Below, in pieces: positions 1 to 63,879 of a stretch of DNA of 63,879 nt. The stretch comes from a virus. The stretch covers positions 1 through 63,879 of the IMG/VR virus record IMGVR_UViG_3300021425_000033, one strand, 5' to 3'. Position 1 is the stretch's first letter. Each line of letters begins with the position of its first letter. The notes beneath the pieces are model-generated. The model was given only the letters and a program-made list of their open reading frames with translations. It was not told the origin of the DNA and made no database searches. The position numbers were made by a program, and so were the translations under genes.

Positions 1-455
1 AGAATATCGTAAAAGAACCACTGATTCCAGCAGATAAGAATGGATATTTTCGCATCTCATTAGAAAACGAAACTCATAAACAAGATGTTCATGTAGATCC
101 ATCTTGGGAATGGGGTGCAGTGATTTATATGTCAGCACCAGAAGATTGTGTAGATGAAGGTGGCACATCATTTTGGAAACATAATACTCTTCAGTCAGAA
201 AACATTCCAAAGACTGACGAAGAGGCACAGTTTTATGGATATCCAACTTATAAAGAATGTTGGTGGACGACTGTATATGGCGATGGACTTGACAGAAACA
301 AATGGACTCGTTACTTTCTGTGCCCGATGAGGTATAATAGACTAGTATTGTTTCGCACTCATCTGTGGCATTCTCATAATTTCAACTTTGGTAATACATT
401 AGAAAACGGTAGATTAGTTCAGTTATTTTTCTTCAATCCAGTCAAGGAGTGGTAA
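1..455 (+). CDS. 2OG-Fe(II) oxygenase-like protein (DUF6445-like), 5' end outside window
   Basis: The reading frame is open from base 3, so the start lies upstream of the window. The visible 150 residues carry an iron-ligand pattern of the 2OG-Fe(II) oxygenase fold: H-V-D in 'HVDPSWEWGAVIYMS', a G-G-T-S-F-W strand, and a distal histidine in 'LWHSHNF'. This layout matches the DUF6445-type proteins I associate with phage fibre and modification regions. The stop overlaps the ATG of the next gene by one base (TAATG), so translation is probably coupled. The next genes are sulfotransferase-like, which suggests a role in modifying a cell-surface or virion component. The family call is from motifs and the substrate is unknown. 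Confidence 0.7.
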   Translation, partial: NIVKEPLIPADKNGYFRISLENETHKQDVHVDPSWEWGAVIYMSAPEDCVDEGGTSFWKHNTLQSENIPKTDEEAQFYGYPTYKECWWTTVYGDGLDRNKWTRYFLCPMRYNRLVLFRTHLWHSHNFNFGNTLENGRLVQLFFFNPVKEW

Positions 456-1006
456 TGAAACATAAGGTTTATATCTCTGGCACTGGACGATGTGGAACAA
501 CATTTCTGGTGATTATTCTTTCTTATCTTGGTCTTGATACTGGATACACAAGACAAACATTTTCCAATTACATCTATCAAAACTGTAATTCTGGACTTGA
601 TAAACAATGGGATGATGCTCCTTATATTCTCAAGTCTCCTGCATTTCTCAATCAAATGGATAGGATTCTTTCATCATTCATTATTGATTATATGATTATT
701 CCAGTAAGAAAGTTTGAGGATTCTGCAAGATCCAGAGCATTTCATAATCAACAACCAGGAGGATTATGGGAAGCAAAAAACTATGAAGAACAACTTTCAT
801 TCTTCCATAAGATATTTGAGAACTATAAAAAACTAGAGAAACAACATCATATACCAACAATCTATCTAGATTTTGATAAAATGATATCATCACCAGAATA
901 TCTTTATGAAAATCTAAAACCAATTCTCAACGATACCACTTTTACACAATTCACAGAAGCATTTGAGTTTGCAACAAATCATCAAAGAAGAAAGAAAAAT
1001 GTTTAG
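455..1006 (+). CDS. Sulfotransferase-like P-loop protein
   Basis: A 183-aa protein. Its N-terminus carries 'SGTGRCGTTFL', the strand-loop-helix (5'-phosphosulfate-binding loop) typical of PAPS-dependent sulfotransferases. 'IIPVRKFEDSARSRAFH' fits the second, 3'-phosphate-binding element with Arg and Ser. A longer reading from GTG at 449 is possible, but the ATG at 455 overlaps the upstream stop and is preferred. The protein is short for the family (usually 250-300 aa), so it may be a minimal or single-domain version. Expected reaction: transfer of sulfate from PAPS to a glycan or tyrosine; the acceptor cannot be read from sequence. Confidence 0.72.
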   Translation: MKHKVYISGTGRCGTTFLVIILSYLGLDTGYTRQTFSNYIYQNCNSGLDKQWDDAPYILKSPAFLNQMDRILSSFIIDYMIIPVRKFEDSARSRAFHNQQPGGLWEAKNYEEQLSFFHKIFENYKKLEKQHHIPTIYLDFDKMISSPEYLYENLKPILNDTTFTQFTEAFEFATNHQRRKKNV

Positions 1007-1481
1007 TGCCTATTATGTTCCAAAGTTTCCAGTTTCTTATATTACTGATGATGGAAGAGACCAGTGGATCAACAATCCAAATCACATAAGACATCAATGT
1101 GGATTTTTGCAGGCAATTCTAGAGCACATAGATAATACAAATCACATTGATCCAATAAGAATTACAATTCCAGTAGAAGGTCAAGTTCAGGCAGGACCAG
1201 CAGGAACATTAAGACTTTATGCTCTTACACATTTGAGAGGTTATACACATATTCCTGCAATTGTATCTACTCAAAAGTATTATGATTGGTTTGGTGAAGA
1301 TGTGGTAAAAATCACAGATAAAGAACAAATAAGATCTTATCTTTTATTAGAACCAGCAGATTATAAAATTGAACCAGATGGAAAAGTTTGGTGGCACAAT
1401 CAAAATCCAAATGAAAAACAAATGAGAGAAACTTATAAAGTATCACCTGAAACGATTGATAAACTCTTGAAGTGCATATGA
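999..1481 (+). CDS. ParB/Srx-like domain hypothetical protein
   Basis: A 160-aa protein. ATG at 999 overlaps the preceding stop by 8 bp; a TTG at 963 would lengthen it but lies inside the upstream gene. Residues near the middle read 'IPVEGQVQAGPAGTLRLYAL' followed by 'LRGYTHIPAIVS'. This resembles the ParB/sulfiredoxin pattern (G-x-GxxRL-x-A then 'G...IPaiV'). Known members bind or hydrolyse nucleotides (CTPase, nuclease or phosphotransfer). It sits between two sulfotransferase-like genes with overlaps on both sides, so it is part of the same operon. The role is unknown and the family call is moderate. Confidence 0.55.
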   Translation: MFSAYYVPKFPVSYITDDGRDQWINNPNHIRHQCGFLQAILEHIDNTNHIDPIRITIPVEGQVQAGPAGTLRLYALTHLRGYTHIPAIVSTQKYYDWFGEDVVKITDKEQIRSYLLLEPADYKIEPDGKVWWHNQNPNEKQMRETYKVSPETIDKLLKCI

Positions 1482-2308
1482 AAACTTATCATTTTATGGC
1501 AGGACTTCCACGATCTGGAAGCACATTACTCAAAAGTATTCTAGATCAAAATCCAAACATACACGCAAATCCAGTCAGTCCTGTGATGGAATTGATGTAT
1601 CATACAGAGGAATACTTGAAGCAGAGCGAGCAATATCTAGGATATCCAAAACCACAGAATGCTTATAAGATTATCAGTAGTTTTATAGAGAATTATTATT
1701 ACGAAAGAGAAGAAGATATTATTATCGATCATTGCCGTGCTTGGCCGAATAATATTGAAAGAATCAAAACTTATATCACACCCAATCCCAAGATCATTTG
1801 CCCTGTAAGAGACATCGCAGAAATCTTGACATCGTTTATTACAATGGTGCATCGCAATGACGACCAAGTTTCATTTATAGATCAACACCTGATTGAGAAA
1901 GGTGTCACTGTAGATGATGATAATCGTTGTCAGTATTTGATGAGTGATGATGGGATTGTAGAGCAAGCACTGTGGGCACAAAGTCAGGCATTTATTAAGA
2001 ATGACACAAGACACTTACTGATGGTTGAATATAATGACTTAGTGAATACTCCCGATGAAACGATGAGAAGGATTTATGACTTCTTAGAGATGGATTATTA
2101 TGATCATAACTTTAAGAATGTGGAAAATAATCATCGTGAAAATGACGATCAATGGTATCTCAAGGATATGCACTATGTAAGAAAAGAAGTGAAGAAGACC
2201 TCTAAGAAACCAGAAGATGTGTTGTCTCCATACATTCTAAATAAGTATAAGCAACTGGAATACTGGAAGTATCCTGAGAGTCCTTATTTAAAAAATGGCA
2301 ATAACTAA
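1478..2308 (+). CDS. Sulfotransferase family protein
   Basis: A 276-aa protein of normal family length. 'MAGLPRSGSTLLKSILDQNP' at the N-terminus is a textbook 5'-PSB loop (G-L-P-R-S-G-S-T-L). 'ICPVRDIAEILTSF' is the 3'-phosphate-binding element with Arg, and 'VEYNDLVNTPDETMRRIYDF' is the usual C-terminal strand-helix of the family. ATG at 1478 overlaps the previous stop (ATGA); a GTG at 1472 is less likely. It is the second sulfotransferase-like gene in 1.5 kb. With the fibre-like gene that follows, this suggests a cassette modifying a surface polymer, possibly a virion appendage. The acceptor is unknown. Confidence 0.85.
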   Translation: MKTYHFMAGLPRSGSTLLKSILDQNPNIHANPVSPVMELMYHTEEYLKQSEQYLGYPKPQNAYKIISSFIENYYYEREEDIIIDHCRAWPNNIERIKTYITPNPKIICPVRDIAEILTSFITMVHRNDDQVSFIDQHLIEKGVTVDDDNRCQYLMSDDGIVEQALWAQSQAFIKNDTRHLLMVEYNDLVNTPDETMRRIYDFLEMDYYDHNFKNVENNHRENDDQWYLKDMHYVRKEVKKTSKKPEDVLSPYILNKYKQLEYWKYPESPYLKNGNN

Positions 2309-5132
2309 CAGAAGAGGAATATTCGCACTTTTAGATGTAAGAGAACGACAGGCAACAGGAAACTGGTCTGTGAAGAGTGATGTGTGGTTAACTCCAAGTC
2401 CTTATATTGCAAGTGTAACTCAATATCAAACTGGGTATTTTGGTGCCGGTAATCCCACATTATCATCAGTAGAGCGCATAGATTATTCTAATGATACTGT
2501 AACGGCAACTACAGTAGGTTCATTACACTATGGTGGAAGAATTTCTATTGCAACAGGAAATCAGTCTTATGGTTATTTTAATGCAGGATATCCTGGATAT
2601 ACACAAACTAGAATATCTAGAATTGATTACTCTAATGATACCGCAACGGCAACTCCAGTAGGAAATCTCACTAATGGAAGAGTTGGTGGTGCTGCAGCAA
2701 GTAATAGTAATTATGGTTGGTTTGGTGGTGGTTACACTCCTGGATCAACATCATCAGTAAATCGTATTGATTATGCAAATGATCTTTCAAATGCGTCCCC
2801 TAGAGGACCATTGAGTTATGCTAGATCTGTTTTAGCAGCAACGGGCAATCCGTCATATGGTTATTTTGGTGGTGGGGGATATACCAGTCCTATTACATCA
2901 GTAGTAGACCGTATTGATTACTCTAATGATACTACTACTGCATCACCTAAAGGACCATTGAGTGTTGCTAGGTTTAGAATAGCCGCAACAGGTAATGCTT
3001 CTTATGGTTATTTTGGAGGTAGTCCTGCTACAGTAGACCGCATAGATTACTCTAATGACACTGCAACGGCATCACCTAAGGGTCCATTAAGTGCTGCTAG
3101 ATATAATTTAGCAGCAACAGGTAATGCTTCTTATGGTTACTTTGGTGGTGGTAGTACTTCATTAGTAGACCGTATTGATTACTCCAATGATACCGCAACA
3201 GCATCAGTAAGAGGACCACTGACTGCTTCTAGACTTTACCACGCAGCATCAAGTTCTGTAGAAAATGGACTCCCATCATCAGTATTCACACCAGCACCAC
3301 CAGGAGGACTCACAAACTTTGGAACTGGTGCTACAGTAACTCCACAAACTGGGTATTTTGGTGGTGGTGGTACTCCTTCTTTAGTATCAACAGTAGACCG
3401 TATAAATTACTCCAATGATACTGCAACGGCATCACCTAAAGGACCATTGAGTGTTGCTAGAGATCGTTTGGCGGCAACAGGTAATAGTTCTTATGGATAC
3501 TTTGGTGGTGGTTATGTTACATTCTCAACAGTAGACCGTATAGATTACTCTAATGATACCGCAACAGCATCACCTAAGGGACCGCTTGATACCACAAGAA
3601 GAAATTTAGCAGCAACAGGTAACAGTTCTTTTGGTTACTTTGGTGGAGATTTCCCATCTAAATCTATAGTATCTCGTGTAGATTACTCTAATGACACCGC
3701 AACAGCATCACCTAAAGGACCATTAAGTGCTGCTAGATATGGTTTAGCAGCAACAGGAAATAGTTCTTTTGGTTACTTTGGTGGTGGATCTCCTAATATC
3801 GGACAGTCAACAGTAGACCGTATAGATTACTCTAACGATACAGCAACAGCATCTCCAAAGGGACCATTAAGTGCTGCTAGAAGAAATTTAGCAGCAACAG
3901 GTAATAGTTCCTTTGGTTACTTTGGTGGTGGTTTTCCCGGTCCAAAATCAATAGTAGACCGCATAGATTACTCTAATGATACAGCAACAGCATCACCGAA
4001 AGGACCATTGAGTGTTGTTGTAAATGGACGAGGAGCAACAGGTAATAGTTCATTTGGTTACTTTGGTGGAGGTGATCCTGAAACATCAGTAGTAGACCGT
4101 ATAGATTACTCCAATGATACTGCTACAGCATCACCAAAGGGACCATTGAGTCTTGCTAGAAGATTTTTAGCAGCAACCTCAGCAAGAGCAAATGGACTTC
4201 CAGCAGTTGATTCCACACTCCCACCAGCAAACTCACCAGTCCAAAACTTCCCAGTCACACTCTTTGGTTACTTTGGTGGAAGTTATTCGCCAAATCTATC
4301 ATCAATAGACCGTATAGATTACTCTAATGATACAGCAACAGCATCACCTAAAGGACCATTAAGTTCTGCTAGATATGCTTTAGCAGCAACAGGTAATAGT
4401 TCCTTTGGTTACTTTGGTGGAGGTAGTCCTGGCGGTGTATCAACAGTAGACCGTATAGATTACTCAAACGACACAGCAACAGCATCAGCAAAAGGACCAT
4501 TAAGTCTTGCAAGAAGATACTTAGCAGCAACAGGTAATAGTTCTTATGGTTACTTTGGTGGTGGATTTCCTGCATTATCAACAGTAGACAGAATTGATTA
4601 CTCTAATGACACAGCAACAGCATCACCTAAAGGACCATTGAGTGCTAATAAAGTATTTTTAGCAGCAACAGGTAATAGTTCCTTTGGTTACTTTGGTGGT
4701 GGTAATCCTGGTCCAAGATCAACAGTAGACCGTATAGATTACTCTAACGACACCGTAACAGCACCAGCAAAAGGACCATTAAGTGCTGCTAGATCTTACT
4801 TAGCAGCAACGGGCAATAGTTCATTTGGTTACTTTGGTGGTGGTTATGGTCCTTCAAGTTATAGATCAGTAGTAGATCGTATAGATTACTCTAATGACAC
4901 AACAACAGCATCACCTAAAGGACCATTGAGTGCTGCTAGATATCTTTTAGCAGCAACGGGCAATAGTTCCTTTGGGTATTTTGGTGGTGGAATTTTTCCT
5001 GCCACAGTATCAACAGTAGACCGTATAGATTACTCTAACGACACAACAACAGCATCACCAAAAGGACCATTGAGTGTTGGTAGAAATAGATTCACGGCAA
5101 CTTCAGCAGCAGCAAACGGACTACCACAATAA
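2295..5132 (+). CDS. Fibre-like protein of three six-repeat Kelch-like blocks
   Basis: A 945-aa protein, low in complexity and highly regular. After about 45 N-terminal residues, 18 copies of a 43-50-aa repeat follow. The core is 'GYFGGG', a variable loop, 'VDRIDYSNDTATASPKGPLS', 'AR..LAATGNSSF'. Copies fall in three blocks of six (2433-3275, 3351-4202, 4266-5129). Each block ends in A-x-S/T-S-x-x-x-N-G-L-P, and Pro/Thr-rich linkers separate them. Six Kelch-like repeats per block suggests three six-bladed beta-propellers. The first block is the most divergent; the other two are almost uniform, which points to recent expansion. ATG overlaps the upstream sulfotransferase by 14 bp. Likely a tail or accessory fibre with a binding role; that function is inferred. 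Confidence 0.8.
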   Translation: MAITNRRGIFALLDVRERQATGNWSVKSDVWLTPSPYIASVTQYQTGYFGAGNPTLSSVERIDYSNDTVTATTVGSLHYGGRISIATGNQSYGYFNAGYPGYTQTRISRIDYSNDTATATPVGNLTNGRVGGAAASNSNYGWFGGGYTPGSTSSVNRIDYANDLSNASPRGPLSYARSVLAATGNPSYGYFGGGGYTSPITSVVDRIDYSNDTTTASPKGPLSVARFRIAATGNASYGYFGGSPATVDRIDYSNDTATASPKGPLSAARYNLAATGNASYGYFGGGSTSLVDRIDYSNDTATASVRGPLTASRLYHAASSSVENGLPSSVFTPAPPGGLTNFGTGATVTPQTGYFGGGGTPSLVSTVDRINYSNDTATASPKGPLSVARDRLAATGNSSYGYFGGGYVTFSTVDRIDYSNDTATASPKGPLDTTRRNLAATGNSSFGYFGGDFPSKSIVSRVDYSNDTATASPKGPLSAARYGLAATGNSSFGYFGGGSPNIGQSTVDRIDYSNDTATASPKGPLSAARRNLAATGNSSFGYFGGGFPGPKSIVDRIDYSNDTATASPKGPLSVVVNGRGATGNSSFGYFGGGDPETSVVDRIDYSNDTATASPKGPLSLARRFLAATSARANGLPAVDSTLPPANSPVQNFPVTLFGYFGGSYSPNLSSIDRIDYSNDTATASPKGPLSSARYALAATGNSSFGYFGGGSPGGVSTVDRIDYSNDTATASAKGPLSLARRYLAATGNSSYGYFGGGFPALSTVDRIDYSNDTATASPKGPLSANKVFLAATGNSSFGYFGGGNPGPRSTVDRIDYSNDTVTAPAKGPLSAARSYLAATGNSSFGYFGGGYGPSSYRSVVDRIDYSNDTTTASPKGPLSAARYLLAATGNSSFGYFGGGIFPATVSTVDRIDYSNDTTTASPKGPLSVGRNRFTATSAAANGLPQ
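2433..3275 (+). repeat. Kelch-like block 1 (six repeats)
   Basis: Six R-I-D-Y-(S/A)-N-D units, the most diverged of the three blocks (for example 'NRIDYANDLSNAS'). It ends with S-S-S-V-E-N-G-L-P and is followed by a Pro/Gly-rich linker. Confidence 0.85.
3351..4202 (+). repeat. Kelch-like block 2 (six repeats)
   Basis: Six near-identical units with the 'SNDTATASPKGPL' core. Nucleotide identity between units is high enough to allow recombination. The block ends A-T-S-A-R-A-N-G-L-P and is followed by a linker rich in Pro, Ser and Val. Confidence 0.88.
4266..5129 (+). repeat. Kelch-like block 3 (six repeats)
   Basis: Six near-identical units with variable loops after 'GYFGG'. It ends A-T-S-A-A-A-N-G-L-P-Q at the stop codon, so the terminal motif is the same as in blocks 1 and 2. 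Confidence 0.88.
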
Positions 5133-5135
5133 ATA
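5128..5135 (+). promoter_or_regulatory. Late promoter (AATAAATA)
   Basis: Match to the T4-type late promoter NATAAATA. It overlaps the stop of the fibre-like gene, 19 bp before the ATG of the oxygenase gene, the spacing seen for other late genes in this window. Confidence 0.6.
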
Positions 5136-5153
5136 CTCAAAACAACCTAGATT

Positions 5154-5867
5154 ATGATTGAAAATCCCTTATCATATATTCTCATTCGTCCTAATGTCAT
5201 TAATCCAGAAGGTCTTCAAGAATTAGTAACTCATATCAAATCTTCACCAGCAGAAGATTTATCAGTCTTTGATCCAGACAAAACTAATGCAACTGGAAAA
5301 ACATCCTGGATTGTAGATAAACAAACTAGAGATACTCAAATTGTTCCTATGGGTCCTCTATATCCAAAGATTGAAGACTTATTTCGTAATACAGTCAAAA
5401 ATATCATCAATCCTTTCTATCAGGTAGAAGTGGATAGTAGTGAAATACCACAAGTACTTTCTTATGGTATTGGAGGTCATTATCGTCCTCATATTGATGG
5501 TAGGTCCTTATGGATTGCTCCTAATGGTGATAGAATCTGGAGACGGAGCACTGATAGAGATTTAAGTTGTGTTTTTTTCTTGTCAACTGCAGGAAAGGAT
5601 TTTGATGGTGGAAATTTTGTATTTCCCGATATTGGCATAGAAATACCTCCAAAGGCAGGAACTCTTATATGTTTTCCATCAGATCAAAATTATCTTCACG
5701 GTGTAAAGAAAGTAGAAAGAATTCTAGATGGTAATGGAAATCCAGTGGGTCCAAATGATAGAAATGGTATTGGAAGATTTGCTATTGTAACTTGGATGAA
5801 AGTCAAAGGAGAACAGACAAAAGAAGAAGAAGACCAAGAACTTTTAAGAAGATATGGAGTCAATTAA
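5154..5867 (+). CDS. 2OG-Fe(II) oxygenase, prolyl 4-hydroxylase-like
   Basis: A 237-aa protein with a complete facial triad: H113-x-D115 in 'GHYRPHIDG', H182 in 'NYLHGVKKV', and the 2-oxoglutarate-binding Arg208 in 'GRFAIVTW'. 'DFDGGNFVFPD' is the usual strand between them in P4Hc domains. Members hydroxylate proline or other residues using Fe(II), O2 and 2-oxoglutarate. It has its own late promoter and directly follows the fibre-like gene, so modification of a virion protein is plausible but not shown. The charged C-terminus ends 'LLRRYGVN', which resembles the 17-aa ORF found after the HNH gene at 7074. Confidence 0.88.
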   Translation: MIENPLSYILIRPNVINPEGLQELVTHIKSSPAEDLSVFDPDKTNATGKTSWIVDKQTRDTQIVPMGPLYPKIEDLFRNTVKNIINPFYQVEVDSSEIPQVLSYGIGGHYRPHIDGRSLWIAPNGDRIWRRSTDRDLSCVFFLSTAGKDFDGGNFVFPDIGIEIPPKAGTLICFPSDQNYLHGVKKVERILDGNGNPVGPNDRNGIGRFAIVTWMKVKGEQTKEEEDQELLRRYGVN

Positions 5868-5868
5868 A

Positions 5869-5876
5869 CATAAATA
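5869..5876 (+). promoter_or_regulatory. Late promoter-like box (CATAAATA), probably displaced
   Basis: Exact NATAAATA match just after the oxygenase stop, but it is followed by a terminator at 5910 rather than a gene. It may be a relic from before the HNH gene region was rearranged. Confidence 0.4.
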
Positions 5877-5909
5877 AAGGTGCCTGGATTTGGTAGCACA
5901 TTTCAGGTT

Positions 5910-5935
5910 GGAGAGGTTTAAACCTCTCCTTTTTA
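5910..5935 (+). terminator. Rho-independent terminator
   Basis: Perfect palindrome GGAGAGGTTTAAACCTCTCC (8-bp stem, 4-nt loop) followed directly by a run of T. It ends the oxygenase transcript. Confidence 0.85.
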
Positions 5936-5946
5936 ATGTTTAGTTT

Positions 5947-5954
5947 TATAAATA
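5947..5954 (+). promoter_or_regulatory. Late promoter (TATAAATA)
   Basis: Exact T4 late promoter core, 29 bp before the HNH gene ATG. Confidence 0.7.
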
Positions 5955-5982
5955 TTAATGCTACCAAATCTAATATAGGCAG

Positions 5983-7074
5983 ATGAATTATCTAAAAATT
6001 TATTGCAACTTAATGCGTAAGGCAGAGAAGAGAAACCTTACAAAAAAAGAAGCAAAGGAAAAAAAGATTTATGTGGAAGGACATCATATATTTCCAAAAA
6101 GCATTTATGGAAATAATAAAAGAATAGTATATTTAACTGGAAGAGAACATTATATCGCACACGCCATTTTAGAAAAAGTATTCATACAGAGATATGGATT
6201 AAAGCATATAAAAACCATTAAAATGACACACGCTCACTGTAGAATGATAGGAAATGGGACTTATATAAATGCAAGACTTTATGAAAGTGCCAGAAAAAGA
6301 CAGATTGATAATTGGAGAAATATAAAGAAGAAAAAAGAAAGTATAGAAAAACAAAGACAATCTATTCTTGGTAGATTTTGGTGGACTGATGGAAAAAATG
6401 CTAAATTGTCTTATGAATGTCCCGGTGATGGATGGTATAAGGGGAGAAAGGATAAACAAAAATTAAAAAAGAAATTAAAAAAGAAAAAAATAGATGTTCC
6501 TTCAGTGTGGTGGACTAATGGTATACAAAATAAAAAACAAAAAAAATTTCCAGGAGAAGGTTGGTATAAAGGTAAGACTGATTTTAGTAAGAAAAATACT
6601 AAGTGGTGGAATAATGGATATAGACAAAAATTAAGTCACTCTTCTCCTGGTGGGGGGTGGAAATTGGGACAACTCGAATCAAAAAGGAATTGGTGGAATG
6701 ATGGAGTCAATAATAAGATGGCAAAAAAATGTCCTGGTGATGGTTGGGTATTGGGAATGCTTCCCACTGAGAATATGATAGGAAAAAAATTGTGGAACAA
6801 CGGAAAAGTGCAAGTTAAATCTAATGAATGTCCCGGAGAAGAATTTTCTTTAGGTTCTTTACAACTTCTTAATAAAAATCGTTGTTGGTGGACTAATGGA
6901 ATAGACTCTATAAGATCAAAAAATTGTCCTGGAGAAGGTTGGTACAGGGGACATAGTATTAAAATTGAAAATAGATGCACTTCTAAGGGGACAATGTGGT
7001 GGAATGATGGTAATAAAAATATTCGTGCAAAAGAATGTCCTGGAGATAATTGGAAAAGAGGAATGTTAAGATAA
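5983..7074 (+). CDS. HNH homing-type endonuclease with seven W-W/C-P-G repeats
   Basis: A 363-aa Lys-rich protein. Residues 32-61 hold an HNH motif: 'EGHHIFPKSIYGNNKRIVYLT' split by family pattern into HH (34-35), Asn (44-45) and 'REHYIAH' (H56, H60). From about residue 133, seven copies of a 24-35-aa repeat follow: W-W-x-(N/D)-G, then C/F/S-P-G-(E/D)-G-W-x-x-G. Such repeats are likely small DNA-binding modules. The gene is A/T-rich compared with its neighbours, has its own late promoter and terminator context, and sits where flanking sequence looks rearranged. These are signs of a mobile homing gene. It may be free-standing, since no intron is visible. Confidence 0.82.
   Translation: MNYLKIYCNLMRKAEKRNLTKKEAKEKKIYVEGHHIFPKSIYGNNKRIVYLTGREHYIAHAILEKVFIQRYGLKHIKTIKMTHAHCRMIGNGTYINARLYESARKRQIDNWRNIKKKKESIEKQRQSILGRFWWTDGKNAKLSYECPGDGWYKGRKDKQKLKKKLKKKKIDVPSVWWTNGIQNKKQKKFPGEGWYKGKTDFSKKNTKWWNNGYRQKLSHSSPGGGWKLGQLESKRNWWNDGVNNKMAKKCPGDGWVLGMLPTENMIGKKLWNNGKVQVKSNECPGEEFSLGSLQLLNKNRCWWTNGIDSIRSKNCPGEGWYRGHSIKIENRCTSKGTMWWNDGNKNIRAKECPGDNWKRGMLR
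6379..7071 (+). repeat. Seven W-W-(N/D)-G ... C-P-G-x-G-W protein repeats
   Basis: Repeats begin at W-W-T-D-G, W-W-T-N-G, W-W-N-N-G, W-W-N-D-G, L-W-N-N-G, W-W-T-N-G and W-W-N-D-G. Each is followed 9-10 residues later by P-G-(D/E/G). Repeat 5 has lost the first Trp and the G-W pair, so it is the most degenerate. Confidence 0.85.
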
Positions 7075-7127
7075 TGGATGAGGTTAATCAACAACTGTCA
7101 CGAGAGTATGGTGTCCCAGTCATATAA
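7074..7127 (+). pseudogene. 17-codon ORF resembling the C-terminus of an oxygenase gene
   Basis: ATG overlaps the HNH stop (TAATG). The peptide 'MDEVNQQLSREYGVPVI' aligns with the end of the 5154 oxygenase ('EEDQELLRRYGVN') in both sequence and reading frame, and both are followed at once by a late promoter box. It looks like the 3' stub of a gene largely replaced by the HNH gene. It could also be translated as a tiny peptide. Confidence 0.4.
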
Positions 7128-7130
7128 ATA
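7123..7130 (+). promoter_or_regulatory. Late promoter (TATAAATA)
   Basis: Exact late promoter core, 22 bp before the ATG at 7152. Confidence 0.75.
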
Positions 7131-7151
7131 ATCACAAACACTTATAGACAA

Positions 7152-7538
7152 ATGCAATATCTCAAGCACTATTGGATTCACGCACACTCTGGCACTTATT
7201 GCTGTGAGGACAATCCTGTTGAAAAAAGACATCCAGAAAAGGAATTTCCTGGTCTTGATGTAAGAATCTGGATGCACGATGAGAATGGAATTGATGTATG
7301 TCTTTCCAGAGTTCCTGATGGTGTTACAATTACTGATGTAATTGACGATCATAATGGCAAAAAGGTCGTGCAAAAACTGACCGAAGCAGAATTCAATTCA
7401 GTTCAAACTCCACTTACTGAGTCACAAACACTTCGTCAGGAAGCACAACAAGAGACTGATGAAGTTCTCAAGGCAGAAAAAGAGGCAGCAGCAGATTCTA
7501 AGTTTGAAGAAGCAAGACAGGCACTTTTTGCTCTTTGA
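7152..7538 (+). CDS. Conserved hypothetical protein
   Basis: A 128-aa protein driven by a late promoter and closed by a strong terminator, so it is a single-gene late unit. The N-terminus (about residues 1-60) is a compact, aromatic and His-rich domain ('LKHYWIHAHSGTYCCED'). The C-terminal 50 residues are Glu/Ala/Lys-rich and likely a helix or coiled coil. I do not recognise a function. Because of late expression next to fibre genes it may be a virion or tail-associated protein; that is inference. Confidence 0.75.
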   Translation: MQYLKHYWIHAHSGTYCCEDNPVEKRHPEKEFPGLDVRIWMHDENGIDVCLSRVPDGVTITDVIDDHNGKKVVQKLTEAEFNSVQTPLTESQTLRQEAQQETDEVLKAEKEAAADSKFEEARQALFAL

Positions 7539-7595
7539 GACACTTCAAAAACTGGCACACCATAACCCCACAGTGACCCTGTGGGGTTTTATAGT
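7537..7595 (+). promoter_or_regulatory. Early promoter of the dyad-box family (unit 1)
   Basis: Half-site GAGACAC at 7537, box CTGGCACAC at 7552, -10 TATAGT at 7590, 27 bp before the ATG at 7617. The -10 overlaps the T-run of the terminator. Confidence 0.55.
7564..7590 (+). terminator. Rho-independent terminator
   Basis: A 10-bp perfect stem AACCCCACAG / CTGTGGGGTT with a 5-nt loop, followed by TTTTAT. Confidence 0.92.
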
Positions 7596-7616
7596 AGGTA
7601 CATCAGCAACCAAAGG

Positions 7617-7718
7617 ATGTATTCAAGTTTAGACCGACTGATTTTCGTTGGTTCATTTATGATTCTAATGAACTGGGGAGTTCGTCTTACTAATTCAATC
7701 CTGAATTCTTTATTCTAA
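7617..7718 (+). CDS. Small membrane-spanning peptide
   Basis: 33 aa with one hydrophobic segment ('LIFVGSFMILMNWGV'). ATG lies 27 bp from a -10 box, the same spacing as in other early units, and the stop overlaps the next ATG (TAATG). Function unknown. Confidence 0.5.
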   Translation: MYSSLDRLIFVGSFMILMNWGVRLTNSILNSLF

Positions 7719-8146
7719 TGCACTGGTTAGACATCACAGGATACAATGCTCGTAAGAGAAGAGTAGAATCTGTTGTAGGGTGGTTCTTAGACACTTACCT
7801 TCCCAGACATCACATAACCATTGAAATCCTTCACAGAGGACTTCGTAGGGAGGAATCTTATGGTTATTGTTCAGTCTCTGGGGACATTTATAGACCCCGT
7901 GAGTTTCTTATTGAAATTGATCCCAAACTTGATCTGGAACTTTACACTAAGACCATCATACATGAGTTGATTCATCTTCGTCAATGGGTTCAAGGAACAC
8001 TTAAAGAACGCAGAGGAAAGATGTATTATAAGAACATCAATTGTGATGATCTTGATTACTGGGAACTTCCTCATGAGATTGAATCTCACTCACTTGAACA
8101 AATGTATTATGAGGACTACTTGACAGATACCCATCAAACCGTTTAG
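7718..8146 (+). CDS. HExxH zinc metallopeptidase-like protein (SprT/zincin type)
   Basis: A 142-aa protein with 'HELIHLRQ' at residues 82-89, the zinc-binding HExxH helix. A downstream Glu/His cluster ('ELPHEIESHSLEQ', about residues 115-128) can supply the third ligand. Size and layout fit minimal SprT/WSS1-like or phage zincin proteins. The Tyr- and His-rich C-terminus is probably regulatory. It is translated with the 33-aa membrane peptide (TAATG overlap). A second, different HExxH protein occurs at 26764. Substrate unknown; possibilities are host protein turnover or DNA-protein crosslink removal. Confidence 0.75.
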   Translation: MHWLDITGYNARKRRVESVVGWFLDTYLPRHHITIEILHRGLRREESYGYCSVSGDIYRPREFLIEIDPKLDLELYTKTIIHELIHLRQWVQGTLKERRGKMYYKNINCDDLDYWELPHEIESHSLEQMYYEDYLTDTHQTV

Positions 8147-8195
8147 AATACCTTTGTTGGGTTTGAAGATAAAACTCTAAGATCTTAAAGACATT

Positions 8196-8795
8196 ATGAA
8201 ACTTATCGAACTCACACATTCCTTTCAGTATCGTTGCACCGAAGATTTTAAGCATCAACTTGCATCTTCAGGATCTCTGCAGAATCTTACGAAGATGATT
8301 GCTGAACAGTCGAATACAATGAATCCTGACCAATATGACCCATTGAAGTATCGTGGTGATGCTTTTGAATGGTTTGCTGAGTTCTTTTTTAAGTTCTTTG
8401 ATGGTGATAATTTGTTTTTGAATATGACTGATTATAAACCAACAAAAGCATCTGGTGATTATGGTGTAGATGGAGTTGCAAGATATACTAAAGATCTAAG
8501 TAAAGTTGTATGTTTGCAGCATAAGTTTAAATCAAATCGTTCAAAGAAATTATCATCCAAAGAAGATAATCTTTCTAATTTTGGTGTGAATGCAGTAACC
8601 AAATATTCTTGTGAGATTGATAAAAAATATCTGATCGTATTCACCAATGCATCAGGTATTGAACGTACTACTAGTGAAGGAATCTTTGGTGGATGTATTA
8701 CTTGTATCAATGGAGAAATGATTTCAAGGTATATTGATACTAATCAAGCATTCTGGGATTGCTTTGTAAGGTCAGTTCCTAGGCTGTCCACCTGA
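8196..8795 (+). CDS. PD-(D/E)XK restriction-endonuclease-like protein
   Basis: A 199-aa protein with the restriction-endonuclease fold signature: E58 in 'RGDAFEWFAEFF', D92 in 'GDYGVDGVARY', and Q108-x-K110 in 'VCLQHKFK' (a Q-x-K version of the E-x-K site, as in Mrr-type nucleases). It precedes a DNA methyltransferase and an SF2 helicase, each with its own early promoter. Together they look like a dispersed restriction-modification or DNA-processing set. A 9-bp inverted repeat ends the transcript. The catalytic call is good; the target is not known. Confidence 0.75.
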   Translation: MKLIELTHSFQYRCTEDFKHQLASSGSLQNLTKMIAEQSNTMNPDQYDPLKYRGDAFEWFAEFFFKFFDGDNLFLNMTDYKPTKASGDYGVDGVARYTKDLSKVVCLQHKFKSNRSKKLSSKEDNLSNFGVNAVTKYSCEIDKKYLIVFTNASGIERTTSEGIFGGCITCINGEMISRYIDTNQAFWDCFVRSVPRLST

Positions 8796-8800
8796 CCTTA
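8767..8800 (+). terminator. Inverted repeat at gene end (terminator-like)
   Basis: TAAGGTCAG (8767-8775) is inverted as CTGACCTTA (8792-8800), with the stop codon inside the second arm. There is no clear U-run; the next T-rich tract (CTTTTG) is 10 bp downstream. Confidence 0.5.
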
Positions 8801-8826
8801 CGAAACCCCTCTTTTGCTGCTATAAT
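8784..8826 (+). promoter_or_regulatory. Early promoter of the dyad-box family (unit 2)
   Basis: Box CTGTCCAC at 8784, TTACGA at 8798, -10 TATAAT at 8821 (17-bp spacer), ATG 28 bp after the -10 start. Confidence 0.75.
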
Positions 8827-8848
8827 ACATTCATAGTTTAAAACACCA

Positions 8849-9982
8849 ATGACTGCTACTCTTTCTGGTCCTTCGATTGCTGATCGTAAAAATCGTATTC
8901 GGGAAAAATTCAAAGCAGAAAATCATCAACCTGTTCCTGATAAACTGATTGAAAAAATTATTTTGGGGATAAATACTGAGTCTGAAGTTCTACTGGTTGA
9001 TGCTGGGTGTGTGATTGCACTCTCACTTATTGAGAAAGGACATAATCCAGATAAAATTTTTGTTGCAGAAAACTCTGATGGAGAATATATCAGGGTTGCA
9101 GAAAGACTTTCTGAAATTTATGGATTTCATCATATTCAAATTAATGCTGATAAAATGTCTCCGATTATGAAGTTTGATTATACTCTTGCAAATCCTCCTT
9201 TTAAGGGACAACTTCATTTGGAATTTCTTCAAAATGCATTGAAGACGTCTAAAAATGTAAGATTTATACATCCGTCTGGGTGGTTGTATCGCAATAATAC
9301 TAAATTGGAATCCGACGTTAAAAAAATGTTGGAAAATCGCCTTGTAAAGTTAACATTGTTTAATGGTAACTCAGTTTTTGAAGGAATGGAATTTCAATCT
9401 CCACTTGTAATTACTGAAGCATCTGAGAAATCAGACTCTTTTATTCTAGAGTACAAAACAAATGGTAATCAGTACAAACTGAATAGTATGAATGATCTTC
9501 CCTGTGGTTATTGGGAACCAACTCAAATTAACTTGGAACTAAAAGACTTCATTTATCAAGAAGCATCAAAACAAAGTCTTTATTCACTTTTTGGAACTCA
9601 TAGTGGAGGTTCATATCTGAATATTAATGAGGTTGTTGGACACCATTCTAAGGATTCTTCTTCCTTTTTTATGAGTGACTTTTATACTTTCTTCTACAGA
9701 AATAGTGATATGAATGGTTCTGCAATTCGGGAGAAAGTTGTTAATCTCAACACCGATCAAGAAAGAGATTATCTAGTTTCTTATCTGAAAACAAAATTTG
9801 CAAGATTTGCTCTTGCTTTGAATAAAGTAAACAGTTGGAACATTAGTAAAAGGTATCTGGAGGCAGTTCCGATTCCTTCTCTTGATCGGGATTGGGATGA
9901 TGATTCTGTTAAAGAATTCTATAAACTAACTGAAGATCAGTGGAATTCGATTAACTCTTTCATTCCCGATTATTATCTGTGA
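8849..9982 (+). CDS. N6-adenine DNA methyltransferase-like protein with NPPF motif
   Basis: A 377-aa protein. Motif IV 'FDYTLANPPFKG' (NPPF at 115-118) is intact. Motif I is degenerate: 'LLVDAGCVIAL' at 48-58 lacks the usual second Gly, though an acidic residue follows (E74, 'VAENSDGE'). The C-terminal half ends 'WNISKRYLEAVPIPSLDRDW', the pattern of type IIG/Eco57I-like target-recognition regions. The weak SAM-binding motif raises the question of independent activity. The short methyltransferase at 11528 has the opposite defect. It has its own TATAAT promoter. Expected product: a phage-encoded adenine methylase or a methylase-derived DNA-binding protein. Confidence 0.78.
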   Translation: MTATLSGPSIADRKNRIREKFKAENHQPVPDKLIEKIILGINTESEVLLVDAGCVIALSLIEKGHNPDKIFVAENSDGEYIRVAERLSEIYGFHHIQINADKMSPIMKFDYTLANPPFKGQLHLEFLQNALKTSKNVRFIHPSGWLYRNNTKLESDVKKMLENRLVKLTLFNGNSVFEGMEFQSPLVITEASEKSDSFILEYKTNGNQYKLNSMNDLPCGYWEPTQINLELKDFIYQEASKQSLYSLFGTHSGGSYLNINEVVGHHSKDSSSFFMSDFYTFFYRNSDMNGSAIREKVVNLNTDQERDYLVSYLKTKFARFALALNKVNSWNISKRYLEAVPIPSLDRDWDDDSVKEFYKLTEDQWNSINSFIPDYYL

Positions 9983-10036
9983 CAGACTGAGCACTGTCCA
10001 CTCTAGCACCCTGGACCTACTCTGGGGTGCTATAAT
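9979..10036 (+). promoter_or_regulatory. Early promoter of the dyad-box family (unit 3)
   Basis: Half-site GTGACAG at 9979, box CTGTCCAC at 9994, -10 TATAAT at 10031, ATG 28 bp downstream. The upstream dyad overlaps the methyltransferase stop. Confidence 0.75.
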
Positions 10037-10058
10037 GTATTCATACAAAACAACTCCA

Positions 10059-11531
10059 ATGCAAACCACCATCGTCCCCTATCTCTATCAGGATCGTATT
10101 CTTCAAGCAAAACGAGAGAATACAAAAGGTATTCTTGTTGCTGGCACTGGTGCAGGCAAATCCTATACAATGGGTTGGAGTATTCAAGAAAGAATTGCTG
10201 CAGGAGATTCTGTCATTGTTGTAGTTGCTCCTCGTATTCTTCTTGCACAGCAATTGTTTAAGTCCATTGATTCTCTGATTGGAAAAACCGCAACATTTCA
10301 ACACGGATTTGTATACAGTGGCGAAGCAATTCAACGTGAAGAAAAGGAATTGACATCTGAACAGATTCTTGATGCTCATTTCTCCACCACATCTGTTCAC
10401 GACATTCAAGAAGAAAAGGAACGTGCAGATCGTCTTAATGTTCCTTTGATTCTGATGACCACCTATCACTCACTTGAACGTGTGATTGAAAGTGGTATCC
10501 GTATTGATACTGCTTATCTTGATGAAGTACATAATGCTGTATCACTTGAATTCAGTAAGTCCGTAAGACAACTGAGCCAAATTGCAGAGCGTATGTATTC
10601 ATACACTGCAACTCCAAAAAAGACTGATTCTGTAAAGGGTCGTGGTAACAATAACGAAGATGTTTATGGTAAAATCATCTGTGAAGTTACTGCCAAAGAA
10701 TTGATTGATGCGGGTGCGATTGTTCCTCCCAAAATCAATTATTTGTATTCTCATATCAATGCATCTGATGTTGATAATGTTTCACTGACTCGTGACATTG
10801 TTAAGCAAACGTTTGAACACTATGAAGAATACTATTCGCATCTGAATCATAAGATTCTTTTTGCCTGTGATGGAACTGAAACAATCCATCAACTTCAAAC
10901 TCAAACTGACATAGTAAAGTGGGCACAACAAAATGACATTGATATTTTTCTGACCACTTCAAATTATGGTGACTGGGTAAATGGAGTTCAACTGAAGAAT
11001 CGTGCAGAATTTCTTGAAAGACTTCAAGAGTATGGTAAAGATCCTAATCGTAAGATGGCAGTCTTTCATTACTCAATTCTTTCTGAAGGCATTGATGTTC
11101 CTGGACTGACTGGGTGTGTTCTGCTTCGCAATATGAATCCCATCACACTGATTCAGACCATTGGACGTGTTCTGCGTATGCTTCCTGTGGATCGTCGTTC
11201 GATTGCTGAAGGACTTGTAAAAGCAGGTGACACCGATTCTTATGTGAAAGGATTTGGTCTCGTAACCGTTCCCATTCATAAAGATTCTGAAAAGGATTTA
11301 GAAGAAGGTGTTTCTGCAATTTACAATGCTCTATGTGGTATGGGTTTCCCTCCTGAAGTGATTCTGCACGAGGAAGACACCCGTGGTAAGAAAGAAATTA
11401 CCCTTCCTGATGATTTTCAGCAAATCGTTAATCAAAAAATCAAAGAGGTTTCTGCTGATTGGGAATGGGTTTACAAAAAGAACGAATTCTTTGGTGGTGA
11501 TGATGTAGAAGATTGGATTGCTGCACTATGA
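10059..11531 (+). CDS. SF2 DEAD/DEAH-like helicase (ResIII/UvsW-like)
   Basis: A 490-aa protein with the full SF2 motif set: Walker A GTGAGKS (29-35), 'VVVAPRILLAQQL', motif II DEVH (155-158), 'SYTATP' (181-186), motif V-like 'SEGIDVPGL' (342-350) and motif VI 'QTIGRVLR' (366-373). The length fits T4 UvsW or the helicase part of type I/III restriction enzymes. An ATG at 10035 lies inside the -10 box and is rejected; 10059 follows the promoter by the usual distance. The stop overlaps the next gene (ATGA). The protein is a clear paralogue of the 21369 helicase ('APRILLA', 'YTATPK', 'DVYG', 'PPK'). Confidence 0.88.
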   Translation: MQTTIVPYLYQDRILQAKRENTKGILVAGTGAGKSYTMGWSIQERIAAGDSVIVVVAPRILLAQQLFKSIDSLIGKTATFQHGFVYSGEAIQREEKELTSEQILDAHFSTTSVHDIQEEKERADRLNVPLILMTTYHSLERVIESGIRIDTAYLDEVHNAVSLEFSKSVRQLSQIAERMYSYTATPKKTDSVKGRGNNNEDVYGKIICEVTAKELIDAGAIVPPKINYLYSHINASDVDNVSLTRDIVKQTFEHYEEYYSHLNHKILFACDGTETIHQLQTQTDIVKWAQQNDIDIFLTTSNYGDWVNGVQLKNRAEFLERLQEYGKDPNRKMAVFHYSILSEGIDVPGLTGCVLLRNMNPITLIQTIGRVLRMLPVDRRSIAEGLVKAGDTDSYVKGFGLVTVPIHKDSEKDLEEGVSAIYNALCGMGFPPEVILHEEDTRGKKEITLPDDFQQIVNQKIKEVSADWEWVYKKNEFFGGDDVEDWIAAL

Positions 11532-11935
11532 AAAACAAACACAACGAACTTCTGGGATCTGATATTGAAAGATCAGATGAAAGAATTGATCTTACGGGTG
11601 AAGTTTTTACCCCTTTAGAACTCTGTAATTCGATGATTGATGAGATTCCAGAAGAACAACTCAAAAATCCTAATTCTAAGTTCATAGACCCTGCTGCAGG
11701 TAACGGGAACTTTTTGATTGCACTCAAAACCAAACTTCTAAAATACCACACAGAAGATCACATCCTAAATGAGATGCTCTATGCAGTTGAACTGATGGAG
11801 GATAATCATAGGGAGCTATGTGAGAGACTTGGAGTATCAACAACACATCATCACTACGTTTGTGCTGATGCCCTAGAGTATCATTATTCTTTTAATGGTA
11901 GAACTTCCAAACCAGTGACCATGGACGATTTTTGA
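11528..11935 (+). CDS. Short methyltransferase-like protein (motif I only)
   Basis: A 135-aa protein. 'GEVFTPLELCNSMI' is the FTP element that precedes N6-adenine methylases. 'FIDPAAGNGNFLIAL' (54-66) is an excellent motif I, and 'YAVELMEDN' and 'YVCADALEYHY' fit motifs II and III. The protein stops before the expected motif IV (NPPY), so it can bind SAM in principle but lacks the catalytic loop. It is translated from the helicase mRNA (ATGA). I recall similar short proteins in other cyanophages, so this is probably a stable family rather than a recent truncation. It might complement the 8849 protein, whose motif I is poor. Confidence 0.75.
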   Translation: MKNKHNELLGSDIERSDERIDLTGEVFTPLELCNSMIDEIPEEQLKNPNSKFIDPAAGNGNFLIALKTKLLKYHTEDHILNEMLYAVELMEDNHRELCERLGVSTTHHHYVCADALEYHYSFNGRTSKPVTMDDF

Positions 11936-11980
11936 ACTGCCCCTGACTCTGCCCCACTCTGCCCCACTCTGTCCTATAAT
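11921..11980 (+). promoter_or_regulatory. Early promoter of the dyad-box family (unit 4)
   Basis: Half-site ATGGACGA at 11921, box CTGCCCCTG at 11937, -10 TATAAT at 11975, ATG 27 bp after the -10. The box is weaker than in other units. The spacer holds two copies of TCTGCCCCAC. Confidence 0.6.
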
Positions 11981-12001
11981 ACATTTGAAACTCAAAATTC
12001 A

Positions 12002-12202
12002 ATGAAAACAAATCGTAAGTTCGTCAACATCAAACCAAAGAGTTCCAAGGCAAAGAACAGATTCTCAAATATCATGCAGAATCTTCATGCAATGGAAGTA
12101 GAACAAGAGACTGATGATAAGTTCTTTCTTGCATCAATCAATCGTCAATACTTTACTTGGATTCCTAAGTGTGGAAATGAGCACTGGGACATCATTAAAT
12201 AG
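12002..12202 (+). CDS. Small conserved hypothetical protein (paralogue at 27691)
   Basis: A 66-aa basic protein. 'KPKSSKAKNRFSNIM' and 'FFLASINRQYFTWI' align with 'SPKSKKAKNRFCNLM' and 'VFLRSLNGKNFFWV' in the 61-aa protein at 27691, so the two are paralogues. First gene after a TATAAT promoter. Function unknown. Confidence 0.75.
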   Translation: MKTNRKFVNIKPKSSKAKNRFSNIMQNLHAMEVEQETDDKFFLASINRQYFTWIPKCGNEHWDIIK

Positions 12203-12220
12203 TTCTATATTGGTATATTA

Positions 12221-12406
12221 ATGTTTTTTCTTCCAATTCTATTAGCATCACACATTCCACAAGACCTTTATCTTAGATGTGAGGATTATGAATGGTTGAA
12301 AGAAAGAGCTTTGAGTAGTGAAGTTCTTACTCTAAGTGAGAAGATTAATTTCATCACTCATTGGATGCATCATACAGATTCTAAATGTTTCGAGGACAAA
12401 GAATGA
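12221..12406 (+). CDS. Small hypothetical protein with hydrophobic N-terminus
   Basis: A 61-aa protein. The N-terminus 'MFFLPILLASHIP' could be a signal or a short membrane segment; the rest is acidic and helical. It overlaps the next gene by 4 bp (ATGA). Function unknown. Confidence 0.6.
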   Translation: MFFLPILLASHIPQDLYLRCEDYEWLKERALSSEVLTLSEKINFITHWMHHTDSKCFEDKE

Positions 12407-12597
12407 AAGACCAAAATTCAGTTCCAGATAATGAACCACAGGAAATTAAGTTCAATCGTGGTTTAGATTTATTTACAGAATCTGTTCTAAAACCAGACCC
12501 TGAACTTCGTAACTGTGCTCATAATCAAAAGTGTTATCACGAACTGATGTATATTCGTTCATATGTTCTTGACTATCTAAAAACACTTAGGCAATGA
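12403..12597 (+). CDS. Small hypothetical protein
   Basis: A 64-aa protein read from the ATG at 12403, which overlaps the upstream stop. An earlier ATG at 12385 lies inside that gene. It contains two Cys ('NCAHNQKCYHELMYIRSY') and a helical C-terminus. It is linked by ATGA to the next gene. Confidence 0.65.
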   Translation: MKDQNSVPDNEPQEIKFNRGLDLFTESVLKPDPELRNCAHNQKCYHELMYIRSYVLDYLKTLRQ

Positions 12598-12842
12598 CTG
12601 AAGGAGAGATGTCAATATACTATTTTTGGTTTATTATATTTGCAATCTTTGCGTATTTAATTATTACGGATGCGTCTATTGCACAATTGACTGTTATCTA
12701 TAGTCAGTGGTGTAGATTGCAATATGAGAAATTGAAATGGTGGATATTGTATAATCCTTCAAATCCAATTGTTAAGTGGAATATGCATAGAAAGTCTATG
12801 AAAATGGCAGAAGAACTGATGAAGGAAATGAATAAAAAGTGA
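12594..12842 (+). CDS. Small membrane protein
   Basis: An 82-aa protein with one strong transmembrane segment ('YYFWFIIFAIFAYLIIT', residues 9-25) and a basic, aromatic C-terminal half ('LKWWILYNPSNPIVKW'). Predicted inner-membrane protein, N-out or C-in by the positive-inside rule. ATGA overlap upstream and GTGA overlap downstream. Confidence 0.7.
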   Translation: MTEGEMSIYYFWFIIFAIFAYLIITDASIAQLTVIYSQWCRLQYEKLKWWILYNPSNPIVKWNMHRKSMKMAEELMKEMNKK

Positions 12843-13030
12843 AAGTTACTGAACACAATGTAGATGCTGATTGGAAAGTAGAAGAACTTGATGCTTTAAT
12901 GGAACTTGTAAAGAGGGAAATTAAAGATGGAGGTGATAAATCAATTCAAATGTTTTATGCTAAGATCTATGGTAAACTAATTGGTATAAAACACGAAACA
13001 CAAGACAACTATGGAAAAGAAACTGTATGA
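12839..13030 (+). CDS. Small hypothetical protein, GTG start
   Basis: A 63-aa protein starting with GTG inside a GTGA overlap with the membrane-protein stop. Helical and charged; no motif recognised. Its end overlaps the next gene by 20 bp. Confidence 0.6.
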   Translation: MKVTEHNVDADWKVEELDALMELVKREIKDGGDKSIQMFYAKIYGKLIGIKHETQDNYGKETV

Positions 13031-13229
13031 TGAAGCATTCTATGTCTATAAAAAAGATTATGGACTGTGGTATTCTGTTGACAAAGAAGATAAAGGATTA
13101 GTTACAGCACTCACTGAAGAGGCTTGTGTTCGTGCAACAAGATTTTACCTAAAGTTGAAACAAGACGAAAAAAATGGTATAATGGTTGAAACAAAAACTT
13201 ACTTTGGAGAAGTTGGAGGAAAATTATGA
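13011..13229 (+). CDS. Small hypothetical protein
   Basis: A 72-aa Tyr/Lys-rich protein ('YDEAFYVYKKDYGLWYSV'). It overlaps genes on both sides and the stop overlaps the next ATG (ATGA). Function unknown. Confidence 0.65.
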   Translation: MEKKLYDEAFYVYKKDYGLWYSVDKEDKGLVTALTEEACVRATRFYLKLKQDEKNGIMVETKTYFGEVGGKL

Positions 13230-13405
13230 CACAACGCACATTTACTGGTAAAACTGGAGATGTCTGGACTTGGGAAGAAACTCCGGAAGTTACAGCAGCA
13301 CTCAAACAACTGCATAAAACTGTCGTGAATAATCGAGTCAACAAACCACACGATTATCAAGGTCCGTTGTATGCTCCTCACCCCGACATTAAGCGTGATG
13401 AATAG
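13226..13405 (+). CDS. Small hypothetical protein
   Basis: A 59-aa protein whose ATG overlaps the upstream stop. Basic centre ('LKQLHKTVVNNRVNKPHDY') and Pro-rich C-terminus ('GPLYAPHPDIKRDE'). No family recognised. Confidence 0.65.
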   Translation: MTQRTFTGKTGDVWTWEETPEVTAALKQLHKTVVNNRVNKPHDYQGPLYAPHPDIKRDE

Positions 13406-13556
13406 TCTACTAGAACGAATTGAGATCCTTGAACGAGAGAATATTGAGACAACAAATGTTCTCTATGAGATTATAACTAGGATAGAATTATTGGAGAACG
13501 ATCGTGTCCTACAACTTGACAAGTTTCGAGAAGGCAATGACAACGTTTGCAAATAG
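13398..13556 (+). CDS. Small coiled-coil protein
   Basis: A 52-aa protein from the ATG at 13398, overlapping the previous gene by 8 bp. Almost all of it is a Leu/Ile/Glu heptad ('LLERIEILERENIETTNVL'), so it probably oligomerises. Function unknown. Confidence 0.6.
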   Translation: MNSLLERIEILERENIETTNVLYEIITRIELLENDRVLQLDKFREGNDNVCK

Positions 13557-13671
13557 AATAGACATCATTGTAAATCTAGAAGTTGGTGATAAGATCTCAC
13601 CAGAACAAGCCTATAAAGAAATTAAAGAAGAGTACAAACAACTCAAAAAATTTCATAAAAAAGAAAAATGA
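13537..13671 (+). CDS. Small hypothetical protein
   Basis: A 44-aa protein overlapping the coiled-coil gene by 20 bp; its stop overlaps the next ATG (ATGA). Lys-rich C-terminal helix. Position and overlaps are the main support. Confidence 0.55.
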   Translation: MTTFANRIDIIVNLEVGDKISPEQAYKEIKEEYKQLKKFHKKEK

Positions 13672-14264
13672 CTAACTTTAATTACAAAAAGCATTCTCTT
13701 CAGCATCTTGATGAATGGATTCACGATGCTTTGAATTGTGATGAAATTGCACCAAAAGAAATCTATGATACTATTTTGAATGTTGTAAATGATAGTATTG
13801 AGTATCATCGCAACAATCTTGATCGTGGTGTAGAACTTCTTTCTTTGTTGAAAGGTCATCGTCCTATTGAAATTGAGGAGGCAACAGATAAAGATTGGGA
13901 AGACTTTTGGGAATCTACTGAAGAAGTTTCTAAAGAACAATGGGCTCATCCTGAATCATCACTGTATAAACATTTGCAATATACAGAAGAAGAACTGAAC
14001 GCAATGTGTGATGCTGCTGAAGATAAAGAGAAGTGTCGTGAATATAATCTTCGTGAAGCAGAATACTACACTAAACGAGCAGAACTTGATGCTAAACAAG
14101 ACAAAGTAATCAAGTGGCAACTTCCTGTTCAAGTTGATGAATTGTCTGGTGATTGTTTTGTTGAGTTTCCTGATGACTTATTGAAATCTGCAAACCTCAA
14201 AGAGGGAGATCAGGTAAAATGGGTTGATAAAGGTGATGGTTCTTATCTGTTGATTAAAACATAA
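13668..14264 (+). CDS. Conserved protein with C-terminal AbrB/SpoVT-like domain
   Basis: A 198-aa protein. The N-terminal 140 residues are acidic and helical. The last 45 ('LPVQVDELSGDCFVEFPDDL' then 'LKEGDQVKWVDKGDGSYLLIK') have the swapped-hairpin pattern of AbrB-like domains: a strand, 'P.(D/E)LL', 'L.EGD.V.W', then a final strand. In bacteria this domain binds DNA in antitoxins and transition-state regulators. In cyanophages such proteins are of unknown role. It may be a DNA-binding regulator of the early region; that is inference. TAATG overlap with the next gene. Confidence 0.75.
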   Translation: MTNFNYKKHSLQHLDEWIHDALNCDEIAPKEIYDTILNVVNDSIEYHRNNLDRGVELLSLLKGHRPIEIEEATDKDWEDFWESTEEVSKEQWAHPESSLYKHLQYTEEELNAMCDAAEDKEKCREYNLREAEYYTKRAELDAKQDKVIKWQLPVQVDELSGDCFVEFPDDLLKSANLKEGDQVKWVDKGDGSYLLIKT

Positions 14265-14455
14265 TGTATACGATTAAAATTCTTGCACCTGTTTTGATGG
14301 GACTATGTGCAAATAACTTTTTGAATGAACAGGGTGAATATTGTAATATCAATCAAACACCGTCACCTGTAGTAAAATACTATGAACCTGGAAAGTCCTG
14401 CTATGTAAATGGAACTTTCTATCGTAAATGTGAGGATCGTAATGGCACTAAGTAA
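14264..14455 (+). CDS. Small Cys-containing, possibly exported protein
   Basis: A 63-aa protein. The N-terminus 'MYTIKILAPVLMGLCANNF' is signal-like with a Cys at a lipobox-like place. Three later Cys could form disulfides. It overlaps neighbours on both sides. Confidence 0.6.
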   Translation: MYTIKILAPVLMGLCANNFLNEQGEYCNINQTPSPVVKYYEPGKSCYVNGTFYRKCEDRNGTK

Positions 14456-14666
14456 ATCTGTAGAAGAAAGTTTGAAAGAAGCGGAGGCATCACTTCGTAA
14501 TGCCCTTGCTTTTGCTGCTCGTCAAGAAAGACCAGTAGTATGCACTACTATTTCTAAAGTCATTCAAGAGATTGAAACACTTCAAAGTTTTGATAGTTTG
14601 ATGGATAAACTTGAGAATCGTATGAAAGGAGATTCTGGTGATTTTGGCACATTCTTTAGAGAGTAA
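14442..14666 (+). CDS. Small helical hypothetical protein
   Basis: A 74-aa protein from the ATG at 14442, 14 bp inside the previous gene. Mostly helical ('SVEESLKEAEASLRNALAF'). A longer reading from 14409 would start within the upstream gene and is not preferred. Function unknown. Confidence 0.65.
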   Translation: MALSKSVEESLKEAEASLRNALAFAARQERPVVCTTISKVIQEIETLQSFDSLMDKLENRMKGDSGDFGTFFRE

Positions 14667-14727
14667 AGAACTATTAACCAATCCCAAAGAAAACATTAAG
14701 AAACATCACAACCTACTTAAATACTGT

Positions 14728-14733
14728 TAGAAT
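14728..14733 (+). promoter_or_regulatory. Possible -10 box (TAGAAT)
   Basis: TAGAAT, 26 bp before the start of the ATG at 14759, in a 92-bp gap. The dyad box of other early promoters is absent, so this is a weak call. Confidence 0.3.
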
Positions 14734-14758
14734 ATCAACACAAACATTGGAGTATAAA

Positions 14759-14983
14759 ATGACTCTTGCCAGAACTGGTGGTTCAAATCTAACAGTTGAT
14801 GAGTGGAATGAATTAAATGCTCTTCGAGATGCAATCAATACAAATCCCGCGTCAGTTCATCCAGAAAAACAAGAAAGATTCACTGAACTCTTCGTAAGGT
14901 CACTCGAAGGTAAAGGAAACACGGAGCCTTCAAAGTGTCATAGTAGTGTAACCACAACCCTACGAAACCCTCTTGCATCATAA
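14759..14983 (+). CDS. Small hypothetical protein
   Basis: A 74-aa protein. Start chosen at 14759 because GGAG lies 9 bp upstream; the ORF can extend 4 codons. Helical N-terminal half, Ser/Thr-rich tail. No family recognised. Confidence 0.65.
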   Translation: MTLARTGGSNLTVDEWNELNALRDAINTNPASVHPEKQERFTELFVRSLEGKGNTEPSKCHSSVTTTLRNPLAS

Positions 14984-14989
14984 AGGATA

Positions 14990-15160
14990 ATGAATCAAAC
15001 AACTAAAACTATTCTTGCACTTCAACAAATAGATAACATCATAAATCTAATAGAAGGCAATGAGTATCAACAGTTTCTTTATGGGCATCTTATTTCTGTC
15101 AAAATTGAACTTGAAAGACAGTTGACTAATCTTACACACACTGATAAACTTAAGGGGTAA
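14990..15160 (+). CDS. Small helical hypothetical protein
   Basis: A 56-aa protein preceded by AAAGGA. Entirely helical with amphipathic heptads ('ALQQIDNIINLIEGNEYQQF'). Function unknown. Confidence 0.6.
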   Translation: MNQTTKTILALQQIDNIINLIEGNEYQQFLYGHLISVKIELERQLTNLTHTDKLKG

Positions 15161-15173
15161 TTAACAACATACA

Positions 15174-15413
15174 ATGGCACAAAAGTTTCTCTATATCGTA
15201 GATCACTTCGTTGGATTTCCTCAATCTGAATTTGGTGGAGTATGGAATGTTATTGCAGAACATGATGATGAATGTTTTGATTTGATTTCTGGAGTTGATA
15301 ACGGAGAGTATGAAAGTTGTTATGTAAATCTTCGCAGCAACATTGTTAAAGCACCTCGTTTTGCTCTTGCTGATGTTGTAGAATCTGAAGTGATTGATCG
15401 TTTCATTACCTGA
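15174..15413 (+). CDS. Conserved hypothetical protein
   Basis: A 79-aa protein with a beta-rich pattern ('FLYIVDHFVGFPQSEFGGVW', 'GEYESCYVNLRSNI'). TAATG-like coupling with the next gene (the last base of the stop region is the A of ATG at 15413). Function unknown. Confidence 0.7.
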   Translation: MAQKFLYIVDHFVGFPQSEFGGVWNVIAEHDDECFDLISGVDNGEYESCYVNLRSNIVKAPRFALADVVESEVIDRFIT

Positions 15414-15694
15414 TGTCTGTCAAGTTTCTACATAAAGCACCTGATGGGTTTCATTATAGTCAAACACAATTCAAACGCAATATAACTGCCATTTGGATTC
15501 ATTATGAACGTAGATTTGACTACAATAACGGTGAACCAGTTAAGTGTATCTGGGGATTCTTTAATTCCAAAACCAAACAATGGCACTCACCAGTTAATTC
15601 ATCAACAGTAGGTGATGTAGTGGACCCTGCAAGGACTACACCTTATTCTGCAATGTTACTCAATCTTAATCCCCTAGAAGCATGTTTCCAATGA
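15413..15694 (+). CDS. Conserved hypothetical protein
   Basis: A 93-aa protein rich in aromatic residues ('ITAIWIHYERRFDYNNG', 'CIWGFFNSKTKQWHSPV') with a short beta domain. Overlaps neighbours by 1 and 4 bp. The alternating strand pattern suggests a compact beta fold. No function recognised. Confidence 0.7.
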   Translation: MSVKFLHKAPDGFHYSQTQFKRNITAIWIHYERRFDYNNGEPVKCIWGFFNSKTKQWHSPVNSSTVGDVVDPARTTPYSAMLLNLNPLEACFQ

Positions 15695-15840
15695 ATACCA
15701 ATCAAGTCGTGGATGAAATCGAAGCATACTGGAACAATCGTATGTGCCAATTAGTGTCAGAAAACCGACTGGATGACTCTGATGCTCTATATCTAGAGTT
15801 TGTTGTTGATGGAGAAGAACCTGAATACTGGAGTGCTTAA
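15691..15840 (+). CDS. Small acidic hypothetical protein
   Basis: A 49-aa protein. ATG at 15691 overlaps the upstream stop (ATGA); an ATG at 15682 would add three residues. Acidic, ends 'GEEPEYWSA'. The stop abuts the next ATG. Confidence 0.6.
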   Translation: MNTNQVVDEIEAYWNNRMCQLVSENRLDDSDALYLEFVVDGEEPEYWSA

Positions 15841-16017
15841 ATGGTATTTGTTGAGGGAACCACAGTATCGTATAAAAAAGTTAAAGGAGTGATCGCCTTT
15901 GTAGATGACAAATCAATTTCAATTCTTGTCAGTAAAGGTCATCATAAATCTCATGATGTTCGTGTAGTGGTGTATAAATCAGATTTCCATCTTATTCATC
16001 CACTTGAACAAAAATGA
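15841..16017 (+). CDS. Small beta-rich hypothetical protein
   Basis: A 58-aa protein starting at the base after the previous stop. 'GTTVSYKKVKGVIAFVDDKS' followed by 'SISILV' and 'VRVVVYKSDF' suggests an SH3-like or other small beta barrel. I recall similar proteins in cyanophage early regions. ATGA overlap downstream. Confidence 0.65.
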   Translation: MVFVEGTTVSYKKVKGVIAFVDDKSISILVSKGHHKSHDVRVVVYKSDFHLIHPLEQK

Positions 16018-16118
16018 ACTCAAAATCTAAAATTTTTTTTAGTGTCTGGTGGTGTGCTTATCAACGCAGGTGGATATATAAAGGAACTGGTGTAGAGGAG
16101 GAAGATGAGATTTCGTGA
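16014..16118 (+). CDS. Trp-rich micro-protein, copy 1
   Basis: A 34-aa protein, ATGA-coupled. The core 'WWCAYQRRWIYKGT' matches 'WCCAYQRRWIYRGT' of the 59-aa protein at 17045, and 25 bases of DNA in this core are identical. This copy ends early and overlaps the next gene by 14 bp, so it may be the shortened duplicate. Confidence 0.6.
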   Translation: MNSKSKIFFSVWWCAYQRRWIYKGTGVEEEDEIS

Positions 16119-16332
16119 TATTGAGTTTCTGCGTGGTGTTGGTGCATTTGCTGCAACCTCCACTGTATTCATTGCTATTCTGATCGTGCTTGCTTACTTT
16201 AGTTCAGGTGGTGAACCTCTGAAATCATCTTTTGAGGTTGTTGACAAATACAAAGAGTGTGATGTGGTAAGATACGCACCACACCAAGTAGCAGAGTACA
16301 AGTATTTCCTTTATTGTGAGAAGAACAAATGA
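16105..16332 (+). CDS. Small membrane protein
   Basis: A 75-aa protein with one transmembrane segment (about residues 12-34, 'AATSTVFIAILIVLAYF'). The extramembrane tail 'FEVVDKYKECDVVRYAPHQV' ends in 'YKYFLYCEK'. I recognise this tail as a recurrent cyanophage family of unknown role. GGAGG lies just upstream of the ATG. ATGA overlap with the next gene. Confidence 0.75.
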   Translation: MRFRDIEFLRGVGAFAATSTVFIAILIVLAYFSSGGEPLKSSFEVVDKYKECDVVRYAPHQVAEYKYFLYCEKNK

Positions 16333-16511
16333 CTGAACGAGACCTAAAACAACAACTCCAATATTCCTACTATGAGGATATGGAGGATGGTAGAACAACT
16401 GAAACGATTGATTATGATGCCTTGATTGAAATTATTGATGATTTGTATGATAAAATTGAAACACTTCAAAGAGATAATGAAATTCTAAAATCTTATGCTT
16501 GGGAACGATGA
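16329..16511 (+). CDS. Small coiled-coil protein
   Basis: A 60-aa acidic protein with a C-terminal coiled coil ('IIDDLYDKIETLQRDNEI'). ATGA overlaps on both sides. Function unknown. Confidence 0.65.
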   Translation: MTERDLKQQLQYSYYEDMEDGRTTETIDYDALIEIIDDLYDKIETLQRDNEILKSYAWER

Positions 16512-16966
16512 ATGAAGACATGCCATGGGTTAATCTCACACAAGAGGAAGTAGATGAACTTCGCAACAAGAAACACGAACTCACTGAATACGGCAAACAG
16601 AAGTTGAAAGAAATGATGACACACGAAGAAATGTTGGAAATTGCTGAAAAAAGAGAGGCAGAGAATAGACCATTCTATCGTTTCTTTGCTATCGAATACT
16701 TTGCTACTGGAGAGGGTATGTCTTTCTGGTTGAAAGTATGTCGTAACTATCCACCACACAATGATAGAGATTACGATTTAGAAAGATTCGCTAAGTTTAT
16801 TGGTGAAGGTGCAGAGTATTATCTACATGGTTTGGAAACTCCAACACAAGAGGAGTTTATGGAAAAGTATGCTAAACTTATCCCACCATACATTGTGAAA
16901 ATGATTGAACGTAGAGACCAACCAGGGTTTGATTGGGAAACCCACCTTTACTTTAACTACTCATGA
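16508..16966 (+). CDS. Conserved hypothetical protein
   Basis: A 152-aa protein from the ATG at 16508, which overlaps the previous stop. Helical N-terminus with many Lys/Glu, aromatic C-terminus ('FYRFFAIEYFATGEGMSFW', 'GAEYYLHGLETP'). It is one of the few proteins over 150 aa in this stretch, so it is probably a folded enzyme or binding protein. No motif recognised. Confidence 0.7.
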   Translation: MNEDMPWVNLTQEEVDELRNKKHELTEYGKQKLKEMMTHEEMLEIAEKREAENRPFYRFFAIEYFATGEGMSFWLKVCRNYPPHNDRDYDLERFAKFIGEGAEYYLHGLETPTQEEFMEKYAKLIPPYIVKMIERRDQPGFDWETHLYFNYS

Positions 16967-17044
16967 TCCGCACAACAAAATCTATCACTTAAACATTTCT
17001 GCTGATGGTGATAAACTGAGATACTATTAGAGTGATGAAACCCC

Positions 17045-17224
17045 GTGACTGATAAATCTAAAATCTTCTACAACATCTGGTGTTGTGCTTATCAACGCAG
17101 GTGGATATATAGAGGAACTGATAGAGAGCACAGAGAACACGAAACTGTTCGTATGTGTCTTGATATGAAAGATGTGACTTTTTATAAGTTTGATTCAGAA
17201 AAACCTCACTACTTAAAAAGATGA
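17045..17224 (+). CDS. Trp-rich micro-protein, copy 2, GTG start
   Basis: A 59-aa protein starting with GTG. The only upstream ATG, at 17035, is out of frame and stops quickly. The 'AYQRRWIYRGT' core is shared with the 34-aa protein at 16014. The C-terminal half is basic then acidic. The stop overlaps the next ATG (ATGA), and a membrane protein follows, as it does after copy 1. Confidence 0.6.
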   Translation: MTDKSKIFYNIWCCAYQRRWIYRGTDREHREHETVRMCLDMKDVTFYKFDSEKPHYLKR

Positions 17225-17448
17225 AAAATTTTTGGGAACGTTATTGGAAATGGAGTGATAAAATCAATGCACCATTTCGTGAACATAAAGAAAGACTGAT
17301 TCTTTATGTTGTATTAGCACAAACTGTCTTAGTAACTATTGGATTGCTTAATTTGTTTAAGACAAATAATCAGCAGTTAATTATGCTTTGTCGTCCAATA
17401 AATTTTAGTGATGTAATATGTGTTCAGGCAGAAGTTATAGAAGAATAG
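17221..17448 (+). CDS. Small membrane protein
   Basis: A 75-aa protein. Basic, aromatic N-terminus ('FWERYWKWSDKINAPF') and one transmembrane segment ('LILYVVLAQTVLVTIGLL', about residues 26-43). It occupies the same place relative to the Trp-rich gene as the 16105 membrane protein, but the sequences are not obviously alike. Confidence 0.7.
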   Translation: MKNFWERYWKWSDKINAPFREHKERLILYVVLAQTVLVTIGLLNLFKTNNQQLIMLCRPINFSDVICVQAEVIEE

Positions 17449-17459
17449 AGGAAATTGGA

Positions 17460-17633
17460 ATGATTAGTACTGAACTATTCCCATATACTTCTTTTCCAAT
17501 TCGTTTAGAGTTTATGGAAGGAAAGCATTCCAGAGTTTGTTATTTCCAAGATAAAACACATCTCAATAAATATCTTATCAAACATAAAATCAACAAGAAA
17601 ACTGCTAATATTCTTTACAATGAAGAAACCTAA
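17460..17633 (+). CDS. Small hypothetical protein
   Basis: A 57-aa protein from the ATG at 17460, preceded by GAGGAAATTGGA. A longer reading from 17418 would start in the upstream gene. Basic C-terminal half. It overlaps the chimeric gene by 14 bp. Confidence 0.6.
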   Translation: MISTELFPYTSFPIRLEFMEGKHSRVCYFQDKTHLNKYLIKHKINKKTANILYNEET

Positions 17634-17892
17634 AAATTGGTGGTATATTTGGAGTAAATCTCTTGGAGAAAAGGCATCATCATGCAATAAGACATCAGAT
17701 AAGGTTAAAGTCAATCGTGAGGAGTTCTTCAACACTCTCAATGCTTGGGGCAAAGATCCTAACAAGAAGTTCGGTCTCTGTGTTGTTCCTGTTTATTCGC
17801 AGGTTGGTATTGCTACCGAGCGAGCATTGCAGAACATTGTTGATACTGTGTTTGAAAAAGGTGAACTTCTTGATAGTGTGGTGCGTCGATGA
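17620..17892 (+). CDS. Chimeric gene: small-protein N-terminus fused to pieces of an SF2 helicase
   Basis: A 90-aa ORF made of three pieces. Residues 1-27 ('NWWYIWSKSLGEKASSCNK') match the start of the 20569 membrane protein ('NAWRWWAKAIGEKASKDDK'). Residues 28-51 ('KVNREEFFNTLNAWGKD') match residues 289-310 of the 21369 helicase. Residues 52-90 ('GLCVVPVYSQVGI...') match helicase residues 359-397 up to its C-terminus. The 48 helicase residues in between, which hold motifs V and VI, are missing, yet the frame is kept. It cannot be an active helicase or the normal membrane protein. It may be a decaying recombination product or a new small protein. Confidence 0.75.
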   Translation: MKKPKNWWYIWSKSLGEKASSCNKTSDKVKVNREEFFNTLNAWGKDPNKKFGLCVVPVYSQVGIATERALQNIVDTVFEKGELLDSVVRR

Positions 17893-18107
17893 AATTCAAA
17901 TATACTAACAGTAATATCCTAGAAGCAAATCCTGGTCCTGTTGGATTTATTATTGGTAAAGGTGAATATGCTGCCATTCCTTATGGTAATCAACTGATGA
18001 TTATTCACAACGGACAACAACTCAAAGTGTGTAGAAATGAGAAATCTGCTCATAACTTTATTGAAAATCACAAAAAGCAACAACAGAAACAGGGAACCCC
18101 TAAGTAG
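17889..18107 (+). CDS. Small hypothetical protein
   Basis: A 72-aa protein, ATGA-coupled to the chimeric gene. Beta-rich ('GFIIGKGEYAAIPYGNQLM') with a Lys/Gln tail. It is the last gene of the small-ORF operon before a terminator. Function unknown. Confidence 0.65.
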   Translation: MKFKYTNSNILEANPGPVGFIIGKGEYAAIPYGNQLMIIHNGQQLKVCRNEKSAHNFIENHKKQQQKQGTPK

Positions 18108-18156
18108 CAAGTAAAAAGCAAATAAGCACAAGAACATTGTGGACGGTGGTTGATAG

Positions 18157-18183
18157 AGAGGGTCGGAAATGACCCTCTTTTTT
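18157..18183 (+). terminator. Rho-independent terminator
   Basis: Stem AGAGGGTC / GACCCTCT (8 bp), 6-nt loop, six T. It closes the small-gene operon. Confidence 0.9.
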
Positions 18184-18191
18184 AATAAATA
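18184..18191 (+). promoter_or_regulatory. Late promoter (AATAAATA)
   Basis: NATAAATA directly after the terminator T-run and 15 bp before the ATG at 18206. Confidence 0.7.
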
Positions 18192-18205
18192 TTTGAAAAA
18201 GTGTT

Positions 18206-20107
18206 ATGATAATATCCAGTCAGTTTAAAAAACTAACAAAAAAAGATATTTCTAAAATTTCGGACGATAAACTTAAAAATATCTTGACTATTTTCTCATC
18301 TAAGACTAATGAGGACGATATTGGGTACTTATTTAAAAGTTCTTTTTCCTTGAGGCAACGAGTATATATTAGATCAAAAGTTCTTCATGATTTTTCTTCA
18401 AGAAATGAAAACCAAAATATCACTGTTGATTTGATAGCAAAAACTATAAAGTCTACAATAGATGGGGAAGATTTAGAATCTCTTGGCAATGTAAACGATA
18501 TTAAAATACTTCTGAAAAAATATCTTTCCAATTATCAAAATAGAACAACAGTTGTCTATGGTACTTTATCAATTCTTGGTGAAGTTGTAACAATGTATGT
18601 TTGCAGTGAAAATTTACCAAAAGAAATGGATTTTTATGATTTTTTAGATCAAATTTATTTCTTAAAATGGCAACCAAATAGAAATTTAAATCATTTTAAT
18701 ATATATACCGACATTCCATTAAGTACCGAAAAAATTTCTTATATGTCGGCAATTTATGATAATGCAAAATATAATACAGGTTATTATGAATGGTTATATT
18801 CTGCATATTATAGTGCAAAGAAAATTATAGAAAAGTGTGGTAATGATGGCAAATCATATGAGTATTATCACGAATCTTCTGATTTTGTTAATTTTATAAA
18901 AAATCATTTTAAACAGGATAAAAATCGTTGCTTTACAATGATGGAAAACTATCAGAAAAGTGTTGGAAAAAAATTTTTTAGTGAATCTAATAAGTTATCT
19001 ACAGCAGACATTTATCTGGTGAAGAAGAATCAAAGACAAAATATTGAAAAAGCAATAAATCAAAAAGTAAAAATAGTAAATGATACTAAGATATTAAATC
19101 CAAGACATTATTTGGAATTGATAACTCAATTATATCGTGCAAAGATGATGTTTCCCGTTAGTTTGAAGCAGGTTAAAGTCAGCAATCCTCCATTTTCAAT
19201 ATTAAATTATAATTCCGTATATTTGCATGAAAATAAAGAAGATGATGATTGGTTTTTAACGGAAGTAAGATTTTTGATGCAATTATCAAAAAATAAACCG
19301 GAATTTGAAAAGTATTTGAACGACTTAATTTCGATAGAAAGTTTAACTCCAAATAATTATAAATTGTCACTGACTACACAATATTTTAATTTTACTTATA
19401 AAATTGAAAAACCAGGTAAATCAATTAAGCACTTGAATTATTTTATTGAGTTATTGCCAGGTGCTGGATCTGTTCTAATTAAACCAGGTAGACAAGGTGG
19501 ACCTTCAGAAACAACATCACAAACGGGGGAAGGTCAAGTAACTCTTAATGTTTTTAATGAAATGTCAAATCATCCCAGTTATAGATCTTCTTTTAATAGG
19601 GCATATCAAGAATTGATAAAAAATAGAATTAGCATTATTAATGAAATTGATGATAAAAACACCCAAGCAAAAACGATATTGAGAAAATCCAAACTTTTGT
19701 CAAAAGATGATTTTATTAAAATTATTGAATCTTTGAAAAATAAAACAAATAGATCTCGTTTCCTGATAAAATATGCAGATTATCTTATAGAAAAAGAAAT
19801 ACCATCAACTCTTACGCAAGGCATAAAAAACAAGTATAAGTTAATAAAACCAAGAAAAAGTGGAGATGTTGTTGCTGATAGAAATATAGATCAGTTTAGA
19901 AACTTGTTAATCAATATTGAATTCTTATATTTTTTATCTGCAAATCAATCAAATATCAAAGAATTGGTTAAGAAAAAAATAGTTATGAGCCTCCACTCCG
20001 CAGCATCTGGTAGAGGTTATTTGCTTTTATCGAGTTCGAGGATGGCAAGGGGAAAAGCATATTTGGATGATATTCAATCTGCTGTTACATTAAAAGTTGG
20101 AAGGTAG
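18206..20107 (+). CDS. Large uncharacterised protein in an isolated late unit
   Basis: A 633-aa protein, visibly more A/T-rich (Asn, Lys, Ile, Tyr) than the genes around it. No domain recognised with confidence. Features seen: helical N-terminal 100 residues, a central 'KLSTADIYLVKK' that resembles a 'xxADIyLV' strand found in some phage proteins with nuclease-like folds, a Gly/Ser loop ('LIKPGRQGGPSETT'), and a C-terminus 'GYLLLSSSRMARGKAYL'. A terminator and a late promoter lie directly upstream and the first dyad-type early promoter follows the stop, so it is a self-contained late gene embedded in the early region. That fits a transferred cargo gene. Possible virion-packaged or anti-host protein; not shown. 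Confidence 0.75.
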   Translation: MIISSQFKKLTKKDISKISDDKLKNILTIFSSKTNEDDIGYLFKSSFSLRQRVYIRSKVLHDFSSRNENQNITVDLIAKTIKSTIDGEDLESLGNVNDIKILLKKYLSNYQNRTTVVYGTLSILGEVVTMYVCSENLPKEMDFYDFLDQIYFLKWQPNRNLNHFNIYTDIPLSTEKISYMSAIYDNAKYNTGYYEWLYSAYYSAKKIIEKCGNDGKSYEYYHESSDFVNFIKNHFKQDKNRCFTMMENYQKSVGKKFFSESNKLSTADIYLVKKNQRQNIEKAINQKVKIVNDTKILNPRHYLELITQLYRAKMMFPVSLKQVKVSNPPFSILNYNSVYLHENKEDDDWFLTEVRFLMQLSKNKPEFEKYLNDLISIESLTPNNYKLSLTTQYFNFTYKIEKPGKSIKHLNYFIELLPGAGSVLIKPGRQGGPSETTSQTGEGQVTLNVFNEMSNHPSYRSSFNRAYQELIKNRISIINEIDDKNTQAKTILRKSKLLSKDDFIKIIESLKNKTNRSRFLIKYADYLIEKEIPSTLTQGIKNKYKLIKPRKSGDVVADRNIDQFRNLLINIEFLYFLSANQSNIKELVKKKIVMSLHSAASGRGYLLLSSSRMARGKAYLDDIQSAVTLKVGR

Positions 20108-20162
20108 GACACCTAAACAACTGGCACATTAAATGGCATTTTTCAAGAATCTGTGATAAATT
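20106..20162 (+). promoter_or_regulatory. Early promoter of the dyad-box family (unit 5)
   Basis: Half-site AGGACAC at 20106, box CTGGCACA at 20121, -10 TAAATT at 20157 (36 bp), ATG 27 bp after the -10. Confidence 0.5.
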
Positions 20163-20183
20163 GAATGTAGTTGAGAAATTTCC

Positions 20184-20399
20184 ATGTCATTAGAACGAAA
20201 GTTTTTGGAATCTGAGTATGGTAAAGATGTCATAGATTTTTACCTAAAGAATGTCTCCAATAAATTGGATTACTTTTCAGTAAGATATTGCGAAGATATT
20301 AAAGAGGATCCTCAAGATACATATTCTTACATCTGGGATCCAATATCCAAATCTACATTTCTAACTGAAAATGAGATTGGTGATTTGGAGGAAGGTTGA
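20184..20399 (+). CDS. Small acidic hypothetical protein
   Basis: A 71-aa acidic protein ('RYCEDIKEDPQDTYSYIWD'). Single gene between two dyad-type promoters; the stop overlaps the next dyad. Function unknown. Confidence 0.65.
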   Translation: MSLERKFLESEYGKDVIDFYLKNVSNKLDYFSVRYCEDIKEDPQDTYSYIWDPISKSTFLTENEIGDLEEG

Positions 20400-20453
20400 C
20401 AATCTCAAAACTGGCACACAGTCTTGCCAAACCACCAGGATCTCCTGTATATT
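20395..20453 (+). promoter_or_regulatory. Early promoter of the dyad-box family (unit 6)
   Basis: Half-site GTTGACA at 20395, box CTGGCACAC at 20411, -35 TTGCCA at 20424, 18-bp spacer, -10 TATATT at 20448, then AAAAGAGTCAAA. Confidence 0.75.
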
Positions 20454-20477
20454 AAAAGAGTCAAAAACAAACCACTA

Positions 20478-20516
20478 ATGGCAACTCGTTCACGCATAGG
20501 AAAACTCACTGTTTAG
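20478..20516 (+). pseudogene. Remnant of a small cyanophage gene (MATRSRIGKL)
   Basis: A 12-codon ORF 'MATRSRIGKLTV' at the exact place where the gene of this promoter should start. The first ten residues match the start of a small protein family I recall from cyanophage early regions, normally much longer. The rest has been lost. It may survive as a leader peptide for 20569. Confidence 0.5.
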
Positions 20517-20568
20517 TCTTATGCTATCCAGAGCATTGGCACGAGTTAGAATATATCAAGAGTAGGAA

Positions 20569-20811
20569 ATGTCAAAAAGAAAAAATGCATGGAGATGGTG
20601 GGCAAAGGCAATAGGAGAGAAGGCAAGTAAAGATGACAAAGAATCAGATGTCGTTGCTATTGTACGGACTGTTATATTCCTCACTTATCTCATTACTAAC
20701 TGTTTTATTGTTTCTGGAGTAATTCGACACTGGAATGATGTACCGAGTGAACTATCTCAAACCAAAGAAAAAAGGTTATGCCAAACAGACAGCAACCTTT
20801 CTAAAGATTGA
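20569..20811 (+). CDS. Small membrane protein (K-N-x-W-x-W-W-x-K-A family)
   Basis: An 80-aa protein. Amphipathic N-terminus 'NAWRWWAKAIGEKASKDDK' followed by a transmembrane segment ('TVIFLTYLITNCFIVSGVI', residues 34-52). I recall this as a common cyanophage family of unknown role. The N-terminus was reused in the chimeric gene at 17620. The last 25 residues are read through a second gene in another frame and are probably not conserved. GAGTAGGAA precedes the ATG. Confidence 0.75.
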   Translation: MSKRKNAWRWWAKAIGEKASKDDKESDVVAIVRTVIFLTYLITNCFIVSGVIRHWNDVPSELSQTKEKRLCQTDSNLSKD

Positions 20812-20884
20812 AGACGCAATCTTCTGGGAAGAACATGTAAAGAAAAACCTGGATGCAGTGGACACTCAGATTACTGTCCACTGA
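20738..20884 (+). CDS. Small conserved protein overlapping the membrane-protein gene
   Basis: A 48-aa protein in a different frame, overlapping 20569 by 74 bp. 'YLKPKKKGYAKQTATFLKIE' then 'DAIFWEEHVKK' is a recognisable cyanophage small protein, so this is the real gene in the overlap. An extra ATG at 20735 is in frame. The stop lies within the CTGTCCAC box of the next promoter. Confidence 0.7.
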   Translation: MYRVNYLKPKKKGYAKQTATFLKIEDAIFWEEHVKKNLDAVDTQITVH

Positions 20885-20915
20885 TTTGACCACTGTCCCC
20901 CGATTCCTGTATATT
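20858..20915 (+). promoter_or_regulatory. Early promoter of the dyad-box family (unit 7)
   Basis: Perfect inverted half-sites GTGGACA (20858) and TGTCCAC (20875), -35 TTGACC at 20886, 18-bp spacer, -10 TATATT at 20910, then AAAAGAGTCAAA. ATG 30 bp after the -10. Confidence 0.85.
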
Positions 20916-20939
20916 AAAAGAGTCAAACAACTGACACCT

Positions 20940-21077
20940 ATGGATTATTTCATCAACGATCAACAAATTGAAGAACTGGTCAACTTTGATTATGTCTGTG
21001 AAGATCTTGCAGACTTGATTGAAGAAGAACAAGACTTCGGCATGAACGAATACCTCAAGTCCAACATTGATTACTGA
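20940..21077 (+). CDS. Small acidic hypothetical protein
   Basis: A 45-aa protein, very acidic ('DYVCEDLADLIEEEQDFGMN'). The ORF extends upstream through the promoter, but the ATG at 20940 is at the standard distance from the -10. Possibly a DNA-mimic-like or protein-binding peptide; speculative. Confidence 0.65.
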   Translation: MDYFINDQQIEELVNFDYVCEDLADLIEEEQDFGMNEYLKSNIDY

Positions 21078-21081
21078 TCTA

Positions 21082-21300
21082 ATGAATCCTCCCACCTCCA
21101 CTGTTAATGTCCTGCCTCATCTCAAAGAACTTCGTGAGAAGTGGAGGCAGCAAGATTTCCGACTCACTAAAGAACAGCAAGAAGAATATGATATTCTCTT
21201 GCAAGCACGTCGGGAACGTGTCAAATACTTTTACGACAACGGTTTGGTTCAAGTTGGTCCCAAAGTGACTAAAAAGGCACAAGAAGACCTGGACGATTGA
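21082..21300 (+). CDS. Small helical hypothetical protein
   Basis: A 72-aa protein, charged and helical ('LKELREKWRQQDFRLTKEQQ'). Same transcript as the 45-aa protein. The start at 21082 avoids overlap with the upstream stop. Function unknown. Confidence 0.65.
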   Translation: MNPPTSTVNVLPHLKELREKWRQQDFRLTKEQQEEYDILLQARRERVKYFYDNGLVQVGPKVTKKAQEDLDD

Positions 21301-21304
21301 ACAA

Positions 21305-21347
21305 GTGGCACAGAGGGTCTCCTGGAGGTCTCTCTGTGCTTTATATT
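21305..21347 (+). promoter_or_regulatory. Early promoter of the dyad-box family (unit 8) with terminator-like hairpin
   Basis: Box GTGGCACAG at 21305, -10 TATATT at 21342, ATG 27 bp downstream. Between them GCACAGAG (21308) is inverted as CTCTGTGC (21332), a long hairpin ended by TTTAT that can terminate the upstream transcript. Confidence 0.65.
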
Positions 21348-21368
21348 ATCTACATCAACGGAACACGA

Positions 21369-22562
21369 ATGACTCTGACCCTGCGACCACATCAACAACG
21401 CATCCTTGATCGTATGCTTGCTTATGCTAAGGGTCAAATTGTTGTCCCTACTGGTGGTGGTAAAACATTGACTATGATTGTTGATACTAAAGATCGTCAT
21501 GATCGTATCAACAATGGCACAACCACAGTTGTTGTTGCTCCTCGTATTCTTTTGGCAGAACAACTGTGCTCTGAGTTTTTGGAGATTATTGATACTACCT
21601 ATACTCATGTGATGCATGTTCATAGTGGTGAGACACACCACTATTCTTCTACTAAACCCGAACAGATTCACCTGTTTGCTAACACTGCAAGAACTGCTGG
21701 TGAGAATGTAATCATCTTCACCACTTACAATTCTCTTGATCGTGTTCGTCAAGCAGATATTGAAGTGAATACCATTTACTTTGATGAAGCACACAATTCC
21801 GTGAAGAAGAACTTCTTCGGTGCTACTGAGTTCTTTGCTGGTGCAGCAGATCGTTGCTACTTCTACACTGCAACTCCCAAACATTCTCTCACTCCTAAGA
21901 AACCAGGCATGAACTGGGGAGATGTTTATGGTCAAGTGCTGTGCAATGTTCCTGCTCCTGAACTTGTCGAACAGGGTTACATTCTTCCTCCCAAAGTTGT
22001 AGTCAAGCAACTGCCTTTGATCAAAGGTCGTAAGGTAATGTGGGCAGAGGATAGTGTCAACCTATTGGAAACGATTGATGACAACAACATCGACAAGACT
22101 TTGATCTGTGCTCGTACTACCAAGCAAATCATTGGACTGATCAGCAACTCTGACTTTTGCGTTCAACTTGCACAACGTGGTTATTCTTGGATGACGATTA
22201 CATCCAAGACTGGTGCAATCATTGATGGTAAGAAGGTCAATCGTGAGCAATTCTTTGAGACTCTCAATGCATGGGGCAAGGATTCTTCTAAGAAGTTCGT
22301 TGTGATTCACCACAGTATTCTGTCTGAAGGTATCAACGTCAATGGACTGGAAGCAGTCATCTTCATGCGTAACATGGATTACATTGGTATCAGTCAGTCT
22401 ATTGGTCGTGTGATTCGTTTGGGTGCTGATACCAAGACGTTTGGTCTTGTTTGCATCCCAACTTATGACTCCGTTGGTATCAGCACTGCCCGTAAAGTTC
22501 AGGCAGTTGTTGATGTCGTGTTTAATCAAGGTCAACCTGCAATTTCAGAGATCAAACGATGA
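21369..22562 (+). CDS. SF2 DEAH-box helicase
   Basis: A 397-aa protein. Walker A PTGGGKT (27-33), 'VVVAPRILLAEQL', DEAH (139-142), 'FYTATPK' (165-171), 'LSEGINVNGLEA' (319-329) and 'QSIGRVIRLG' (343-352) give a complete SF2 core. It is about 90 aa shorter than its paralogue at 10059, mainly in the middle. The ORF runs upstream of 21369, but this ATG is the first after the -10 box. Neighbours are a PD-(D/E)XK nuclease and a ligase-like protein. A partial copy of its C-terminus lies in the chimeric gene at 17620. Likely DNA or RNA unwinding or remodelling in early infection. Confidence 0.88.
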   Translation: MTLTLRPHQQRILDRMLAYAKGQIVVPTGGGKTLTMIVDTKDRHDRINNGTTTVVVAPRILLAEQLCSEFLEIIDTTYTHVMHVHSGETHHYSSTKPEQIHLFANTARTAGENVIIFTTYNSLDRVRQADIEVNTIYFDEAHNSVKKNFFGATEFFAGAADRCYFYTATPKHSLTPKKPGMNWGDVYGQVLCNVPAPELVEQGYILPPKVVVKQLPLIKGRKVMWAEDSVNLLETIDDNNIDKTLICARTTKQIIGLISNSDFCVQLAQRGYSWMTITSKTGAIIDGKKVNREQFFETLNAWGKDSSKKFVVIHHSILSEGINVNGLEAVIFMRNMDYIGISQSIGRVIRLGADTKTFGLVCIPTYDSVGISTARKVQAVVDVVFNQGQPAISEIKR

Positions 22563-22762
22563 ATTACACCAGAGAACAACTAATTGATGCACTTCAACGG
22601 GAGTATGTGTTTCTCTGCCACGATGATTATGAACCATTTGAAGATATGACAGCAGAGGAACATTTCGAGTGGTTGCATACTCTATCCGATGAAGATCTGA
22701 TCGAAGGGACATGCACCGATGAAATATATTCTCTTAAAGAATATATGAATCACTGGGGGTAG
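22559..22762 (+). CDS. Small acidic conserved protein
   Basis: A 67-aa protein, ATGA-coupled to the helicase. Acidic with many His/Tyr ('FLCHDDYEPFEDMTAEEHFE', 'WLHTLSDEDL'). Coupling suggests a helicase partner, but no function is recognised. Confidence 0.7.
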   Translation: MNYTREQLIDALQREYVFLCHDDYEPFEDMTAEEHFEWLHTLSDEDLIEGTCTDEIYSLKEYMNHWG

Positions 22763-22763
22763 T

Positions 22764-22821
22764 GTGCCAGTTGGTCAAACTGTCCACTAATCTCCCCACT
22801 GGGATCAATCTTCTGTATATT
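22764..22821 (+). promoter_or_regulatory. Early promoter of the dyad-box family (unit 9)
   Basis: Half-site GTGCCAG at 22764, box CTGTCCACTA at 22780, -10 TATATT at 22816, then AGAACAGTCAAAGG. ATG 31 bp after the -10. Confidence 0.8.
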
Positions 22822-22846
22822 AGAACAGTCAAAGGAGCACAACCTC

Positions 22847-23398
22847 ATGCATCTCATCGACCATCTTGAAACCCAAGTCGAGTGGGGCAAAGTGTTTGGA
22901 ATCGTGGATTCTCTCTACACTGATCCAGGATTCTCTTCCAATGCTGATAATTTTGCCCGTGCAACTGCTGTTGAAAAAGCACTCGCAAAGTATTCTGGTC
23001 TCGTTCGTGTAGATCAGACTGGTTACGATTTTGTCTACAACGATGACAAGATTGAAATGAAAATGGGCAAGAATTTGTTCTTCAAACGTAAGGACATTCA
23101 TGCCACTAAGAAGTTCAAAGTCAAATCTTTTCTCAGTGAAAAGAAAACCGTTGAAGATTTCAGGCAAACTAAAACCTTCGACTACATGTTGGTGGTAGAT
23201 CTTACTGCTCGTCGTGTGGTAGTTGTTGAGGATGAGAAAGCACGATCTTTGTACCAAGAGGGTGCAGATGGTGCTATGATTGAACTGAAACTCGGTGATT
23301 ACTATGAGTGTGATCTTGGGAAGTTCAATGTAGTCAAACCTCCCACACTTTTGTCTGAAGGTATCAACAACGCAATCGAATCTTACCTGGAGTTCTGA
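22847..23398 (+). CDS. PD-(D/E)XK nuclease-like protein
   Basis: A 183-aa protein. E43 ('VEKALAKYSG'), D61 ('QTGYDFVYNDD') and E70-M-K72 ('KIEMKMGK') give the E...D...E-x-K layout of the PD-(D/E)XK fold. A further strand 'TFDYMLVVDLTARRVVVVED' fits the core sheet. It lies 3 bp before the ligase-like gene, so they form a two-gene unit. Distinct from the Q-x-K protein at 8196. Likely a DNA nuclease; structure-specific or degradative role unknown. Confidence 0.72.
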   Translation: MHLIDHLETQVEWGKVFGIVDSLYTDPGFSSNADNFARATAVEKALAKYSGLVRVDQTGYDFVYNDDKIEMKMGKNLFFKRKDIHATKKFKVKSFLSEKKTVEDFRQTKTFDYMLVVDLTARRVVVVEDEKARSLYQEGADGAMIELKLGDYYECDLGKFNVVKPPTLLSEGINNAIESYLEF

Positions 23399-23401
23399 TC
23401 A

Positions 23402-24289
23402 ATGAAAAACACACACTTGCAACACCCTGAAGATTCCATTCTGACTGGTGATCTTACCGTTCTGGATTGGTTCCTTGCTAAGAGTGATCTTTCCGTGAAG
23501 ATTGACGGTTCTCCCGCTATTGTTTGGGGCACCAATCCTGCCACTGGTAATTTCTTTGTCGGCACAAAATCTGTCTTCAATAAAGTAAAGATCAAAATCA
23601 ATGAAACGCACGATGACATTGATTGCAACCATTCTGGGGTTGTTGCTGATATTTTACACCACTGTTTTGATTGCCTTCCTAATTTCGACGGGATTGTTCA
23701 AGGTGATTTTATTGGTTTTGGTGGTGATGATACTTTTTGCCCCAATACGATTACTTATGTCTTTGATGAAATAATTGACCAGAACATTATCATTGCACCA
23801 CACACATTGTATGCAACTGATGATGAGATGAAGGACTGCTATGTTATCAATGACATGGTGGACATGGAGATCTTTGAAGACACTGAGATCTGCAAGTTCG
23901 TGCAACCTCGTGCATGGCAACTCGATGAAGATTTCTCTGAGATTGTTGGTTTTGCACGACAGATGTCCCAGTTGGTTACTTTCGTGAATGAGAAGGAAGC
24001 AACTGAATTGAAGAAGCAACTTAATGCTTGTATTCGTGAAGGACTCGAAGTTGTGCCTGAAACGTTCAACAACTCTCTGTTGATTAGTTACTGGTTTCTG
24101 ATCAAATCAATCAAGGAGGACATGCTCTACCTGTGTCGCAATAACGGTCCCGAAGCATACATCGGCAACGAACAATGTGGTGGTGAGGGTTATGTTCGCA
24201 TGAATGAGTTTGGTATGTTCAAACTCGTTAATCGTGAGCAATTCTCTCATGCAAACTTTAACAATGCGAAACATCAGTGTGCCAGTTGA
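23402..24289 (+). CDS. Nucleotidyltransferase / polynucleotide ligase-like protein
   Basis: A 295-aa protein with the covalent nucleotidyltransferase motifs in order: K33-I-D-G36 (motif I, the lysine that would take AMP), 'FDGIVQGDFIGFGG' (95-108, motif III region), 'GEGYVRM' (261-267, motif IV) and 'MFKLVNREQF' (272-281, motif V). Length and the 'KxDGSPAI' pattern match phage ligase-like proteins of poorly known substrate. It follows a nuclease by 3 bp, which suggests a cut-and-seal pair acting on DNA or RNA. The last codons run through the dyad of the next promoter ('HQCAS' is read from it). Confidence 0.78.
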   Translation: MKNTHLQHPEDSILTGDLTVLDWFLAKSDLSVKIDGSPAIVWGTNPATGNFFVGTKSVFNKVKIKINETHDDIDCNHSGVVADILHHCFDCLPNFDGIVQGDFIGFGGDDTFCPNTITYVFDEIIDQNIIIAPHTLYATDDEMKDCYVINDMVDMEIFEDTEICKFVQPRAWQLDEDFSEIVGFARQMSQLVTFVNEKEATELKKQLNACIREGLEVVPETFNNSLLISYWFLIKSIKEDMLYLCRNNGPEAYIGNEQCGGEGYVRMNEFGMFKLVNREQFSHANFNNAKHQCAS

Positions 24290-24336
24290 TTGAAGTGTCC
24301 ACTAATCTCCCCACGGGCATCGTTTCCGTGTATTCT
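24279..24336 (+). promoter_or_regulatory. Early promoter of the dyad-box family (unit 10)
   Basis: Half-site GTGCCAG at 24279, box GTGTCCACTA at 24295, -10 TATTCT at 24331, then ATAAGAGTCAAAGG. ATG 32 bp after the -10. Confidence 0.8.
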
Positions 24337-24362
24337 ATAAGAGTCAAAGGAACACCACTCAA

Positions 24363-24551
24363 ATGACGATCACCAAACAACAAGCACTTTCCCAGTTTCG
24401 TTACAACTGGAAAGTCATCACTATTGCACATCCTAAACTGAAAGGTGACATTGTTTGGAAACGTACAGAGTGGAATGACTTCACCGATGCACTCTGCAAA
24501 GAGGGTTACATTTCCGAGAATCAGTATAACACCTGGACTAATCCTTTCTGA
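24363..24551 (+). CDS. Small hypothetical protein
   Basis: A 62-aa protein rich in Trp and Thr ('FRYNWKVITIAHPKLKGDIV', 'WKRTEWNDFTDALCKEGYI'). First gene after its promoter. Function unknown. Confidence 0.7.
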   Translation: MTITKQQALSQFRYNWKVITIAHPKLKGDIVWKRTEWNDFTDALCKEGYISENQYNTWTNPF

Positions 24552-24578
24552 TTTCGTTCTCTTCCACTGATCAAACAA

Positions 24579-24926
24579 ATGACTGCAATGCTGACTCAAA
24601 CCAAACCTCAATTCTTGACTGATGCACTCATCGAAGTGCTGAACAGTGAGTGGAAAGTTAATTCCATTGAATCTGGTCACTCTTGTTATTACCAAGTTGA
24701 AGCAAAAGTCGGTCGTAAGTACACCAAACTGATGACTTATTTGGTTTCTGGTGGTGTTCGTCAACGTGGTCGTTCTGCTTACATGTTTGTAGACAATACC
24801 ACTGGTGCATGTTACAAACCTGCATCGGTTAAAGCACCCGCAAAGGGTATTCGTTGCTATATTGATCAACTGGCAGATCATCCTGATGCTTGTGATCAAT
24901 ACGGTTCTTTCCTCTACATTCGGTGA
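24579..24926 (+). CDS. Conserved hypothetical protein
   Basis: A 115-aa basic protein. The middle ('CYYQVEAKVGRKYTKLM', 'SGGVRQRGRSAYMFVDNTTG') is a beta-rich, Arg/Lys-rich domain, perhaps nucleic-acid binding. I recall homologues in cyanophage early regions without function. Downstream small genes follow within 5 bp. Confidence 0.72.
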   Translation: MTAMLTQTKPQFLTDALIEVLNSEWKVNSIESGHSCYYQVEAKVGRKYTKLMTYLVSGGVRQRGRSAYMFVDNTTGACYKPASVKAPAKGIRCYIDQLADHPDACDQYGSFLYIR

Positions 24927-24931
24927 TCAAC

Positions 24932-25132
24932 ATGCAATTCCAAGTTACACAAATCGAGTTCGACTTTGATGATGCTCTCCACCCCATGACTGAGGTGGAG
25001 ATGAGTGAAGTTTATGAAGATTACATTGGTACATTTTGGGAGGCAGATGACGGTGATGATCTAGTCGAAGAGATTACATCTGCATCTGGTTGGTGCATCA
25101 AGTCCATTGATTATCGTCACATCCTTAACTGA
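24932..25132 (+). CDS. Small acidic hypothetical protein
   Basis: A 66-aa protein from the ATG at 24932; GTG at 24923 overlaps the upstream stop and is an alternative. Highly acidic ('FWEADDGDDLVEEITSASGW'). Function unknown. Confidence 0.65.
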   Translation: MQFQVTQIEFDFDDALHPMTEVEMSEVYEDYIGTFWEADDGDDLVEEITSASGWCIKSIDYRHILN

Positions 25133-25133
25133 A

Positions 25134-25343
25134 ATGTACATTCCCCAAACTGACTGGAATCGCGGCACTTACCGTGAGTTGAAAGCACTCTTGAATGAGT
25201 TGCCTGAGCATTACCTGGACCAAACTGCAACGGTTATGTTATCAGATAGTGACGAATATACCGATATTCGATCTATTGGTTGGACTGGTCCTGCCTGTGA
25301 TGTGCTAGACTCTGATCACATGTTCTTCTCTATTAACGCCTGA
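25134..25343 (+). CDS. Small hypothetical protein
   Basis: A 69-aa protein starting one base after the upstream stop. 'TYRELKALLNELPEHYLDQT' then 'ATVMLSDSDEY' is a pattern seen in small phage proteins that keep a 'LN-LP...D..V.' core. Function unknown. Confidence 0.68.
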   Translation: MYIPQTDWNRGTYRELKALLNELPEHYLDQTATVMLSDSDEYTDIRSIGWTGPACDVLDSDHMFFSINA

Positions 25344-25348
25344 GATTC

Positions 25349-25537
25349 ATGAACACTGGTTACACTTTGAACCGAGTTGAGTTCACTCAAGACGAGGAAA
25401 CTTGCATCCTTAAGTTTCTTCGTGATGCACAAGAATGTGGGTATCCTAGTGCTAACGAACCATGGTATCCAGTTATTAACAACATCATGAGAAAGTATTA
25501 CGATTCAGACATCAAGGAGTATCAATTCCCCCAATGA
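25349..25537 (+). CDS. Small hypothetical protein
   Basis: A 62-aa protein ('RVEFTQDEETCILKFLRDAQ'). Helical N-terminal half. ATGA overlap with the next gene. Function unknown. Confidence 0.65.
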   Translation: MNTGYTLNRVEFTQDEETCILKFLRDAQECGYPSANEPWYPVINNIMRKYYDSDIKEYQFPQ

Positions 25538-25677
25538 AATGCGAAGTTAAATTGTATGTTGCTGGCAAAGTCTTCACTGAGGAAGTGTATGCCAAAAACT
25601 ACCAAGATGCAAGAGAAGTTGCACTTGCTCGCAATCCTAATGCAAAAGTGATAGGAGTGACAGCAAAGTTCAACTGA
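25534..25677 (+). CDS. Small conserved cyanophage protein
   Basis: A 47-aa protein. 'MKCEVKLYVAGKVFTEEVYA', then 'NYQDAREVALARNPNAKVIG', is a family I recall from many cyanophages: a beta-alpha-beta unit of unknown role. ATGA-coupled upstream. It is the last gene before a dyad promoter. Confidence 0.78.
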   Translation: MKCEVKLYVAGKVFTEEVYAKNYQDAREVALARNPNAKVIGVTAKFN

Positions 25678-25692
25678 GAGTATAAACAATGT

Positions 25693-25749
25693 GTGCCACA
25701 TGTATTAGTGGCACAGTAAAAGAGCACAAGCATCAATTTCCTGTATTCT
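25693..25749 (+). promoter_or_regulatory. Early promoter of the dyad-box family (unit 11)
   Basis: Perfect dyad GTGCCAC (25693) / GTGGCAC (25708) with an 8-bp centre, AGTAAAAGAGCAC, -10 TATTCT at 25744, TAAAGAGTCAAAGG. ATG 30 bp after the -10. Confidence 0.88.
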
Positions 25750-25773
25750 TAAAGAGTCAAAGGTTTTTCACCA

Positions 25774-26010
25774 ATGCAACTGACTTCTCAAGGACAATCC
25801 CGTGCAATGGTTGTTGAGTTTCGTCCTCACAACATTCTGACCGATAAGTTTGTTTATACTCTCAAGTTTATGGGAGATGAGCAAACCAAGTCGATGCGAT
25901 TGATGAGCAAGAAAGAAATGATTGAGACTGTCAATGCACGTCTTGATCTTAACTATGAGGTGACAGATTTCCTGACTGAACCTCAAGAATACTTCCCTTG
26001 TGCTTGTTAA
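25774..26010 (+). CDS. Small hypothetical protein
   Basis: A 78-aa protein with mixed alpha/beta pattern ('AMVVEFRPHNILTDKFVYTL', 'SMRLMSKKEMIETVNARLDL') and a C-terminal 'FPCAC'. First gene of its unit. Function unknown. Confidence 0.68.
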   Translation: MQLTSQGQSRAMVVEFRPHNILTDKFVYTLKFMGDEQTKSMRLMSKKEMIETVNARLDLNYEVTDFLTEPQEYFPCAC

Positions 26011-26055
26011 TTTGTGTCATTGATTAAAACCCACCTTCATACTCAACGAACAACG

Positions 26056-26205
26056 ATGTCTGAAGTTCTTGAACTGAATCAAGCAGAGATTCGTGCTCTG
26101 TTGGATCTCATTGAGTTTCATGATGATTGGAACGAAGTGAGTGAAATTGTAGGAGTAGATGTATCTGCTCTTTATGATAAAGTTTCTTCTTGTGTAACTT
26201 ACTGA
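26056..26205 (+). CDS. Small acidic hypothetical protein
   Basis: A 49-aa protein from the ATG at 26056. A GTG at 26014 would add 14 residues of less typical composition. Helical ('LNQAEIRALLDLIEFHDDW'). Function unknown. Confidence 0.6.
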   Translation: MSEVLELNQAEIRALLDLIEFHDDWNEVSEIVGVDVSALYDKVSSCVTY

Positions 26206-26240
26206 TTCAAATGATTTCCCTTCCTAATCCCACAAACAAA

Positions 26241-26453
26241 ATGACAATGAACGAGTCTGATCTTTTCACTCTTAAAGAGAACTATTGCAACCATATCATC
26301 GACGGGATGGATATGGATTGCCTTGTGCAGATGTGCCATGATTTGTTAATGGATGCATACCAAGATTGCACAGAGGAAGATCTGAAGGAAGAAATTGTGG
26401 ATCTTTATGATACTGAACTGTGGGAAGATTTGGTTGAAAGTGTAGAGAACTGA
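26241..26453 (+). CDS. Small acidic hypothetical protein
   Basis: A 70-aa protein. Start uncertain: ATG at 26211, 26241 or 26247; 26241 is chosen as it follows an A-rich stretch. Very acidic ('CTEEDLKEEIVDLYDTELWE'). Function unknown. Confidence 0.62.
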   Translation: MTMNESDLFTLKENYCNHIIDGMDMDCLVQMCHDLLMDAYQDCTEEDLKEEIVDLYDTELWEDLVESVEN

Positions 26454-26508
26454 ACCAGTTGGGGAAGTGTCACACTAAAAGAGCACTGCCCCCAATTTCC
26501 TGTATTGT
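26451..26508 (+). promoter_or_regulatory. Early promoter of the dyad-box family (unit 12)
   Basis: Degenerate half-site TGAACCAG at 26451, box GTGTCACACT at 26467, AAAAGAGCAC, -10 TATTGT at 26503, TAAAGAGTCAAAGG. ATG 32 bp after the -10. Confidence 0.8.
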
Positions 26509-26534
26509 TAAAGAGTCAAAGGTTTTTCACCGAA

Positions 26535-26762
26535 ATGACTGTCATCAACCAACCCCGAATCATCAACGGCACCGAATACCCTACTCCAACTGTTGATGGT
26601 ATGGACCGTTGCCAGATTAACACTCGTTTGCATTACATCAACGAAGAAATGTCTAAACTTCGTGCCACTCAAGAGGCACTGATTGAGATGCGTCAGCAAC
26701 TCGATCGTCACAACGAAATGCTGGAGATGGGTGATCTGTTCGATGAAATGTTCGGAGGTTGA
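26535..26762 (+). CDS. Small coiled-coil protein
   Basis: A 75-aa protein. The ORF runs upstream through the promoter; the ATG at 26535 is the first after the -10 at the usual distance. C-terminal two thirds is a coiled coil ('LHYINEEMSKLRATQEALIE'). One base separates it from the zincin gene. Confidence 0.68.
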   Translation: MTVINQPRIINGTEYPTPTVDGMDRCQINTRLHYINEEMSKLRATQEALIEMRQQLDRHNEMLEMGDLFDEMFGG

Positions 26763-26763
26763 G

Positions 26764-27132
26764 ATGTTATTTGTTTCTGGACAATCCCCTGATCTGAATC
26801 TCACTCATCAAGTGTATGAGTTCTTTACATCAAAGTACGAGATTACGAGAGATGTTGAGGTTTATCACACTGACTTAAGTGATGATAATGCCTTTGGATT
26901 TACAGAGGAGAATGGTGAAGAACAGTTTGTGCAGATTCATAACAATCTGAATCAGACTGACTATGTGATTACATTACTGCACGAACTTGTCCATGTTGTT
27001 CAGAATGAAAGAGGAGAATATGATGATGAAAAGAGAGAAGAAGAAGCATACAGAATGGAGGGAGTTCTTTATAGTGAGTTTCTCCACAGTTGTGAACAAC
27101 AATATGTGCCACATGTTTTAGTGGCACAGTAA
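26764..27132 (+). CDS. HExxH zinc metalloprotease-like protein
   Basis: A 122-aa protein with 'LLHELVHVVQNERG' (HELVH at 73-77) and an acidic 'REEEAYRMEG' (91-100) that can give the third zinc ligand. It is a minimal zincin, unlike the 7718 protein outside the motif. The ORF extends upstream out of frame with the coiled-coil gene; the ATG at 26764 is preferred. The last codons ('VPHVLVAQ') are read from the GTGCCAC/GTGGCAC dyad of the next promoter, so the regulatory element is also coding. Confidence 0.72.
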   Translation: MLFVSGQSPDLNLTHQVYEFFTSKYEITRDVEVYHTDLSDDNAFGFTEENGEEQFVQIHNNLNQTDYVITLLHELVHVVQNERGEYDDEKREEEAYRMEGVLYSEFLHSCEQQYVPHVLVAQ

Positions 27133-27162
27133 ATGAGCACAGTCCCCAATTTCCTGTATTCT
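27106..27162 (+). promoter_or_regulatory. Early promoter of the dyad-box family (unit 13)
   Basis: Perfect dyad GTGCCAC (27106) / GTGGCAC (27121), AGTAAATGAGCAC, -10 TATTCT at 27157, TAAAGAGTCAAAGG. ATG 30 bp after the -10. The dyad lies in the 3' end of the zincin gene. Confidence 0.88.
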
Positions 27163-27186
27163 TAAAGAGTCAAAGGAACACAACCG

Positions 27187-27417
27187 ATGCAAACCATCAT
27201 CCAACACACAACCAACCCGAAAGAGATTGAGATTGGTGTGGAGTTTTTTCTTCCTACAGATGCACCACACTGGATTCCTAATGGGTTTGAAACTATCAGT
27301 GCGATTGTTGATAGTGAGGACCATGATGATGATCCTATTGTTGTTGAGGATGAAATTGCAGAAGCATGGTGTAAATCTCAAGGTGTAGTTTTCTCTCAAG
27401 TTATCAACGAACCCTGA
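27187..27417 (+). CDS. Small acidic hypothetical protein
   Basis: A 76-aa protein, acidic ('VDSEDHDDDPIVVEDEIAEA'). First gene of its unit. The fold looks alpha/beta; function unknown. Confidence 0.66.
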   Translation: MQTIIQHTTNPKEIEIGVEFFLPTDAPHWIPNGFETISAIVDSEDHDDDPIVVEDEIAEAWCKSQGVVFSQVINEP

Positions 27418-27457
27418 GGTTCTTAATTAACATCAACCCCACTACATTTCTTTCATC

Positions 27458-27685
27458 ATGACTGCATCATTCACTGACGAACAGATCAATGCCCTTTGTT
27501 ATCAACCTTATTGGTACAATATGGGACTGGATGATCGTATCACACTGGAAGCAATTCTTAAAGAATACATTGAAGCAAACCCTGATGATATACTTGCCAT
27601 TGATGCAAAGTATCTTCTGGAAATTGTCCAAAATCCTATCTTCAAGAAGTACAAAGATGTGATTCATTGTGGAGTTTCTCACTGA
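27458..27685 (+). CDS. Small hypothetical protein
   Basis: A 75-aa helical, acidic protein ('FTDEQINALCYQPYWYNMGL', 'DDRITLEAILKEYIE'). Five bases before the next gene. Function unknown. Confidence 0.66.
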   Translation: MTASFTDEQINALCYQPYWYNMGLDDRITLEAILKEYIEANPDDILAIDAKYLLEIVQNPIFKKYKDVIHCGVSH

Positions 27686-27690
27686 AAATC

Positions 27691-27876
27691 ATGACTGCGT
27701 TTGTATCACCCAAGTCCAAAAAGGCAAAGAATCGATTCTGTAATCTGATGGAATCGAATCCTGAATGTATCATTGAACAGAACAAAGGTGATCGTGTCTT
27801 TCTACGATCACTCAATGGCAAAAACTTTTTCTGGGTTTCACTCAACAACGATTCTGATTGGAGCATTGAACTATGA
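27691..27876 (+). CDS. Small conserved protein, paralogue of 12002
   Basis: A 61-aa protein from the ATG at 27691; an upstream GTG lies inside the preceding gene. 'SPKSKKAKNRFCNLM' and 'VFLRSLNGKNFFWVSL' match the 12002 protein. ATGA overlap with the next gene. Confidence 0.72.
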   Translation: MTAFVSPKSKKAKNRFCNLMESNPECIIEQNKGDRVFLRSLNGKNFFWVSLNNDSDWSIEL

Positions 27877-28106
27877 ATCTCTACATCATCTCCGACGTTC
27901 TTTACGATTACACTTCTGGAATGTGTGTGATTGCTGCCGAATCTTTGCCCCGTTGTGAACAAATCTTTATGAAAAAGTTTGGAGATTCTACATCTTCTTA
28001 CATCAAAGAAAGTAAGCAAAAAGAGTTCAATGAAGCAGCAATTAAGGTGATTGAAAGTGTCAATCATCCTGAAGGTGTTGTGTCCTATGTTTATGGTGGA
28101 GGTTGA
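27873..28106 (+). CDS. Small hypothetical protein
   Basis: A 77-aa protein, alpha/beta ('YIISDVLYDYTSGMCVIAAE') with a Lys/Glu helix. ATGA-coupled to the previous gene. Function unknown. Confidence 0.66.
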   Translation: MNLYIISDVLYDYTSGMCVIAAESLPRCEQIFMKKFGDSTSSYIKESKQKEFNEAAIKVIESVNHPEGVVSYVYGGG

Positions 28107-28112
28107 GTTCTA

Positions 28113-28193
28113 ATGACTATCGGAATCTTTTTTCTCATTGGTTACATCATGGGTGCAAGTCAAGTGCTCATTGTTCGTCAGATTCTCAAGTAA
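28113..28193 (+). CDS. Membrane micro-peptide
   Basis: A 26-aa ORF with one transmembrane-like segment ('IGIFFLIGYIMGASQVLIV'). It lies in a tight gap between two genes. Small size makes it uncertain. Confidence 0.45.
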   Translation: MTIGIFFLIGYIMGASQVLIVRQILK

Positions 28194-28214
28194 TTTCCCC
28201 CACTCATTAAACTC

Positions 28215-28397
28215 ATGACTGACATTCAACAACATCAAGAGTACAACAAACTCCTAATCCTGATGGCAAGGGAACAACTGATGGAGGACATTGATTGTAT
28301 CATCACTGATTACTTTGCAGAGTACGATGTCAACTATGATGGTGAACTTGTGAAGATTTTGTGTGATGCTGTCTGCCGTAACTTCCCCACTAACTGA
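28215..28397 (+). CDS. Small acidic hypothetical protein
   Basis: A 60-aa helical, acidic protein ('QLMEDIDCIITDYFAEYDVN'). Its first codons (M-T-D-I-Q) and leader are nearly the same as those of the next gene, which suggests duplication of the start region. Confidence 0.65.
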   Translation: MTDIQQHQEYNKLLILMAREQLMEDIDCIITDYFAEYDVNYDGELVKILCDAVCRNFPTN

Positions 28398-28400
28398 ATC

Positions 28401-28586
28401 ATGACTGACATTCAAAAGGATACAATGCTTGCCAACATTCTGGAGCAAGTACACTCACAGATCATGTATTTGACTGAAGAAGGTAGACTTGATGATGCAG
28501 TTGCATTGTATGAAGAATGGGAAGAACATTTCGATGAGAGTATAATGGAAGTTCATGTGGTAACTATCAACAATTTGTGCCAATAG
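28401..28586 (+). CDS. Small acidic hypothetical protein
   Basis: A 61-aa helical protein ('YLTEEGRLDDAVALYEEWEE'). It starts M-T-D-I-Q like its neighbour. The 3' end overlaps the first half-site of the next dyad. Confidence 0.65.
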   Translation: MTDIQKDTMLANILEQVHSQIMYLTEEGRLDDAVALYEEWEEHFDESIMEVHVVTINNLCQ

Positions 28587-28633
28587 TTTTAGTGTCACAC
28601 TAAAAGAGCACAGGGATCTAAAACCTGTATATT
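28577..28633 (+). promoter_or_regulatory. Early promoter of the dyad-box family (unit 14)
   Basis: Half-site GTGCCAA at 28577, box GTGTCACACT at 28592, AAAAGAGCAC, -10 TATATT at 28628, AAAAGAGTCAAA. ATG 29 bp after the -10. Confidence 0.85.
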
Positions 28634-28656
28634 AAAAGAGTCAAAAGAGTTCACTC

Positions 28657-28854
28657 ATGAATCGTTACTGCATCGAAGTCGATCGAATTGAACCCAACGG
28701 TGACATCTTCACTCTGGTTGAGTATAGGAAACTCAAAGCAACTAAGTCTAACAAAGGTCTAGAACGACAGTTAAACAACCTTGTGAATCGCATTGGTGAA
28801 GAACTGAAATACTACCAAGTTCCTCACAAACGTTATACTGTCAGTGTTGCTTGA
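28657..28854 (+). CDS. Small basic hypothetical protein
   Basis: A 65-aa basic protein ('RKLKATKSNKGLERQLNNLV'), beta strand at each end. May bind nucleic acid. Function unknown. Confidence 0.66.
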   Translation: MNRYCIEVDRIEPNGDIFTLVEYRKLKATKSNKGLERQLNNLVNRIGEELKYYQVPHKRYTVSVA

Positions 28855-28904
28855 TTCTCCCCTCTAACTAACAACAACTCCCGCACAATTCACTACACAA
28901 ACAC

Positions 28905-29084
28905 ATGACAATTCACAACCCCTACGTCAACACTCTCGTCGAAATGGGTTACGACGAAGCAGACTGCCAGATGGTAGCAAATGCAGGTGTTGATTCTACC
29001 TATCCTCGCACTATTCATGGTCGAGTTTTTAACACTGAAGCAGAGTACAAAGAGGCACTCGCAGACTTCCTCAATGGCATGTAA
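28905..29084 (+). CDS. Small conserved cyanophage protein
   Basis: A 59-aa protein. 'NPYVNTLVEMGYDEADCQMV' then 'FNTEAEYKEALADFLNG' is a family I recall from cyanophages. The leader (CTAACTAACAACAAC...) is repeated before the next gene. Function unknown. Confidence 0.7.
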   Translation: MTIHNPYVNTLVEMGYDEADCQMVANAGVDSTYPRTIHGRVFNTEAEYKEALADFLNGM

Positions 29085-29126
29085 TTCTCCCTCTAACTAA
29101 CAACAACCTCACCACATTTCAGATCC

Positions 29127-29468
29127 ATGTGTAAGATCGAACAACAGATGAATGATGCCATCACTAACAACGTGAACTGGCAATCTGCAAACACCAGTGT
29201 TAAACTTCTTGAGAATGGTGACTCTGCTGTATATCTTCACGGCAATCACATTGCAACGGTTGGTGAAACTACAATTCAAATCTTTGATGGTGGTTGGCGT
29301 TCAAATACTACCAAATCACGTCTCAATGCTATTCTTCAAAAGCACGGAATCATTGGTGAAAAAGTATTTCAAAAAGCAGGAGAATGGTTCATTTGTTATT
29401 ACAAAGGTATCGTAGGTGAGGAAGGATATGTGACTGTACCTTTCGTCTCTGGTATGACTCTTGCCTGA
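29127..29468 (+). CDS. Conserved cyanophage protein
   Basis: A 113-aa protein. 'MCKIEQQMNDAI' followed by 'YLHGNHIATVGE' and 'IFDGGWRSNTTKSRLNAIL' is a recurrent cyanophage family. A helical start is followed by a beta-rich core. It shares a CTAACTAACAACAAC-type leader with the 28905 gene. Function unknown; expressed with early genes. Confidence 0.75.
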   Translation: MCKIEQQMNDAITNNVNWQSANTSVKLLENGDSAVYLHGNHIATVGETTIQIFDGGWRSNTTKSRLNAILQKHGIIGEKVFQKAGEWFICYYKGIVGEEGYVTVPFVSGMTLA

Positions 29469-29535
29469 CTAATTTGATGGTCCTGAGTATGACTTAAAAC
29501 TGCTCAAGTTCATCCAACAAACTAACACAAACTCA

Positions 29536-29679
29536 ATGTCTTTTACTGATCGTGATCTTTACATTGGTGCTCTGCAAGGTGCAAAGAATGGAAACGAAAT
29601 GCTGGAGATCCTGAGTATTATCTTCGGAGATAATGAGTCTGAAACTGTTACTCCAACCAGTCAACCTATTGACTTCTGA
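29536..29679 (+). CDS. Small hypothetical protein
   Basis: A 47-aa acidic protein ('SFTDRDLYIGALQGAKNGNE'). Eight bases before the next gene. Function unknown. Confidence 0.6.
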   Translation: MSFTDRDLYIGALQGAKNGNEMLEILSIIFGDNESETVTPTSQPIDF

Positions 29680-29687
29680 TATAACAA

Positions 29688-29852
29688 ATGTCACGAAGAA
29701 AGCATCTCACATTCAAACCAATTAACCCTAAGAAAGTGAAACTCATTGGCATTATCTTCATTGTTTCCTTTATTCTTTTCCCTGGCGTTCGTTACAACAC
29801 TGGTGAAGCATTTCACTTGACTGGTGATCTCATTCAAAGGACAACTCGATGA
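29688..29852 (+). CDS. Small membrane protein
   Basis: A 54-aa protein. Basic N-terminus ('SRRKHLTFKPINPKKVK'), then one transmembrane segment ('LIGIIFIVSFILFPGV'). ATGA overlap with the next gene, also membrane-bound. Confidence 0.65.
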   Translation: MSRRKHLTFKPINPKKVKLIGIIFIVSFILFPGVRYNTGEAFHLTGDLIQRTTR

Positions 29853-29974
29853 AAATTATTCTACCTGTCATTGTTATTCTTTTGGGTGCTAATCTAATGC
29901 TTTCCATTCTTGATTCTGATCTGTCGAATACACTTAGAGAGAGGAGAGAAATAATAGAAAAAACAACAAAATAG
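29849..29974 (+). CDS. Small membrane protein
   Basis: A 41-aa protein. The N-terminal hydrophobic segment ('IILPVIVILLGANLMLSIL') is followed by a charged tail. ATGA-coupled to the previous membrane protein; the pair may act together. Confidence 0.6.
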   Translation: MKIILPVIVILLGANLMLSILDSDLSNTLRERREIIEKTTK

Positions 29975-30044
29975 AGGGATTTATGATTAAAAATCAATTA
30001 AAAATGTATTATTAAATATGTTTTAATTGTTTATTCGTTTATGC

Positions 30045-30209
30045 TTATAGGCGCATAAAGTCTTAGAAAGCATAGAAGAATAGACGCATAATGTCTATAA
30101 ATGCCTTAGGAAATGTACTGAGTTCTTGTACTTAAGTCCCTTAAAATCCCTCAGGTTCTTGTACTTATGGTCTTATAAATGTACTGAGTTCTTGTTATCT
30201 AAGCCCGCA
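30045..30209 (+). repeat. 33-bp-period repeat array in non-coding DNA
   Basis: The gap 29975-30368 has no gene. GTTCTTGT occurs at 30122, 30155 and 30188, exactly 33 bp apart; units 1 and 3 share the 19-mer AAATGTACTGAGTTCTTGT. Upstream, GCATAA at 30053 and 30086 continues the same 33-bp period with more diverged units. The rest of the gap is A/T-rich and then C-rich, with no gene. Confidence 0.75.
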
Positions 30210-30292
30210 CTCTACCACAACCGCACAGAAATGTCAAGACCCCCAAGTATTTCCAAACCCCCACACATTTCCCAGAATACATAAGCAATTCA

Positions 30293-30300
30293 AATAAATA
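30293..30300 (+). promoter_or_regulatory. Possible late promoter box (AATAAATA)
   Basis: NATAAATA match 20 bp before a strong sigma70 promoter. It is 69 bp from the next ATG, further than other late boxes, so it may be chance or a second start. Confidence 0.3.
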
Positions 30301-30312
30301 CTCCCAACCTTA

Positions 30313-30341
30313 TTGACAGTTTCCTCCCAGCATCTTATAGT
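30313..30341 (+). promoter_or_regulatory. Strong sigma70-type promoter
   Basis: TTGACA at 30313, 17-bp spacer, TATAGT at 30336. It drives the gene at 30369. This is the best consensus promoter in the window and lacks the dyad box. Confidence 0.88.
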
Positions 30342-30368
30342 ATTCACATACACATCAGGAGAGCAATT

Positions 30369-30542
30369 ATGTCAGTTGCGTATCACCAGGCACAGAAAGT
30401 TAAGTATCGTGTCACCTTAGATCTTGAGGTGTTTAGTGATTTCGATCCACATCAAATGGACTGGGATAAAGTATTCAAGTTAGAACCTGCTGAGAAGTGT
30501 TCTGCATATGTTGAAGACCTTAGTACTCCTGACCGATGGTAA
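30369..30542 (+). CDS. Small hypothetical protein
   Basis: A 57-aa protein preceded by AGGAG and the strong promoter at 30313. 'KVKYRVTLDLEVFSDFDPHQ' then 'MDWDKVFKLEPAE' suggests a small beta-alpha protein. A strong promoter and good RBS predict high early expression, so a host-takeover role is possible. Function unknown. Confidence 0.72.
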   Translation: MSVAYHQAQKVKYRVTLDLEVFSDFDPHQMDWDKVFKLEPAEKCSAYVEDLSTPDRW

Positions 30543-30598
30543 TTGTGCAGGGGTTAGTATAAAGAACTAAGCACATTTTTTGCAGAATGGAGTGATTA

Positions 30599-30656
30599 GT
30601 GTGCGGAAATAATATTGGCACACGATATAGGCACGGGGGTCAAAATGCCCTATATT
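30599..30656 (+). promoter_or_regulatory. Early promoter of the dyad-box family (unit 15)
   Basis: GTGTGC (30599) is inverted as GCACAC (30618); box TTGGCACAC starts at 30615, -10 TATATT at 30651. The ATG (30703) is 52 bp from the -10, longer than in the other units. Confidence 0.55.
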
Positions 30657-30702
30657 GGTTTCATCGGGGGGAGGAAACAAACCCCACACATTCTTCACTC
30701 TC

Positions 30703-30861
30703 ATGACCATCACTGAACGCAATCAAAAACTCTATGAATTGCGTGAGAGTTTGCTTAAAGCACGAGCACAAGTTGCCTGGATTGAGCAAGAGATCTGGTT
30801 GACCAACGAAAAGTATAAGAATCAGGATCTCGATTTGTATAAAGAAATGTTTGGCAACTGA
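30703..30861 (+). CDS. Small coiled-coil protein
   Basis: A 52-aa protein, nearly all coiled coil ('NQKLYELRESLLKARAQVAW'). The ORF extends to 30655, but that start lies inside the -10. Function unknown. Confidence 0.66.
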   Translation: MTITERNQKLYELRESLLKARAQVAWIEQEIWLTNEKYKNQDLDLYKEMFGN

Positions 30862-30903
30862 TTAAAACAAACCCACCGACACTAACCCAAACCCCTGTTA
30901 ATC

Positions 30904-31131
30904 ATGACCACTGCTACCTACAACGGTTGGGCAAATTACGAGACCTGGAATGTTACTCTGTGGATTCAGAATGACGAGGGTTTGTATAACGAAGCAAAGC
31001 AGTGTGGAAACTATCAGGAACTCGTCGATCTTCTGTATAACTGTGGTTCCACAGAAACCCCTGATGGTGTTAAGTGGGACGACGTAAAGATCGACGGTCT
31101 GGCAGTCAACGAAATGATGCAAGATCTGTGA
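30904..31131 (+). CDS. Conserved small protein (YNGWANYETWNV family)
   Basis: A 75-aa protein. 'YNGWANYETWNVTLWIQND' is a hallmark of a family (DUF7249-like) shared by many phages and some bacteria. The C-terminus ('VKIDGLAVNEMMQDL') is also typical. The biochemical role is unknown. Confidence 0.8.
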   Translation: MTTATYNGWANYETWNVTLWIQNDEGLYNEAKQCGNYQELVDLLYNCGSTETPDGVKWDDVKIDGLAVNEMMQDL

Positions 31132-31183
31132 CTTAAGTATCACTCACTCGTCCACCAGTTCACTACACTTTTCCCTGTTAATC

Positions 31184-31420
31184 ATGACCGTCACCGTGTT
31201 CCCTTCCTCCCCCGAAATGCAGTCCACTTGGGATGACATTATGGGGCAAATGTGTGCCTTCGTCGATGATACTTATGCCGACGTAGATAGTGCCTACGAT
31301 TGGGTGTGTGAGATGCTCAACATTTCCTCCTTCGTTGATAACAATGCCGCATGGGATTCGTTCTACGAAACGTGGGAATCTTGCGACAATCGTAACACTA
31401 TGCAGTACCGAATTGACTGA
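31184..31420 (+). CDS. Small acidic hypothetical protein
   Basis: A 78-aa protein rich in Asp, Trp and Cys ('SAYDWVCEMLNISSFVDNNA', 'WDSFYETWESCDNRN'). The leader resembles that of the previous gene (CCCTGTTAATCATGACC), so the two may come from a duplicated start region. Last gene before a 319-bp non-coding stretch. Confidence 0.66.
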   Translation: MTVTVFPSSPEMQSTWDDIMGQMCAFVDDTYADVDSAYDWVCEMLNISSFVDNNAAWDSFYETWESCDNRNTMQYRID

Positions 31421-31436
31421 CTAAGTATCACAAACC

Positions 31437-31471
31437 GTAGGGGGGCAGTTCGTTATACTTAGTCCCCCTAC
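31437..31471 (+). terminator. Hairpin, possible terminator without U-run
   Basis: GTAGGGGG (31437) pairs with CCCCCTAC (31464), 8-bp stem with a 19-nt loop. No T-tract follows, so termination is uncertain. Confidence 0.5.
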
Positions 31472-31533
31472 CAGTTCGTGTTACTAACTACTGAACTTTT
31501 CCGTGGTCAGTAATGCAAACTCTTGTTTAATTC

Positions 31534-31562
31534 TTTACATCAGTAATTAAATGTGGTATGAT
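31534..31562 (+). promoter_or_regulatory. Sigma70-type promoter
   Basis: TTTACA at 31534, 17-bp spacer, TATGAT at 31557. CAGTAAT occurs at 31508, 31541 and 31575, 33 and 34 bp apart, around this promoter. The next gene starts at 31740, so the leader would be about 170 nt. The rest of 31421-31739 has no ORF I can support. Confidence 0.75.
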
Positions 31563-31582
31563 ATTAGTATAAACCAGTAATT

Positions 31583-31602
31583 ACGAATAGTTTGTTATTC
31601 GT
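31583..31602 (+). promoter_or_regulatory. Inverted repeat in leader
   Basis: ACGAATA (31583) and TATTCGT (31596) form a perfect 7-bp stem with a 6-nt loop just after the predicted transcription start. Possible operator or RNA hairpin. Confidence 0.45.
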
Positions 31603-31739
31603 TATAGGCAGTATTATTATTGCGGGGTTATTATAATAAATTTGGCGTTGCCCCCTTTATAAAAATCGATAACTACCCTAACCTACAGAGGTGACAATTC
31701 GACCTTTAAATATCATCCTCATAAAAAATTTCCGGAAGT

Positions 31740-31883
31740 ATGAGAAGACGTAAAAACCCCTATTGGAATTTCTGGAAAGTTGTCTTTGCGGGTTGGTTAA
31801 TAAGATATCCTCGGCAGTGCTTTACGATCTTCGCAGGCACTATCGGGTTTTTATTTGTTTTGATATATAATGCAGTTAATTAA
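31740..31883 (+). CDS. Small membrane protein
   Basis: A 47-aa protein. 'RRRKNPYWNFWKVVFAGWLI' followed by a transmembrane segment ('FTIFAGTIGFLFVLIY'). I recall it as a cyanophage family. GGAAG lies just before the ATG. It has a long 5' leader. Confidence 0.7.
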   Translation: MRRRKNPYWNFWKVVFAGWLIRYPRQCFTIFAGTIGFLFVLIYNAVN

Positions 31884-31903
31884 TCCAAAATACACAAAAA
31901 AAT

Positions 31904-31940
31904 TTTCCAAGAAATTTTTTCTATAAAAGGGTCTTGGAAA
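31904..31940 (+). promoter_or_regulatory. 9-bp inverted repeat around a TATAAA element
   Basis: TTTCCAAGA (31904) is inverted as TCTTGGAAA (31932). The 19 bp between include TATAAAAG. It lies 14 bp before the ATG at 31954. Could be an operator over a promoter or a translational hairpin. Confidence 0.55.
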
Positions 31941-31953
31941 GTTTTTGAAATTT

Positions 31954-32157
31954 ATGGAAGAACTTATGGAAAAGATATATCACATTTATGCAAAGGATAA
32001 GTGTTTATTTCATTCTATCAAAGAAGAGGAATTCCAAACAACTTGGAATACTTTGAAAAATATGGTAGGCATTATGAAGACTGATTATTCTGTAGATGAT
32101 TTGTCTTATGAGGAGCTTATGGTGAACCGGAAAGTCTCTTTAGATAGCTCTCATTGA
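31954..32157 (+). CDS. Conserved hypothetical protein
   Basis: A 67-aa protein from the ATG at 31954; a TTG at 31945 is possible but weak. Helical ('MEELMEKIYHIYAKDKCLFH'). The 3' end overlaps the -35 of the next promoter. Function unknown. Confidence 0.66.
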   Translation: MEELMEKIYHIYAKDKCLFHSIKEEEFQTTWNTLKNMVGIMKTDYSVDDLSYEELMVNRKVSLDSSH

Positions 32158-32182
32158 CAAGGCATATATAGACTGTTAAAAT
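32154..32182 (+). promoter_or_regulatory. Sigma70-type promoter
   Basis: TTGACA at 32154, 17-bp spacer, TAAAAT at 32177; the stop of the previous gene lies inside the -35. It drives the glycosyltransferase gene at 32207. Confidence 0.72.
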
Positions 32183-32206
32183 TTGAACTGAAAGTTTATT
32201 TCTCTT

Positions 32207-32974
32207 ATGGCAAAAGGATTTACTGTTAAGGCTGCTGCACCTAAAGTTAAAGAAGCAGAGTGGGATTATGATTCAATTAAAGAAAGGATGCGAGGGAAGA
32301 GTATTGTATTCTGTCTTCCTGGACGTGGGTGTTCATTTATCTTTTTGAAAGCATTTGTTCAACTTTGTTTTGATCTCGTTCAAAATGGAATGAGTATTCA
32401 AATTTCTCAAGATTATAGTTCGATGGTGAACTTTGCACGTTGTAAGTGTCTTGGTGCAAATGTTCTTCGTGGACCAAAACAAATTCCTTGGGATGGTAAG
32501 TTGCAATATGATTATCAACTCTGGATTGATAGTGATATTGTATTTGATACAAATAAGTTCTGGCAACTTTGCGATCTTTCACTGAATGAAAATGGTGAAG
32601 AAAAGGAAGTCGTTGCTGGTTGGTATGCTACTGAAGATGGACACACAACATCTGTTGCCCATTGGTTGGAAGAAGATGACTTCCGTAAGAATGGTGGAGT
32701 TATGAATCATGAAACTGTTGAATCGATTAGTAAGCGTCGTAAACCATTCACTGTTGATTATACAGGATTTGGATGGGTTATGATTAAGAATGGTGTTTTT
32801 GAGAATCTTGAGTACCCTTGGTTTGCTCCTAAGATGCAAGTCTTTGAATCTGGTGCAGTTCAAGATATGTGTGGTGAAGATGTATCATTCTGTCTTGATG
32901 CTAAAGAAGCAGGATTTGAGATTTGGTGTGATCCACGGATTCGTGTTGGACATGAAAAAACTCGTGTAATCTAA
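32207..32974 (+). CDS. Glycosyltransferase (GT-A, family 2-like)
   Basis: A 255-aa protein. 'YDYQLWIDSDIVFD' carries the D-x-D metal site of GT-A enzymes. 'VDYTGFGWVMIKNGVFENL' and 'CGEDVSFCLDAKEAGFEIWCD' with 'PRIRVGHEK' are the usual acceptor-side and C-terminal elements with E-D. I recall similar proteins in T4-like cyanophages near the structural block. It could glycosylate virion protein or DNA; the acceptor is unknown. TAATG coupling with the next gene. Confidence 0.82.
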   Translation: MAKGFTVKAAAPKVKEAEWDYDSIKERMRGKSIVFCLPGRGCSFIFLKAFVQLCFDLVQNGMSIQISQDYSSMVNFARCKCLGANVLRGPKQIPWDGKLQYDYQLWIDSDIVFDTNKFWQLCDLSLNENGEEKEVVAGWYATEDGHTTSVAHWLEEDDFRKNGGVMNHETVESISKRRKPFTVDYTGFGWVMIKNGVFENLEYPWFAPKMQVFESGAVQDMCGEDVSFCLDAKEAGFEIWCDPRIRVGHEKTRVI

Positions 32975-33120
32975 TGACTTTTAATATCTTATACAAAGGA
33001 CGTAAGATATATCAAAACCTCAGTCATGAAGAATGTACTGAGGTTCTTGACGAACTCTCCTCAAAGTACTATACTGATGAGGAATTTGATGTTGAACAAC
33101 TTGAACTGGAGGAAATCTAA
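32974..33120 (+). CDS. Small conserved protein
   Basis: A 48-aa protein, TAATG-coupled on both sides. 'FNILYKGRKIYQNLSHEECT' followed by an acidic C-terminus. Its fixed place between glycosyltransferase and the basic protein suggests conservation; function unknown. Confidence 0.72.
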   Translation: MTFNILYKGRKIYQNLSHEECTEVLDELSSKYYTDEEFDVEQLELEEI

Positions 33121-33260
33121 TGGCTAAAGGTGGATCAAATAAAACTATTTTCGAACCAGGAGCACCTAAAAAGACTCGTCAAGGGCGTAGTCCTCGCACA
33201 CTACTCTCTGCAACCTCTCGTAATGGTCGAAAGAAGAAGTATCGTGGTCAGGGTAAATAG
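33120..33260 (+). CDS. Small basic conserved protein
   Basis: A 46-aa very basic protein ('KTIFEPGAPKKTRQGRSPRT', 'SRNGRKKKYRGQGK'). I recognise the pattern as one of the most conserved small proteins of T4-like cyanophages. Likely nucleic-acid binding; whether it is in the virion is not known. Confidence 0.78.
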   Translation: MAKGGSNKTIFEPGAPKKTRQGRSPRTLLSATSRNGRKKKYRGQGK

Positions 33261-33283
33261 TTAAAGTTAAATAAAAGTTCTTC

Positions 33284-34015
33284 ATGGCAGCACTAATTTG
33301 CAATTTACCATCCATTGAAGTATGGGTGCGTAAAGAATATCTAACTGATCATCAAAGTGGCCATGGTGAATTTGCAAAGGGCGTCTGGGTGTCGTGTAAA
33401 TCGATACCTGGACGTGCTTTTTATTTTGAGACATACTTACCAGAGTATGCTGCAATGTACGATAAGCTGCCCATCAGTGCCTTTGTAGCACGTCCTGAGA
33501 CACCTACACCTGATATGAACCTACCCAACCTACAATTCTGGAATTGTATGGATTATGGTGTAGTATCAATTCATAAACAATTCATTGGAAGTATGGACTT
33601 TGAGTGCTATACACGAGATCATGGCACTCAAAAAGGCACTTATATCTGTACCATTGACAATTATCATCAAGATTGTGATGTCATTGATTATGCAACTAGT
33701 GAAAATCCTGCTGAACATAAGTCACACAACCTTATTGAACTTGACAATGGTCAGTATGCACTATATCCCAACAATAGATTACGTATTTTTGACAATAGTT
33801 TGACTCCTGTTGAACCAAAAATGCCTGATTTTAAGGTGTCAACTAGGATTTATGAGGTAGAGTGTGGTTTTGATCGTCTTGGAATGGGTCGTGAAGACGA
33901 ATATTTCTGGAAAACTGCTAAAGAACGGGATAGCAACCCCGTAAAAAGTTCTGTTCAACCCCTAAAAGAGGAGAAAACAGATGGCAAACAACCCGAATCC
34001 GGACAGGAATACTGA
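33284..34015 (+). CDS. Conserved cyanophage protein upstream of gp25
   Basis: A 243-aa protein. The N-terminal 190 residues are beta-rich ('PSIEVWVRKEYLTDHQSGHG', 'FWNCMDYGVVSIHKQFIGSM', 'SHNLIELDNGQYALYPNNRL') and the C-terminal 50 are disordered. It is conserved in front of gp25 in cyanophages as I recall, and is probably structural or assembly-related. No enzymatic motif. It overlaps the next gene by 35 bp. Confidence 0.75.
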   Translation: MAALICNLPSIEVWVRKEYLTDHQSGHGEFAKGVWVSCKSIPGRAFYFETYLPEYAAMYDKLPISAFVARPETPTPDMNLPNLQFWNCMDYGVVSIHKQFIGSMDFECYTRDHGTQKGTYICTIDNYHQDCDVIDYATSENPAEHKSHNLIELDNGQYALYPNNRLRIFDNSLTPVEPKMPDFKVSTRIYEVECGFDRLGMGREDEYFWKTAKERDSNPVKSSVQPLKEEKTDGKQPESGQEY

Positions 34016-34235
34016 TTATATGCACGAAATGTGGGGTACAACCCATTTAATTACTGATTATGGAGTCAATCCTCAGAAAAAAATGCTTCGTGAAATTGCA
34101 AATGATGATATGACACCTAAAAAACACGATTTTGCTCAACAAAACGAACTTCATTCAAGAATTCGCAATGATGAGGATTATGATGACTGGGAGTATGGAA
34201 CTGAACCTCTTTATGAATTCCAAAAACCCGAATAA
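33981..34235 (+). CDS. Small hypothetical protein
   Basis: An 84-aa acidic protein ('MHEMWGTTHLITDYGVNPQK'). It overlaps the previous gene by 35 bp and ends inside the late promoter of gp25. Function unknown. Confidence 0.66.
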   Translation: MANNPNPDRNTDYMHEMWGTTHLITDYGVNPQKKMLREIANDDMTPKKHDFAQQNELHSRIRNDEDYDDWEYGTEPLYEFQKPE

Positions 34236-34238
34236 ATA
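34231..34238 (+). promoter_or_regulatory. Late promoter (AATAAATA)
   Basis: NATAAATA 21 bp before the gp25 ATG; overlaps the upstream stop. Confidence 0.8.
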
Positions 34239-34258
34239 AGATAGATTTATTCATTTTT

Positions 34259-34660
34259 ATGCCTGTAGAACGGCTAAGTAAAGATTTTAAAGACCTGAGC
34301 ATGTCTTTTCAGGTCAATCCAATCAATTATGATCTAATTGCTCTCAAAAATGAGAATGCAATTGCTCGTTCTATTCGCAATTTGGTTCTTACTTATCCTG
34401 GTGAAAGATTTTTTAATGAAAATTTAGGGTCTAAAGTAAGTCGTTCTTTGTTTGAGAACATTGATGAGGTATCTGCATCAGTGATTAAAGACGAAATTGA
34501 GAGTACAATCAATAATTATGAACCTAGAGTTGATTTGATTGATGTAATTGTTGATCCTGACTATGACAATAACAACTTTAACGTGACTGTTAATTACTAT
34601 ATTATTGGAATTGATGTTCTTCCACAACAGTTATCATTCGCATTACAGCCAACACGATAA
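34259..34660 (+). CDS. 25: Baseplate wedge subunit gp25
   Basis: A 133-aa protein of the gp25/GPW lysozyme-like family. 'NENAIARSIRNLVLTYPGERFF' split by family pattern: the 'AI..SI.NLllT.PGER.f.p..Gs.l...LFE' core is clear ('PGERFFNENLGSKVSRSLF'). It connects the tail tube/sheath to the wedge. It has its own late promoter and is followed by gp6 (1-bp TAATG overlap), the normal T4-like cyanophage order. Length is usual (about 130 aa). Confidence 0.96.
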   Translation: MPVERLSKDFKDLSMSFQVNPINYDLIALKNENAIARSIRNLVLTYPGERFFNENLGSKVSRSLFENIDEVSASVIKDEIESTINNYEPRVDLIDVIVDPDYDNNNFNVTVNYYIIGIDVLPQQLSFALQPTR

Positions 34661-36576
34661 TGGCATTAGTAAATTTCACCAACCTGGATTTCGATCAGAT
34701 AAAAACTTCGATTAGAGATTATCTCAGATCGAATTCTAATTTTACTGATTACGACTTTGAAGGATCCAATCTTTCAACGTTAATTGATGTTCTTGCATAT
34801 AACACATATATTTCCTCATACAATGCTAACATGGTTAGTAATGAGGTCTTTATTGATAGTGCTACATTAAGAGAAAATGTAGTTTCTTTAGCAAGAAATA
34901 TTGGTTACGTTCCAAGATCAAGAACTGCATCTAGAGCTATTATATCATTTTTCGTAGACACTACGGGATTTTCAACAAATCCAATTACATTAACGATTAA
35001 AAAGGGAACAGTTTGTACATCATCTTCATCTTTTGGTGCTGAAAGTTATACTTTTGCAATACCGCAAGATGTAACGACACCGGTTGTTAACGGGATTGCA
35101 TCATTCGATAATGTAGAAGTTTATGAGGGAACTTTTTTAACATCAAACTTTACAGTTCAGGCGGAAAATCCAGCACCACCACAAAGATATATTTTAGAAA
35201 ATGCAAATATAGATACCTCCACAATTTCAGTAACTGTAAGAGATACTCAATCTAGCACCTCTTCAAAAAAATTCATTTTATCTGATAGTTTGTTTGAAGT
35301 TATTTCAACATCAAGAGTTTTCTTCATTCAAGAAATAGAAGATCAAAGATATGAGTTAATTTTTGGTGATGGTATATTTGGTGAAAAACTACAATCTCAA
35401 AATTTTATTGAAACCTCTTACATTTCTACCAATGGAGAACTTGGAAATGGAATTTCTTCATTTACTTTTAATGGAAGAATAGTAGATAACAATAGCAATC
35501 TAGTTTCGAATGGAATTTCTCTAATCACGACTGTTTCTCCATCTCAAGGTGGAAATGAGATAGAATCTGTCAGTTCGATTAAAAATTATGCACCTAGAAT
35601 ATATTCATCATATAACAGGGCGGTGACTGCAGCAGATTATGAAGCATTGATTCCAAAAATTTATCCAGAAACTCAATCAGTTTCGGTATTTGGTGGAGAA
35701 GATTTAACACCTCCACAGTATGGTAAAGTTTTTATCACAATAAAACCATTTTATGGACCTTTTGTTCCAAACTCAATAAAAGATAATTTAAAAAATAAGT
35801 TAAGAAGATATGGTGTTGCTGGAATTGTACCAGAAATTCTAGATTTGAAGTATCTTTATATTGAATGTGACTCTACTGTATATTATAACACAAATCTTGC
35901 TCCAAATTCTGATTTTGTAAAAACCATTGTATCAAATAATATTAATGGATACGCAAATTCCATAGAGTTAAACAAATATGGTGCAAGATTTAAGTATAGT
36001 AAATATCAAGCAATTATTGATAATAGCCACGAGTCTGTGACTTCAAATATTACAAAAATTCAAATGAGAAGAGACTTGAGAGCAAGTCTTAATCAATTTG
36101 CAAACTATGAAATTTGTTTTGGTAACGAGTTTCACATTAAAAACATAAATGGATACAATATAAAGTCATCAGGATTTAAAGTTTCTGGTATTGCTGATAC
36201 TTTATACATGTCAGATATACCAAATCAAGATGAAAAAACTGGAGAGATATTTTTCTTTAAGTTAGACTCTCCAACTCAACCAGCAATAGTAAGAAGATCT
36301 GTAGGAACTATTGATTATGAAAAGGGTGAAATTTTACTTAACTCGGTAAACTTTATTTCTACATTAAAAAATGTCAAAGGACAATCAATCATTGAAATTG
36401 CAGTGATTCCAAAGTCTAATGACATCATTGGATTACAGGATTTATATTTGCAACTAGATATTAATAAGAGTACATTAAATATGTTATCGGATGATGTTTC
36501 CTCTGGAGCAGATCCATCAGGAACTACATACACGACTACTTCAAGTTACACAAACGGGAACCTAGTAAGACTGTAA
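34660..36576 (+). CDS. 6: Baseplate wedge subunit gp6
   Basis: A 638-aa protein of the gp6/gpJ-like baseplate family. 'NFTNLDFDQIKTSIRDYLRS' and 'LIDVLAYNTYISSYNANMVS' with 'NEVFIDSATLRENVVSLARN' are typical of the gp6 N-terminus. The central 'YELIFGDGIFGEKL' is another family hallmark. It forms the inner ring of the wedge with gp25 and the gp7-position protein. TAATG overlap with gp25. Length is normal for T4-like phages. Confidence 0.95.
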   Translation: MALVNFTNLDFDQIKTSIRDYLRSNSNFTDYDFEGSNLSTLIDVLAYNTYISSYNANMVSNEVFIDSATLRENVVSLARNIGYVPRSRTASRAIISFFVDTTGFSTNPITLTIKKGTVCTSSSSFGAESYTFAIPQDVTTPVVNGIASFDNVEVYEGTFLTSNFTVQAENPAPPQRYILENANIDTSTISVTVRDTQSSTSSKKFILSDSLFEVISTSRVFFIQEIEDQRYELIFGDGIFGEKLQSQNFIETSYISTNGELGNGISSFTFNGRIVDNNSNLVSNGISLITTVSPSQGGNEIESVSSIKNYAPRIYSSYNRAVTAADYEALIPKIYPETQSVSVFGGEDLTPPQYGKVFITIKPFYGPFVPNSIKDNLKNKLRRYGVAGIVPEILDLKYLYIECDSTVYYNTNLAPNSDFVKTIVSNNINGYANSIELNKYGARFKYSKYQAIIDNSHESVTSNITKIQMRRDLRASLNQFANYEICFGNEFHIKNINGYNIKSSGFKVSGIADTLYMSDIPNQDEKTGEIFFFKLDSPTQPAIVRRSVGTIDYEKGEILLNSVNFISTLKNVKGQSIIEIAVIPKSNDIIGLQDLYLQLDINKSTLNMLSDDVSSGADPSGTTYTTTSSYTNGNLVRL

Positions 36577-36579
36577 GAA

Positions 36580-39500
36580 ATGGTAGATACACGAATCAAA
36601 ATTAGTTCAATCGCTGCAAACCAACTTCCAGGGTTTGTAAAAGAAGAATTCCCCTTAGTTGGAGAGTTCTTATCACAATACTATCTTTCTTTAGAAGGTC
36701 AAGGATCTACTTTAGATATTCTACAAAATATTGATCAATATGTAAAAGTTGACAGTTTAACTAATTTAACTGATTCTACCACGATTTCTAGTGATGTTGA
36801 TTTTGTAGATGAAACTATCACAGTAACATCTACATATGGATTCCCACAATCTTATGGACTGATTCAGATTGATTCTGAAATCATTACATACACTGGCATC
36901 ACCACAAATTCATTTACTGGATGTGTAAGGGGATTTAGTGGAATTACTTCTTACAGGGGATTAAACACACCAGATGAACTTGTTTTTTCTCAATCTGGTA
37001 TTTCCACGCATTCATCAGGATCTACAGTTAATAACCTAAGTGTTATTTTCTTAAAAGAATTTTTAAATAAAGTAAAAAAACAAGTAACTCCAGGATTTGA
37101 AGATAGATCATTATATTCTGGAATCGACCAAAATCTTTTTATTAAACAATCTAAAGATTTCTATTCTTCAAAAGGAACAGATCAATCATTCGAAATCTTG
37201 TTCAGAGCACTTTATGGTGAAGATGTTGAAGTAATCAAACCAAGAGATTACCTATTCATCCCTTCTGATGCAAAGTATAGAGTATCTAGAGACTTAGTAG
37301 TGGAGTCTTTAGAAGGAAATCCTGAAGATCTTATCAATAGAACTTTATTCCAAGATCAAACAGATATATTTCCTGGTGCAAGTGGATCTATAAACGATGT
37401 TCAAAAAATAGTAAGAGGTAATAAAGATTACTATGTTATAAGTTTAGATTATGATTTTGACAAGGATATATCTGTAGAGGGATCTGTTTTTGGCAAATTT
37501 TCAATACATCCACAGACAAAACTTATTACATCAGTTTCCACTGGATCAACAACACTTGATGTAGATTCTACGGTTGGATTTCCTATCTCTGGTACATTAA
37601 TTGCAGATTATAGTGACGGAACTTCATCAACAATTACATATGAATCAAAAACATTAAATCAATTTTTTGGATGTTCTGGTGTAGATAGACCTATTGATTC
37701 TACTCAGGATTTAAGAGTAGATGCATATGCGTATGGATATTCTGGTTTAAGCACAGATAATGTTGTCAAAGTAAGAGTTACTGGAGTCCTTTCTGATTTA
37801 GATTTGTTCTCAAATACATTTTATTATGAACCTGGTGATAAGATAACAACTAAAACTTTAGGTATTGGTTTAACATCTAAAATTTCAAATAATTGGTTTT
37901 ATAATGTAGCAACTTCATATGATGTTCAATCAATAACTTTACAAAATGCGTCAAACTTTACATACAATATAAGAACTTACGACAATCACAACTTTGTAAT
38001 CGGAGATTCTGCAAAAATAATTTTTACCGATGGTACAGAGAGAACGACAAATATAAATTCAATCTTAAATGAAAATACTTTTACTATTGGAGGACAAGGA
38101 CAACTTGATGTACAAAGAACTTATGTTATACAAAAAATATTATCAAGAGTAAATTCTAACAATTATCCAGAACTTGACATTTATACAACTAATGTTCAAA
38201 ATTTATATGCTGATGGTCAGTCTCTTTATGTAGCTTCTCCATCCATACCAAATTACTTAAATCAACCATTAAACATAAACAATAGGTCTGTTACTTTATC
38301 TGGAACATTTAATGGTGAAGATATTTTTATTTCAAATCATGGATTTTATACTGGAGATTCTGTAACTTATCGTCCAGAAAGTTCAACAAATACTTTAAAT
38401 ATTTTAGAAGGAATTTATTTTGTAAAAGTAGTTGATAAAAACACAATAAAACTTTCAAGAAGCAGATCTAACATTTATAATAACAATTATGTATCAGTTT
38501 CGGGAACAATATCAAATAATCTCTTAGAGTATACTCCCTTTGCATATCAAAAATTAGAACCTCAGAAGATAATTAGAAAAATTTCTGATGCAGTAAATGA
38601 TGAGAATGATCATGAAACTGTTTCCGGATTAATAGGAGTTCTCGTAAATGGAGTAGAGATTTTAAATTATAAATCTAATGATTTTGTGTATTACGGTGCT
38701 ATAGAAGAAATTGATGTAACTTCTGGTGGATCAAATTATGATGTTATCAATCCACCAGTTCTTGAAGTTACTGATGTTGTTGGATCTGGCGTATCTGCAT
38801 ATTGTGAAATTCAAGGAAACCTCGAAAGAATAGAAATCGTTGATGGTGGTTTTGATTATGTTGAAAACCCAATTATTACCATCACTGGAGGAAATGGAAC
38901 TGGAGCAGTAGCAAAACCAAATTTAGTTACTATTAGTCATTCAGTATCTTTCAACTCTATTGAAAGTGCTGGACTTGTAAATCTAACTAATAATACTGTA
39001 TCTTTTTCAACGCATCACAAATTTAGAGATGGTGAGATAGTCATATATGATACTGATGGTCAAACATCGGTTGGTGGACTTTCAACAGATTCTCCATATT
39101 ATGTTTCTGTTCAAGATTCATTTACGGTCAAATTTCACAAAACTTTTTCGGATGCAATATCTGAAGTCAATGTCATTGATTTAACCTCTTATGGGGTTGG
39201 TAATCATGCAGTAAAATCTGCAAATCCCAAAAAAATAATAGGATCTATTTCCATTGAAAATTCTGGAAGTGGGTATAAAAATAGAAAGGTAACCGTTTCA
39301 TCATCTGGAATTAACACTTCTTCAAATACTATTACGGTAAAAAATCACAGATTTAAAAGTGGTGAACTAGTATATTATACTCCAGGAACATCATCCATTG
39401 AAGGACTTTCCCAAGGATCTTATTATCTTACCAAAATAAATGACAACGACTTTAAGTTGTCTCAAGTTGGTTTTGGATCTACATCTTCGGATTTTTATTA

Positions 39501-42500
39501 CAGAAGTTCTCAATATATTGATTTAAAATCAACAGGATCTGGAATTCAATCTTTTAATTATCCAGAAATTCAAGTTACAGTTTCTGGATCTATTGGAGTT
39601 TCTACTAAAACTGATCAAGATTTTAATGCAATAATCCAACCAATTTTTAGAGGAGAAATTGCTTCAGTATTTGTGGAAGATGGTGGAGTCGGTTATGGAT
39701 CTTCAGAAATTTTAAATTACAATAGACAACCTTCATTTACATTAAATTCTGGATCTGGAGCTCAACTTCAAGCAATAGTTTCAAATGGAAGAATATCAGA
39801 AGTAGTGATACTTAATTCCGGATCTGGATATAATTCTCCACCAACATTAACAGTTGATGGATCTGGATCTGGAGCTATTTTAATCCCAGTGCTGTCCAGT
39901 GGAGTAATAACAGAAGTTAAAGTAGTTGCAGGTGGATTTGGATATACATCCGCAGACACTTCAATTACTGTTATTGCGGCAGGTTCTAACGCACAATTTA
40001 GAGCTACTCCTAAAATATGGACGATCAATTTATTTGAAAGACTTTTACAAAATAAACAAATAACTGACGATGACGGTGTAATAACAAAGGGAACTAATCA
40101 GTCATTTGGTCTTCAATATTCCCACTTATATGCTCCAAGAAAATTAAGACAGTCGGTATTGGGAAGTAAAGTCGTTGATGGAGTAACAATATATTCACCA
40201 GATCTTAGATTTGAAAATGGAAAAGAAGTTTTATCAGACACACACTCTCCAATAATTGGATGGGCATATGATGGAAATCCAATCTACGGTCCTTATGGAT
40301 ATTCGTCACTTACAGGAGGATCTGTAAGACTGATGAAATCTGGATATGAATCATCTATTCAAACAGATAGACCAGATCCAGTTAATTCTTTCGGTAATAG
40401 AATTTACCCCGATGGATTTTTTGTAAATGATTTTTCTTACAAAAAATCCGGAGATTTGGACGAATTTAACGGTAGATTCTGCATCACTCCAGAATTTCCA
40501 GATGGAATTTATGCATATTTTGCAACTATAAACACTGAATCTTTAGAATCATCTCCGCCATTTAGAAACTATAGAAAACCAGAATTTCCATATTTTGTTG
40601 GAAATAAATTTAAATCAAAACCAATAGATTATAATTTTGATAGATATTCAAATCAAGATGATGTCGATTTGAATTCTACAGATTACGTTAGAAATACCAC
40701 TCCATATAACTTAAATTATGAAAATTCATCATACGATTTTCTAGTTAATCAAAATAAAATACAAAGTCAAAATACTGAAATAGTTAGTGTATCTTCAGGT
40801 AAGATACAATCAATAGGCATTGTTACTGGTGGACTAAATTACCAAGTTGGTGATAACTTAATTTTTGATAACTCAGAAACTGGTGGAATTGGAGCAAATG
40901 CTAGTGTTTCGTTAGTTGCTGGTAAAGAAATATCTAATATCAGTATTGCTAGCACTAATGTTCCAAATGTAGAGTTTGTCCCCACTAATCTTAATGGATA
41001 TTTTATTGGATTTGCAACTTCTCCACATAATCTAAAAAATTATGACATCATCTCAGTTAGTGGATTGAATACAACTGGAACAAATCTTCAATCTTTATTC
41101 GTTGTAGGTATATCTACAGATTCATTTGCACTCAAAACAGATATTCCAGAAAGTTCAGTTACTGGAATCATAACTTATTTTAGTATAACTGGAAATTTAT
41201 CTTATCCAAATATTAGAGAAAATGATATTTTAGGAATAGGAACTGAAAAAGTAAAAGTTCTTAATATAGACCCAGAATCTTCAAGAATAAAAGTTTTAAG
41301 AGAATATGATGGAACTGTCGGTTCTTCACACACCGGTTCATCACTACTAGTAGAAGAACCAAGAAAATTTTATTTTAGTTCCAAAATAGTAAATACACCA
41401 TATCAATACGAATACACTAAAGAATTTTATTTTGATCCAAACGAAACAGTTGGAGTTGGCACTACAAGTGGAGTTGGAATAGGATATATATTATCTTTTT
41501 CAAATCCTGGTGTTGGGTTAACTCAAATTTTCATTCCAACAAAGTCACTTTATATTCCAAATCACAACTTAAATACTGGAGATGAATTAGTTTACAATAC
41601 AAATGGTGGTGGATCCATTGCTATTTCTACAGATGGTATTTCAAACTTTGCATTAACAAATGGTCAAACAGTTTATACTGCAAAAATATCAAATGATTTG
41701 ATTGGAATATCAACTTCAAAAGTAGGTTTAGGAACTAATGGATCTTTTGTTGGCATTGATAGTAGTGTATTTGTAAATATACTTTATTTTACTGGTATTG
41801 GAACAGGAGATAATCATAGCTTTACAACAAACTCTCAAAATATTTTGAAAGGTATTGTTAACAAAAATTATGTCAATGTGTCTACAGCATCTACTCATGG
41901 ATTAAAAATCTATGATAGAGTCTTTATGGAAGTTCTTTCTGGAATAACAACAACTGTTTATATCCAGTATAATGATTATCATAGAAAGTTAGTTGTCAAT
42001 CCAAAGAATTTCTTATCTGCAGATGTTGATATCTTAGATAACTCAATTACCATAGAGAATCATGGTTTCGTAACGGGAGAAAAGGTATTACACACGTCAG
42101 CATCTCCTTCTGGTGGTTTAGATTCAAATGGAATATATTACGTTTATGTCGTTAGTGATAATAAATTCAAGTTGTGCAATACTATAACTGATTCCACAAA
42201 AGAAAATCCAATTGTTGTTGATATTACTAGTGCTTCTTCAGGAACTATTTCTAAAATAAATCCACCAATAGCACTTGAAAGAAATAAAACTGTCATCTTT
42301 GATCTTTCAGATTCTTCACTGTCATTTGAAAATAATTCTATTTCATATTCTGCTTTTGATTTTAATATTTACAGTGATTATAGATATAAAAATGAGTTTT
42401 ATTCTAGTAGTTCAAATAATACCTTTGAAGTTGTTAAGAATGGTACAGTGGGAATTAGTACAGATGCTAGACTTACATTAAAAGTATCAGATTCTTTACC

Positions 42501-45500
42501 GAAAACTTTATATTATAATCTGAGTCCAATAAATCCAGATTTGAATATTGATATCAAAAAGCAAATTTCAACTGACAATGAAAATATTAAAAATAATAAT
42601 TCATTAATTCTAGTTTCTAATATTTTAAATAAAGATCATCTATTAACCGGAATTGGATCAACTACATTTACTTTCAGTGTAACAGAAAGTCCAAGTGAAT
42701 CGATTTATACTCAAAATGATGGAATAATTAGATATTCAACAAATTCTAATACTGCTTATGGTTCAATTTCATTAGTAAATGTAAATTCTGAGGGAAGAGA
42801 GTATAAAAAATTACCAGGAATTTTTGGGGTTTTATCCGTTTATGGAAATGGTGCAATTCTTATACCAGAAAGTACTTCCATTGGAAAGATTTTAAACACT
42901 AACATACAAGATATTGGATTTGATTATTCTTCAGATAAGACTTTAAGACCACAGACTCAAGTTCCACAAATATTAAGAGTTGAACCATTTTATTCATTTA
43001 ATAAAATTGGAATAAGTTCGGTTGGAGTTAATTATTTGACTGCACCCAACTTAATTGTTTTGGATGGAAAAACAAATCAAAGAATAACTGATGTTGATAT
43101 TAGATATAATCTTGGTGATGATGAAGTAAAAATATTTAAAAATACTGAATCATTAAACAACAGAATTCCAACTATAATACCAATCAACAATTCAAATGGA
43201 ATTCCCATTTCATCGGTATCATTCAATAATTCAACTAAGGATGTAACTGTTTCACTTGGTGTAAGTTTTAGTTCAATTAACGATTTTCCATTTGAAGTCG
43301 GTGAATCTATTTTTGTCGAAAATATTAGTGTTGGAATTGATAACACTGTTAAAGGATATAATTCTGCAAATTATAATTATTCATTCTTTACTATTACTCA
43401 AAGAGATCCAAATATTGGAGGCGCAAATGCTACTATAACCTATAATCTATCAGAGTACTTACAACCAGGAGAGATTGTTGGAACTTATGATTCTATAAAT
43501 TCTGCAGGAAGAGCAATTCCAGTAAAACACTTTCCAATATTTGATATTTCAATAGTATCAAACAACTTCTTTAAAAATGAAATTGTATCTTCAAATTCTG
43601 CATCGGGTAGTGTTAATTCTTGGGACAATAGAAATGGTTACTTGAAAGTTTCTTCAAATAAAAATTTTGTTATAGGCGAAACTATTATAGGATCTTCTTC
43701 AAAAACTATTGCAAATATAGTTTCCATTTTTAATCTAAGTTCAAATTATTCTGTAGATTCTTCTTCTATAGTTAAGAAGGGTTGGGTTACTGAAACTGGA
43801 TTTTTAAATAATAGTTTGCAAAGATTGCATGATAATGATTATTACCAATATTTCTCGTATTCACTCAAATCAAAAGTTGAATATGAAGATTGGAATAATG
43901 CAGTAAGTTCGTTAAATCACACTGCAGGATTTAAAAAGTTTAGTGATTTGATTGTAGAATCTGAAGATTTAGAAAATGTTGGAATTAACACTGATCAAAA
44001 TCTTGGAGACTTTGTTGGAATTTCTGATTTAATTTCAGTTATTGATCTTAATTGTGTCAATGATTTTGATCTGGCAACAGAGAGAACTTTAAATATAGAT
44101 TCTTCAATTTATTCAGATGAAATAATATTCAAGTCAAGAACACTTCAAGATTATCTTGAATCAATTGGAAATCGTGTTTTAATAATTGATGATATAAGTG
44201 GAGAATTTAATAGCAATCCAAGACCTGAAATATACAGTTCTGCCGACTTGTTCCTTTTAGAATCTGCAAGAAGTAAAAAATATATTACTTATGCAATTGA
44301 TAAGAGATTTACTGGTGAAAGACAAATACTTTTAGTAACCTTATTGCACAACAACAGTGTAGGTTTCTTGAATCAATATGGTAGAGTCGAAACATCTTTA
44401 GATCTTGGTTCTTTCGATTTTAATGTTGTTGGATCTGAAGGACAACTTTTATTCTATCCAAATAAGTACTTAGTAAATGATTATAATTTAAGTTTAGTTG
44501 CATATAATATCGAAGATTCTATCGCAGGTATTGGATCAACTGATCTTGGCGATACTGTAAAAATATCAAGTAGCACCAAAACCATACCTTCAGGTACGAG
44601 TTCATCAACTACAATTGTTGGTATTGCATCGACTTATAGATCATCCAAGATATTGGTTCAGTATGGTGCAGTTGATAATTCGTATTTTGAATATGATGAA
44701 TTGACGGTTATTCATGATGGAACTAATGTTGAACTTCTAGAGTATGGTCAACTATCAACAGATTCATTATTACCTCCAGCATCACCTGGACTTGGAACAT
44801 ATAGTGCTTATTTGTCAGGATCTGATTTAAATATTGACTTTACTCCTAATGTTGGATTAGGTGTCACATATACAGTTAATACACTTAGAATTTCTATAGC
44901 AAATACATCATCTACTGGTGTATCGACTTCTACTTTGAATACTACTATTTTAGATTCTAGAATAACATCCATTGCATCTAGTGTATCACCAGTAGCAAAT
45001 ATAGTTTCCGAATACTCAAATGATTATTCTTGTGCTTATTATGTTGCAAGTATAGAAGATACTACCAATGGTAAATATCAAATTTCTGAAATTGTTGTTG
45101 CTGATGATGGAACAACTCCATCGATAACTGAATTTGGCATTTTACAAACCAACAATAACTTAGGAGATTTTGACTGCACAATATCTGGAGGAAAAACACA
45201 ATTAACCTTTACACCAATTGCAAATATTGATGTTCAAGTAAGAATCTTCCAAAATGCTTTGCGATTAGTTGATACAACAGGTAAAAATACTTCTATAGAT
45301 TTTAATAATGCATCCATAAATTCTGCATTTGGAGAATATACTGGAACGGAGACAGATATTCGACGTTCATTTAACCTTACTCATAAACAATTACCTATTT
45401 TTGAAAGATACTTTGTTGGAAGTGCATCAACAATTGTTGATGTTGCAAATAACCTAATTACAATTCCAAATCATTTTTTTGTCACTGGTGAAGAACTGAC

Positions 45501-48500
45501 TTATAGTTACTCTGGTGCTGGAACAACTCAAGCAATTGGAATAGCAACAACATCCATTATTGGATTAGGAATAACTGATAAACTTCCACAAACTGTATAC
45601 GTAGTTAAGATTGACGATCTTTCAATAAGACTTGCTTCTTCTGCAGAAAATGCACTCAGAAACGTTCCAAGTCCACTTACCATAACATCTGTAGGTATTG
45701 GTACTTTACACTCATTTACATCAAAAAAACAAAACTCTAGAGTCATCATTGGAATAGACAATGTAATACAATCACCCATTGTTTCTACTACAATCACAAC
45801 TACTTTATCCCAAGAAGCATTAGTAACTGATGATACAGTTACATTATCTGGAATAACATCTATTTTTGGAGGCGACTTATTAAAGATAGATGATGAAATC
45901 ATGCGAGTTAATACTGTAGGATTTGGAAGTACTAATATCATCTTAGTACAAAGACCTTGGATGGGCACCGGAATTTCGACTCATCCAAATGGATCTTTAG
46001 TGACTAAAGTTAGTGGTGACTACAATATTGTAGATAATACAATTAACTTTATTACCGCACCATATGGTCCAGTACCTATAGGAACAACAACCAATAGTCC
46101 TGATGAAGTTGATTATGTTGGAATAACAACTCATTCTACTTTTAGTGGAAGATCTTTTATGAGATCTGGGATTCCAAATACCTCTGATGAACCTTATACT
46201 CACAACTACGTCTTTGATGACATTTCCTCTCAGTTTACTGGATATTCTACATCATTTAATCTGAAATCTTCAGATTCAAATGTAACTGGATTCTCTACTG
46301 ACAATGCAATTGTTCTTGTCAATCAAATATTCCAAGGACCCAAAAAAGTTCTTGGTGGAGTTGATATTGGAGACTATGATTTAGAAGAGAATGTCGGCAT
46401 TACTAGTATCCAATTTACAGGATCAATATCATCAACATCCTATGACATAAACACGTCTAATGTTCCTATCGGTGGAGTCATCGTTTCTGTTGGATCTACT
46501 GCAGGATTTGGTTATCAACCTTTAGTGTCTGCAGGAGGAACAGCTGTAGTTTCTGGTTTAGGGACTATTTCATTAATTAGTATTGGTAATAGTGGTTCTG
46601 GATACAGATCTGGTATTCAAACTGTTGTAAATGTTGGTATTGCTACTTCAAGCACTGGAACTCCAAATATTGAATTTATAGGAACTGCTGCAGTAAGTAA
46701 TGGTCATATTGTAAGTGTTGCTATTACAAATCCTGGAGCAGGATATACTTCAACAAATCCACCTATTGTAATTTTTGATGACCCACTCTCATATTCCAGT
46801 ATTCCACTGATTTATAGTTCATCATCAACTCCAGGTTTTGGTACTGGAGCAGTGGCAAATATCGTCGTTGGTCAAGGTTCTAGTGTAATTGATTTTGAGA
46901 TTACAAATCTTGGATATGGTTACGGTCAGGGCGAAATTCTAACAATTGGTATTGGCGGAACTGTTGGAATTCAAACAGATACTTCTTTATCATTTGAAGA
47001 ATTCCAAATTACTATTGATAGAACATATACCGACAGTTTTGCTGGATGGTCTCTGGGAAGTTTATTAATTATAGATCCATTAGATTCTCTGTTTGACGGA
47101 ATCACTGTATCATTCCCAATTAAAGTTGATGGAAATCAAAAGACCATTAGAGCAAGAAGAGGATCTCCTATAGATGTTGAAGCAACTTTATTGGTCTTTA
47201 TCAATGATATATTACAAGTTCCCGGTCAAGGTTATATCTTTAATGGGGGAAGTTTTATTACATTTACGGAACCACCAAAGTCTGGTGATACTTCAAAAAT
47301 TTTATTCTATCAAGGAACATCATCTGTTGACGTTTTAGATGTTGATATTCTTGAAACCATAAAGATTGGTGATGATGTTAGATTAAATGATGATGATATT
47401 AGATTTAAAGAAGATGAAAGAGTTGTAACAAAGATTAATTCATCGGATAGTATTGAAACAAACATTTATGCTGGTCCTGGAATTTCCATCAATCAAAATT
47501 ATGAAAGACCCTTGATTTGGTGCAGACAAACCGAAGATAGATTTATAGATGGATCTGCAGTTGCTAAAGATAGAATTCTTTACGAACCTTTGATTTATCC
47601 AAACACAAGATTGATTCAGTCAGTTGGAGTTGGATCTACGGTTATTTTTGTTGAAAGTGTTAAGACTTTCTTTGATAGTTTGAAAGAAAATTCAACAAGT
47701 CAAGATAAGATCATAATCTTATCTCAGGATAGTATTGTTGGAGCATCAGCAACTGCAATTGTTTCTATTGCAGGAACAATTAGTTCAATTTCTATCACTA
47801 ATGGAGGAATTGGATACACCTCTGCTCCTACAGTAACTGTATCAAATCCAGTGGGTCTTGGTTCAACTCAAGCATGTATTGCAGTCTCTTCTATCACATC
47901 TGGAATTGTAACTTCCATAGTAATCACTTCACCTGGAACTGGGTATACAACATCAAACCCACCATCAGTCTTGATAGAAGAACCTAAGATTTCTGGTTAT
48001 GTTGAAGAGATATCTTCTGTTGAATATACTGGTGATTTTGGAATTATTTCTGGAATTTCCACCACTTCAATTGGAGTTGCATCTACAGGAATAACATTTG
48101 ATTTTGTAATTCCAGAAAATTCCTTCCTTAGAGATAATTCTATCGTTGGAACTGGAATAACTATTAGTGGTATTCAAACTGGTTATTACTTTGTAGTTTA
48201 CAATTCTAACATTGGAAGTGGAGTTACTTCACTTAGACAAGATGCATCCATTGTTGGTGTAGGAACTTCTTTCTTGGATAATATTTACGAAGTATCTGCA
48301 GTATCAATTGCCCAAACAGATGCAATTGGATTTGGAGTTACTTATGTTGCCAAGGTAACAGTTAGTGTTGAAAACTACAATGGATTAACTGGTACTGGTT
48401 ATAGCAGTTTCTTTGGTGAATATAGTTGGGGAAGAATTTCTGTTTCAACTAGACTGGATCCAAAAACATTTACATCATACAACAATGCACTTTCTGGAGT

Positions 48501-48558
48501 ATCAACATCACCAATAGTCTTAAGATACAATCCACTGAAATATCTAAATTATAACTAA
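36580..48558 (+). CDS. Giant baseplate protein in the gp7 position, with YHYH domain
   Basis: A 3992-aa protein in the gp7 slot between gp6 and gp8. The first 250 residues resemble cyanophage gp7-like proteins ('NQLPGFVKEEFPLVGEFLSQ', 'FRALYGEDVEVIKPRDYL'). At about residues 1220-1310 a YHYH domain is present ('IIGWAYDGNPIYGPYGYSS'). Two repeat types recur: G-x-G-Y-(T/N)-x-x-P strands (around residues 710-1140, 3330-3460, 3730-3810) and an I-D-x-E-I-I-x-Y-T module ('LIQIDSEIITYTGITTN' near residue 90, 'LLKIDDEIMRVNTVGFGST' near 3110). T4 gp7 is 1032 aa, so this is a large expansion with host-contact-like modules. One open frame, no break. Confidence 0.85.
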   Translation: MVDTRIKISSIAANQLPGFVKEEFPLVGEFLSQYYLSLEGQGSTLDILQNIDQYVKVDSLTNLTDSTTISSDVDFVDETITVTSTYGFPQSYGLIQIDSEIITYTGITTNSFTGCVRGFSGITSYRGLNTPDELVFSQSGISTHSSGSTVNNLSVIFLKEFLNKVKKQVTPGFEDRSLYSGIDQNLFIKQSKDFYSSKGTDQSFEILFRALYGEDVEVIKPRDYLFIPSDAKYRVSRDLVVESLEGNPEDLINRTLFQDQTDIFPGASGSINDVQKIVRGNKDYYVISLDYDFDKDISVEGSVFGKFSIHPQTKLITSVSTGSTTLDVDSTVGFPISGTLIADYSDGTSSTITYESKTLNQFFGCSGVDRPIDSTQDLRVDAYAYGYSGLSTDNVVKVRVTGVLSDLDLFSNTFYYEPGDKITTKTLGIGLTSKISNNWFYNVATSYDVQSITLQNASNFTYNIRTYDNHNFVIGDSAKIIFTDGTERTTNINSILNENTFTIGGQGQLDVQRTYVIQKILSRVNSNNYPELDIYTTNVQNLYADGQSLYVASPSIPNYLNQPLNINNRSVTLSGTFNGEDIFISNHGFYTGDSVTYRPESSTNTLNILEGIYFVKVVDKNTIKLSRSRSNIYNNNYVSVSGTISNNLLEYTPFAYQKLEPQKIIRKISDAVNDENDHETVSGLIGVLVNGVEILNYKSNDFVYYGAIEEIDVTSGGSNYDVINPPVLEVTDVVGSGVSAYCEIQGNLERIEIVDGGFDYVENPIITITGGNGTGAVAKPNLVTISHSVSFNSIESAGLVNLTNNTVSFSTHHKFRDGEIVIYDTDGQTSVGGLSTDSPYYVSVQDSFTVKFHKTFSDAISEVNVIDLTSYGVGNHAVKSANPKKIIGSISIENSGSGYKNRKVTVSSSGINTSSNTITVKNHRFKSGELVYYTPGTSSIEGLSQGSYYLTKINDNDFKLSQVGFGSTSSDFYYRSSQYIDLKSTGSGIQSFNYPEIQVTVSGSIGVSTKTDQDFNAIIQPIFRGEIASVFVEDGGVGYGSSEILNYNRQPSFTLNSGSGAQLQAIVSNGRISEVVILNSGSGYNSPPTLTVDGSGSGAILIPVLSSGVITEVKVVAGGFGYTSADTSITVIAAGSNAQFRATPKIWTINLFERLLQNKQITDDDGVITKGTNQSFGLQYSHLYAPRKLRQSVLGSKVVDGVTIYSPDLRFENGKEVLSDTHSPIIGWAYDGNPIYGPYGYSSLTGGSVRLMKSGYESSIQTDRPDPVNSFGNRIYPDGFFVNDFSYKKSGDLDEFNGRFCITPEFPDGIYAYFATINTESLESSPPFRNYRKPEFPYFVGNKFKSKPIDYNFDRYSNQDDVDLNSTDYVRNTTPYNLNYENSSYDFLVNQNKIQSQNTEIVSVSSGKIQSIGIVTGGLNYQVGDNLIFDNSETGGIGANASVSLVAGKEISNISIASTNVPNVEFVPTNLNGYFIGFATSPHNLKNYDIISVSGLNTTGTNLQSLFVVGISTDSFALKTDIPESSVTGIITYFSITGNLSYPNIRENDILGIGTEKVKVLNIDPESSRIKVLREYDGTVGSSHTGSSLLVEEPRKFYFSSKIVNTPYQYEYTKEFYFDPNETVGVGTTSGVGIGYILSFSNPGVGLTQIFIPTKSLYIPNHNLNTGDELVYNTNGGGSIAISTDGISNFALTNGQTVYTAKISNDLIGISTSKVGLGTNGSFVGIDSSVFVNILYFTGIGTGDNHSFTTNSQNILKGIVNKNYVNVSTASTHGLKIYDRVFMEVLSGITTTVYIQYNDYHRKLVVNPKNFLSADVDILDNSITIENHGFVTGEKVLHTSASPSGGLDSNGIYYVYVVSDNKFKLCNTITDSTKENPIVVDITSASSGTISKINPPIALERNKTVIFDLSDSSLSFENNSISYSAFDFNIYSDYRYKNEFYSSSSNNTFEVVKNGTVGISTDARLTLKVSDSLPKTLYYNLSPINPDLNIDIKKQISTDNENIKNNNSLILVSNILNKDHLLTGIGSTTFTFSVTESPSESIYTQNDGIIRYSTNSNTAYGSISLVNVNSEGREYKKLPGIFGVLSVYGNGAILIPESTSIGKILNTNIQDIGFDYSSDKTLRPQTQVPQILRVEPFYSFNKIGISSVGVNYLTAPNLIVLDGKTNQRITDVDIRYNLGDDEVKIFKNTESLNNRIPTIIPINNSNGIPISSVSFNNSTKDVTVSLGVSFSSINDFPFEVGESIFVENISVGIDNTVKGYNSANYNYSFFTITQRDPNIGGANATITYNLSEYLQPGEIVGTYDSINSAGRAIPVKHFPIFDISIVSNNFFKNEIVSSNSASGSVNSWDNRNGYLKVSSNKNFVIGETIIGSSSKTIANIVSIFNLSSNYSVDSSSIVKKGWVTETGFLNNSLQRLHDNDYYQYFSYSLKSKVEYEDWNNAVSSLNHTAGFKKFSDLIVESEDLENVGINTDQNLGDFVGISDLISVIDLNCVNDFDLATERTLNIDSSIYSDEIIFKSRTLQDYLESIGNRVLIIDDISGEFNSNPRPEIYSSADLFLLESARSKKYITYAIDKRFTGERQILLVTLLHNNSVGFLNQYGRVETSLDLGSFDFNVVGSEGQLLFYPNKYLVNDYNLSLVAYNIEDSIAGIGSTDLGDTVKISSSTKTIPSGTSSSTTIVGIASTYRSSKILVQYGAVDNSYFEYDELTVIHDGTNVELLEYGQLSTDSLLPPASPGLGTYSAYLSGSDLNIDFTPNVGLGVTYTVNTLRISIANTSSTGVSTSTLNTTILDSRITSIASSVSPVANIVSEYSNDYSCAYYVASIEDTTNGKYQISEIVVADDGTTPSITEFGILQTNNNLGDFDCTISGGKTQLTFTPIANIDVQVRIFQNALRLVDTTGKNTSIDFNNASINSAFGEYTGTETDIRRSFNLTHKQLPIFERYFVGSASTIVDVANNLITIPNHFFVTGEELTYSYSGAGTTQAIGIATTSIIGLGITDKLPQTVYVVKIDDLSIRLASSAENALRNVPSPLTITSVGIGTLHSFTSKKQNSRVIIGIDNVIQSPIVSTTITTTLSQEALVTDDTVTLSGITSIFGGDLLKIDDEIMRVNTVGFGSTNIILVQRPWMGTGISTHPNGSLVTKVSGDYNIVDNTINFITAPYGPVPIGTTTNSPDEVDYVGITTHSTFSGRSFMRSGIPNTSDEPYTHNYVFDDISSQFTGYSTSFNLKSSDSNVTGFSTDNAIVLVNQIFQGPKKVLGGVDIGDYDLEENVGITSIQFTGSISSTSYDINTSNVPIGGVIVSVGSTAGFGYQPLVSAGGTAVVSGLGTISLISIGNSGSGYRSGIQTVVNVGIATSSTGTPNIEFIGTAAVSNGHIVSVAITNPGAGYTSTNPPIVIFDDPLSYSSIPLIYSSSSTPGFGTGAVANIVVGQGSSVIDFEITNLGYGYGQGEILTIGIGGTVGIQTDTSLSFEEFQITIDRTYTDSFAGWSLGSLLIIDPLDSLFDGITVSFPIKVDGNQKTIRARRGSPIDVEATLLVFINDILQVPGQGYIFNGGSFITFTEPPKSGDTSKILFYQGTSSVDVLDVDILETIKIGDDVRLNDDDIRFKEDERVVTKINSSDSIETNIYAGPGISINQNYERPLIWCRQTEDRFIDGSAVAKDRILYEPLIYPNTRLIQSVGVGSTVIFVESVKTFFDSLKENSTSQDKIIILSQDSIVGASATAIVSIAGTISSISITNGGIGYTSAPTVTVSNPVGLGSTQACIAVSSITSGIVTSIVITSPGTGYTTSNPPSVLIEEPKISGYVEEISSVEYTGDFGIISGISTTSIGVASTGITFDFVIPENSFLRDNSIVGTGITISGIQTGYYFVVYNSNIGSGVTSLRQDASIVGVGTSFLDNIYEVSAVSIAQTDAIGFGVTYVAKVTVSVENYNGLTGTGYSSFFGEYSWGRISVSTRLDPKTFTSYNNALSGVSTSPIVLRYNPLKYLNYN

Positions 48559-48564
48559 TAAATA
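48557..48564 (+). promoter_or_regulatory. Late promoter (AATAAATA)
   Basis: NATAAATA overlapping the giant-gene stop, 18 bp before the gp8 ATG. Confidence 0.78.
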
Positions 48565-48581
48565 GATAAAAAACTCATAAA

Positions 48582-50135
48582 ATGTCAGCAATTATAACTG
48601 ATCAATTAAGAATACTAAATGCGAAGAATTTTGCTTCTGCAGCAACTTCTTCCACAAATTCTTATTATTCATTTGTAGGTCTTCCTAACGCAACTGATTA
48701 TTCTTCTAGTTGGGATCAAAATCCTCCTGCACCAAAAGATTCTTTTGAACAGGAGGATGACTATTGGGATACTATGATTGCTCTGAAAAAAATTGGAGAA
48801 AGTGATATTCGCCAAGTGATTAGAAAAATCACCTGGACTTCAGGAACTACCTATGACATGTATCGTCATGATATCAGCAGAACAAATACATCAAAACCAT
48901 CTGGAGCAACTAGTTTATATTCGGCAAATTATTATATTGTAAATGAAGATTATAGAGTTTATATCTGCCTCCAAAATGGAACCGATCCAGAAAATCCAAC
49001 AGGAAGACCATCATTAGATCAACCAACTTTTACAGATCTTGAACCAAGAACTGCAGGTGATAGTGGTGATGGATATGTATGGAAGTATCTTTATACCATC
49101 AAACCAAGTGAACTGGTGAAGTTTGATTCGACAAACTTTATGCCTGTTCCAAATAACTGGGCAACAAATTCAACGGATGCAGCAGTAAGAAACAATGCAG
49201 CATCTAGTGGTCAGTTAAAAATTGTAACCATTACAAATCGTGGTGTTGGACTTGGAACTGCAAATAGAACTTATACTAGAGTTCCAATCAAAGGTGATGG
49301 TTCTGGAGCAGAAGCAACTGTTGTTATTAATAATGATTCTAAAGTGGAATCTGTAACAATATCCAAAGGTGGATCTGGATACACTTATGGAACTGTTGAT
49401 TTAGTATCCGGAAACGTCCCAACTGGTTCCACATCTCCAGTCTTTAATGTAATTATTCCTCCTCACGGTGGTCATGGTGCAGACATTTATAGGGAACTTG
49501 GTGCATATAATGTTTTAGTTTATTCTAGAATTGAAAATGATACAGAAAATCCAGATTTTATTACTGGAAACCAAATAGCAAGAGTTGGAATTGTCGAAAA
49601 CCCACAATCATTTGGTTCATCAACCACATTAACATTAGATAAAGCAAGTGCAGCATATGCAGTTAAATTGACTGGAATTGGATATAGTACCGCCACATTT
49701 ACTGCGGATAGCACAGTTACTCAAACAATTGGTATTGGTTCCACTGCGGTTGGTAGAGTCATTTCATATGACCAAAATACTGGTGTTTTAAAGTATTGGC
49801 AGGATAAGAGTTTAGTTGGATTCAATACTGATGGGTCATTGAAAACAAATCCAACATATGGATTCCAACTTAATAGATTTACTGCAACTCCATCCACTGG
49901 AGGATCGGTTAATATAATTGGTGGTAGTGCAACTTTGGGTATTGATACAAATTTTACAGGTATATCTACCCAAATAAATAATAGAACATATTACCTTGGA
50001 CAGTCATTTACCAATGGTGTTTCTAATCCAGAAGTTAAAAAGTATTCTGGAAATATAATTTATGTAGATAATAGACCTTCAATTACTAGGTCTATTAATC
50101 AAAAAGAAGATATTAAAGTTATTTTGCAATTCTAA
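48582..50135 (+). CDS. 8: Baseplate wedge subunit gp8
   Basis: A 517-aa protein of the cyanophage gp8 type. 'NATDYSSSWDQNPPAPKDSF', 'WTSGTTYDMYRHDISR' and 'DSGDGYVWKYLYTIKPSELV' are typical of gp8. In this group gp8 is longer than T4 gp8 (334 aa) because of C-terminal beta modules, including a G-S-G-Y repeat ('KGGSGYTYGTVDLVSGN'). It sits on the wedge periphery. Own late promoter. Confidence 0.92.
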   Translation: MSAIITDQLRILNAKNFASAATSSTNSYYSFVGLPNATDYSSSWDQNPPAPKDSFEQEDDYWDTMIALKKIGESDIRQVIRKITWTSGTTYDMYRHDISRTNTSKPSGATSLYSANYYIVNEDYRVYICLQNGTDPENPTGRPSLDQPTFTDLEPRTAGDSGDGYVWKYLYTIKPSELVKFDSTNFMPVPNNWATNSTDAAVRNNAASSGQLKIVTITNRGVGLGTANRTYTRVPIKGDGSGAEATVVINNDSKVESVTISKGGSGYTYGTVDLVSGNVPTGSTSPVFNVIIPPHGGHGADIYRELGAYNVLVYSRIENDTENPDFITGNQIARVGIVENPQSFGSSTTLTLDKASAAYAVKLTGIGYSTATFTADSTVTQTIGIGSTAVGRVISYDQNTGVLKYWQDKSLVGFNTDGSLKTNPTYGFQLNRFTATPSTGGSVNIIGGSATLGIDTNFTGISTQINNRTYYLGQSFTNGVSNPEVKKYSGNIIYVDNRPSITRSINQKEDIKVILQF

Positions 50136-50141
50136 GGAATC

Positions 50142-53100
50142 ATGCCACAGGAAACTAACCTCAACGTCTCACCCTACTTTGATGATTTTGACCCGTCAAA
50201 AAATTATCATAAGGTTTTATTTAAACCAGGATATCCTGTTCAAGCAAGAGAATTAACAACTATCCAATCGATTCTCCAAGATCAAATTGAAAAGTTTGGA
50301 AATCATGTTTTCAAGGAAGGGGATTCTGTAACAGGTGGTGGCATTCACTATGCAAATACCTTTAACTCAGTATTAATTGAAAGGTCTTTTTCTGGAATTT
50401 CAGTATCTAATTATCTTTCAGACTTACTCAATAAAGTTGTTATTGGTTCAGTTTCTGGAGTAAGAGCAAGAGTAAAAGCATATCTGAATAGATCCGCTTT
50501 TCCAGGAGAACCTTATACTCTTTATGTAAATTACTTAGAAACTTCAAACGATAATGATAAATTTCTCAATGGAGAATCTCTAATCATTGAGAATGGTTTA
50601 TCGAATGACACAATAACAATTCAACCGAATGAAGGTATTGCAACTATTTTACCAGAAAATGCACTATCTACAGGGTCTGCAGTAACTTTAACTTCTGGTG
50701 TTTACTATATTCGTGGGTACTTTATTGATCTGCCAGAACAGACAATAATTCTTGAACCATATAGCAGCATTCCATCATACAGAGTTGGTTTAGAAGTATT
50801 TGAAGAAATTGTAAATTCTGATTCTGATAGTACTTTAAATGATAATGCAAAAGGATTTTCAAATTATACTGCACCTGGAGCTGATAGGTTAAAGATTAGA
50901 GCATTTCTTACCAAGAAACCCATTGATGATGGCATTAAGTATAGTAACTTTATTGAGTTGATGGTTATTCGTGATGGTGAAATCACTCAGGTAAGAAAAA
51001 ATACTGAATATAATGAATTAGCAAAGGAATTTGCTAGAAGAACTTACGACGAATCTGGAGATTATTATGTAATTCCCCCAGGAATACAAGTAAAAGAAAC
51101 TTTAAATAATTTAAAAGGCAATAAAGGAGTATTTTTTGAAAACCAAACAACTTACAACAATAATGTTCCAAGTGATAATCTCGGAACTTATGCGATAAGT
51201 CCAACCAAAGCTTACGTTCAGGGATACGAAGTAGAAAATATTAGTCCAATATATTTGGATTTTCCGAAACCAAGAACTACCAAAACACTTCAAGATCAAA
51301 GTATTAATTATTTGACGGGACCAACATATTCACTAAACAGAGTGAGTGGTTCTCCGATTATTGGAATTTCAACTTCATATACTGTAAGTTTAAGAAGTGA
51401 TAGAATTGGTGCAACAGCAACATCATCCTCAGGTAAAGAAATTGGTCTTGCTAGAGTTTATGATTTTGCATTAGAATCTGGTTCATATGATTCTACAAAT
51501 CCAGATACAAATGTTTGGGATGCATCATTCTATGACATTCAAACCTATACAGAGATAACACTGAATGAACCAATTACATTATCAACACCAACTCATATTA
51601 AAGGTAATTCCAGTGGTGCTGTAGGATTTCTCAGATATTCGGTAACAAATTCCGGAATTATAACAGCATATAACACTAAAGGATTTTTTGCTGTTGGAGA
51701 AAGTTTTATATTTGATGGTATAGAAAACAATAGAGTATCTACTGCGATAACTTCATACTCCACCAGTGATGTAAAATCAGTTTATGGAATTGTTGGAACT
51801 GCTTCAACATTCAACGCGGATGTAATTCAATCTACCTTGAATCAAATTGGACTTGTTAATATTAGTGCATCTAGTGGTGGTGTTAGCACAGTAACAAGTG
51901 CAGATTTATCAAAATATTTCGTTGGAATTGCAACTGTTGGAAACATTGTTGCATATTCAAATCCCGGATTATCAGTTCCAACTTTTTCAAAAGTAACATC
52001 AGTATCACAAAATTCAATTGTAATTTCTGGGATAACAACAGTTTCTGGAGTTTGTGATGGTGGTCTCCCAACAACCACAATTAATCCCAGCGACTTTAGA
52101 GTATTAACCTCCAAATTCCAGTCTTCTGTAGATAATACCTTATACACAGCACTACCAAAGAGAAATGTTGCTTCTATAGATTTAACAACATCCGATTTAC
52201 CAATTAGAAAACAATTTGACGTAACAATTACATCAAGTTCTACTGGAGCAATAACATCAGGATCTGCTGACGAGACTTTCTTACCCTTTGATGAAGAAAG
52301 ATATGTTCTTATTAGATCTGATGGAACTACAGAACCTTTAAGTTCTGATAAGTTTGTATTTACCAGTGGTGGGGCAACATTAACAATTAATGGATTGGGA
52401 ACAGATAGTCCTGCAAAATTGATTGCGACTTTAAGAAAAACTAATGTAAAGTCAAAAATTAAAAATAGAAATAGAGTTAAGACTATAGTAGTTGAAAAAT
52501 CCAAATATTCACAATCAGGTATTGGTGCATCTACTTTAAATGATGGACTGACTTTTGGTTCTGGATATGGGACTAGAGTTCAAGATGAAGAAATTTGTCT
52601 TTTAGTTCCAGACGTTTTTAAGATTCATGGAGTTTTTGAATCAAGTGGAACTTCTGATGCATCACTACCAACATTAACTTTAACATCTTTAAGTGGTCCA
52701 ACAAATAAAACAGGTGATCTTTTAGTTGGAGAAGAATTTGTTGGAAAAGATAACAAATTTGTTGGACTTTATGCTGGAAAAGTTGATGATCTAACAATCA
52801 ATTTTATATCATTAAATTCAAATAATTTTGTGACGGGTGAAGTAATTACATTTAAGGAATCTGGCATAACTGCAGTAATAACTGACAGTAGCATCGGTGA
52901 TAATAATATCACTTCAAACTTTACATTTGATAATGGACGAAGAGATACAATCTATGATTATTCTAGAATAATCAGAAAACCATCTTCTAAAGAACCAACA
53001 AGAAGATTGAAAATTGTATTTGAGTATGCAGATTTTTCATCTTCAGATACTGGAGATATCACTACAGTAAATTCTTATGAACAGTTTGATTATTGTGACT

Positions 53101-56100
53101 TACCATTTATTAATTCTATAAGAACATCAGATATTATTGACATTAGACCAAGAGTATCCGAGTTTACTTCATCAACATTGTCTCCATTTGAATTCCAAGC
53201 AAGAGACTTTACTTCACAAGGAAATTCTGCCTCAAATGTTCTTGCATCAGACGAATCTATTCTTTTAGATTATTCATTCTATCTACCAAGAATTGATAAA
53301 ATTTTCTTGAGCAAAGATGGAGTATTCCAATTAGTAAATGGAACACCAGAAGAAACTCCACTACCTCCAAATATTATCGAAAACACCTTAGAGGTTGCAA
53401 CTTTAACTTTACCAGCTTATCTCTGTGACATTGATGAAGTGAGTGTTAGTTTGAAACAGCACAAAAGATATAGAATGTCTGATATTAGTAATCTTGAGAC
53501 TAGGATTAAGAATTTGGAGTTTTATACCTCACTTTCCCTTTTAGAATCTGATACGTCTAATCTTTATATTAGAGATGCTGATGGATTAAATAGATTTAAA
53601 TCAGGTTTCGTTGTTGATGATTTCTCATCAACAACCTCACAAATTAAAAAGACAATTGTTAAAAATAGTATTGATGTTAAAAATTCCGAATTAAGACCTT
53701 CACACTACACCACAGAACTTGATTTGGTTCTTGGATCAAATGCTTTAATTGGAATTGGAACAGCTGCAAGTCCACAAATTGATCAAAGATTTGTTACAGA
53801 TCTAGACGGCGTTGGTGTAAGAAGAACTGGTAGGGTTTTAACTCTTGAATATGGTGAGGTTCAATATATATCTCAACCATTTGCAACAAGAGTTGAAAAT
53901 GTAACTCCATTCTTAGTCAATTATTACTATGGAACAATTGAACTTAATCCATCATCTGATGTTTGGGTAGATACTACAAGACTTTCGGCAAAAACAACAT
54001 CTGTTGAGGGAAATTACAACTCAACTATTTCTCAGTTAACTGCTGGTGGATTTGATCCTCAAACTGGATATGGTCCTGTAACTTGGGGATCTTGGGAAAC
54101 CACTTGGACTGGAGAGAATGTTAAAAATTATTCTGAGGAGTCTTGGGTAGGAACGCTTGGAACTAGAACAGACTTTCAAACAGTTACAAAAACCGGAACA
54201 AAAACCAGAACTGGAACAAGACAAATATTCAAAGAAACGTTTGATAATATCAGTCTTGGAGATTCTGTAGTAAGCACACAGTTAATTCCTTTTGCAAGAT
54301 CTAGAAATATTGAGTTTATCTCAAAGAGATTAAAACCAATCACAAGAGTTTATGGTTTCTTTGATGGAATTGATATTAGTCAATATATTGTTCCAAAGTT
54401 GATGGAAATAAGTATGGTTTCTGGATCTTTCCAGGTCGGAGAAACTGTAAAGGGAGAAGTTCAAAATGGACCATCTATAACCTTTAGAGTTGCTCAACAA
54501 AATCATAAGTATGGTCCATACAATAATCCAACTGACGTATATACGAACAACCCATACGATAGAAATCAAACCGTACCAGGTTCATACTCTTCAACTTCAA
54601 CTTTAATCAACGTTGATACATTTAGTTTGTCCGAAAAGGTTCAAAATCAATTCTTTGGTTATATTCAAGTTGGAATGAAATTAAAGGGACAAACAAGTGG
54701 AGCTCAAGCAACTATATCTAATATTAGATTAGTTACTGATAATGTAGGAACTGTAATGGGATGTATCTATATTCCAGATCCAAACATCGACACTAATCCC
54801 AAATTTGAATCCGGAACTAAACTTTTTAGACTTACTAGTAGCAATACAAATGCACAAATTCCAGGATTTGTTTCCACTAGTGCGGAAGAAAGGTTTGAAT
54901 CCAAAGGATCTTTAAATAAAGTTCAAGAAAATATTCTTTCTGTTAGAAGTGTTAGATTCGAAACTAAGTCCCAACAAGAGTCTAATTCTACAAGCACAAC
55001 TAATACTTCAGTTGTTGGAGTCACTCTGGTTGGAACTCAACAACCACCAATACCAGGACCACCAGGACCACCAGGACCACGAGGTGAGAGAGGTATCCAA
55101 GGTATTCAAGGACCACAAGGTGAGAGAGGACCACAAGGTGAGAGAGGTATCCAAGGTGAGAGAGGTATCCAAGGTATTCAAGGAGCAACAGGAGCAACAG
55201 GAGAAACAGGAGCAACAGGAGCAACAGGAGCAACAGGAGCAACAGGAGCAACAGGAGCAACAGGAGCAACAGGAGAAACTATTACTATTTTCCCTCCACC
55301 ACCACCACCGCCGCCAGAGCCAGCTGGACAAGAAATTTTTGTTCCGGTCACTGCAGTAACTGAAGATACTGTGGATCCAGGTTCATCAAATGTTGACCAA
55401 TTTGTACTAAAATCTGTCCAGCAGGCATATGTTGATTATCTTGGAAGAAGACCAGAAACTGGTGGAGAACAATATTGGTCTACTACAAGATTTAATGAAC
55501 TTAGGGCACAGGGAAAAACTGTTTTAGATGCTGTTAGTCAAATTCAAACAGAAATTGCTAATGAACCAGAAGCAACCATCCTCGGAAAAGGAGTAATTGC
55601 TCAACAACAACCAGCTTATCAAATCTCTCAGACTGTTACAACTCCAGGAACTACTTTAACTAGTCGAGCAGTTTCTTCTGGAACAATTACTCAAACTAAT
55701 GCAGATAGTGCTCTTGTTGCTGCTGCTTATCAAAAATTCCTTGGAAGGGAAGCTGCCCCACAAGAAATTAATAATTGGTTGGGAGAAGCTTCTGCGGGAA
55801 GAGTGCAGGGTGTTCGTGGTATTTTAGAAAGTATTAAAATTATTGCTGAACGAGATTTTGGTTATGGTAAGAGTTCTTGTATATTAGATCCACTTGCACA
55901 GTCATTCTTCATTGAAGATAAATCTGGAATTTTTGTTACTTCTATTGATTTGTTCTTCAGATCAAAAGATGAAACATTACCTGTCATTGTACAATTACGT
56001 CCAATGAAACTTGGACTTCCTACTGAACAAATATATCCTTTTAGTGAAGTTGTAATTGACGCAAAATACGTAAATGTTTCTGAAGATGGTAGTCTTAAGA

Positions 56101-58346
56101 CAAGAATTGTATTCGAATCTCCAGTTTATCTTACCGGAGAACAGTATCATTCTCTGGTTGTTCTTTCAACAAGTAATGAATATACAATTTGGATTTCAAG
56201 ACTTGGTGAAATAGATATTTCTACCGCAAATCAGGCAGAATCTAGACAAGTTGTTGTTACATCACAACCGACACTTGGATCTCTGTTTAAATCTCAAAAT
56301 GGTTCAACTTGGAATGCAAGTCAATATGAGGATATTAAGTTTACATTAAATCGTGCAGTATTTACGAGTAGCGGAAATGTCAACTTCTATAACCCTGTTC
56401 TTGATATTGATAGTGATCAGACACCATTCTTACTTAAAGATGCTTTAGAACTTTCTTCCAAGAAAATTCGAGTTGGGTTGGGATCTACAGTACAAGATTC
56501 TGGACTTACTTTAGGAAATACGATAACTCAATTGGGTTCAAATGCTAGTGGAATTTATGTTGGTTCCGCAGGAACTGCTACTGGACCTTTAACTATAACC
56601 AATTCCGGTATAGGATATACACCTTCATCTGGTTCTACAGTATATTCCAATGTTTCTTTGACAAATATTACTGGATCTGGAAGAGATGCAACAGCAAACA
56701 TTACAATTAGTAATGGTGTTGCAATTGCAGCTACAATTTCTAATGGTGGAACTGGTTATTCAGTTGGTGACGTATTAACAGCAACTCAAATCGGAATTAC
56801 ATCTCTTGGAAGAAATCTTAGACTTTCAGTTACTGATATAACTGGAATTAATGAACTTGTTTTGGATAATGTTCAGGGAGATTTCTTAGTTGGTGCTGGT
56901 GGGACTGTAAGATATACCAACAATTTGGGAGTAACAACAACCTTAAATGCAAGCACTGGTGGGAATGTCTTGATTCCAGTAGCACCAACTGTTGTTACTG
57001 ATGGTTTGCATATCAAGGTAAATCAAAAAAATCATGGTATGCACTCAACTCTCAATAGAGTCCAAATATCAAATGTTATCAGTGATGTTACTCCAACAAA
57101 ACTGATTGCAGATTATGAATCAACCTCAACTTCAACTATACTTATTGCAGATTCTACAAACTTTGGAACATTTGAAAATGTTGGGGTTGGAACAACAAAT
57201 CCAGGTTATGCAAGAATTGGTCAAGAAATTATTTCTTACACTGGAGTTTCTACCAATTCACTTATTGGAATCACAAGATCTGTTGATTCAACTCTTGCAT
57301 TTAATTACACTACAGGAGATTTTGTTTACAAATATGAGTTAGATGGTGTTTCTCTGAGAAGAATTAACAAAGTTCATAATCTCTTAGATTCAACAGTGTC
57401 CGATTCTATTGATCTTGATTATTATAACATTAAACTGGATATGTCAACAAATGGAATCGATAGATCAGTTGGAACAAGTTTACCAAAACTTTATCTGAAT
57501 GAAACCAAATCTACTGGTGGAAATAAGATTAAGTCCACAGAAAACATTCAATATGAGGTTATAACTCCAATAGTCGAAAATATAACTCCTGCAGGAACAA
57601 ATATTAGTGCTTCTATTAGAACAATAGGTGGAACAAGTGTTAATGGTTCCGAAATTTCCTTTACCGATAAAGGGTTTGAAAATATTACTCTGAAAGGAGT
57701 AAATTACTTAAGTTCTCCAAGATTGATTGCTTCCAGAGTCAATGAGACAAATTCACTGACAACTTTACCCGGAAACAGATCCTTTACAATGGAATTGAAC
57801 CTCAATACCACAAACCCCTCACTATCTCCTGTTGTTGACTTGCATCGTGTTGCAATGATCCTCACTTCCAATAGAGTCAATCAACCAATCACAAATTACA
57901 TAACTGATAACAGAACTTCAGACATAATTAACGATCCTAATGCATTTGTTTATGTAATAAATCCAATTTCTCTTGAATCTCCCGCAACATCGATTAAACT
58001 CTATCTTTCTGCATATCTGAATGTCTATAATGATGTGAGAGCTTTCTACGCAATTGCAAAAGATTCATCTGAAGAATTAATTTATTATCCTTTCCCAGGA
58101 TATTCAAATCTTCTTCAATCTGGTCAAGTTATCGATATCTCAAATAGTGATGGATCTTCAGACAAGTTTGTACCAAAATCCGACACTTTGGCATTGATTA
58201 GTGATCAAGCACAATTTACGGATATTGAGTTCACAATTGACAACTTGCCAACATTTAGATACTTTAGTGTCAAGATTGTTGGAACTTCAACAAATCAAGC
58301 ATATCCACCTAGACTTAGAGATCTTAGAACTATTGCTCTCGCATAA
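50142..58346 (+). CDS. Giant fibre/baseplate protein with DUF4815, collagen-like and DUF4214 segments
   Basis: A 2734-aa protein. The start ('[20 protein letters not shown]', '[20 protein letters not shown]') is a DUF4815-type phage structural domain. Residues about 1638-1713 are collagen-like G-X-Y triplets (55053-55280), followed by a poly-Pro hinge. Two DUF4214-like units follow (about 1752-1812 '[18 protein letters not shown]' and 1856-1910 '[18 protein letters not shown]'). The C-terminal 800 residues are beta-rich, with a G-x-G-Y repeat and an I-G-Q-E-I-I-S-Y-T module. It occupies the gp9/gp10 place and is probably a long appendage or tail-fibre attachment protein. AAGGA RBS, no late promoter of its own. 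Confidence 0.85.
55053..55280 (+). repeat. Collagen-like G-X-Y tract with 9-bp tandem array
   Basis: The first half encodes P-G-P-P and G-E-R/G-I-Q triplets. From 55182 to 55280 eleven 9-bp units (GGAGCAACA or GGAGAAACA) encode G-A-T or G-E-T. The unit is a multiple of 3, so slippage would change length without shifting frame. Confidence 0.92.
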
Positions 58347-58348
58347 TT

Positions 58349-58576
58349 ATGGATTACGCAAAAGTAGAGGGTCACGTAAATCTAGTACGTGACCAAAAAA
58401 CAAAAGCAATTTTAAATACAGACATGAATGAATATAACAATTATATTGCACTTAGAAACTCAAAACAAAATGACTCAAATAAAATAAAAAATATTGAGGG
58501 TGAAATGGAAACTGTAAAGAATGAACTGGGTGAGATTAAGAGTTTACTAAAGGAGTTAATTAATGGATCCAGATAA
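58349..58576 (+). CDS. Small conserved structural-region protein
   Basis: A 75-aa protein with a Leu/Ile/Lys-rich C-terminal coiled coil ('KNIEGEMETVKNELGEIKSL'). Two bases after the giant gene stop. It overlaps the next ORF by 14 bp. Cyanophages often carry such a short protein before gp13; role unknown. Confidence 0.72.
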   Translation: MDYAKVEGHVNLVRDQKTKAILNTDMNEYNNYIALRNSKQNDSNKIKNIEGEMETVKNELGEIKSLLKELINGSR

Positions 58577-58727
58577 AATTATTTTGGAAGACATCAATAA
58601 AATGTTTGAATATGAAAAACTTGCAAGAGACATAGATAGTATAGATAATATTGATATTTTGAGAAATTATTCAAAATCATATATCAAACTTTACTTAAAA
58701 CAACAAGAAGTTGTATCTAAATTCTAA
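58563..58727 (+). CDS. Small helical protein
   Basis: A 54-aa protein ('DKIILEDINKMFEYEKLARD', 'IDILRNYSKSYIKLYLK'). It overlaps both neighbours (14 bp and TAATG). The same order of small proteins before gp13 supports it as real. Function unknown. Confidence 0.68.
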   Translation: MDPDKIILEDINKMFEYEKLARDIDSIDNIDILRNYSKSYIKLYLKQQEVVSKF

Positions 58728-59113
58728 TGGCAACTCACACAATTACCTTTGATCCAACCTCTGGTGTTGCTTACGGGGCAAATCTTGTAATTAACACGGG
58801 ATCAACTTTTACTGATAGTTTTACCGTAAAAACTACATCAGGATCTGCTTTCAATTTTGATGGATGGACTGGTTCATCACAGATGGCAAAAAGTGTTTCT
58901 ATTGGTTCATCGATGTATGCAGTAGCAACTTTTAATGTTGGTTTTACAAGTGCTGTTGAGGGTAAATTTAATTTATCATTGGGCAGCACTGCAACAAGAT
59001 CTTTGAATGAAGGTAGATACGTATATGATGTTCTTGTAAGTTCTGGATCTACTGTTTATAGACTTGCAAGTGGAAATGCTTTAGTTATTTCTGGAATATC
59101 TTCTGCACCATAA
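58727..59113 (+). CDS. Small virion protein-like (BppU-N/Ig-like beta domain)
   Basis: A 128-aa protein. 'SGVAYGANLVINTGSTFTDS' followed by 'FTVKTTSGSAFNFDGWTGSS' gives the D-x-F-x-(V/F)-x-T pattern of the small beta domain found at the N-terminus of baseplate upper proteins and Ig-like phage proteins. The rest is a regular beta sandwich. It lies between fibre and neck genes, so a decoration or fibre-attachment role is likely. Confidence 0.65.
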   Translation: MATHTITFDPTSGVAYGANLVINTGSTFTDSFTVKTTSGSAFNFDGWTGSSQMAKSVSIGSSMYAVATFNVGFTSAVEGKFNLSLGSTATRSLNEGRYVYDVLVSSGSTVYRLASGNALVISGISSAP

Positions 59114-59116
59114 ATA
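59109..59116 (+). promoter_or_regulatory. Late promoter (CATAAATA)
   Basis: NATAAATA at the end of the previous gene, 22 bp before the gp13 ATG. Confidence 0.8.
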
Positions 59117-59137
59117 CCTTAAGGGGTAAATAGATAA

Positions 59138-59977
59138 ATGGCACAACCATCCAGTAGACAAGAATTAATTGATTATTGCAAAAGGAAACTGGGTGCTCCA
59201 GTTCTGGAAATTAATGTTGCGGATGAGCAAATTGAAGACTTGGTAGATGACGCCATTCAGTTTTTTCAAGAAAGACATTTTGATGGAGTATACCCAACTT
59301 TTTTAAAATATCAAATTACCGAAGACGATATTAATAGAGGTAAGGCACAACCAACATCTGGAGTTGGAATTAGCACAATAACAGTAAACCATAATGTTGG
59401 ACAAACTACTCAGTTTAATTTTTATGAAGGTGGAAATTATCTACAGATTCCACCTTCAGTAATTGGGGTAAATAAAATATTTCACTTTGATGGGACCAAT
59501 ACAATCACTAACAATATGTTTAGTGTGAAGTATCAGTTGTTCTTGAATGACATTTATTACTGGGGATCAACTGAACTTTTAACTTATGCGATGGTAAAAA
59601 CTTACTTGGAAGACATTGAGTTTTTACTTACAACACAAAAACAAATTAGATTTAACAAGAGACAAGATCGTTTATACTTAGATATTGATTGGGATTCAGT
59701 GACTGCAGGCACTTACTTAATTATAGATTGTTACAGAACCTTAGATCCAAGTGATTATTCTAGAGTATGGAATGATTCATTTTTAAAGATGTATTTAACT
59801 TCTCTCATCAAAAAACAATGGGGACAGAATTTAATAAAATTCCAAGGAGTTAAACTTCCAGGTGGTATTGAATTGAACGGAAGACAAATTTATGATGATG
59901 CACAAAAAGAACTTGAAGATATTATGGAAAAAATGTCCAATACATACGAATTACCACCATTAGATATGATTGGATAA
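59138..59977 (+). CDS. 13: Neck protein gp13
   Basis: A 279-aa protein of normal T4-like size. 'SSRQELIDYCKRKLGAPVLE', 'NVADEQIEDLVDDAIQFFQE' is the gp13 N-terminus in cyanophages. The rest has a helical and beta pattern with conserved aromatic residues. It forms the neck with gp14 and joins the head to the tail. Own late promoter; 8-bp overlap with gp14. Confidence 0.94.
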   Translation: MAQPSSRQELIDYCKRKLGAPVLEINVADEQIEDLVDDAIQFFQERHFDGVYPTFLKYQITEDDINRGKAQPTSGVGISTITVNHNVGQTTQFNFYEGGNYLQIPPSVIGVNKIFHFDGTNTITNNMFSVKYQLFLNDIYYWGSTELLTYAMVKTYLEDIEFLLTTQKQIRFNKRQDRLYLDIDWDSVTAGTYLIIDCYRTLDPSDYSRVWNDSFLKMYLTSLIKKQWGQNLIKFQGVKLPGGIELNGRQIYDDAQKELEDIMEKMSNTYELPPLDMIG

Positions 59978-61361
59978 TATGCTAAATCCATTTTTTCTTC
60001 AGGGATCAAAATCAGAACAGTCGTTAGTTCAAAGTTTAATTAACGAACAACTTCGCATGTATGGAGTTGAAGTTTATTATATTCCAAGAAGATACCTTAC
60101 AGAAAAAACAATAATAAAAGAAGTCATTGAATCCAAGTTCGATAATGCGTATCCATTAGAAGCATATGTAGACACTTATGATGGGTATGAGGGTCAGGGA
60201 ACTCTTCTTTCAAAGTTTGGTGTTCAACCATTAAATGATTTAAGTTTAATCATATCAAAAGAAAGATTTGAAACCTATATTTCACCACTGACAAAAAATA
60301 TACCAGATATCAAACTGTCAACCAGACCAAAAGAAGGTGATTTAATTTGGTTTCCACTCGGAGATAGATTATTTGAAATTAAATTTGTTGAGCATGAAAA
60401 ACCATTTTATCAACTCCAAAAAACTTATGTTTACGAACTAAGATGCGAATTGTTTAGATATGAGGATGAGGTTATTGACACTGGAGTTGAGGAAATTGAT
60501 GATAATGTGAAAGATGAAGGTTATATTCAATCTCTAACTATGGTTGGTGCGGGAATTACCGCAACAGCTTTTACTGGAATTGTAGATGGTGGTGTAAGAT
60601 TAATCACTGTTACAAATAGAGGAAACGGATACACATCATCTCCAAGAGTGGCTATCTCTTCTGCTCCAGCAGGAGGTCTAACTGCAGTTGGAATTGCAAC
60701 GCTCATTGGTGGACTGGTTGATTGTAATGGAAATACTGAAAACTATAAAGTTCAGGGAGTTGAAATTGTAAATCCTGGATATGGATATACCGATGCACCA
60801 TCAGTTGCATTTGTTGGTGGTGGGGGTGCAGGAGCTGCGGCAACAACAACTATTGGTGATGGTGTCATTGGTATAGTTACTTTAACTTCTGGAGGTTCTG
60901 GATACGTTGGAGAACCAACGGTAACATTTAGTGGAGCTCCAGGTGCTGGAGTAACAGCAACTGCAAGAGCGCACATAAACACCGCAGGGGTTGTTACTGC
61001 AATTTATATTACAAATGCTGGACTTGGTTATACAGAAGCACCAACTATAACAGTTTCTTCTCCATATTTTTCTGGATCAGGAACATATATCTATAATGAA
61101 ACAGTCGTTGGAAGTATAAGTTCTACCACTGCATTAGTTAAAGAATGGAATTCGGTTGATAATTTACTGAAAGTATCTAATATCTCAGGATCTTTTGTGA
61201 ATGGTGATGTATTAACTGGTTCTGAATCCGGAGCAACTTATAAAGTAAGAATAATCAATAAGTATAATACAACAGACACATATGCCGAAAACGATACCAT
61301 TGAATCTGAGGCTGATGCAATTATAGATTTCAGTGAGTCTAATCCTTTTGGAAATCCATAA
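59970..61361 (+). CDS. 14: Neck protein gp14, enlarged by G-x-G-Y repeats
   Basis: A 463-aa protein; T4 gp14 is 256 aa. The N-terminal 180 residues are gp14-like ('MLNPFFLQGSKSEQSLVQSL', 'QLRMYGVEVYYIPRRYL', 'EGDLIWFPLGDRLFEIKFVE'). From about residue 190 to 380 there are four G-(N/Y/S/L)-G-Y-(T/V) strands ('NRGNGYTSSPRVAISS', 'NPGYGYTDAPSVAF', 'SGGSGYVGEPTVTFSG', 'NAGLGYTEAPTITVSS'). These are the same modules as in the giant baseplate proteins. The extra domain probably sits on the neck surface. Good assignment. Confidence 0.93.
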   Translation: MDNMLNPFFLQGSKSEQSLVQSLINEQLRMYGVEVYYIPRRYLTEKTIIKEVIESKFDNAYPLEAYVDTYDGYEGQGTLLSKFGVQPLNDLSLIISKERFETYISPLTKNIPDIKLSTRPKEGDLIWFPLGDRLFEIKFVEHEKPFYQLQKTYVYELRCELFRYEDEVIDTGVEEIDDNVKDEGYIQSLTMVGAGITATAFTGIVDGGVRLITVTNRGNGYTSSPRVAISSAPAGGLTAVGIATLIGGLVDCNGNTENYKVQGVEIVNPGYGYTDAPSVAFVGGGGAGAAATTTIGDGVIGIVTLTSGGSGYVGEPTVTFSGAPGAGVTATARAHINTAGVVTAIYITNAGLGYTEAPTITVSSPYFSGSGTYIYNETVVGSISSTTALVKEWNSVDNLLKVSNISGSFVNGDVLTGSESGATYKVRIINKYNTTDTYAENDTIESEADAIIDFSESNPFGNP

Positions 61362-61364
61362 ATA
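61357..61364 (+). promoter_or_regulatory. Late promoter (CATAAATA)
   Basis: NATAAATA overlapping the gp14 stop, 23 bp before the gp15 ATG. Confidence 0.8.
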
Positions 61365-61386
61365 GTATATCGTAATCTCCTGACAA

Positions 61387-62385
61387 ATGTTTGAATATTT
61401 TTACCACGAAATATTAAGAAGAACTATTGTTTCGTTTGGTTCTTTGTTTAATGATATTTCAATTAAACATACGGACAATTCAGATTCGGTCGTAAGCACG
61501 ATCAAAGTTCCTCTTGCATATGGACCAATTCAAAAGTTTTTGGCAAGATTGGAACAAGTTTCTGATTTGAACAAACCAGTTCAAATGTCATTGCCTAGAA
61601 TGTCATTCGAATTTACTGGATTGACATATGACACTTCAAGAAAGGTAACAACTACTCAAACGTTTTTATCATCTTTAACGTCTGATAAGACTAAACCAAG
61701 AAAGTCTTATATGCCTGTTCCATATAATATGTCATTTGAACTTAGCATTATGACTAAGTTAAATGATGATATGCTTCAGATTATCGAGCAAATTATTCCA
61801 TATTTTCAACCCGCATATACTATGAGTGTTGATCTCGTTGAAACAATTGGAGAAAAAAGAGACATTCCTGTTGTTCTTGAAGGAATATCAATGCAAGATG
61901 ATTATGAAGGAGATTATTCTACAAGAAGATCTTTAATTTATACTTTAAGATTTACAGCAAAAACATATCTGTTTGGTCCCATCGCAGATGTTTCCAAAGA
62001 TATTATCGAAAAGGTTTCTGTTGGATATATTGCAGGAGATCGTACAAGCACTCCAACAAGAGAGGTTACTTATTCCGTTGAACCAGTAGCAACTAAGAGT
62101 TATACTAACAACGTTGTTACAAACCTTTCTAAGGATGTAACAGATTTATCGACTATTATTGAAGTTAATGATGCATCAACAATTTCTGTTGGTGGAGTAA
62201 TAGTTATTGATAACGAAAACTTCAGAGTTGCTTCTAAATCTGGAAGTAAAATCACAGTTGAACGTGGATATGATGAAACAACTCCAACATCTCATGTTTC
62301 TGGATCCGAAGTCAAATTAATTACCAATGCGGATGCAAATCTAATTCAATTTGGAGATGATTTTGGGTTTAGTGGTTTATTGTAA
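61387..62385 (+). CDS. 15: Tail sheath stabilizer / completion protein gp15
   Basis: A 332-aa protein of the gp15 family. 'YFYHEILRRTIVSFGSLFND' and 'KVPLAYGPIQKFLARLEQ' with 'LPRMSFEFTGLTYDTSRKV' are clear hallmarks. T4 gp15 is 272 aa; the extra 70 residues at the C-terminus form an I-D-N-E-N-F-R-V module ('GGVIVIDNENFRVASKSG') of the type also present in the giant proteins. gp15 caps the tail tube and sheath and joins the tail to the neck. Confidence 0.94.
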   Translation: MFEYFYHEILRRTIVSFGSLFNDISIKHTDNSDSVVSTIKVPLAYGPIQKFLARLEQVSDLNKPVQMSLPRMSFEFTGLTYDTSRKVTTTQTFLSSLTSDKTKPRKSYMPVPYNMSFELSIMTKLNDDMLQIIEQIIPYFQPAYTMSVDLVETIGEKRDIPVVLEGISMQDDYEGDYSTRRSLIYTLRFTAKTYLFGPIADVSKDIIEKVSVGYIAGDRTSTPTREVTYSVEPVATKSYTNNVVTNLSKDVTDLSTIIEVNDASTISVGGVIVIDNENFRVASKSGSKITVERGYDETTPTSHVSGSEVKLITNADANLIQFGDDFGFSGLL

Positions 62386-62394
62386 AGAAACAGT

Positions 62395-62826
62395 ATGAAA
62401 ATGACAAGAAAATTCGATGATCTTAATGATACATTTAATGTTGCCGGAGATATAGTATCTCGTGAAGTAGAATCTGTTGAAGAAAAGGTAGAATCTATAG
62501 CATCAGTTTCTAATGATCTCAAAAAAGATTATGAGTATACTAGAGGCAACTTATATTCAATCATCGAAAAAGGTCAAGAAGCACTCAATGGTATTTTAGA
62601 ACTTGCACAAGAAAGTGAAATGCCAAGGGCATATGAAGTTGCTGGACAACTAATTAAAAATGTTGCTGATGCGACAGATAAATTAATTGATTTGCAAAAG
62701 AAACTAAAAGATATTGATGAGCAAAAAGTCAAAGGACCAACCAATGTTACTAATGCACTTTTTGTTGGTTCTACTGCAGAGTTATCAAAACTATTGAAGA
62801 ACGGAATTACTGAAGATAATAAATAG
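62395..62826 (+). CDS. 16: Terminase small subunit gp16
   Basis: A 143-aa protein of T4-like gp16 type. Long helices ('AYEVAGQLIKNVADATDKLI', 'DLQKKLKDIDEQ') and 'NVTNALFVGSTAELSKLLK' are typical. It recognises DNA for packaging and stimulates the large subunit gp17, expected just outside the window. A second ATG at 62401 is also possible. Confidence 0.9.
   Translation: MKMTRKFDDLNDTFNVAGDIVSREVESVEEKVESIASVSNDLKKDYEYTRGNLYSIIEKGQEALNGILELAQESEMPRAYEVAGQLIKNVADATDKLIDLQKKLKDIDEQKVKGPTNVTNALFVGSTAELSKLLKNGITEDNK
62818..62825 (+). promoter_or_regulatory. Late promoter (AATAAATA)
   Basis: NATAAATA at the gp16 stop, 45 bp before the next ATG. Confidence 0.65.
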
Positions 62827-62869
62827 TACAAAGGGAGAGAAATCCCGAAGTACTATTGTTACTAATAAG

Positions 62870-63879
62870 ATGTCAAAGGATGAATTACCTTCGATTGAGC
62901 AGTTTGTTTCTAATGACAAATTGCCTTCCGTAGATGAATTTTTAACAGAAGAAACAGAGCAAGAATTACCCTCTGTTGAAGATTTTATTGAGAAAGAAGA
63001 AGTAATAGACCTAAATGAAGAATCGATTAATGTTTCTGGAGACTTTAACGGAACATTAGTTGTAGGAGATTCTAAAGGTCAAGAAAATCAATCTGAAGGA
63101 TATCTTATTGCTAAAATTCTTGAGTTAATCTCCGAGGTAAGGAAAGATATTCCGGAGATACCTGAAATAAAATATTATGATGAAGAATTACAAAGACTTT
63201 CTGAAATCGTAGATCAAGTAAGATCTGAAATACCAGAAGTAAAATATTACGAAGAAGATATTGAAAGACTTTCTGAAATCGTAGATCAAGTAAGATCTGA
63301 GATACCGAAAGTAAAATATTATGATGAAGAGTTAGAAAGACTTTGTGAAATTGTTGATCAAGTAAGATCTGAAATACCTGAAGTAAAATATTACGAAAAG
63401 GATATTGAAAGGTTAGAAGAAAATATCCAAGAAGTTAAAAATCAAATCCCCACTTTTCCCAAGTGGGTCAATGAGGTAAATGAAGTTCCCGATTTTTCCT
63501 GGATTGGGAAAAATTTTAGTGTAATTGATGATGACTTAATTAAAGTAAATGATAAGATAGAAACTTTAAAAGAAACATTAAAGTTAGATCTTGACTCTTT
63601 TATTGAAGAAAATGGGGTAAAGTTCTTTGAAAGTAAGGTTGAAATTCAATCTAATATCAAAGAGATAGATGAAAAATATCAAGAATCAAAGGATAGAATC
63701 TGGAAAGAACTTAGAGAATCATCACTCAAAATCTGGGAATACCACAAGGAGTTTAAAGATGATGATCGAAAGTTAAAAAAACAAATTACAAATGAATACA
63801 ATATTCTCAAAAACAATTTAGAAGAAAAACTAAAAGAATTTAATGAGAATAGTGTAAAAACTGATCAGGTTCTTTTAAA
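62870..63879 (+). CDS. Coiled-coil repeat protein after gp16, 3' end outside window
   Basis: The frame is open from the ATG at 62870 to the window end (336 codons visible). The N-terminus has three 'LPS(I/V)xxF' segments. Residues 100-185 are a 24-aa repeat, three full copies and a partial ('KYYDEELQRLSEIVDQVRSE'), at an exact 72-bp period. The rest is a long coiled coil with Trp ('IWKELRESSLKIWEYHKEF'). Cyanophages often have such a protein between gp16 and gp17; it may be structural or assembly-related. Function not established. Confidence 0.82.
   Translation, partial: MSKDELPSIEQFVSNDKLPSVDEFLTEETEQELPSVEDFIEKEEVIDLNEESINVSGDFNGTLVVGDSKGQENQSEGYLIAKILELISEVRKDIPEIPEIKYYDEELQRLSEIVDQVRSEIPEVKYYEEDIERLSEIVDQVRSEIPKVKYYDEELERLCEIVDQVRSEIPEVKYYEKDIERLEENIQEVKNQIPTFPKWVNEVNEVPDFSWIGKNFSVIDDDLIKVNDKIETLKETLKLDLDSFIEENGVKFFESKVEIQSNIKEIDEKYQESKDRIWKELRESSLKIWEYHKEFKDDDRKLKKQITNEYNILKNNLEEKLKEFNENSVKTDQVLL
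63152..63430 (+). repeat. 72-bp (24-aa) tandem repeat in coding sequence
   Basis: K-Y-Y codons recur at 63173, 63245, 63317 and 63389 (72 bp apart). Units alternate D-E-E-L and E-E-D-I/E-K-D-I, and the fourth diverges after I-E-R-L. Confidence 0.9.

Follow-up and report, generated by a model that had tools for sequence, protein, structure and literature searches.

A dyad promoter class, probably used early, in T4-like cyanophages

Identification of the promoter class

Thirteen sites in a stretch of viral DNA of 63,879 bases (IMG/VR virus record IMGVR_UViG_3300021425_000033, called the window below) carry an inverted repeat, or dyad, at a fixed distance from a -10 hexamer. They probably form a single class of early promoters of T4-like cyanophages, at which a dimeric and probably phage-supplied activator would bind the dyad and work with the host sigma-70 polymerase. 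Among annotated phages, Synechococcus myoviruses (for example S-RIM8, S-RIM50 and S-H25) are the closest relatives of the window. T4-like cyanophages are among the commonest marine viruses, and MotA and AsiA are not at their disposal when they take over transcription. The control of early and middle genes in cyanomyoviruses was judged unclear in a 2010 review (PMC2984593).

The initial annotation of this DNA listed 15 promoters sharing a box written as (C/G)TG(G/T)C(A/C)C. All 15 box sequences were found at their coordinates, but the written consensus matched literally in only 8 of them and missed the remaining seven, because two box flavours, GTGKCAC(A) and GTGTCCAC, had been merged in it. 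The second flavour (CTGTCCA/GTGTCCA) is outside the reach of the corresponding regular expression. With eight matches among 15 boxes, the literal expression was dropped as the definition of the class, and a two-flavour matrix was used instead.

Viral contigs were gathered by two independent patterns, one consisting of the box and its spacing and the other of the -10 and the conserved tail downstream of it only. The matrix was trained on 140 sites in 82 loci from both contig sets, the window and the reference phages being excluded. In the contigs picked by -10 and tail only, 88 of the 130 sites with a start codon also had the box, 36-37 bp upstream of their -10, compared to just 2 of the 31 sites without a start codon. 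When this matrix, trained elsewhere, was applied to the 15 proposed family members, the dyad composed of the upstream arm S1 and the box arm S2 was recovered in 13 (17-28 bits), each with at most 0.033 chance matches expected per strand of the window; the sites at 11937 and 30615 fell outside the class (Table 1). Beyond the listed sites, only two + strand matches exceed 11 bits in the window, and the - strand matches are the same palindromes. A scan of shuffled sequence had been named as a check in the initial annotation; the shuffled and reversed window gave 0 matches at a threshold where the window has 10.

Table 1. Dyad promoters, embedded hairpins and excluded sites in the window
Feature	Position	Strand	Score
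Dyad promoter, box 7552, -10 TATAGT at 7590	7535..7595	+	24.6 bits, E about 0
Intrinsic-terminator hairpin ACCCCACAG...CTGTGGGGTTTT between box 7552 and -10	7560-7590		-16.5 kcal/mol
Dyad promoter, box 8784, -10 TATAAT at 8821	8767..8826	+	17.4 bits, E 0.033
Dyad promoter, box 9994, -10 TATAAT at 10031	9977..10036	+	17.1 bits, E 0.033
Embedded hairpin between box 9994 and -10	9999-10030		-15.3 kcal/mol
Non-member, -10 TATAAT, no significant dyad	11937..11980	+	4.6 bits, 24.6 chance matches expected
Dyad, box 20121, poor -10 TAAATT at 20157	20104..20162	+	20.3 bits
Dyad promoter, box 20411, -10 TATATT at 20448, AAAAGAGTCAAA tail	20394..20453	+	20.0 bits; 38.8 with -10
Dyad promoter, box 20874, -10 TATATT at 20910, tail; dyad near-perfect, GTGGACA/TGTCCAC	20857..20915	+	26.1 bits; 46.0 with -10
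Dyad promoter, box 21305, -10 TATATT at 21342	21288..21347	+	26.7 bits; 32.2 with -10
Dyad promoter, box 22780, -10 TATATT at 22816, tail	22763..22821	+	21.6 bits; 36.3 with -10
Dyad promoter, box 24295, -10 TATTCT at 24331, tail	24278..24336	+	22.2 bits; 39.3 with -10
Dyad promoter, box 25708, -10 TATTCT at 25744, tail; dyad perfect, TGTGCCAC/GTGGCACA	25691..25749	+	25.4 bits; 42.0 with -10
Dyad promoter, box 26467, -10 TATTGT at 26503, tail	26450..26508	+	28.0 bits; 44.9 with -10
Dyad promoter, box 27121, -10 TATTCT at 27157, perfect dyad, tail	27104..27162	+	23.9 bits
Dyad promoter, box 28592, -10 TATATT at 28628, tail	28575..28633	+	21.7 bits; 36.9 with -10
Non-member, box-like and -10-like sequence, no significant upstream arm	30615..30656	+	4.1 bits, 29 chance matches expected

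At the site with box 27121, a 63-bp stretch shares 90.5% identity with an unannotated part of phage S-T4.

Anatomy of the dyad and its distance to the -10

The dyad is 24-26 bp long and reads approximately TGTGNCAST-N7-8-STGKCACA, or ends in STGTCCAC. The existence of the half-site that had been noticed upstream of the box was confirmed, and its sequence is that of the box in reverse complement (core CAGT/CACT at -11). Arms S1 and S2 are thus inverted copies of a half-site of about ACTGKCAC(A), the distance between their centres being 16-17 bp, and the cleanest examples are those of P-TIM40 (TGTGACAGTTGGATTAGTGTCACA). When the -10 is placed at its usual -12 to -7, the dyad extends from about -65 to -41, with its centre near -53.

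The distance of 36-38 bp from box to -10 holds in all 13 confirmed window sites. Its conservation in relatives, also proposed as a check, was seen as a peak at 37 bp within a range of 36-39 bp. Among 192 dyads from ten cyanomyovirus sequences chosen blind to the -10, the distance from the start of the box to a TATAAT-like hexamer was 36 bp in 23 cases, 37 bp in 74, 38 bp in 23 and 39 bp in 29, other distances typically accounting for 1-6, and 136 of the 192 had such a -10 at 35-39 bp. Together with the operator sequence, this spacing rule lets probable early promoters be annotated in any cyanomyovirus genome.

The -35 region matched TTGACA at a mean of 3.1 of six positions (2.4 in shuffled sequence), and 5-6 matches were found in 14% of the promoters compared to 1.2% after shuffling. 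Most sites have a poor -35 and a dyad just upstream of it, and the minority with a near-consensus -35 might not need the activator. In the proposed mechanism, the -10 (TATAAT to TGTATTAT) would be read by the host RNA polymerase carrying its primary sigma factor, and a dimeric sequence-specific protein would occupy the inverted half-sites upstream of the mostly weak -35 and most likely activate transcription by touching the polymerase. The dyad might instead be the operator of a phage-encoded repressor by which early genes are shut off after a few minutes, the promoters being active without it. Some early shut-off is needed in phages devoid of AsiA and MotA, and the near-consensus -35s at 14% of the promoters agree with such a function, but the dyad lies entirely upstream of the -35, which is an odd position for a repressor, and the -35s are mostly weak, so that we consider repression unlikely.

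Comparison with known regulatory elements and timing of expression

A novel regulatory element of early genes was reportedly found in Syn9 and P-TIM40 by Doron et al. in 2016 (ISME J) and is said to be conserved among T4-like cyanophages. As Syn9 and P-TIM40 both carry the dyad promoter, the window sites were filed under this class, of which they are probably new members, matched by its general description and not base by base. The phage group is the same and both named phages have dyad promoters, whereas the dyad symmetry, the opposite-strand -10s, the embedded terminators and the negative results for host and podoviruses may or may not be part of the published account. The word "undescribed", used in the initial annotation for the factor acting here, is probably not supported in view of this element.

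Because the sites sit among clusters of tiny genes, whose expression this promoter class would drive, and in agreement with the literature, we infer that they are used early. A function as middle promoters appears quite unlikely. A putative middle promoter is indeed mentioned for P-SSM4 and Syn9 in the 2010 review, but the same source gives it as absent from P-SSM2 and S-PM2 (PMC2984593), both of which carry the dyad, and the sites group among tiny unknown genes and not mainly at replication genes.

The middle promoters of T4, served by the MotA box and AsiA, likewise have an activator box instead of a good -35 before a sigma-70 -10. The MotA box is located at -30, however, whereas here a dyad at -65 to -41 takes its place and there is no MotA or AsiA gene. 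Searches for the two proteins were positive in T4 (1/1) and negative in 10 of 10 complete cyanophage records and in the window fragment, in line with the earlier statement that the box is unlike the MotA box and that cyanomyoviruses generally lack both proteins.

The nearest working analogy is provided by the late promoters controlled by P2 Ogr and P4 delta, at which a small phage activator binds a dyad near -55 and the host sigma-70 polymerase is used. The location of the dyad and the proposed phage activator are alike, but the half-sites and their spacing differ (TGT-N12-ACA in P2 and P4), and those promoters are used late whereas the present ones would be early. The cyanobacterial NtcA (GTA-N8-TAC) and Pho (CTTA-N7-CTTA) promoters, which have been reported in cyanophages (PMC3037559), also have a regulator box upstream of the -10, but the half-site of the dyad is TGTGNCA and its centre is near -53, not at -41.5. 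Similarly, the column frequencies of the dyad sites contain none of the GTA/TAC arms of the NtcA promoter and show ACTGKCAC half-sites instead.

Embedded hairpins, covariation and the tail

Stable terminator-like hairpins are present in 24% of 143 box-to--10 spacers compared to 4% in shuffles, several of them being ordinary intrinsic terminators that belong to the gene upstream (window 7552, S-SKS1 22773 and 93437). Terminators of the upstream gene nested between the box and the next -10 were also seen at window 9999-10030 and at S-PM2 8589. Given these spacer hairpins, and arms that are able to pair, the inverted repeats could be thought to act as RNA, either as a hairpin ending the upstream transcript or as a processing site. 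This is highly improbable, as the arms show no covariation at their variable base (25/15/41/35, p=0.43), the -10 lies at a fixed distance and S2 is retained where S1 is weak. The lack of covariation indicates that each half-site is read as DNA and not as an RNA hairpin, and favours one protein contact per half-site. The agreement in flavour between S1 and S2 is not significant (p=0.13). A third, weaker element at the place of the -35, S3, is preferentially of the same flavour as S2 (p=3e-4), which may partly be a by-product of the embedded hairpins.

The tail AAGAGTCAAAGGA spans the likely start site and the Shine-Dalgarno region and represents a second conserved module, seen at the window promoters 20411-28592 and at many IMG/VR loci. 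The initial annotation had pointed to it as TAAAGAGTCAAAGG after the -10, and it is indeed common to many relatives. It is separable from the dyad, since the dyad occurs without the tail in P-TIM40, S-T4, S-PM2 and P-SSM2. The converse was observed at a few sites (loci L023, L153 and L154), where a -10 is followed by the tail without a dyad.

-10 hexamers on the opposite strand

When each dyad was counted once, 26 of 122 were accompanied by a -10-like hexamer on the opposite strand at the mirrored distance, compared to a mean of 10 in the other distance bins (p=5.5e-6), an excess that leans on P-SSM2 (8/15). At P-SSM2 66598/66607, a -10 is located at 37 bp on both strands, inside a gap without annotated genes. 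Mirrored -10s fit a symmetric DNA-bound activator, and their presence on both sides suits activation better than repression. We tentatively consider it possible that a cyanomyovirus-specific activator, virion-borne or made at once, is functionally symmetric, and that many dyads, chiefly those of P-SSM2, are transcribed both ways, giving antisense or unannotated small transcripts of the early region.

In the P-SSM2 record, two dyad promoters between 66280 and 66680 (loci L420/L539) point leftward into a 400-bp gap without annotated gene, and one of them shares its dyad with a rightward promoter. The gap possibly contains a small RNA or an unannotated early transcript.

Distribution among phages and hosts

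The dyad layout was found in all 9 reference cyanomyoviruses and in about 80 viral-contig loci. Strong dyad matches, for which both strands of one palindrome may count, numbered 11-27 in each of Syn9, P-TIM40, P-SSM4, P-HM2, S-PM2, S-SKS1, S-T4, S-RIM8 and P-SSM2 (40 kb), and 0-3 in shuffles. Syn9 and P-TIM40 have 8 and 10 forward promoter matches, respectively (reverse 0-1, shuffles 0), and their dyad promoters are mostly located in one small-gene cluster each. In contrast to these, the matrix scan detected 0 dyads in T4 and in the cyanopodoviruses P-SSP7, Syn5 and P60.

The dyad-binding protein could also be a host transcription factor whose native operator is copied by the phage. Such a factor would already be present when infection starts, and about 25 sites fitting a stricter palindrome pattern were found in 300 related cyanobacterial genomes versus about 5 for reversed-pattern controls. 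Genomes with matches numbered 5 of 151 and 19 of 300 among the relatives examined. Several observations render this origin rather improbable. The laboratory host WH7803, the one host genome scanned with the matrix (2.0 of 2.37 Mb, 85%), has no excess of dyads above 16 bits (5 versus 9 in shuffled sequence) and no match to the palindrome pattern. Moreover, the inspected host-side matches belong to a toxin-antitoxin-like pair, have a transposase remnant nearby or show no common gene context, and podoviruses that infect the same hosts lack the element. As the scanned part of the laboratory host genome has no regulon and the podoviruses have no such element, the protein more likely comes from the phage, either carried in the virion or made as an immediate product, than from the host.

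In two of the related cyanobacterial genomes (loci L408, 1501-2796, and L409), two similar palindromes 1.27 kb apart flank a PIN-like/HTH-like gene pair, which was identified by eye as a toxin-antitoxin-like module.

Candidate regulators

The defined operator, the spacing rule and the host range should allow the binding protein to be fished out with one DNA piece. A scan of 77 ORFs of the window for a regulator returned only a weak MazE match and no convincing DNA-binding domain. Syn9 gp230 (phrog_385), which is called a transcriptional regulator, is near-universal in cyanomyoviruses, and it matched no Pfam family or solved structure. Two tiny proteins, phrog_495 and phrog_516 (window 12385-12597 and 33120-33260), are conserved in all cyanomyoviruses tested, among them S-TIM5, with no match in T4, podoviruses or host. 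The three families are regarded as leads only.

Two further loci were noted. In the divergent myovirus S-TIM5 (locus L429), a diverged box, GTGGCCC, followed by AGCCCTGT, precedes TATACT-type -10s, and these boxes are clustered at 163-171 kb (163.8-170.9 kb). The GTDB contig NYUL01000008.1 (locus L250), named as Gammaproteobacteria, contains a psbA gene that shares 89% identity with its counterpart in phage Syn9; this contig may belong to a cyanophage and have been mis-binned.
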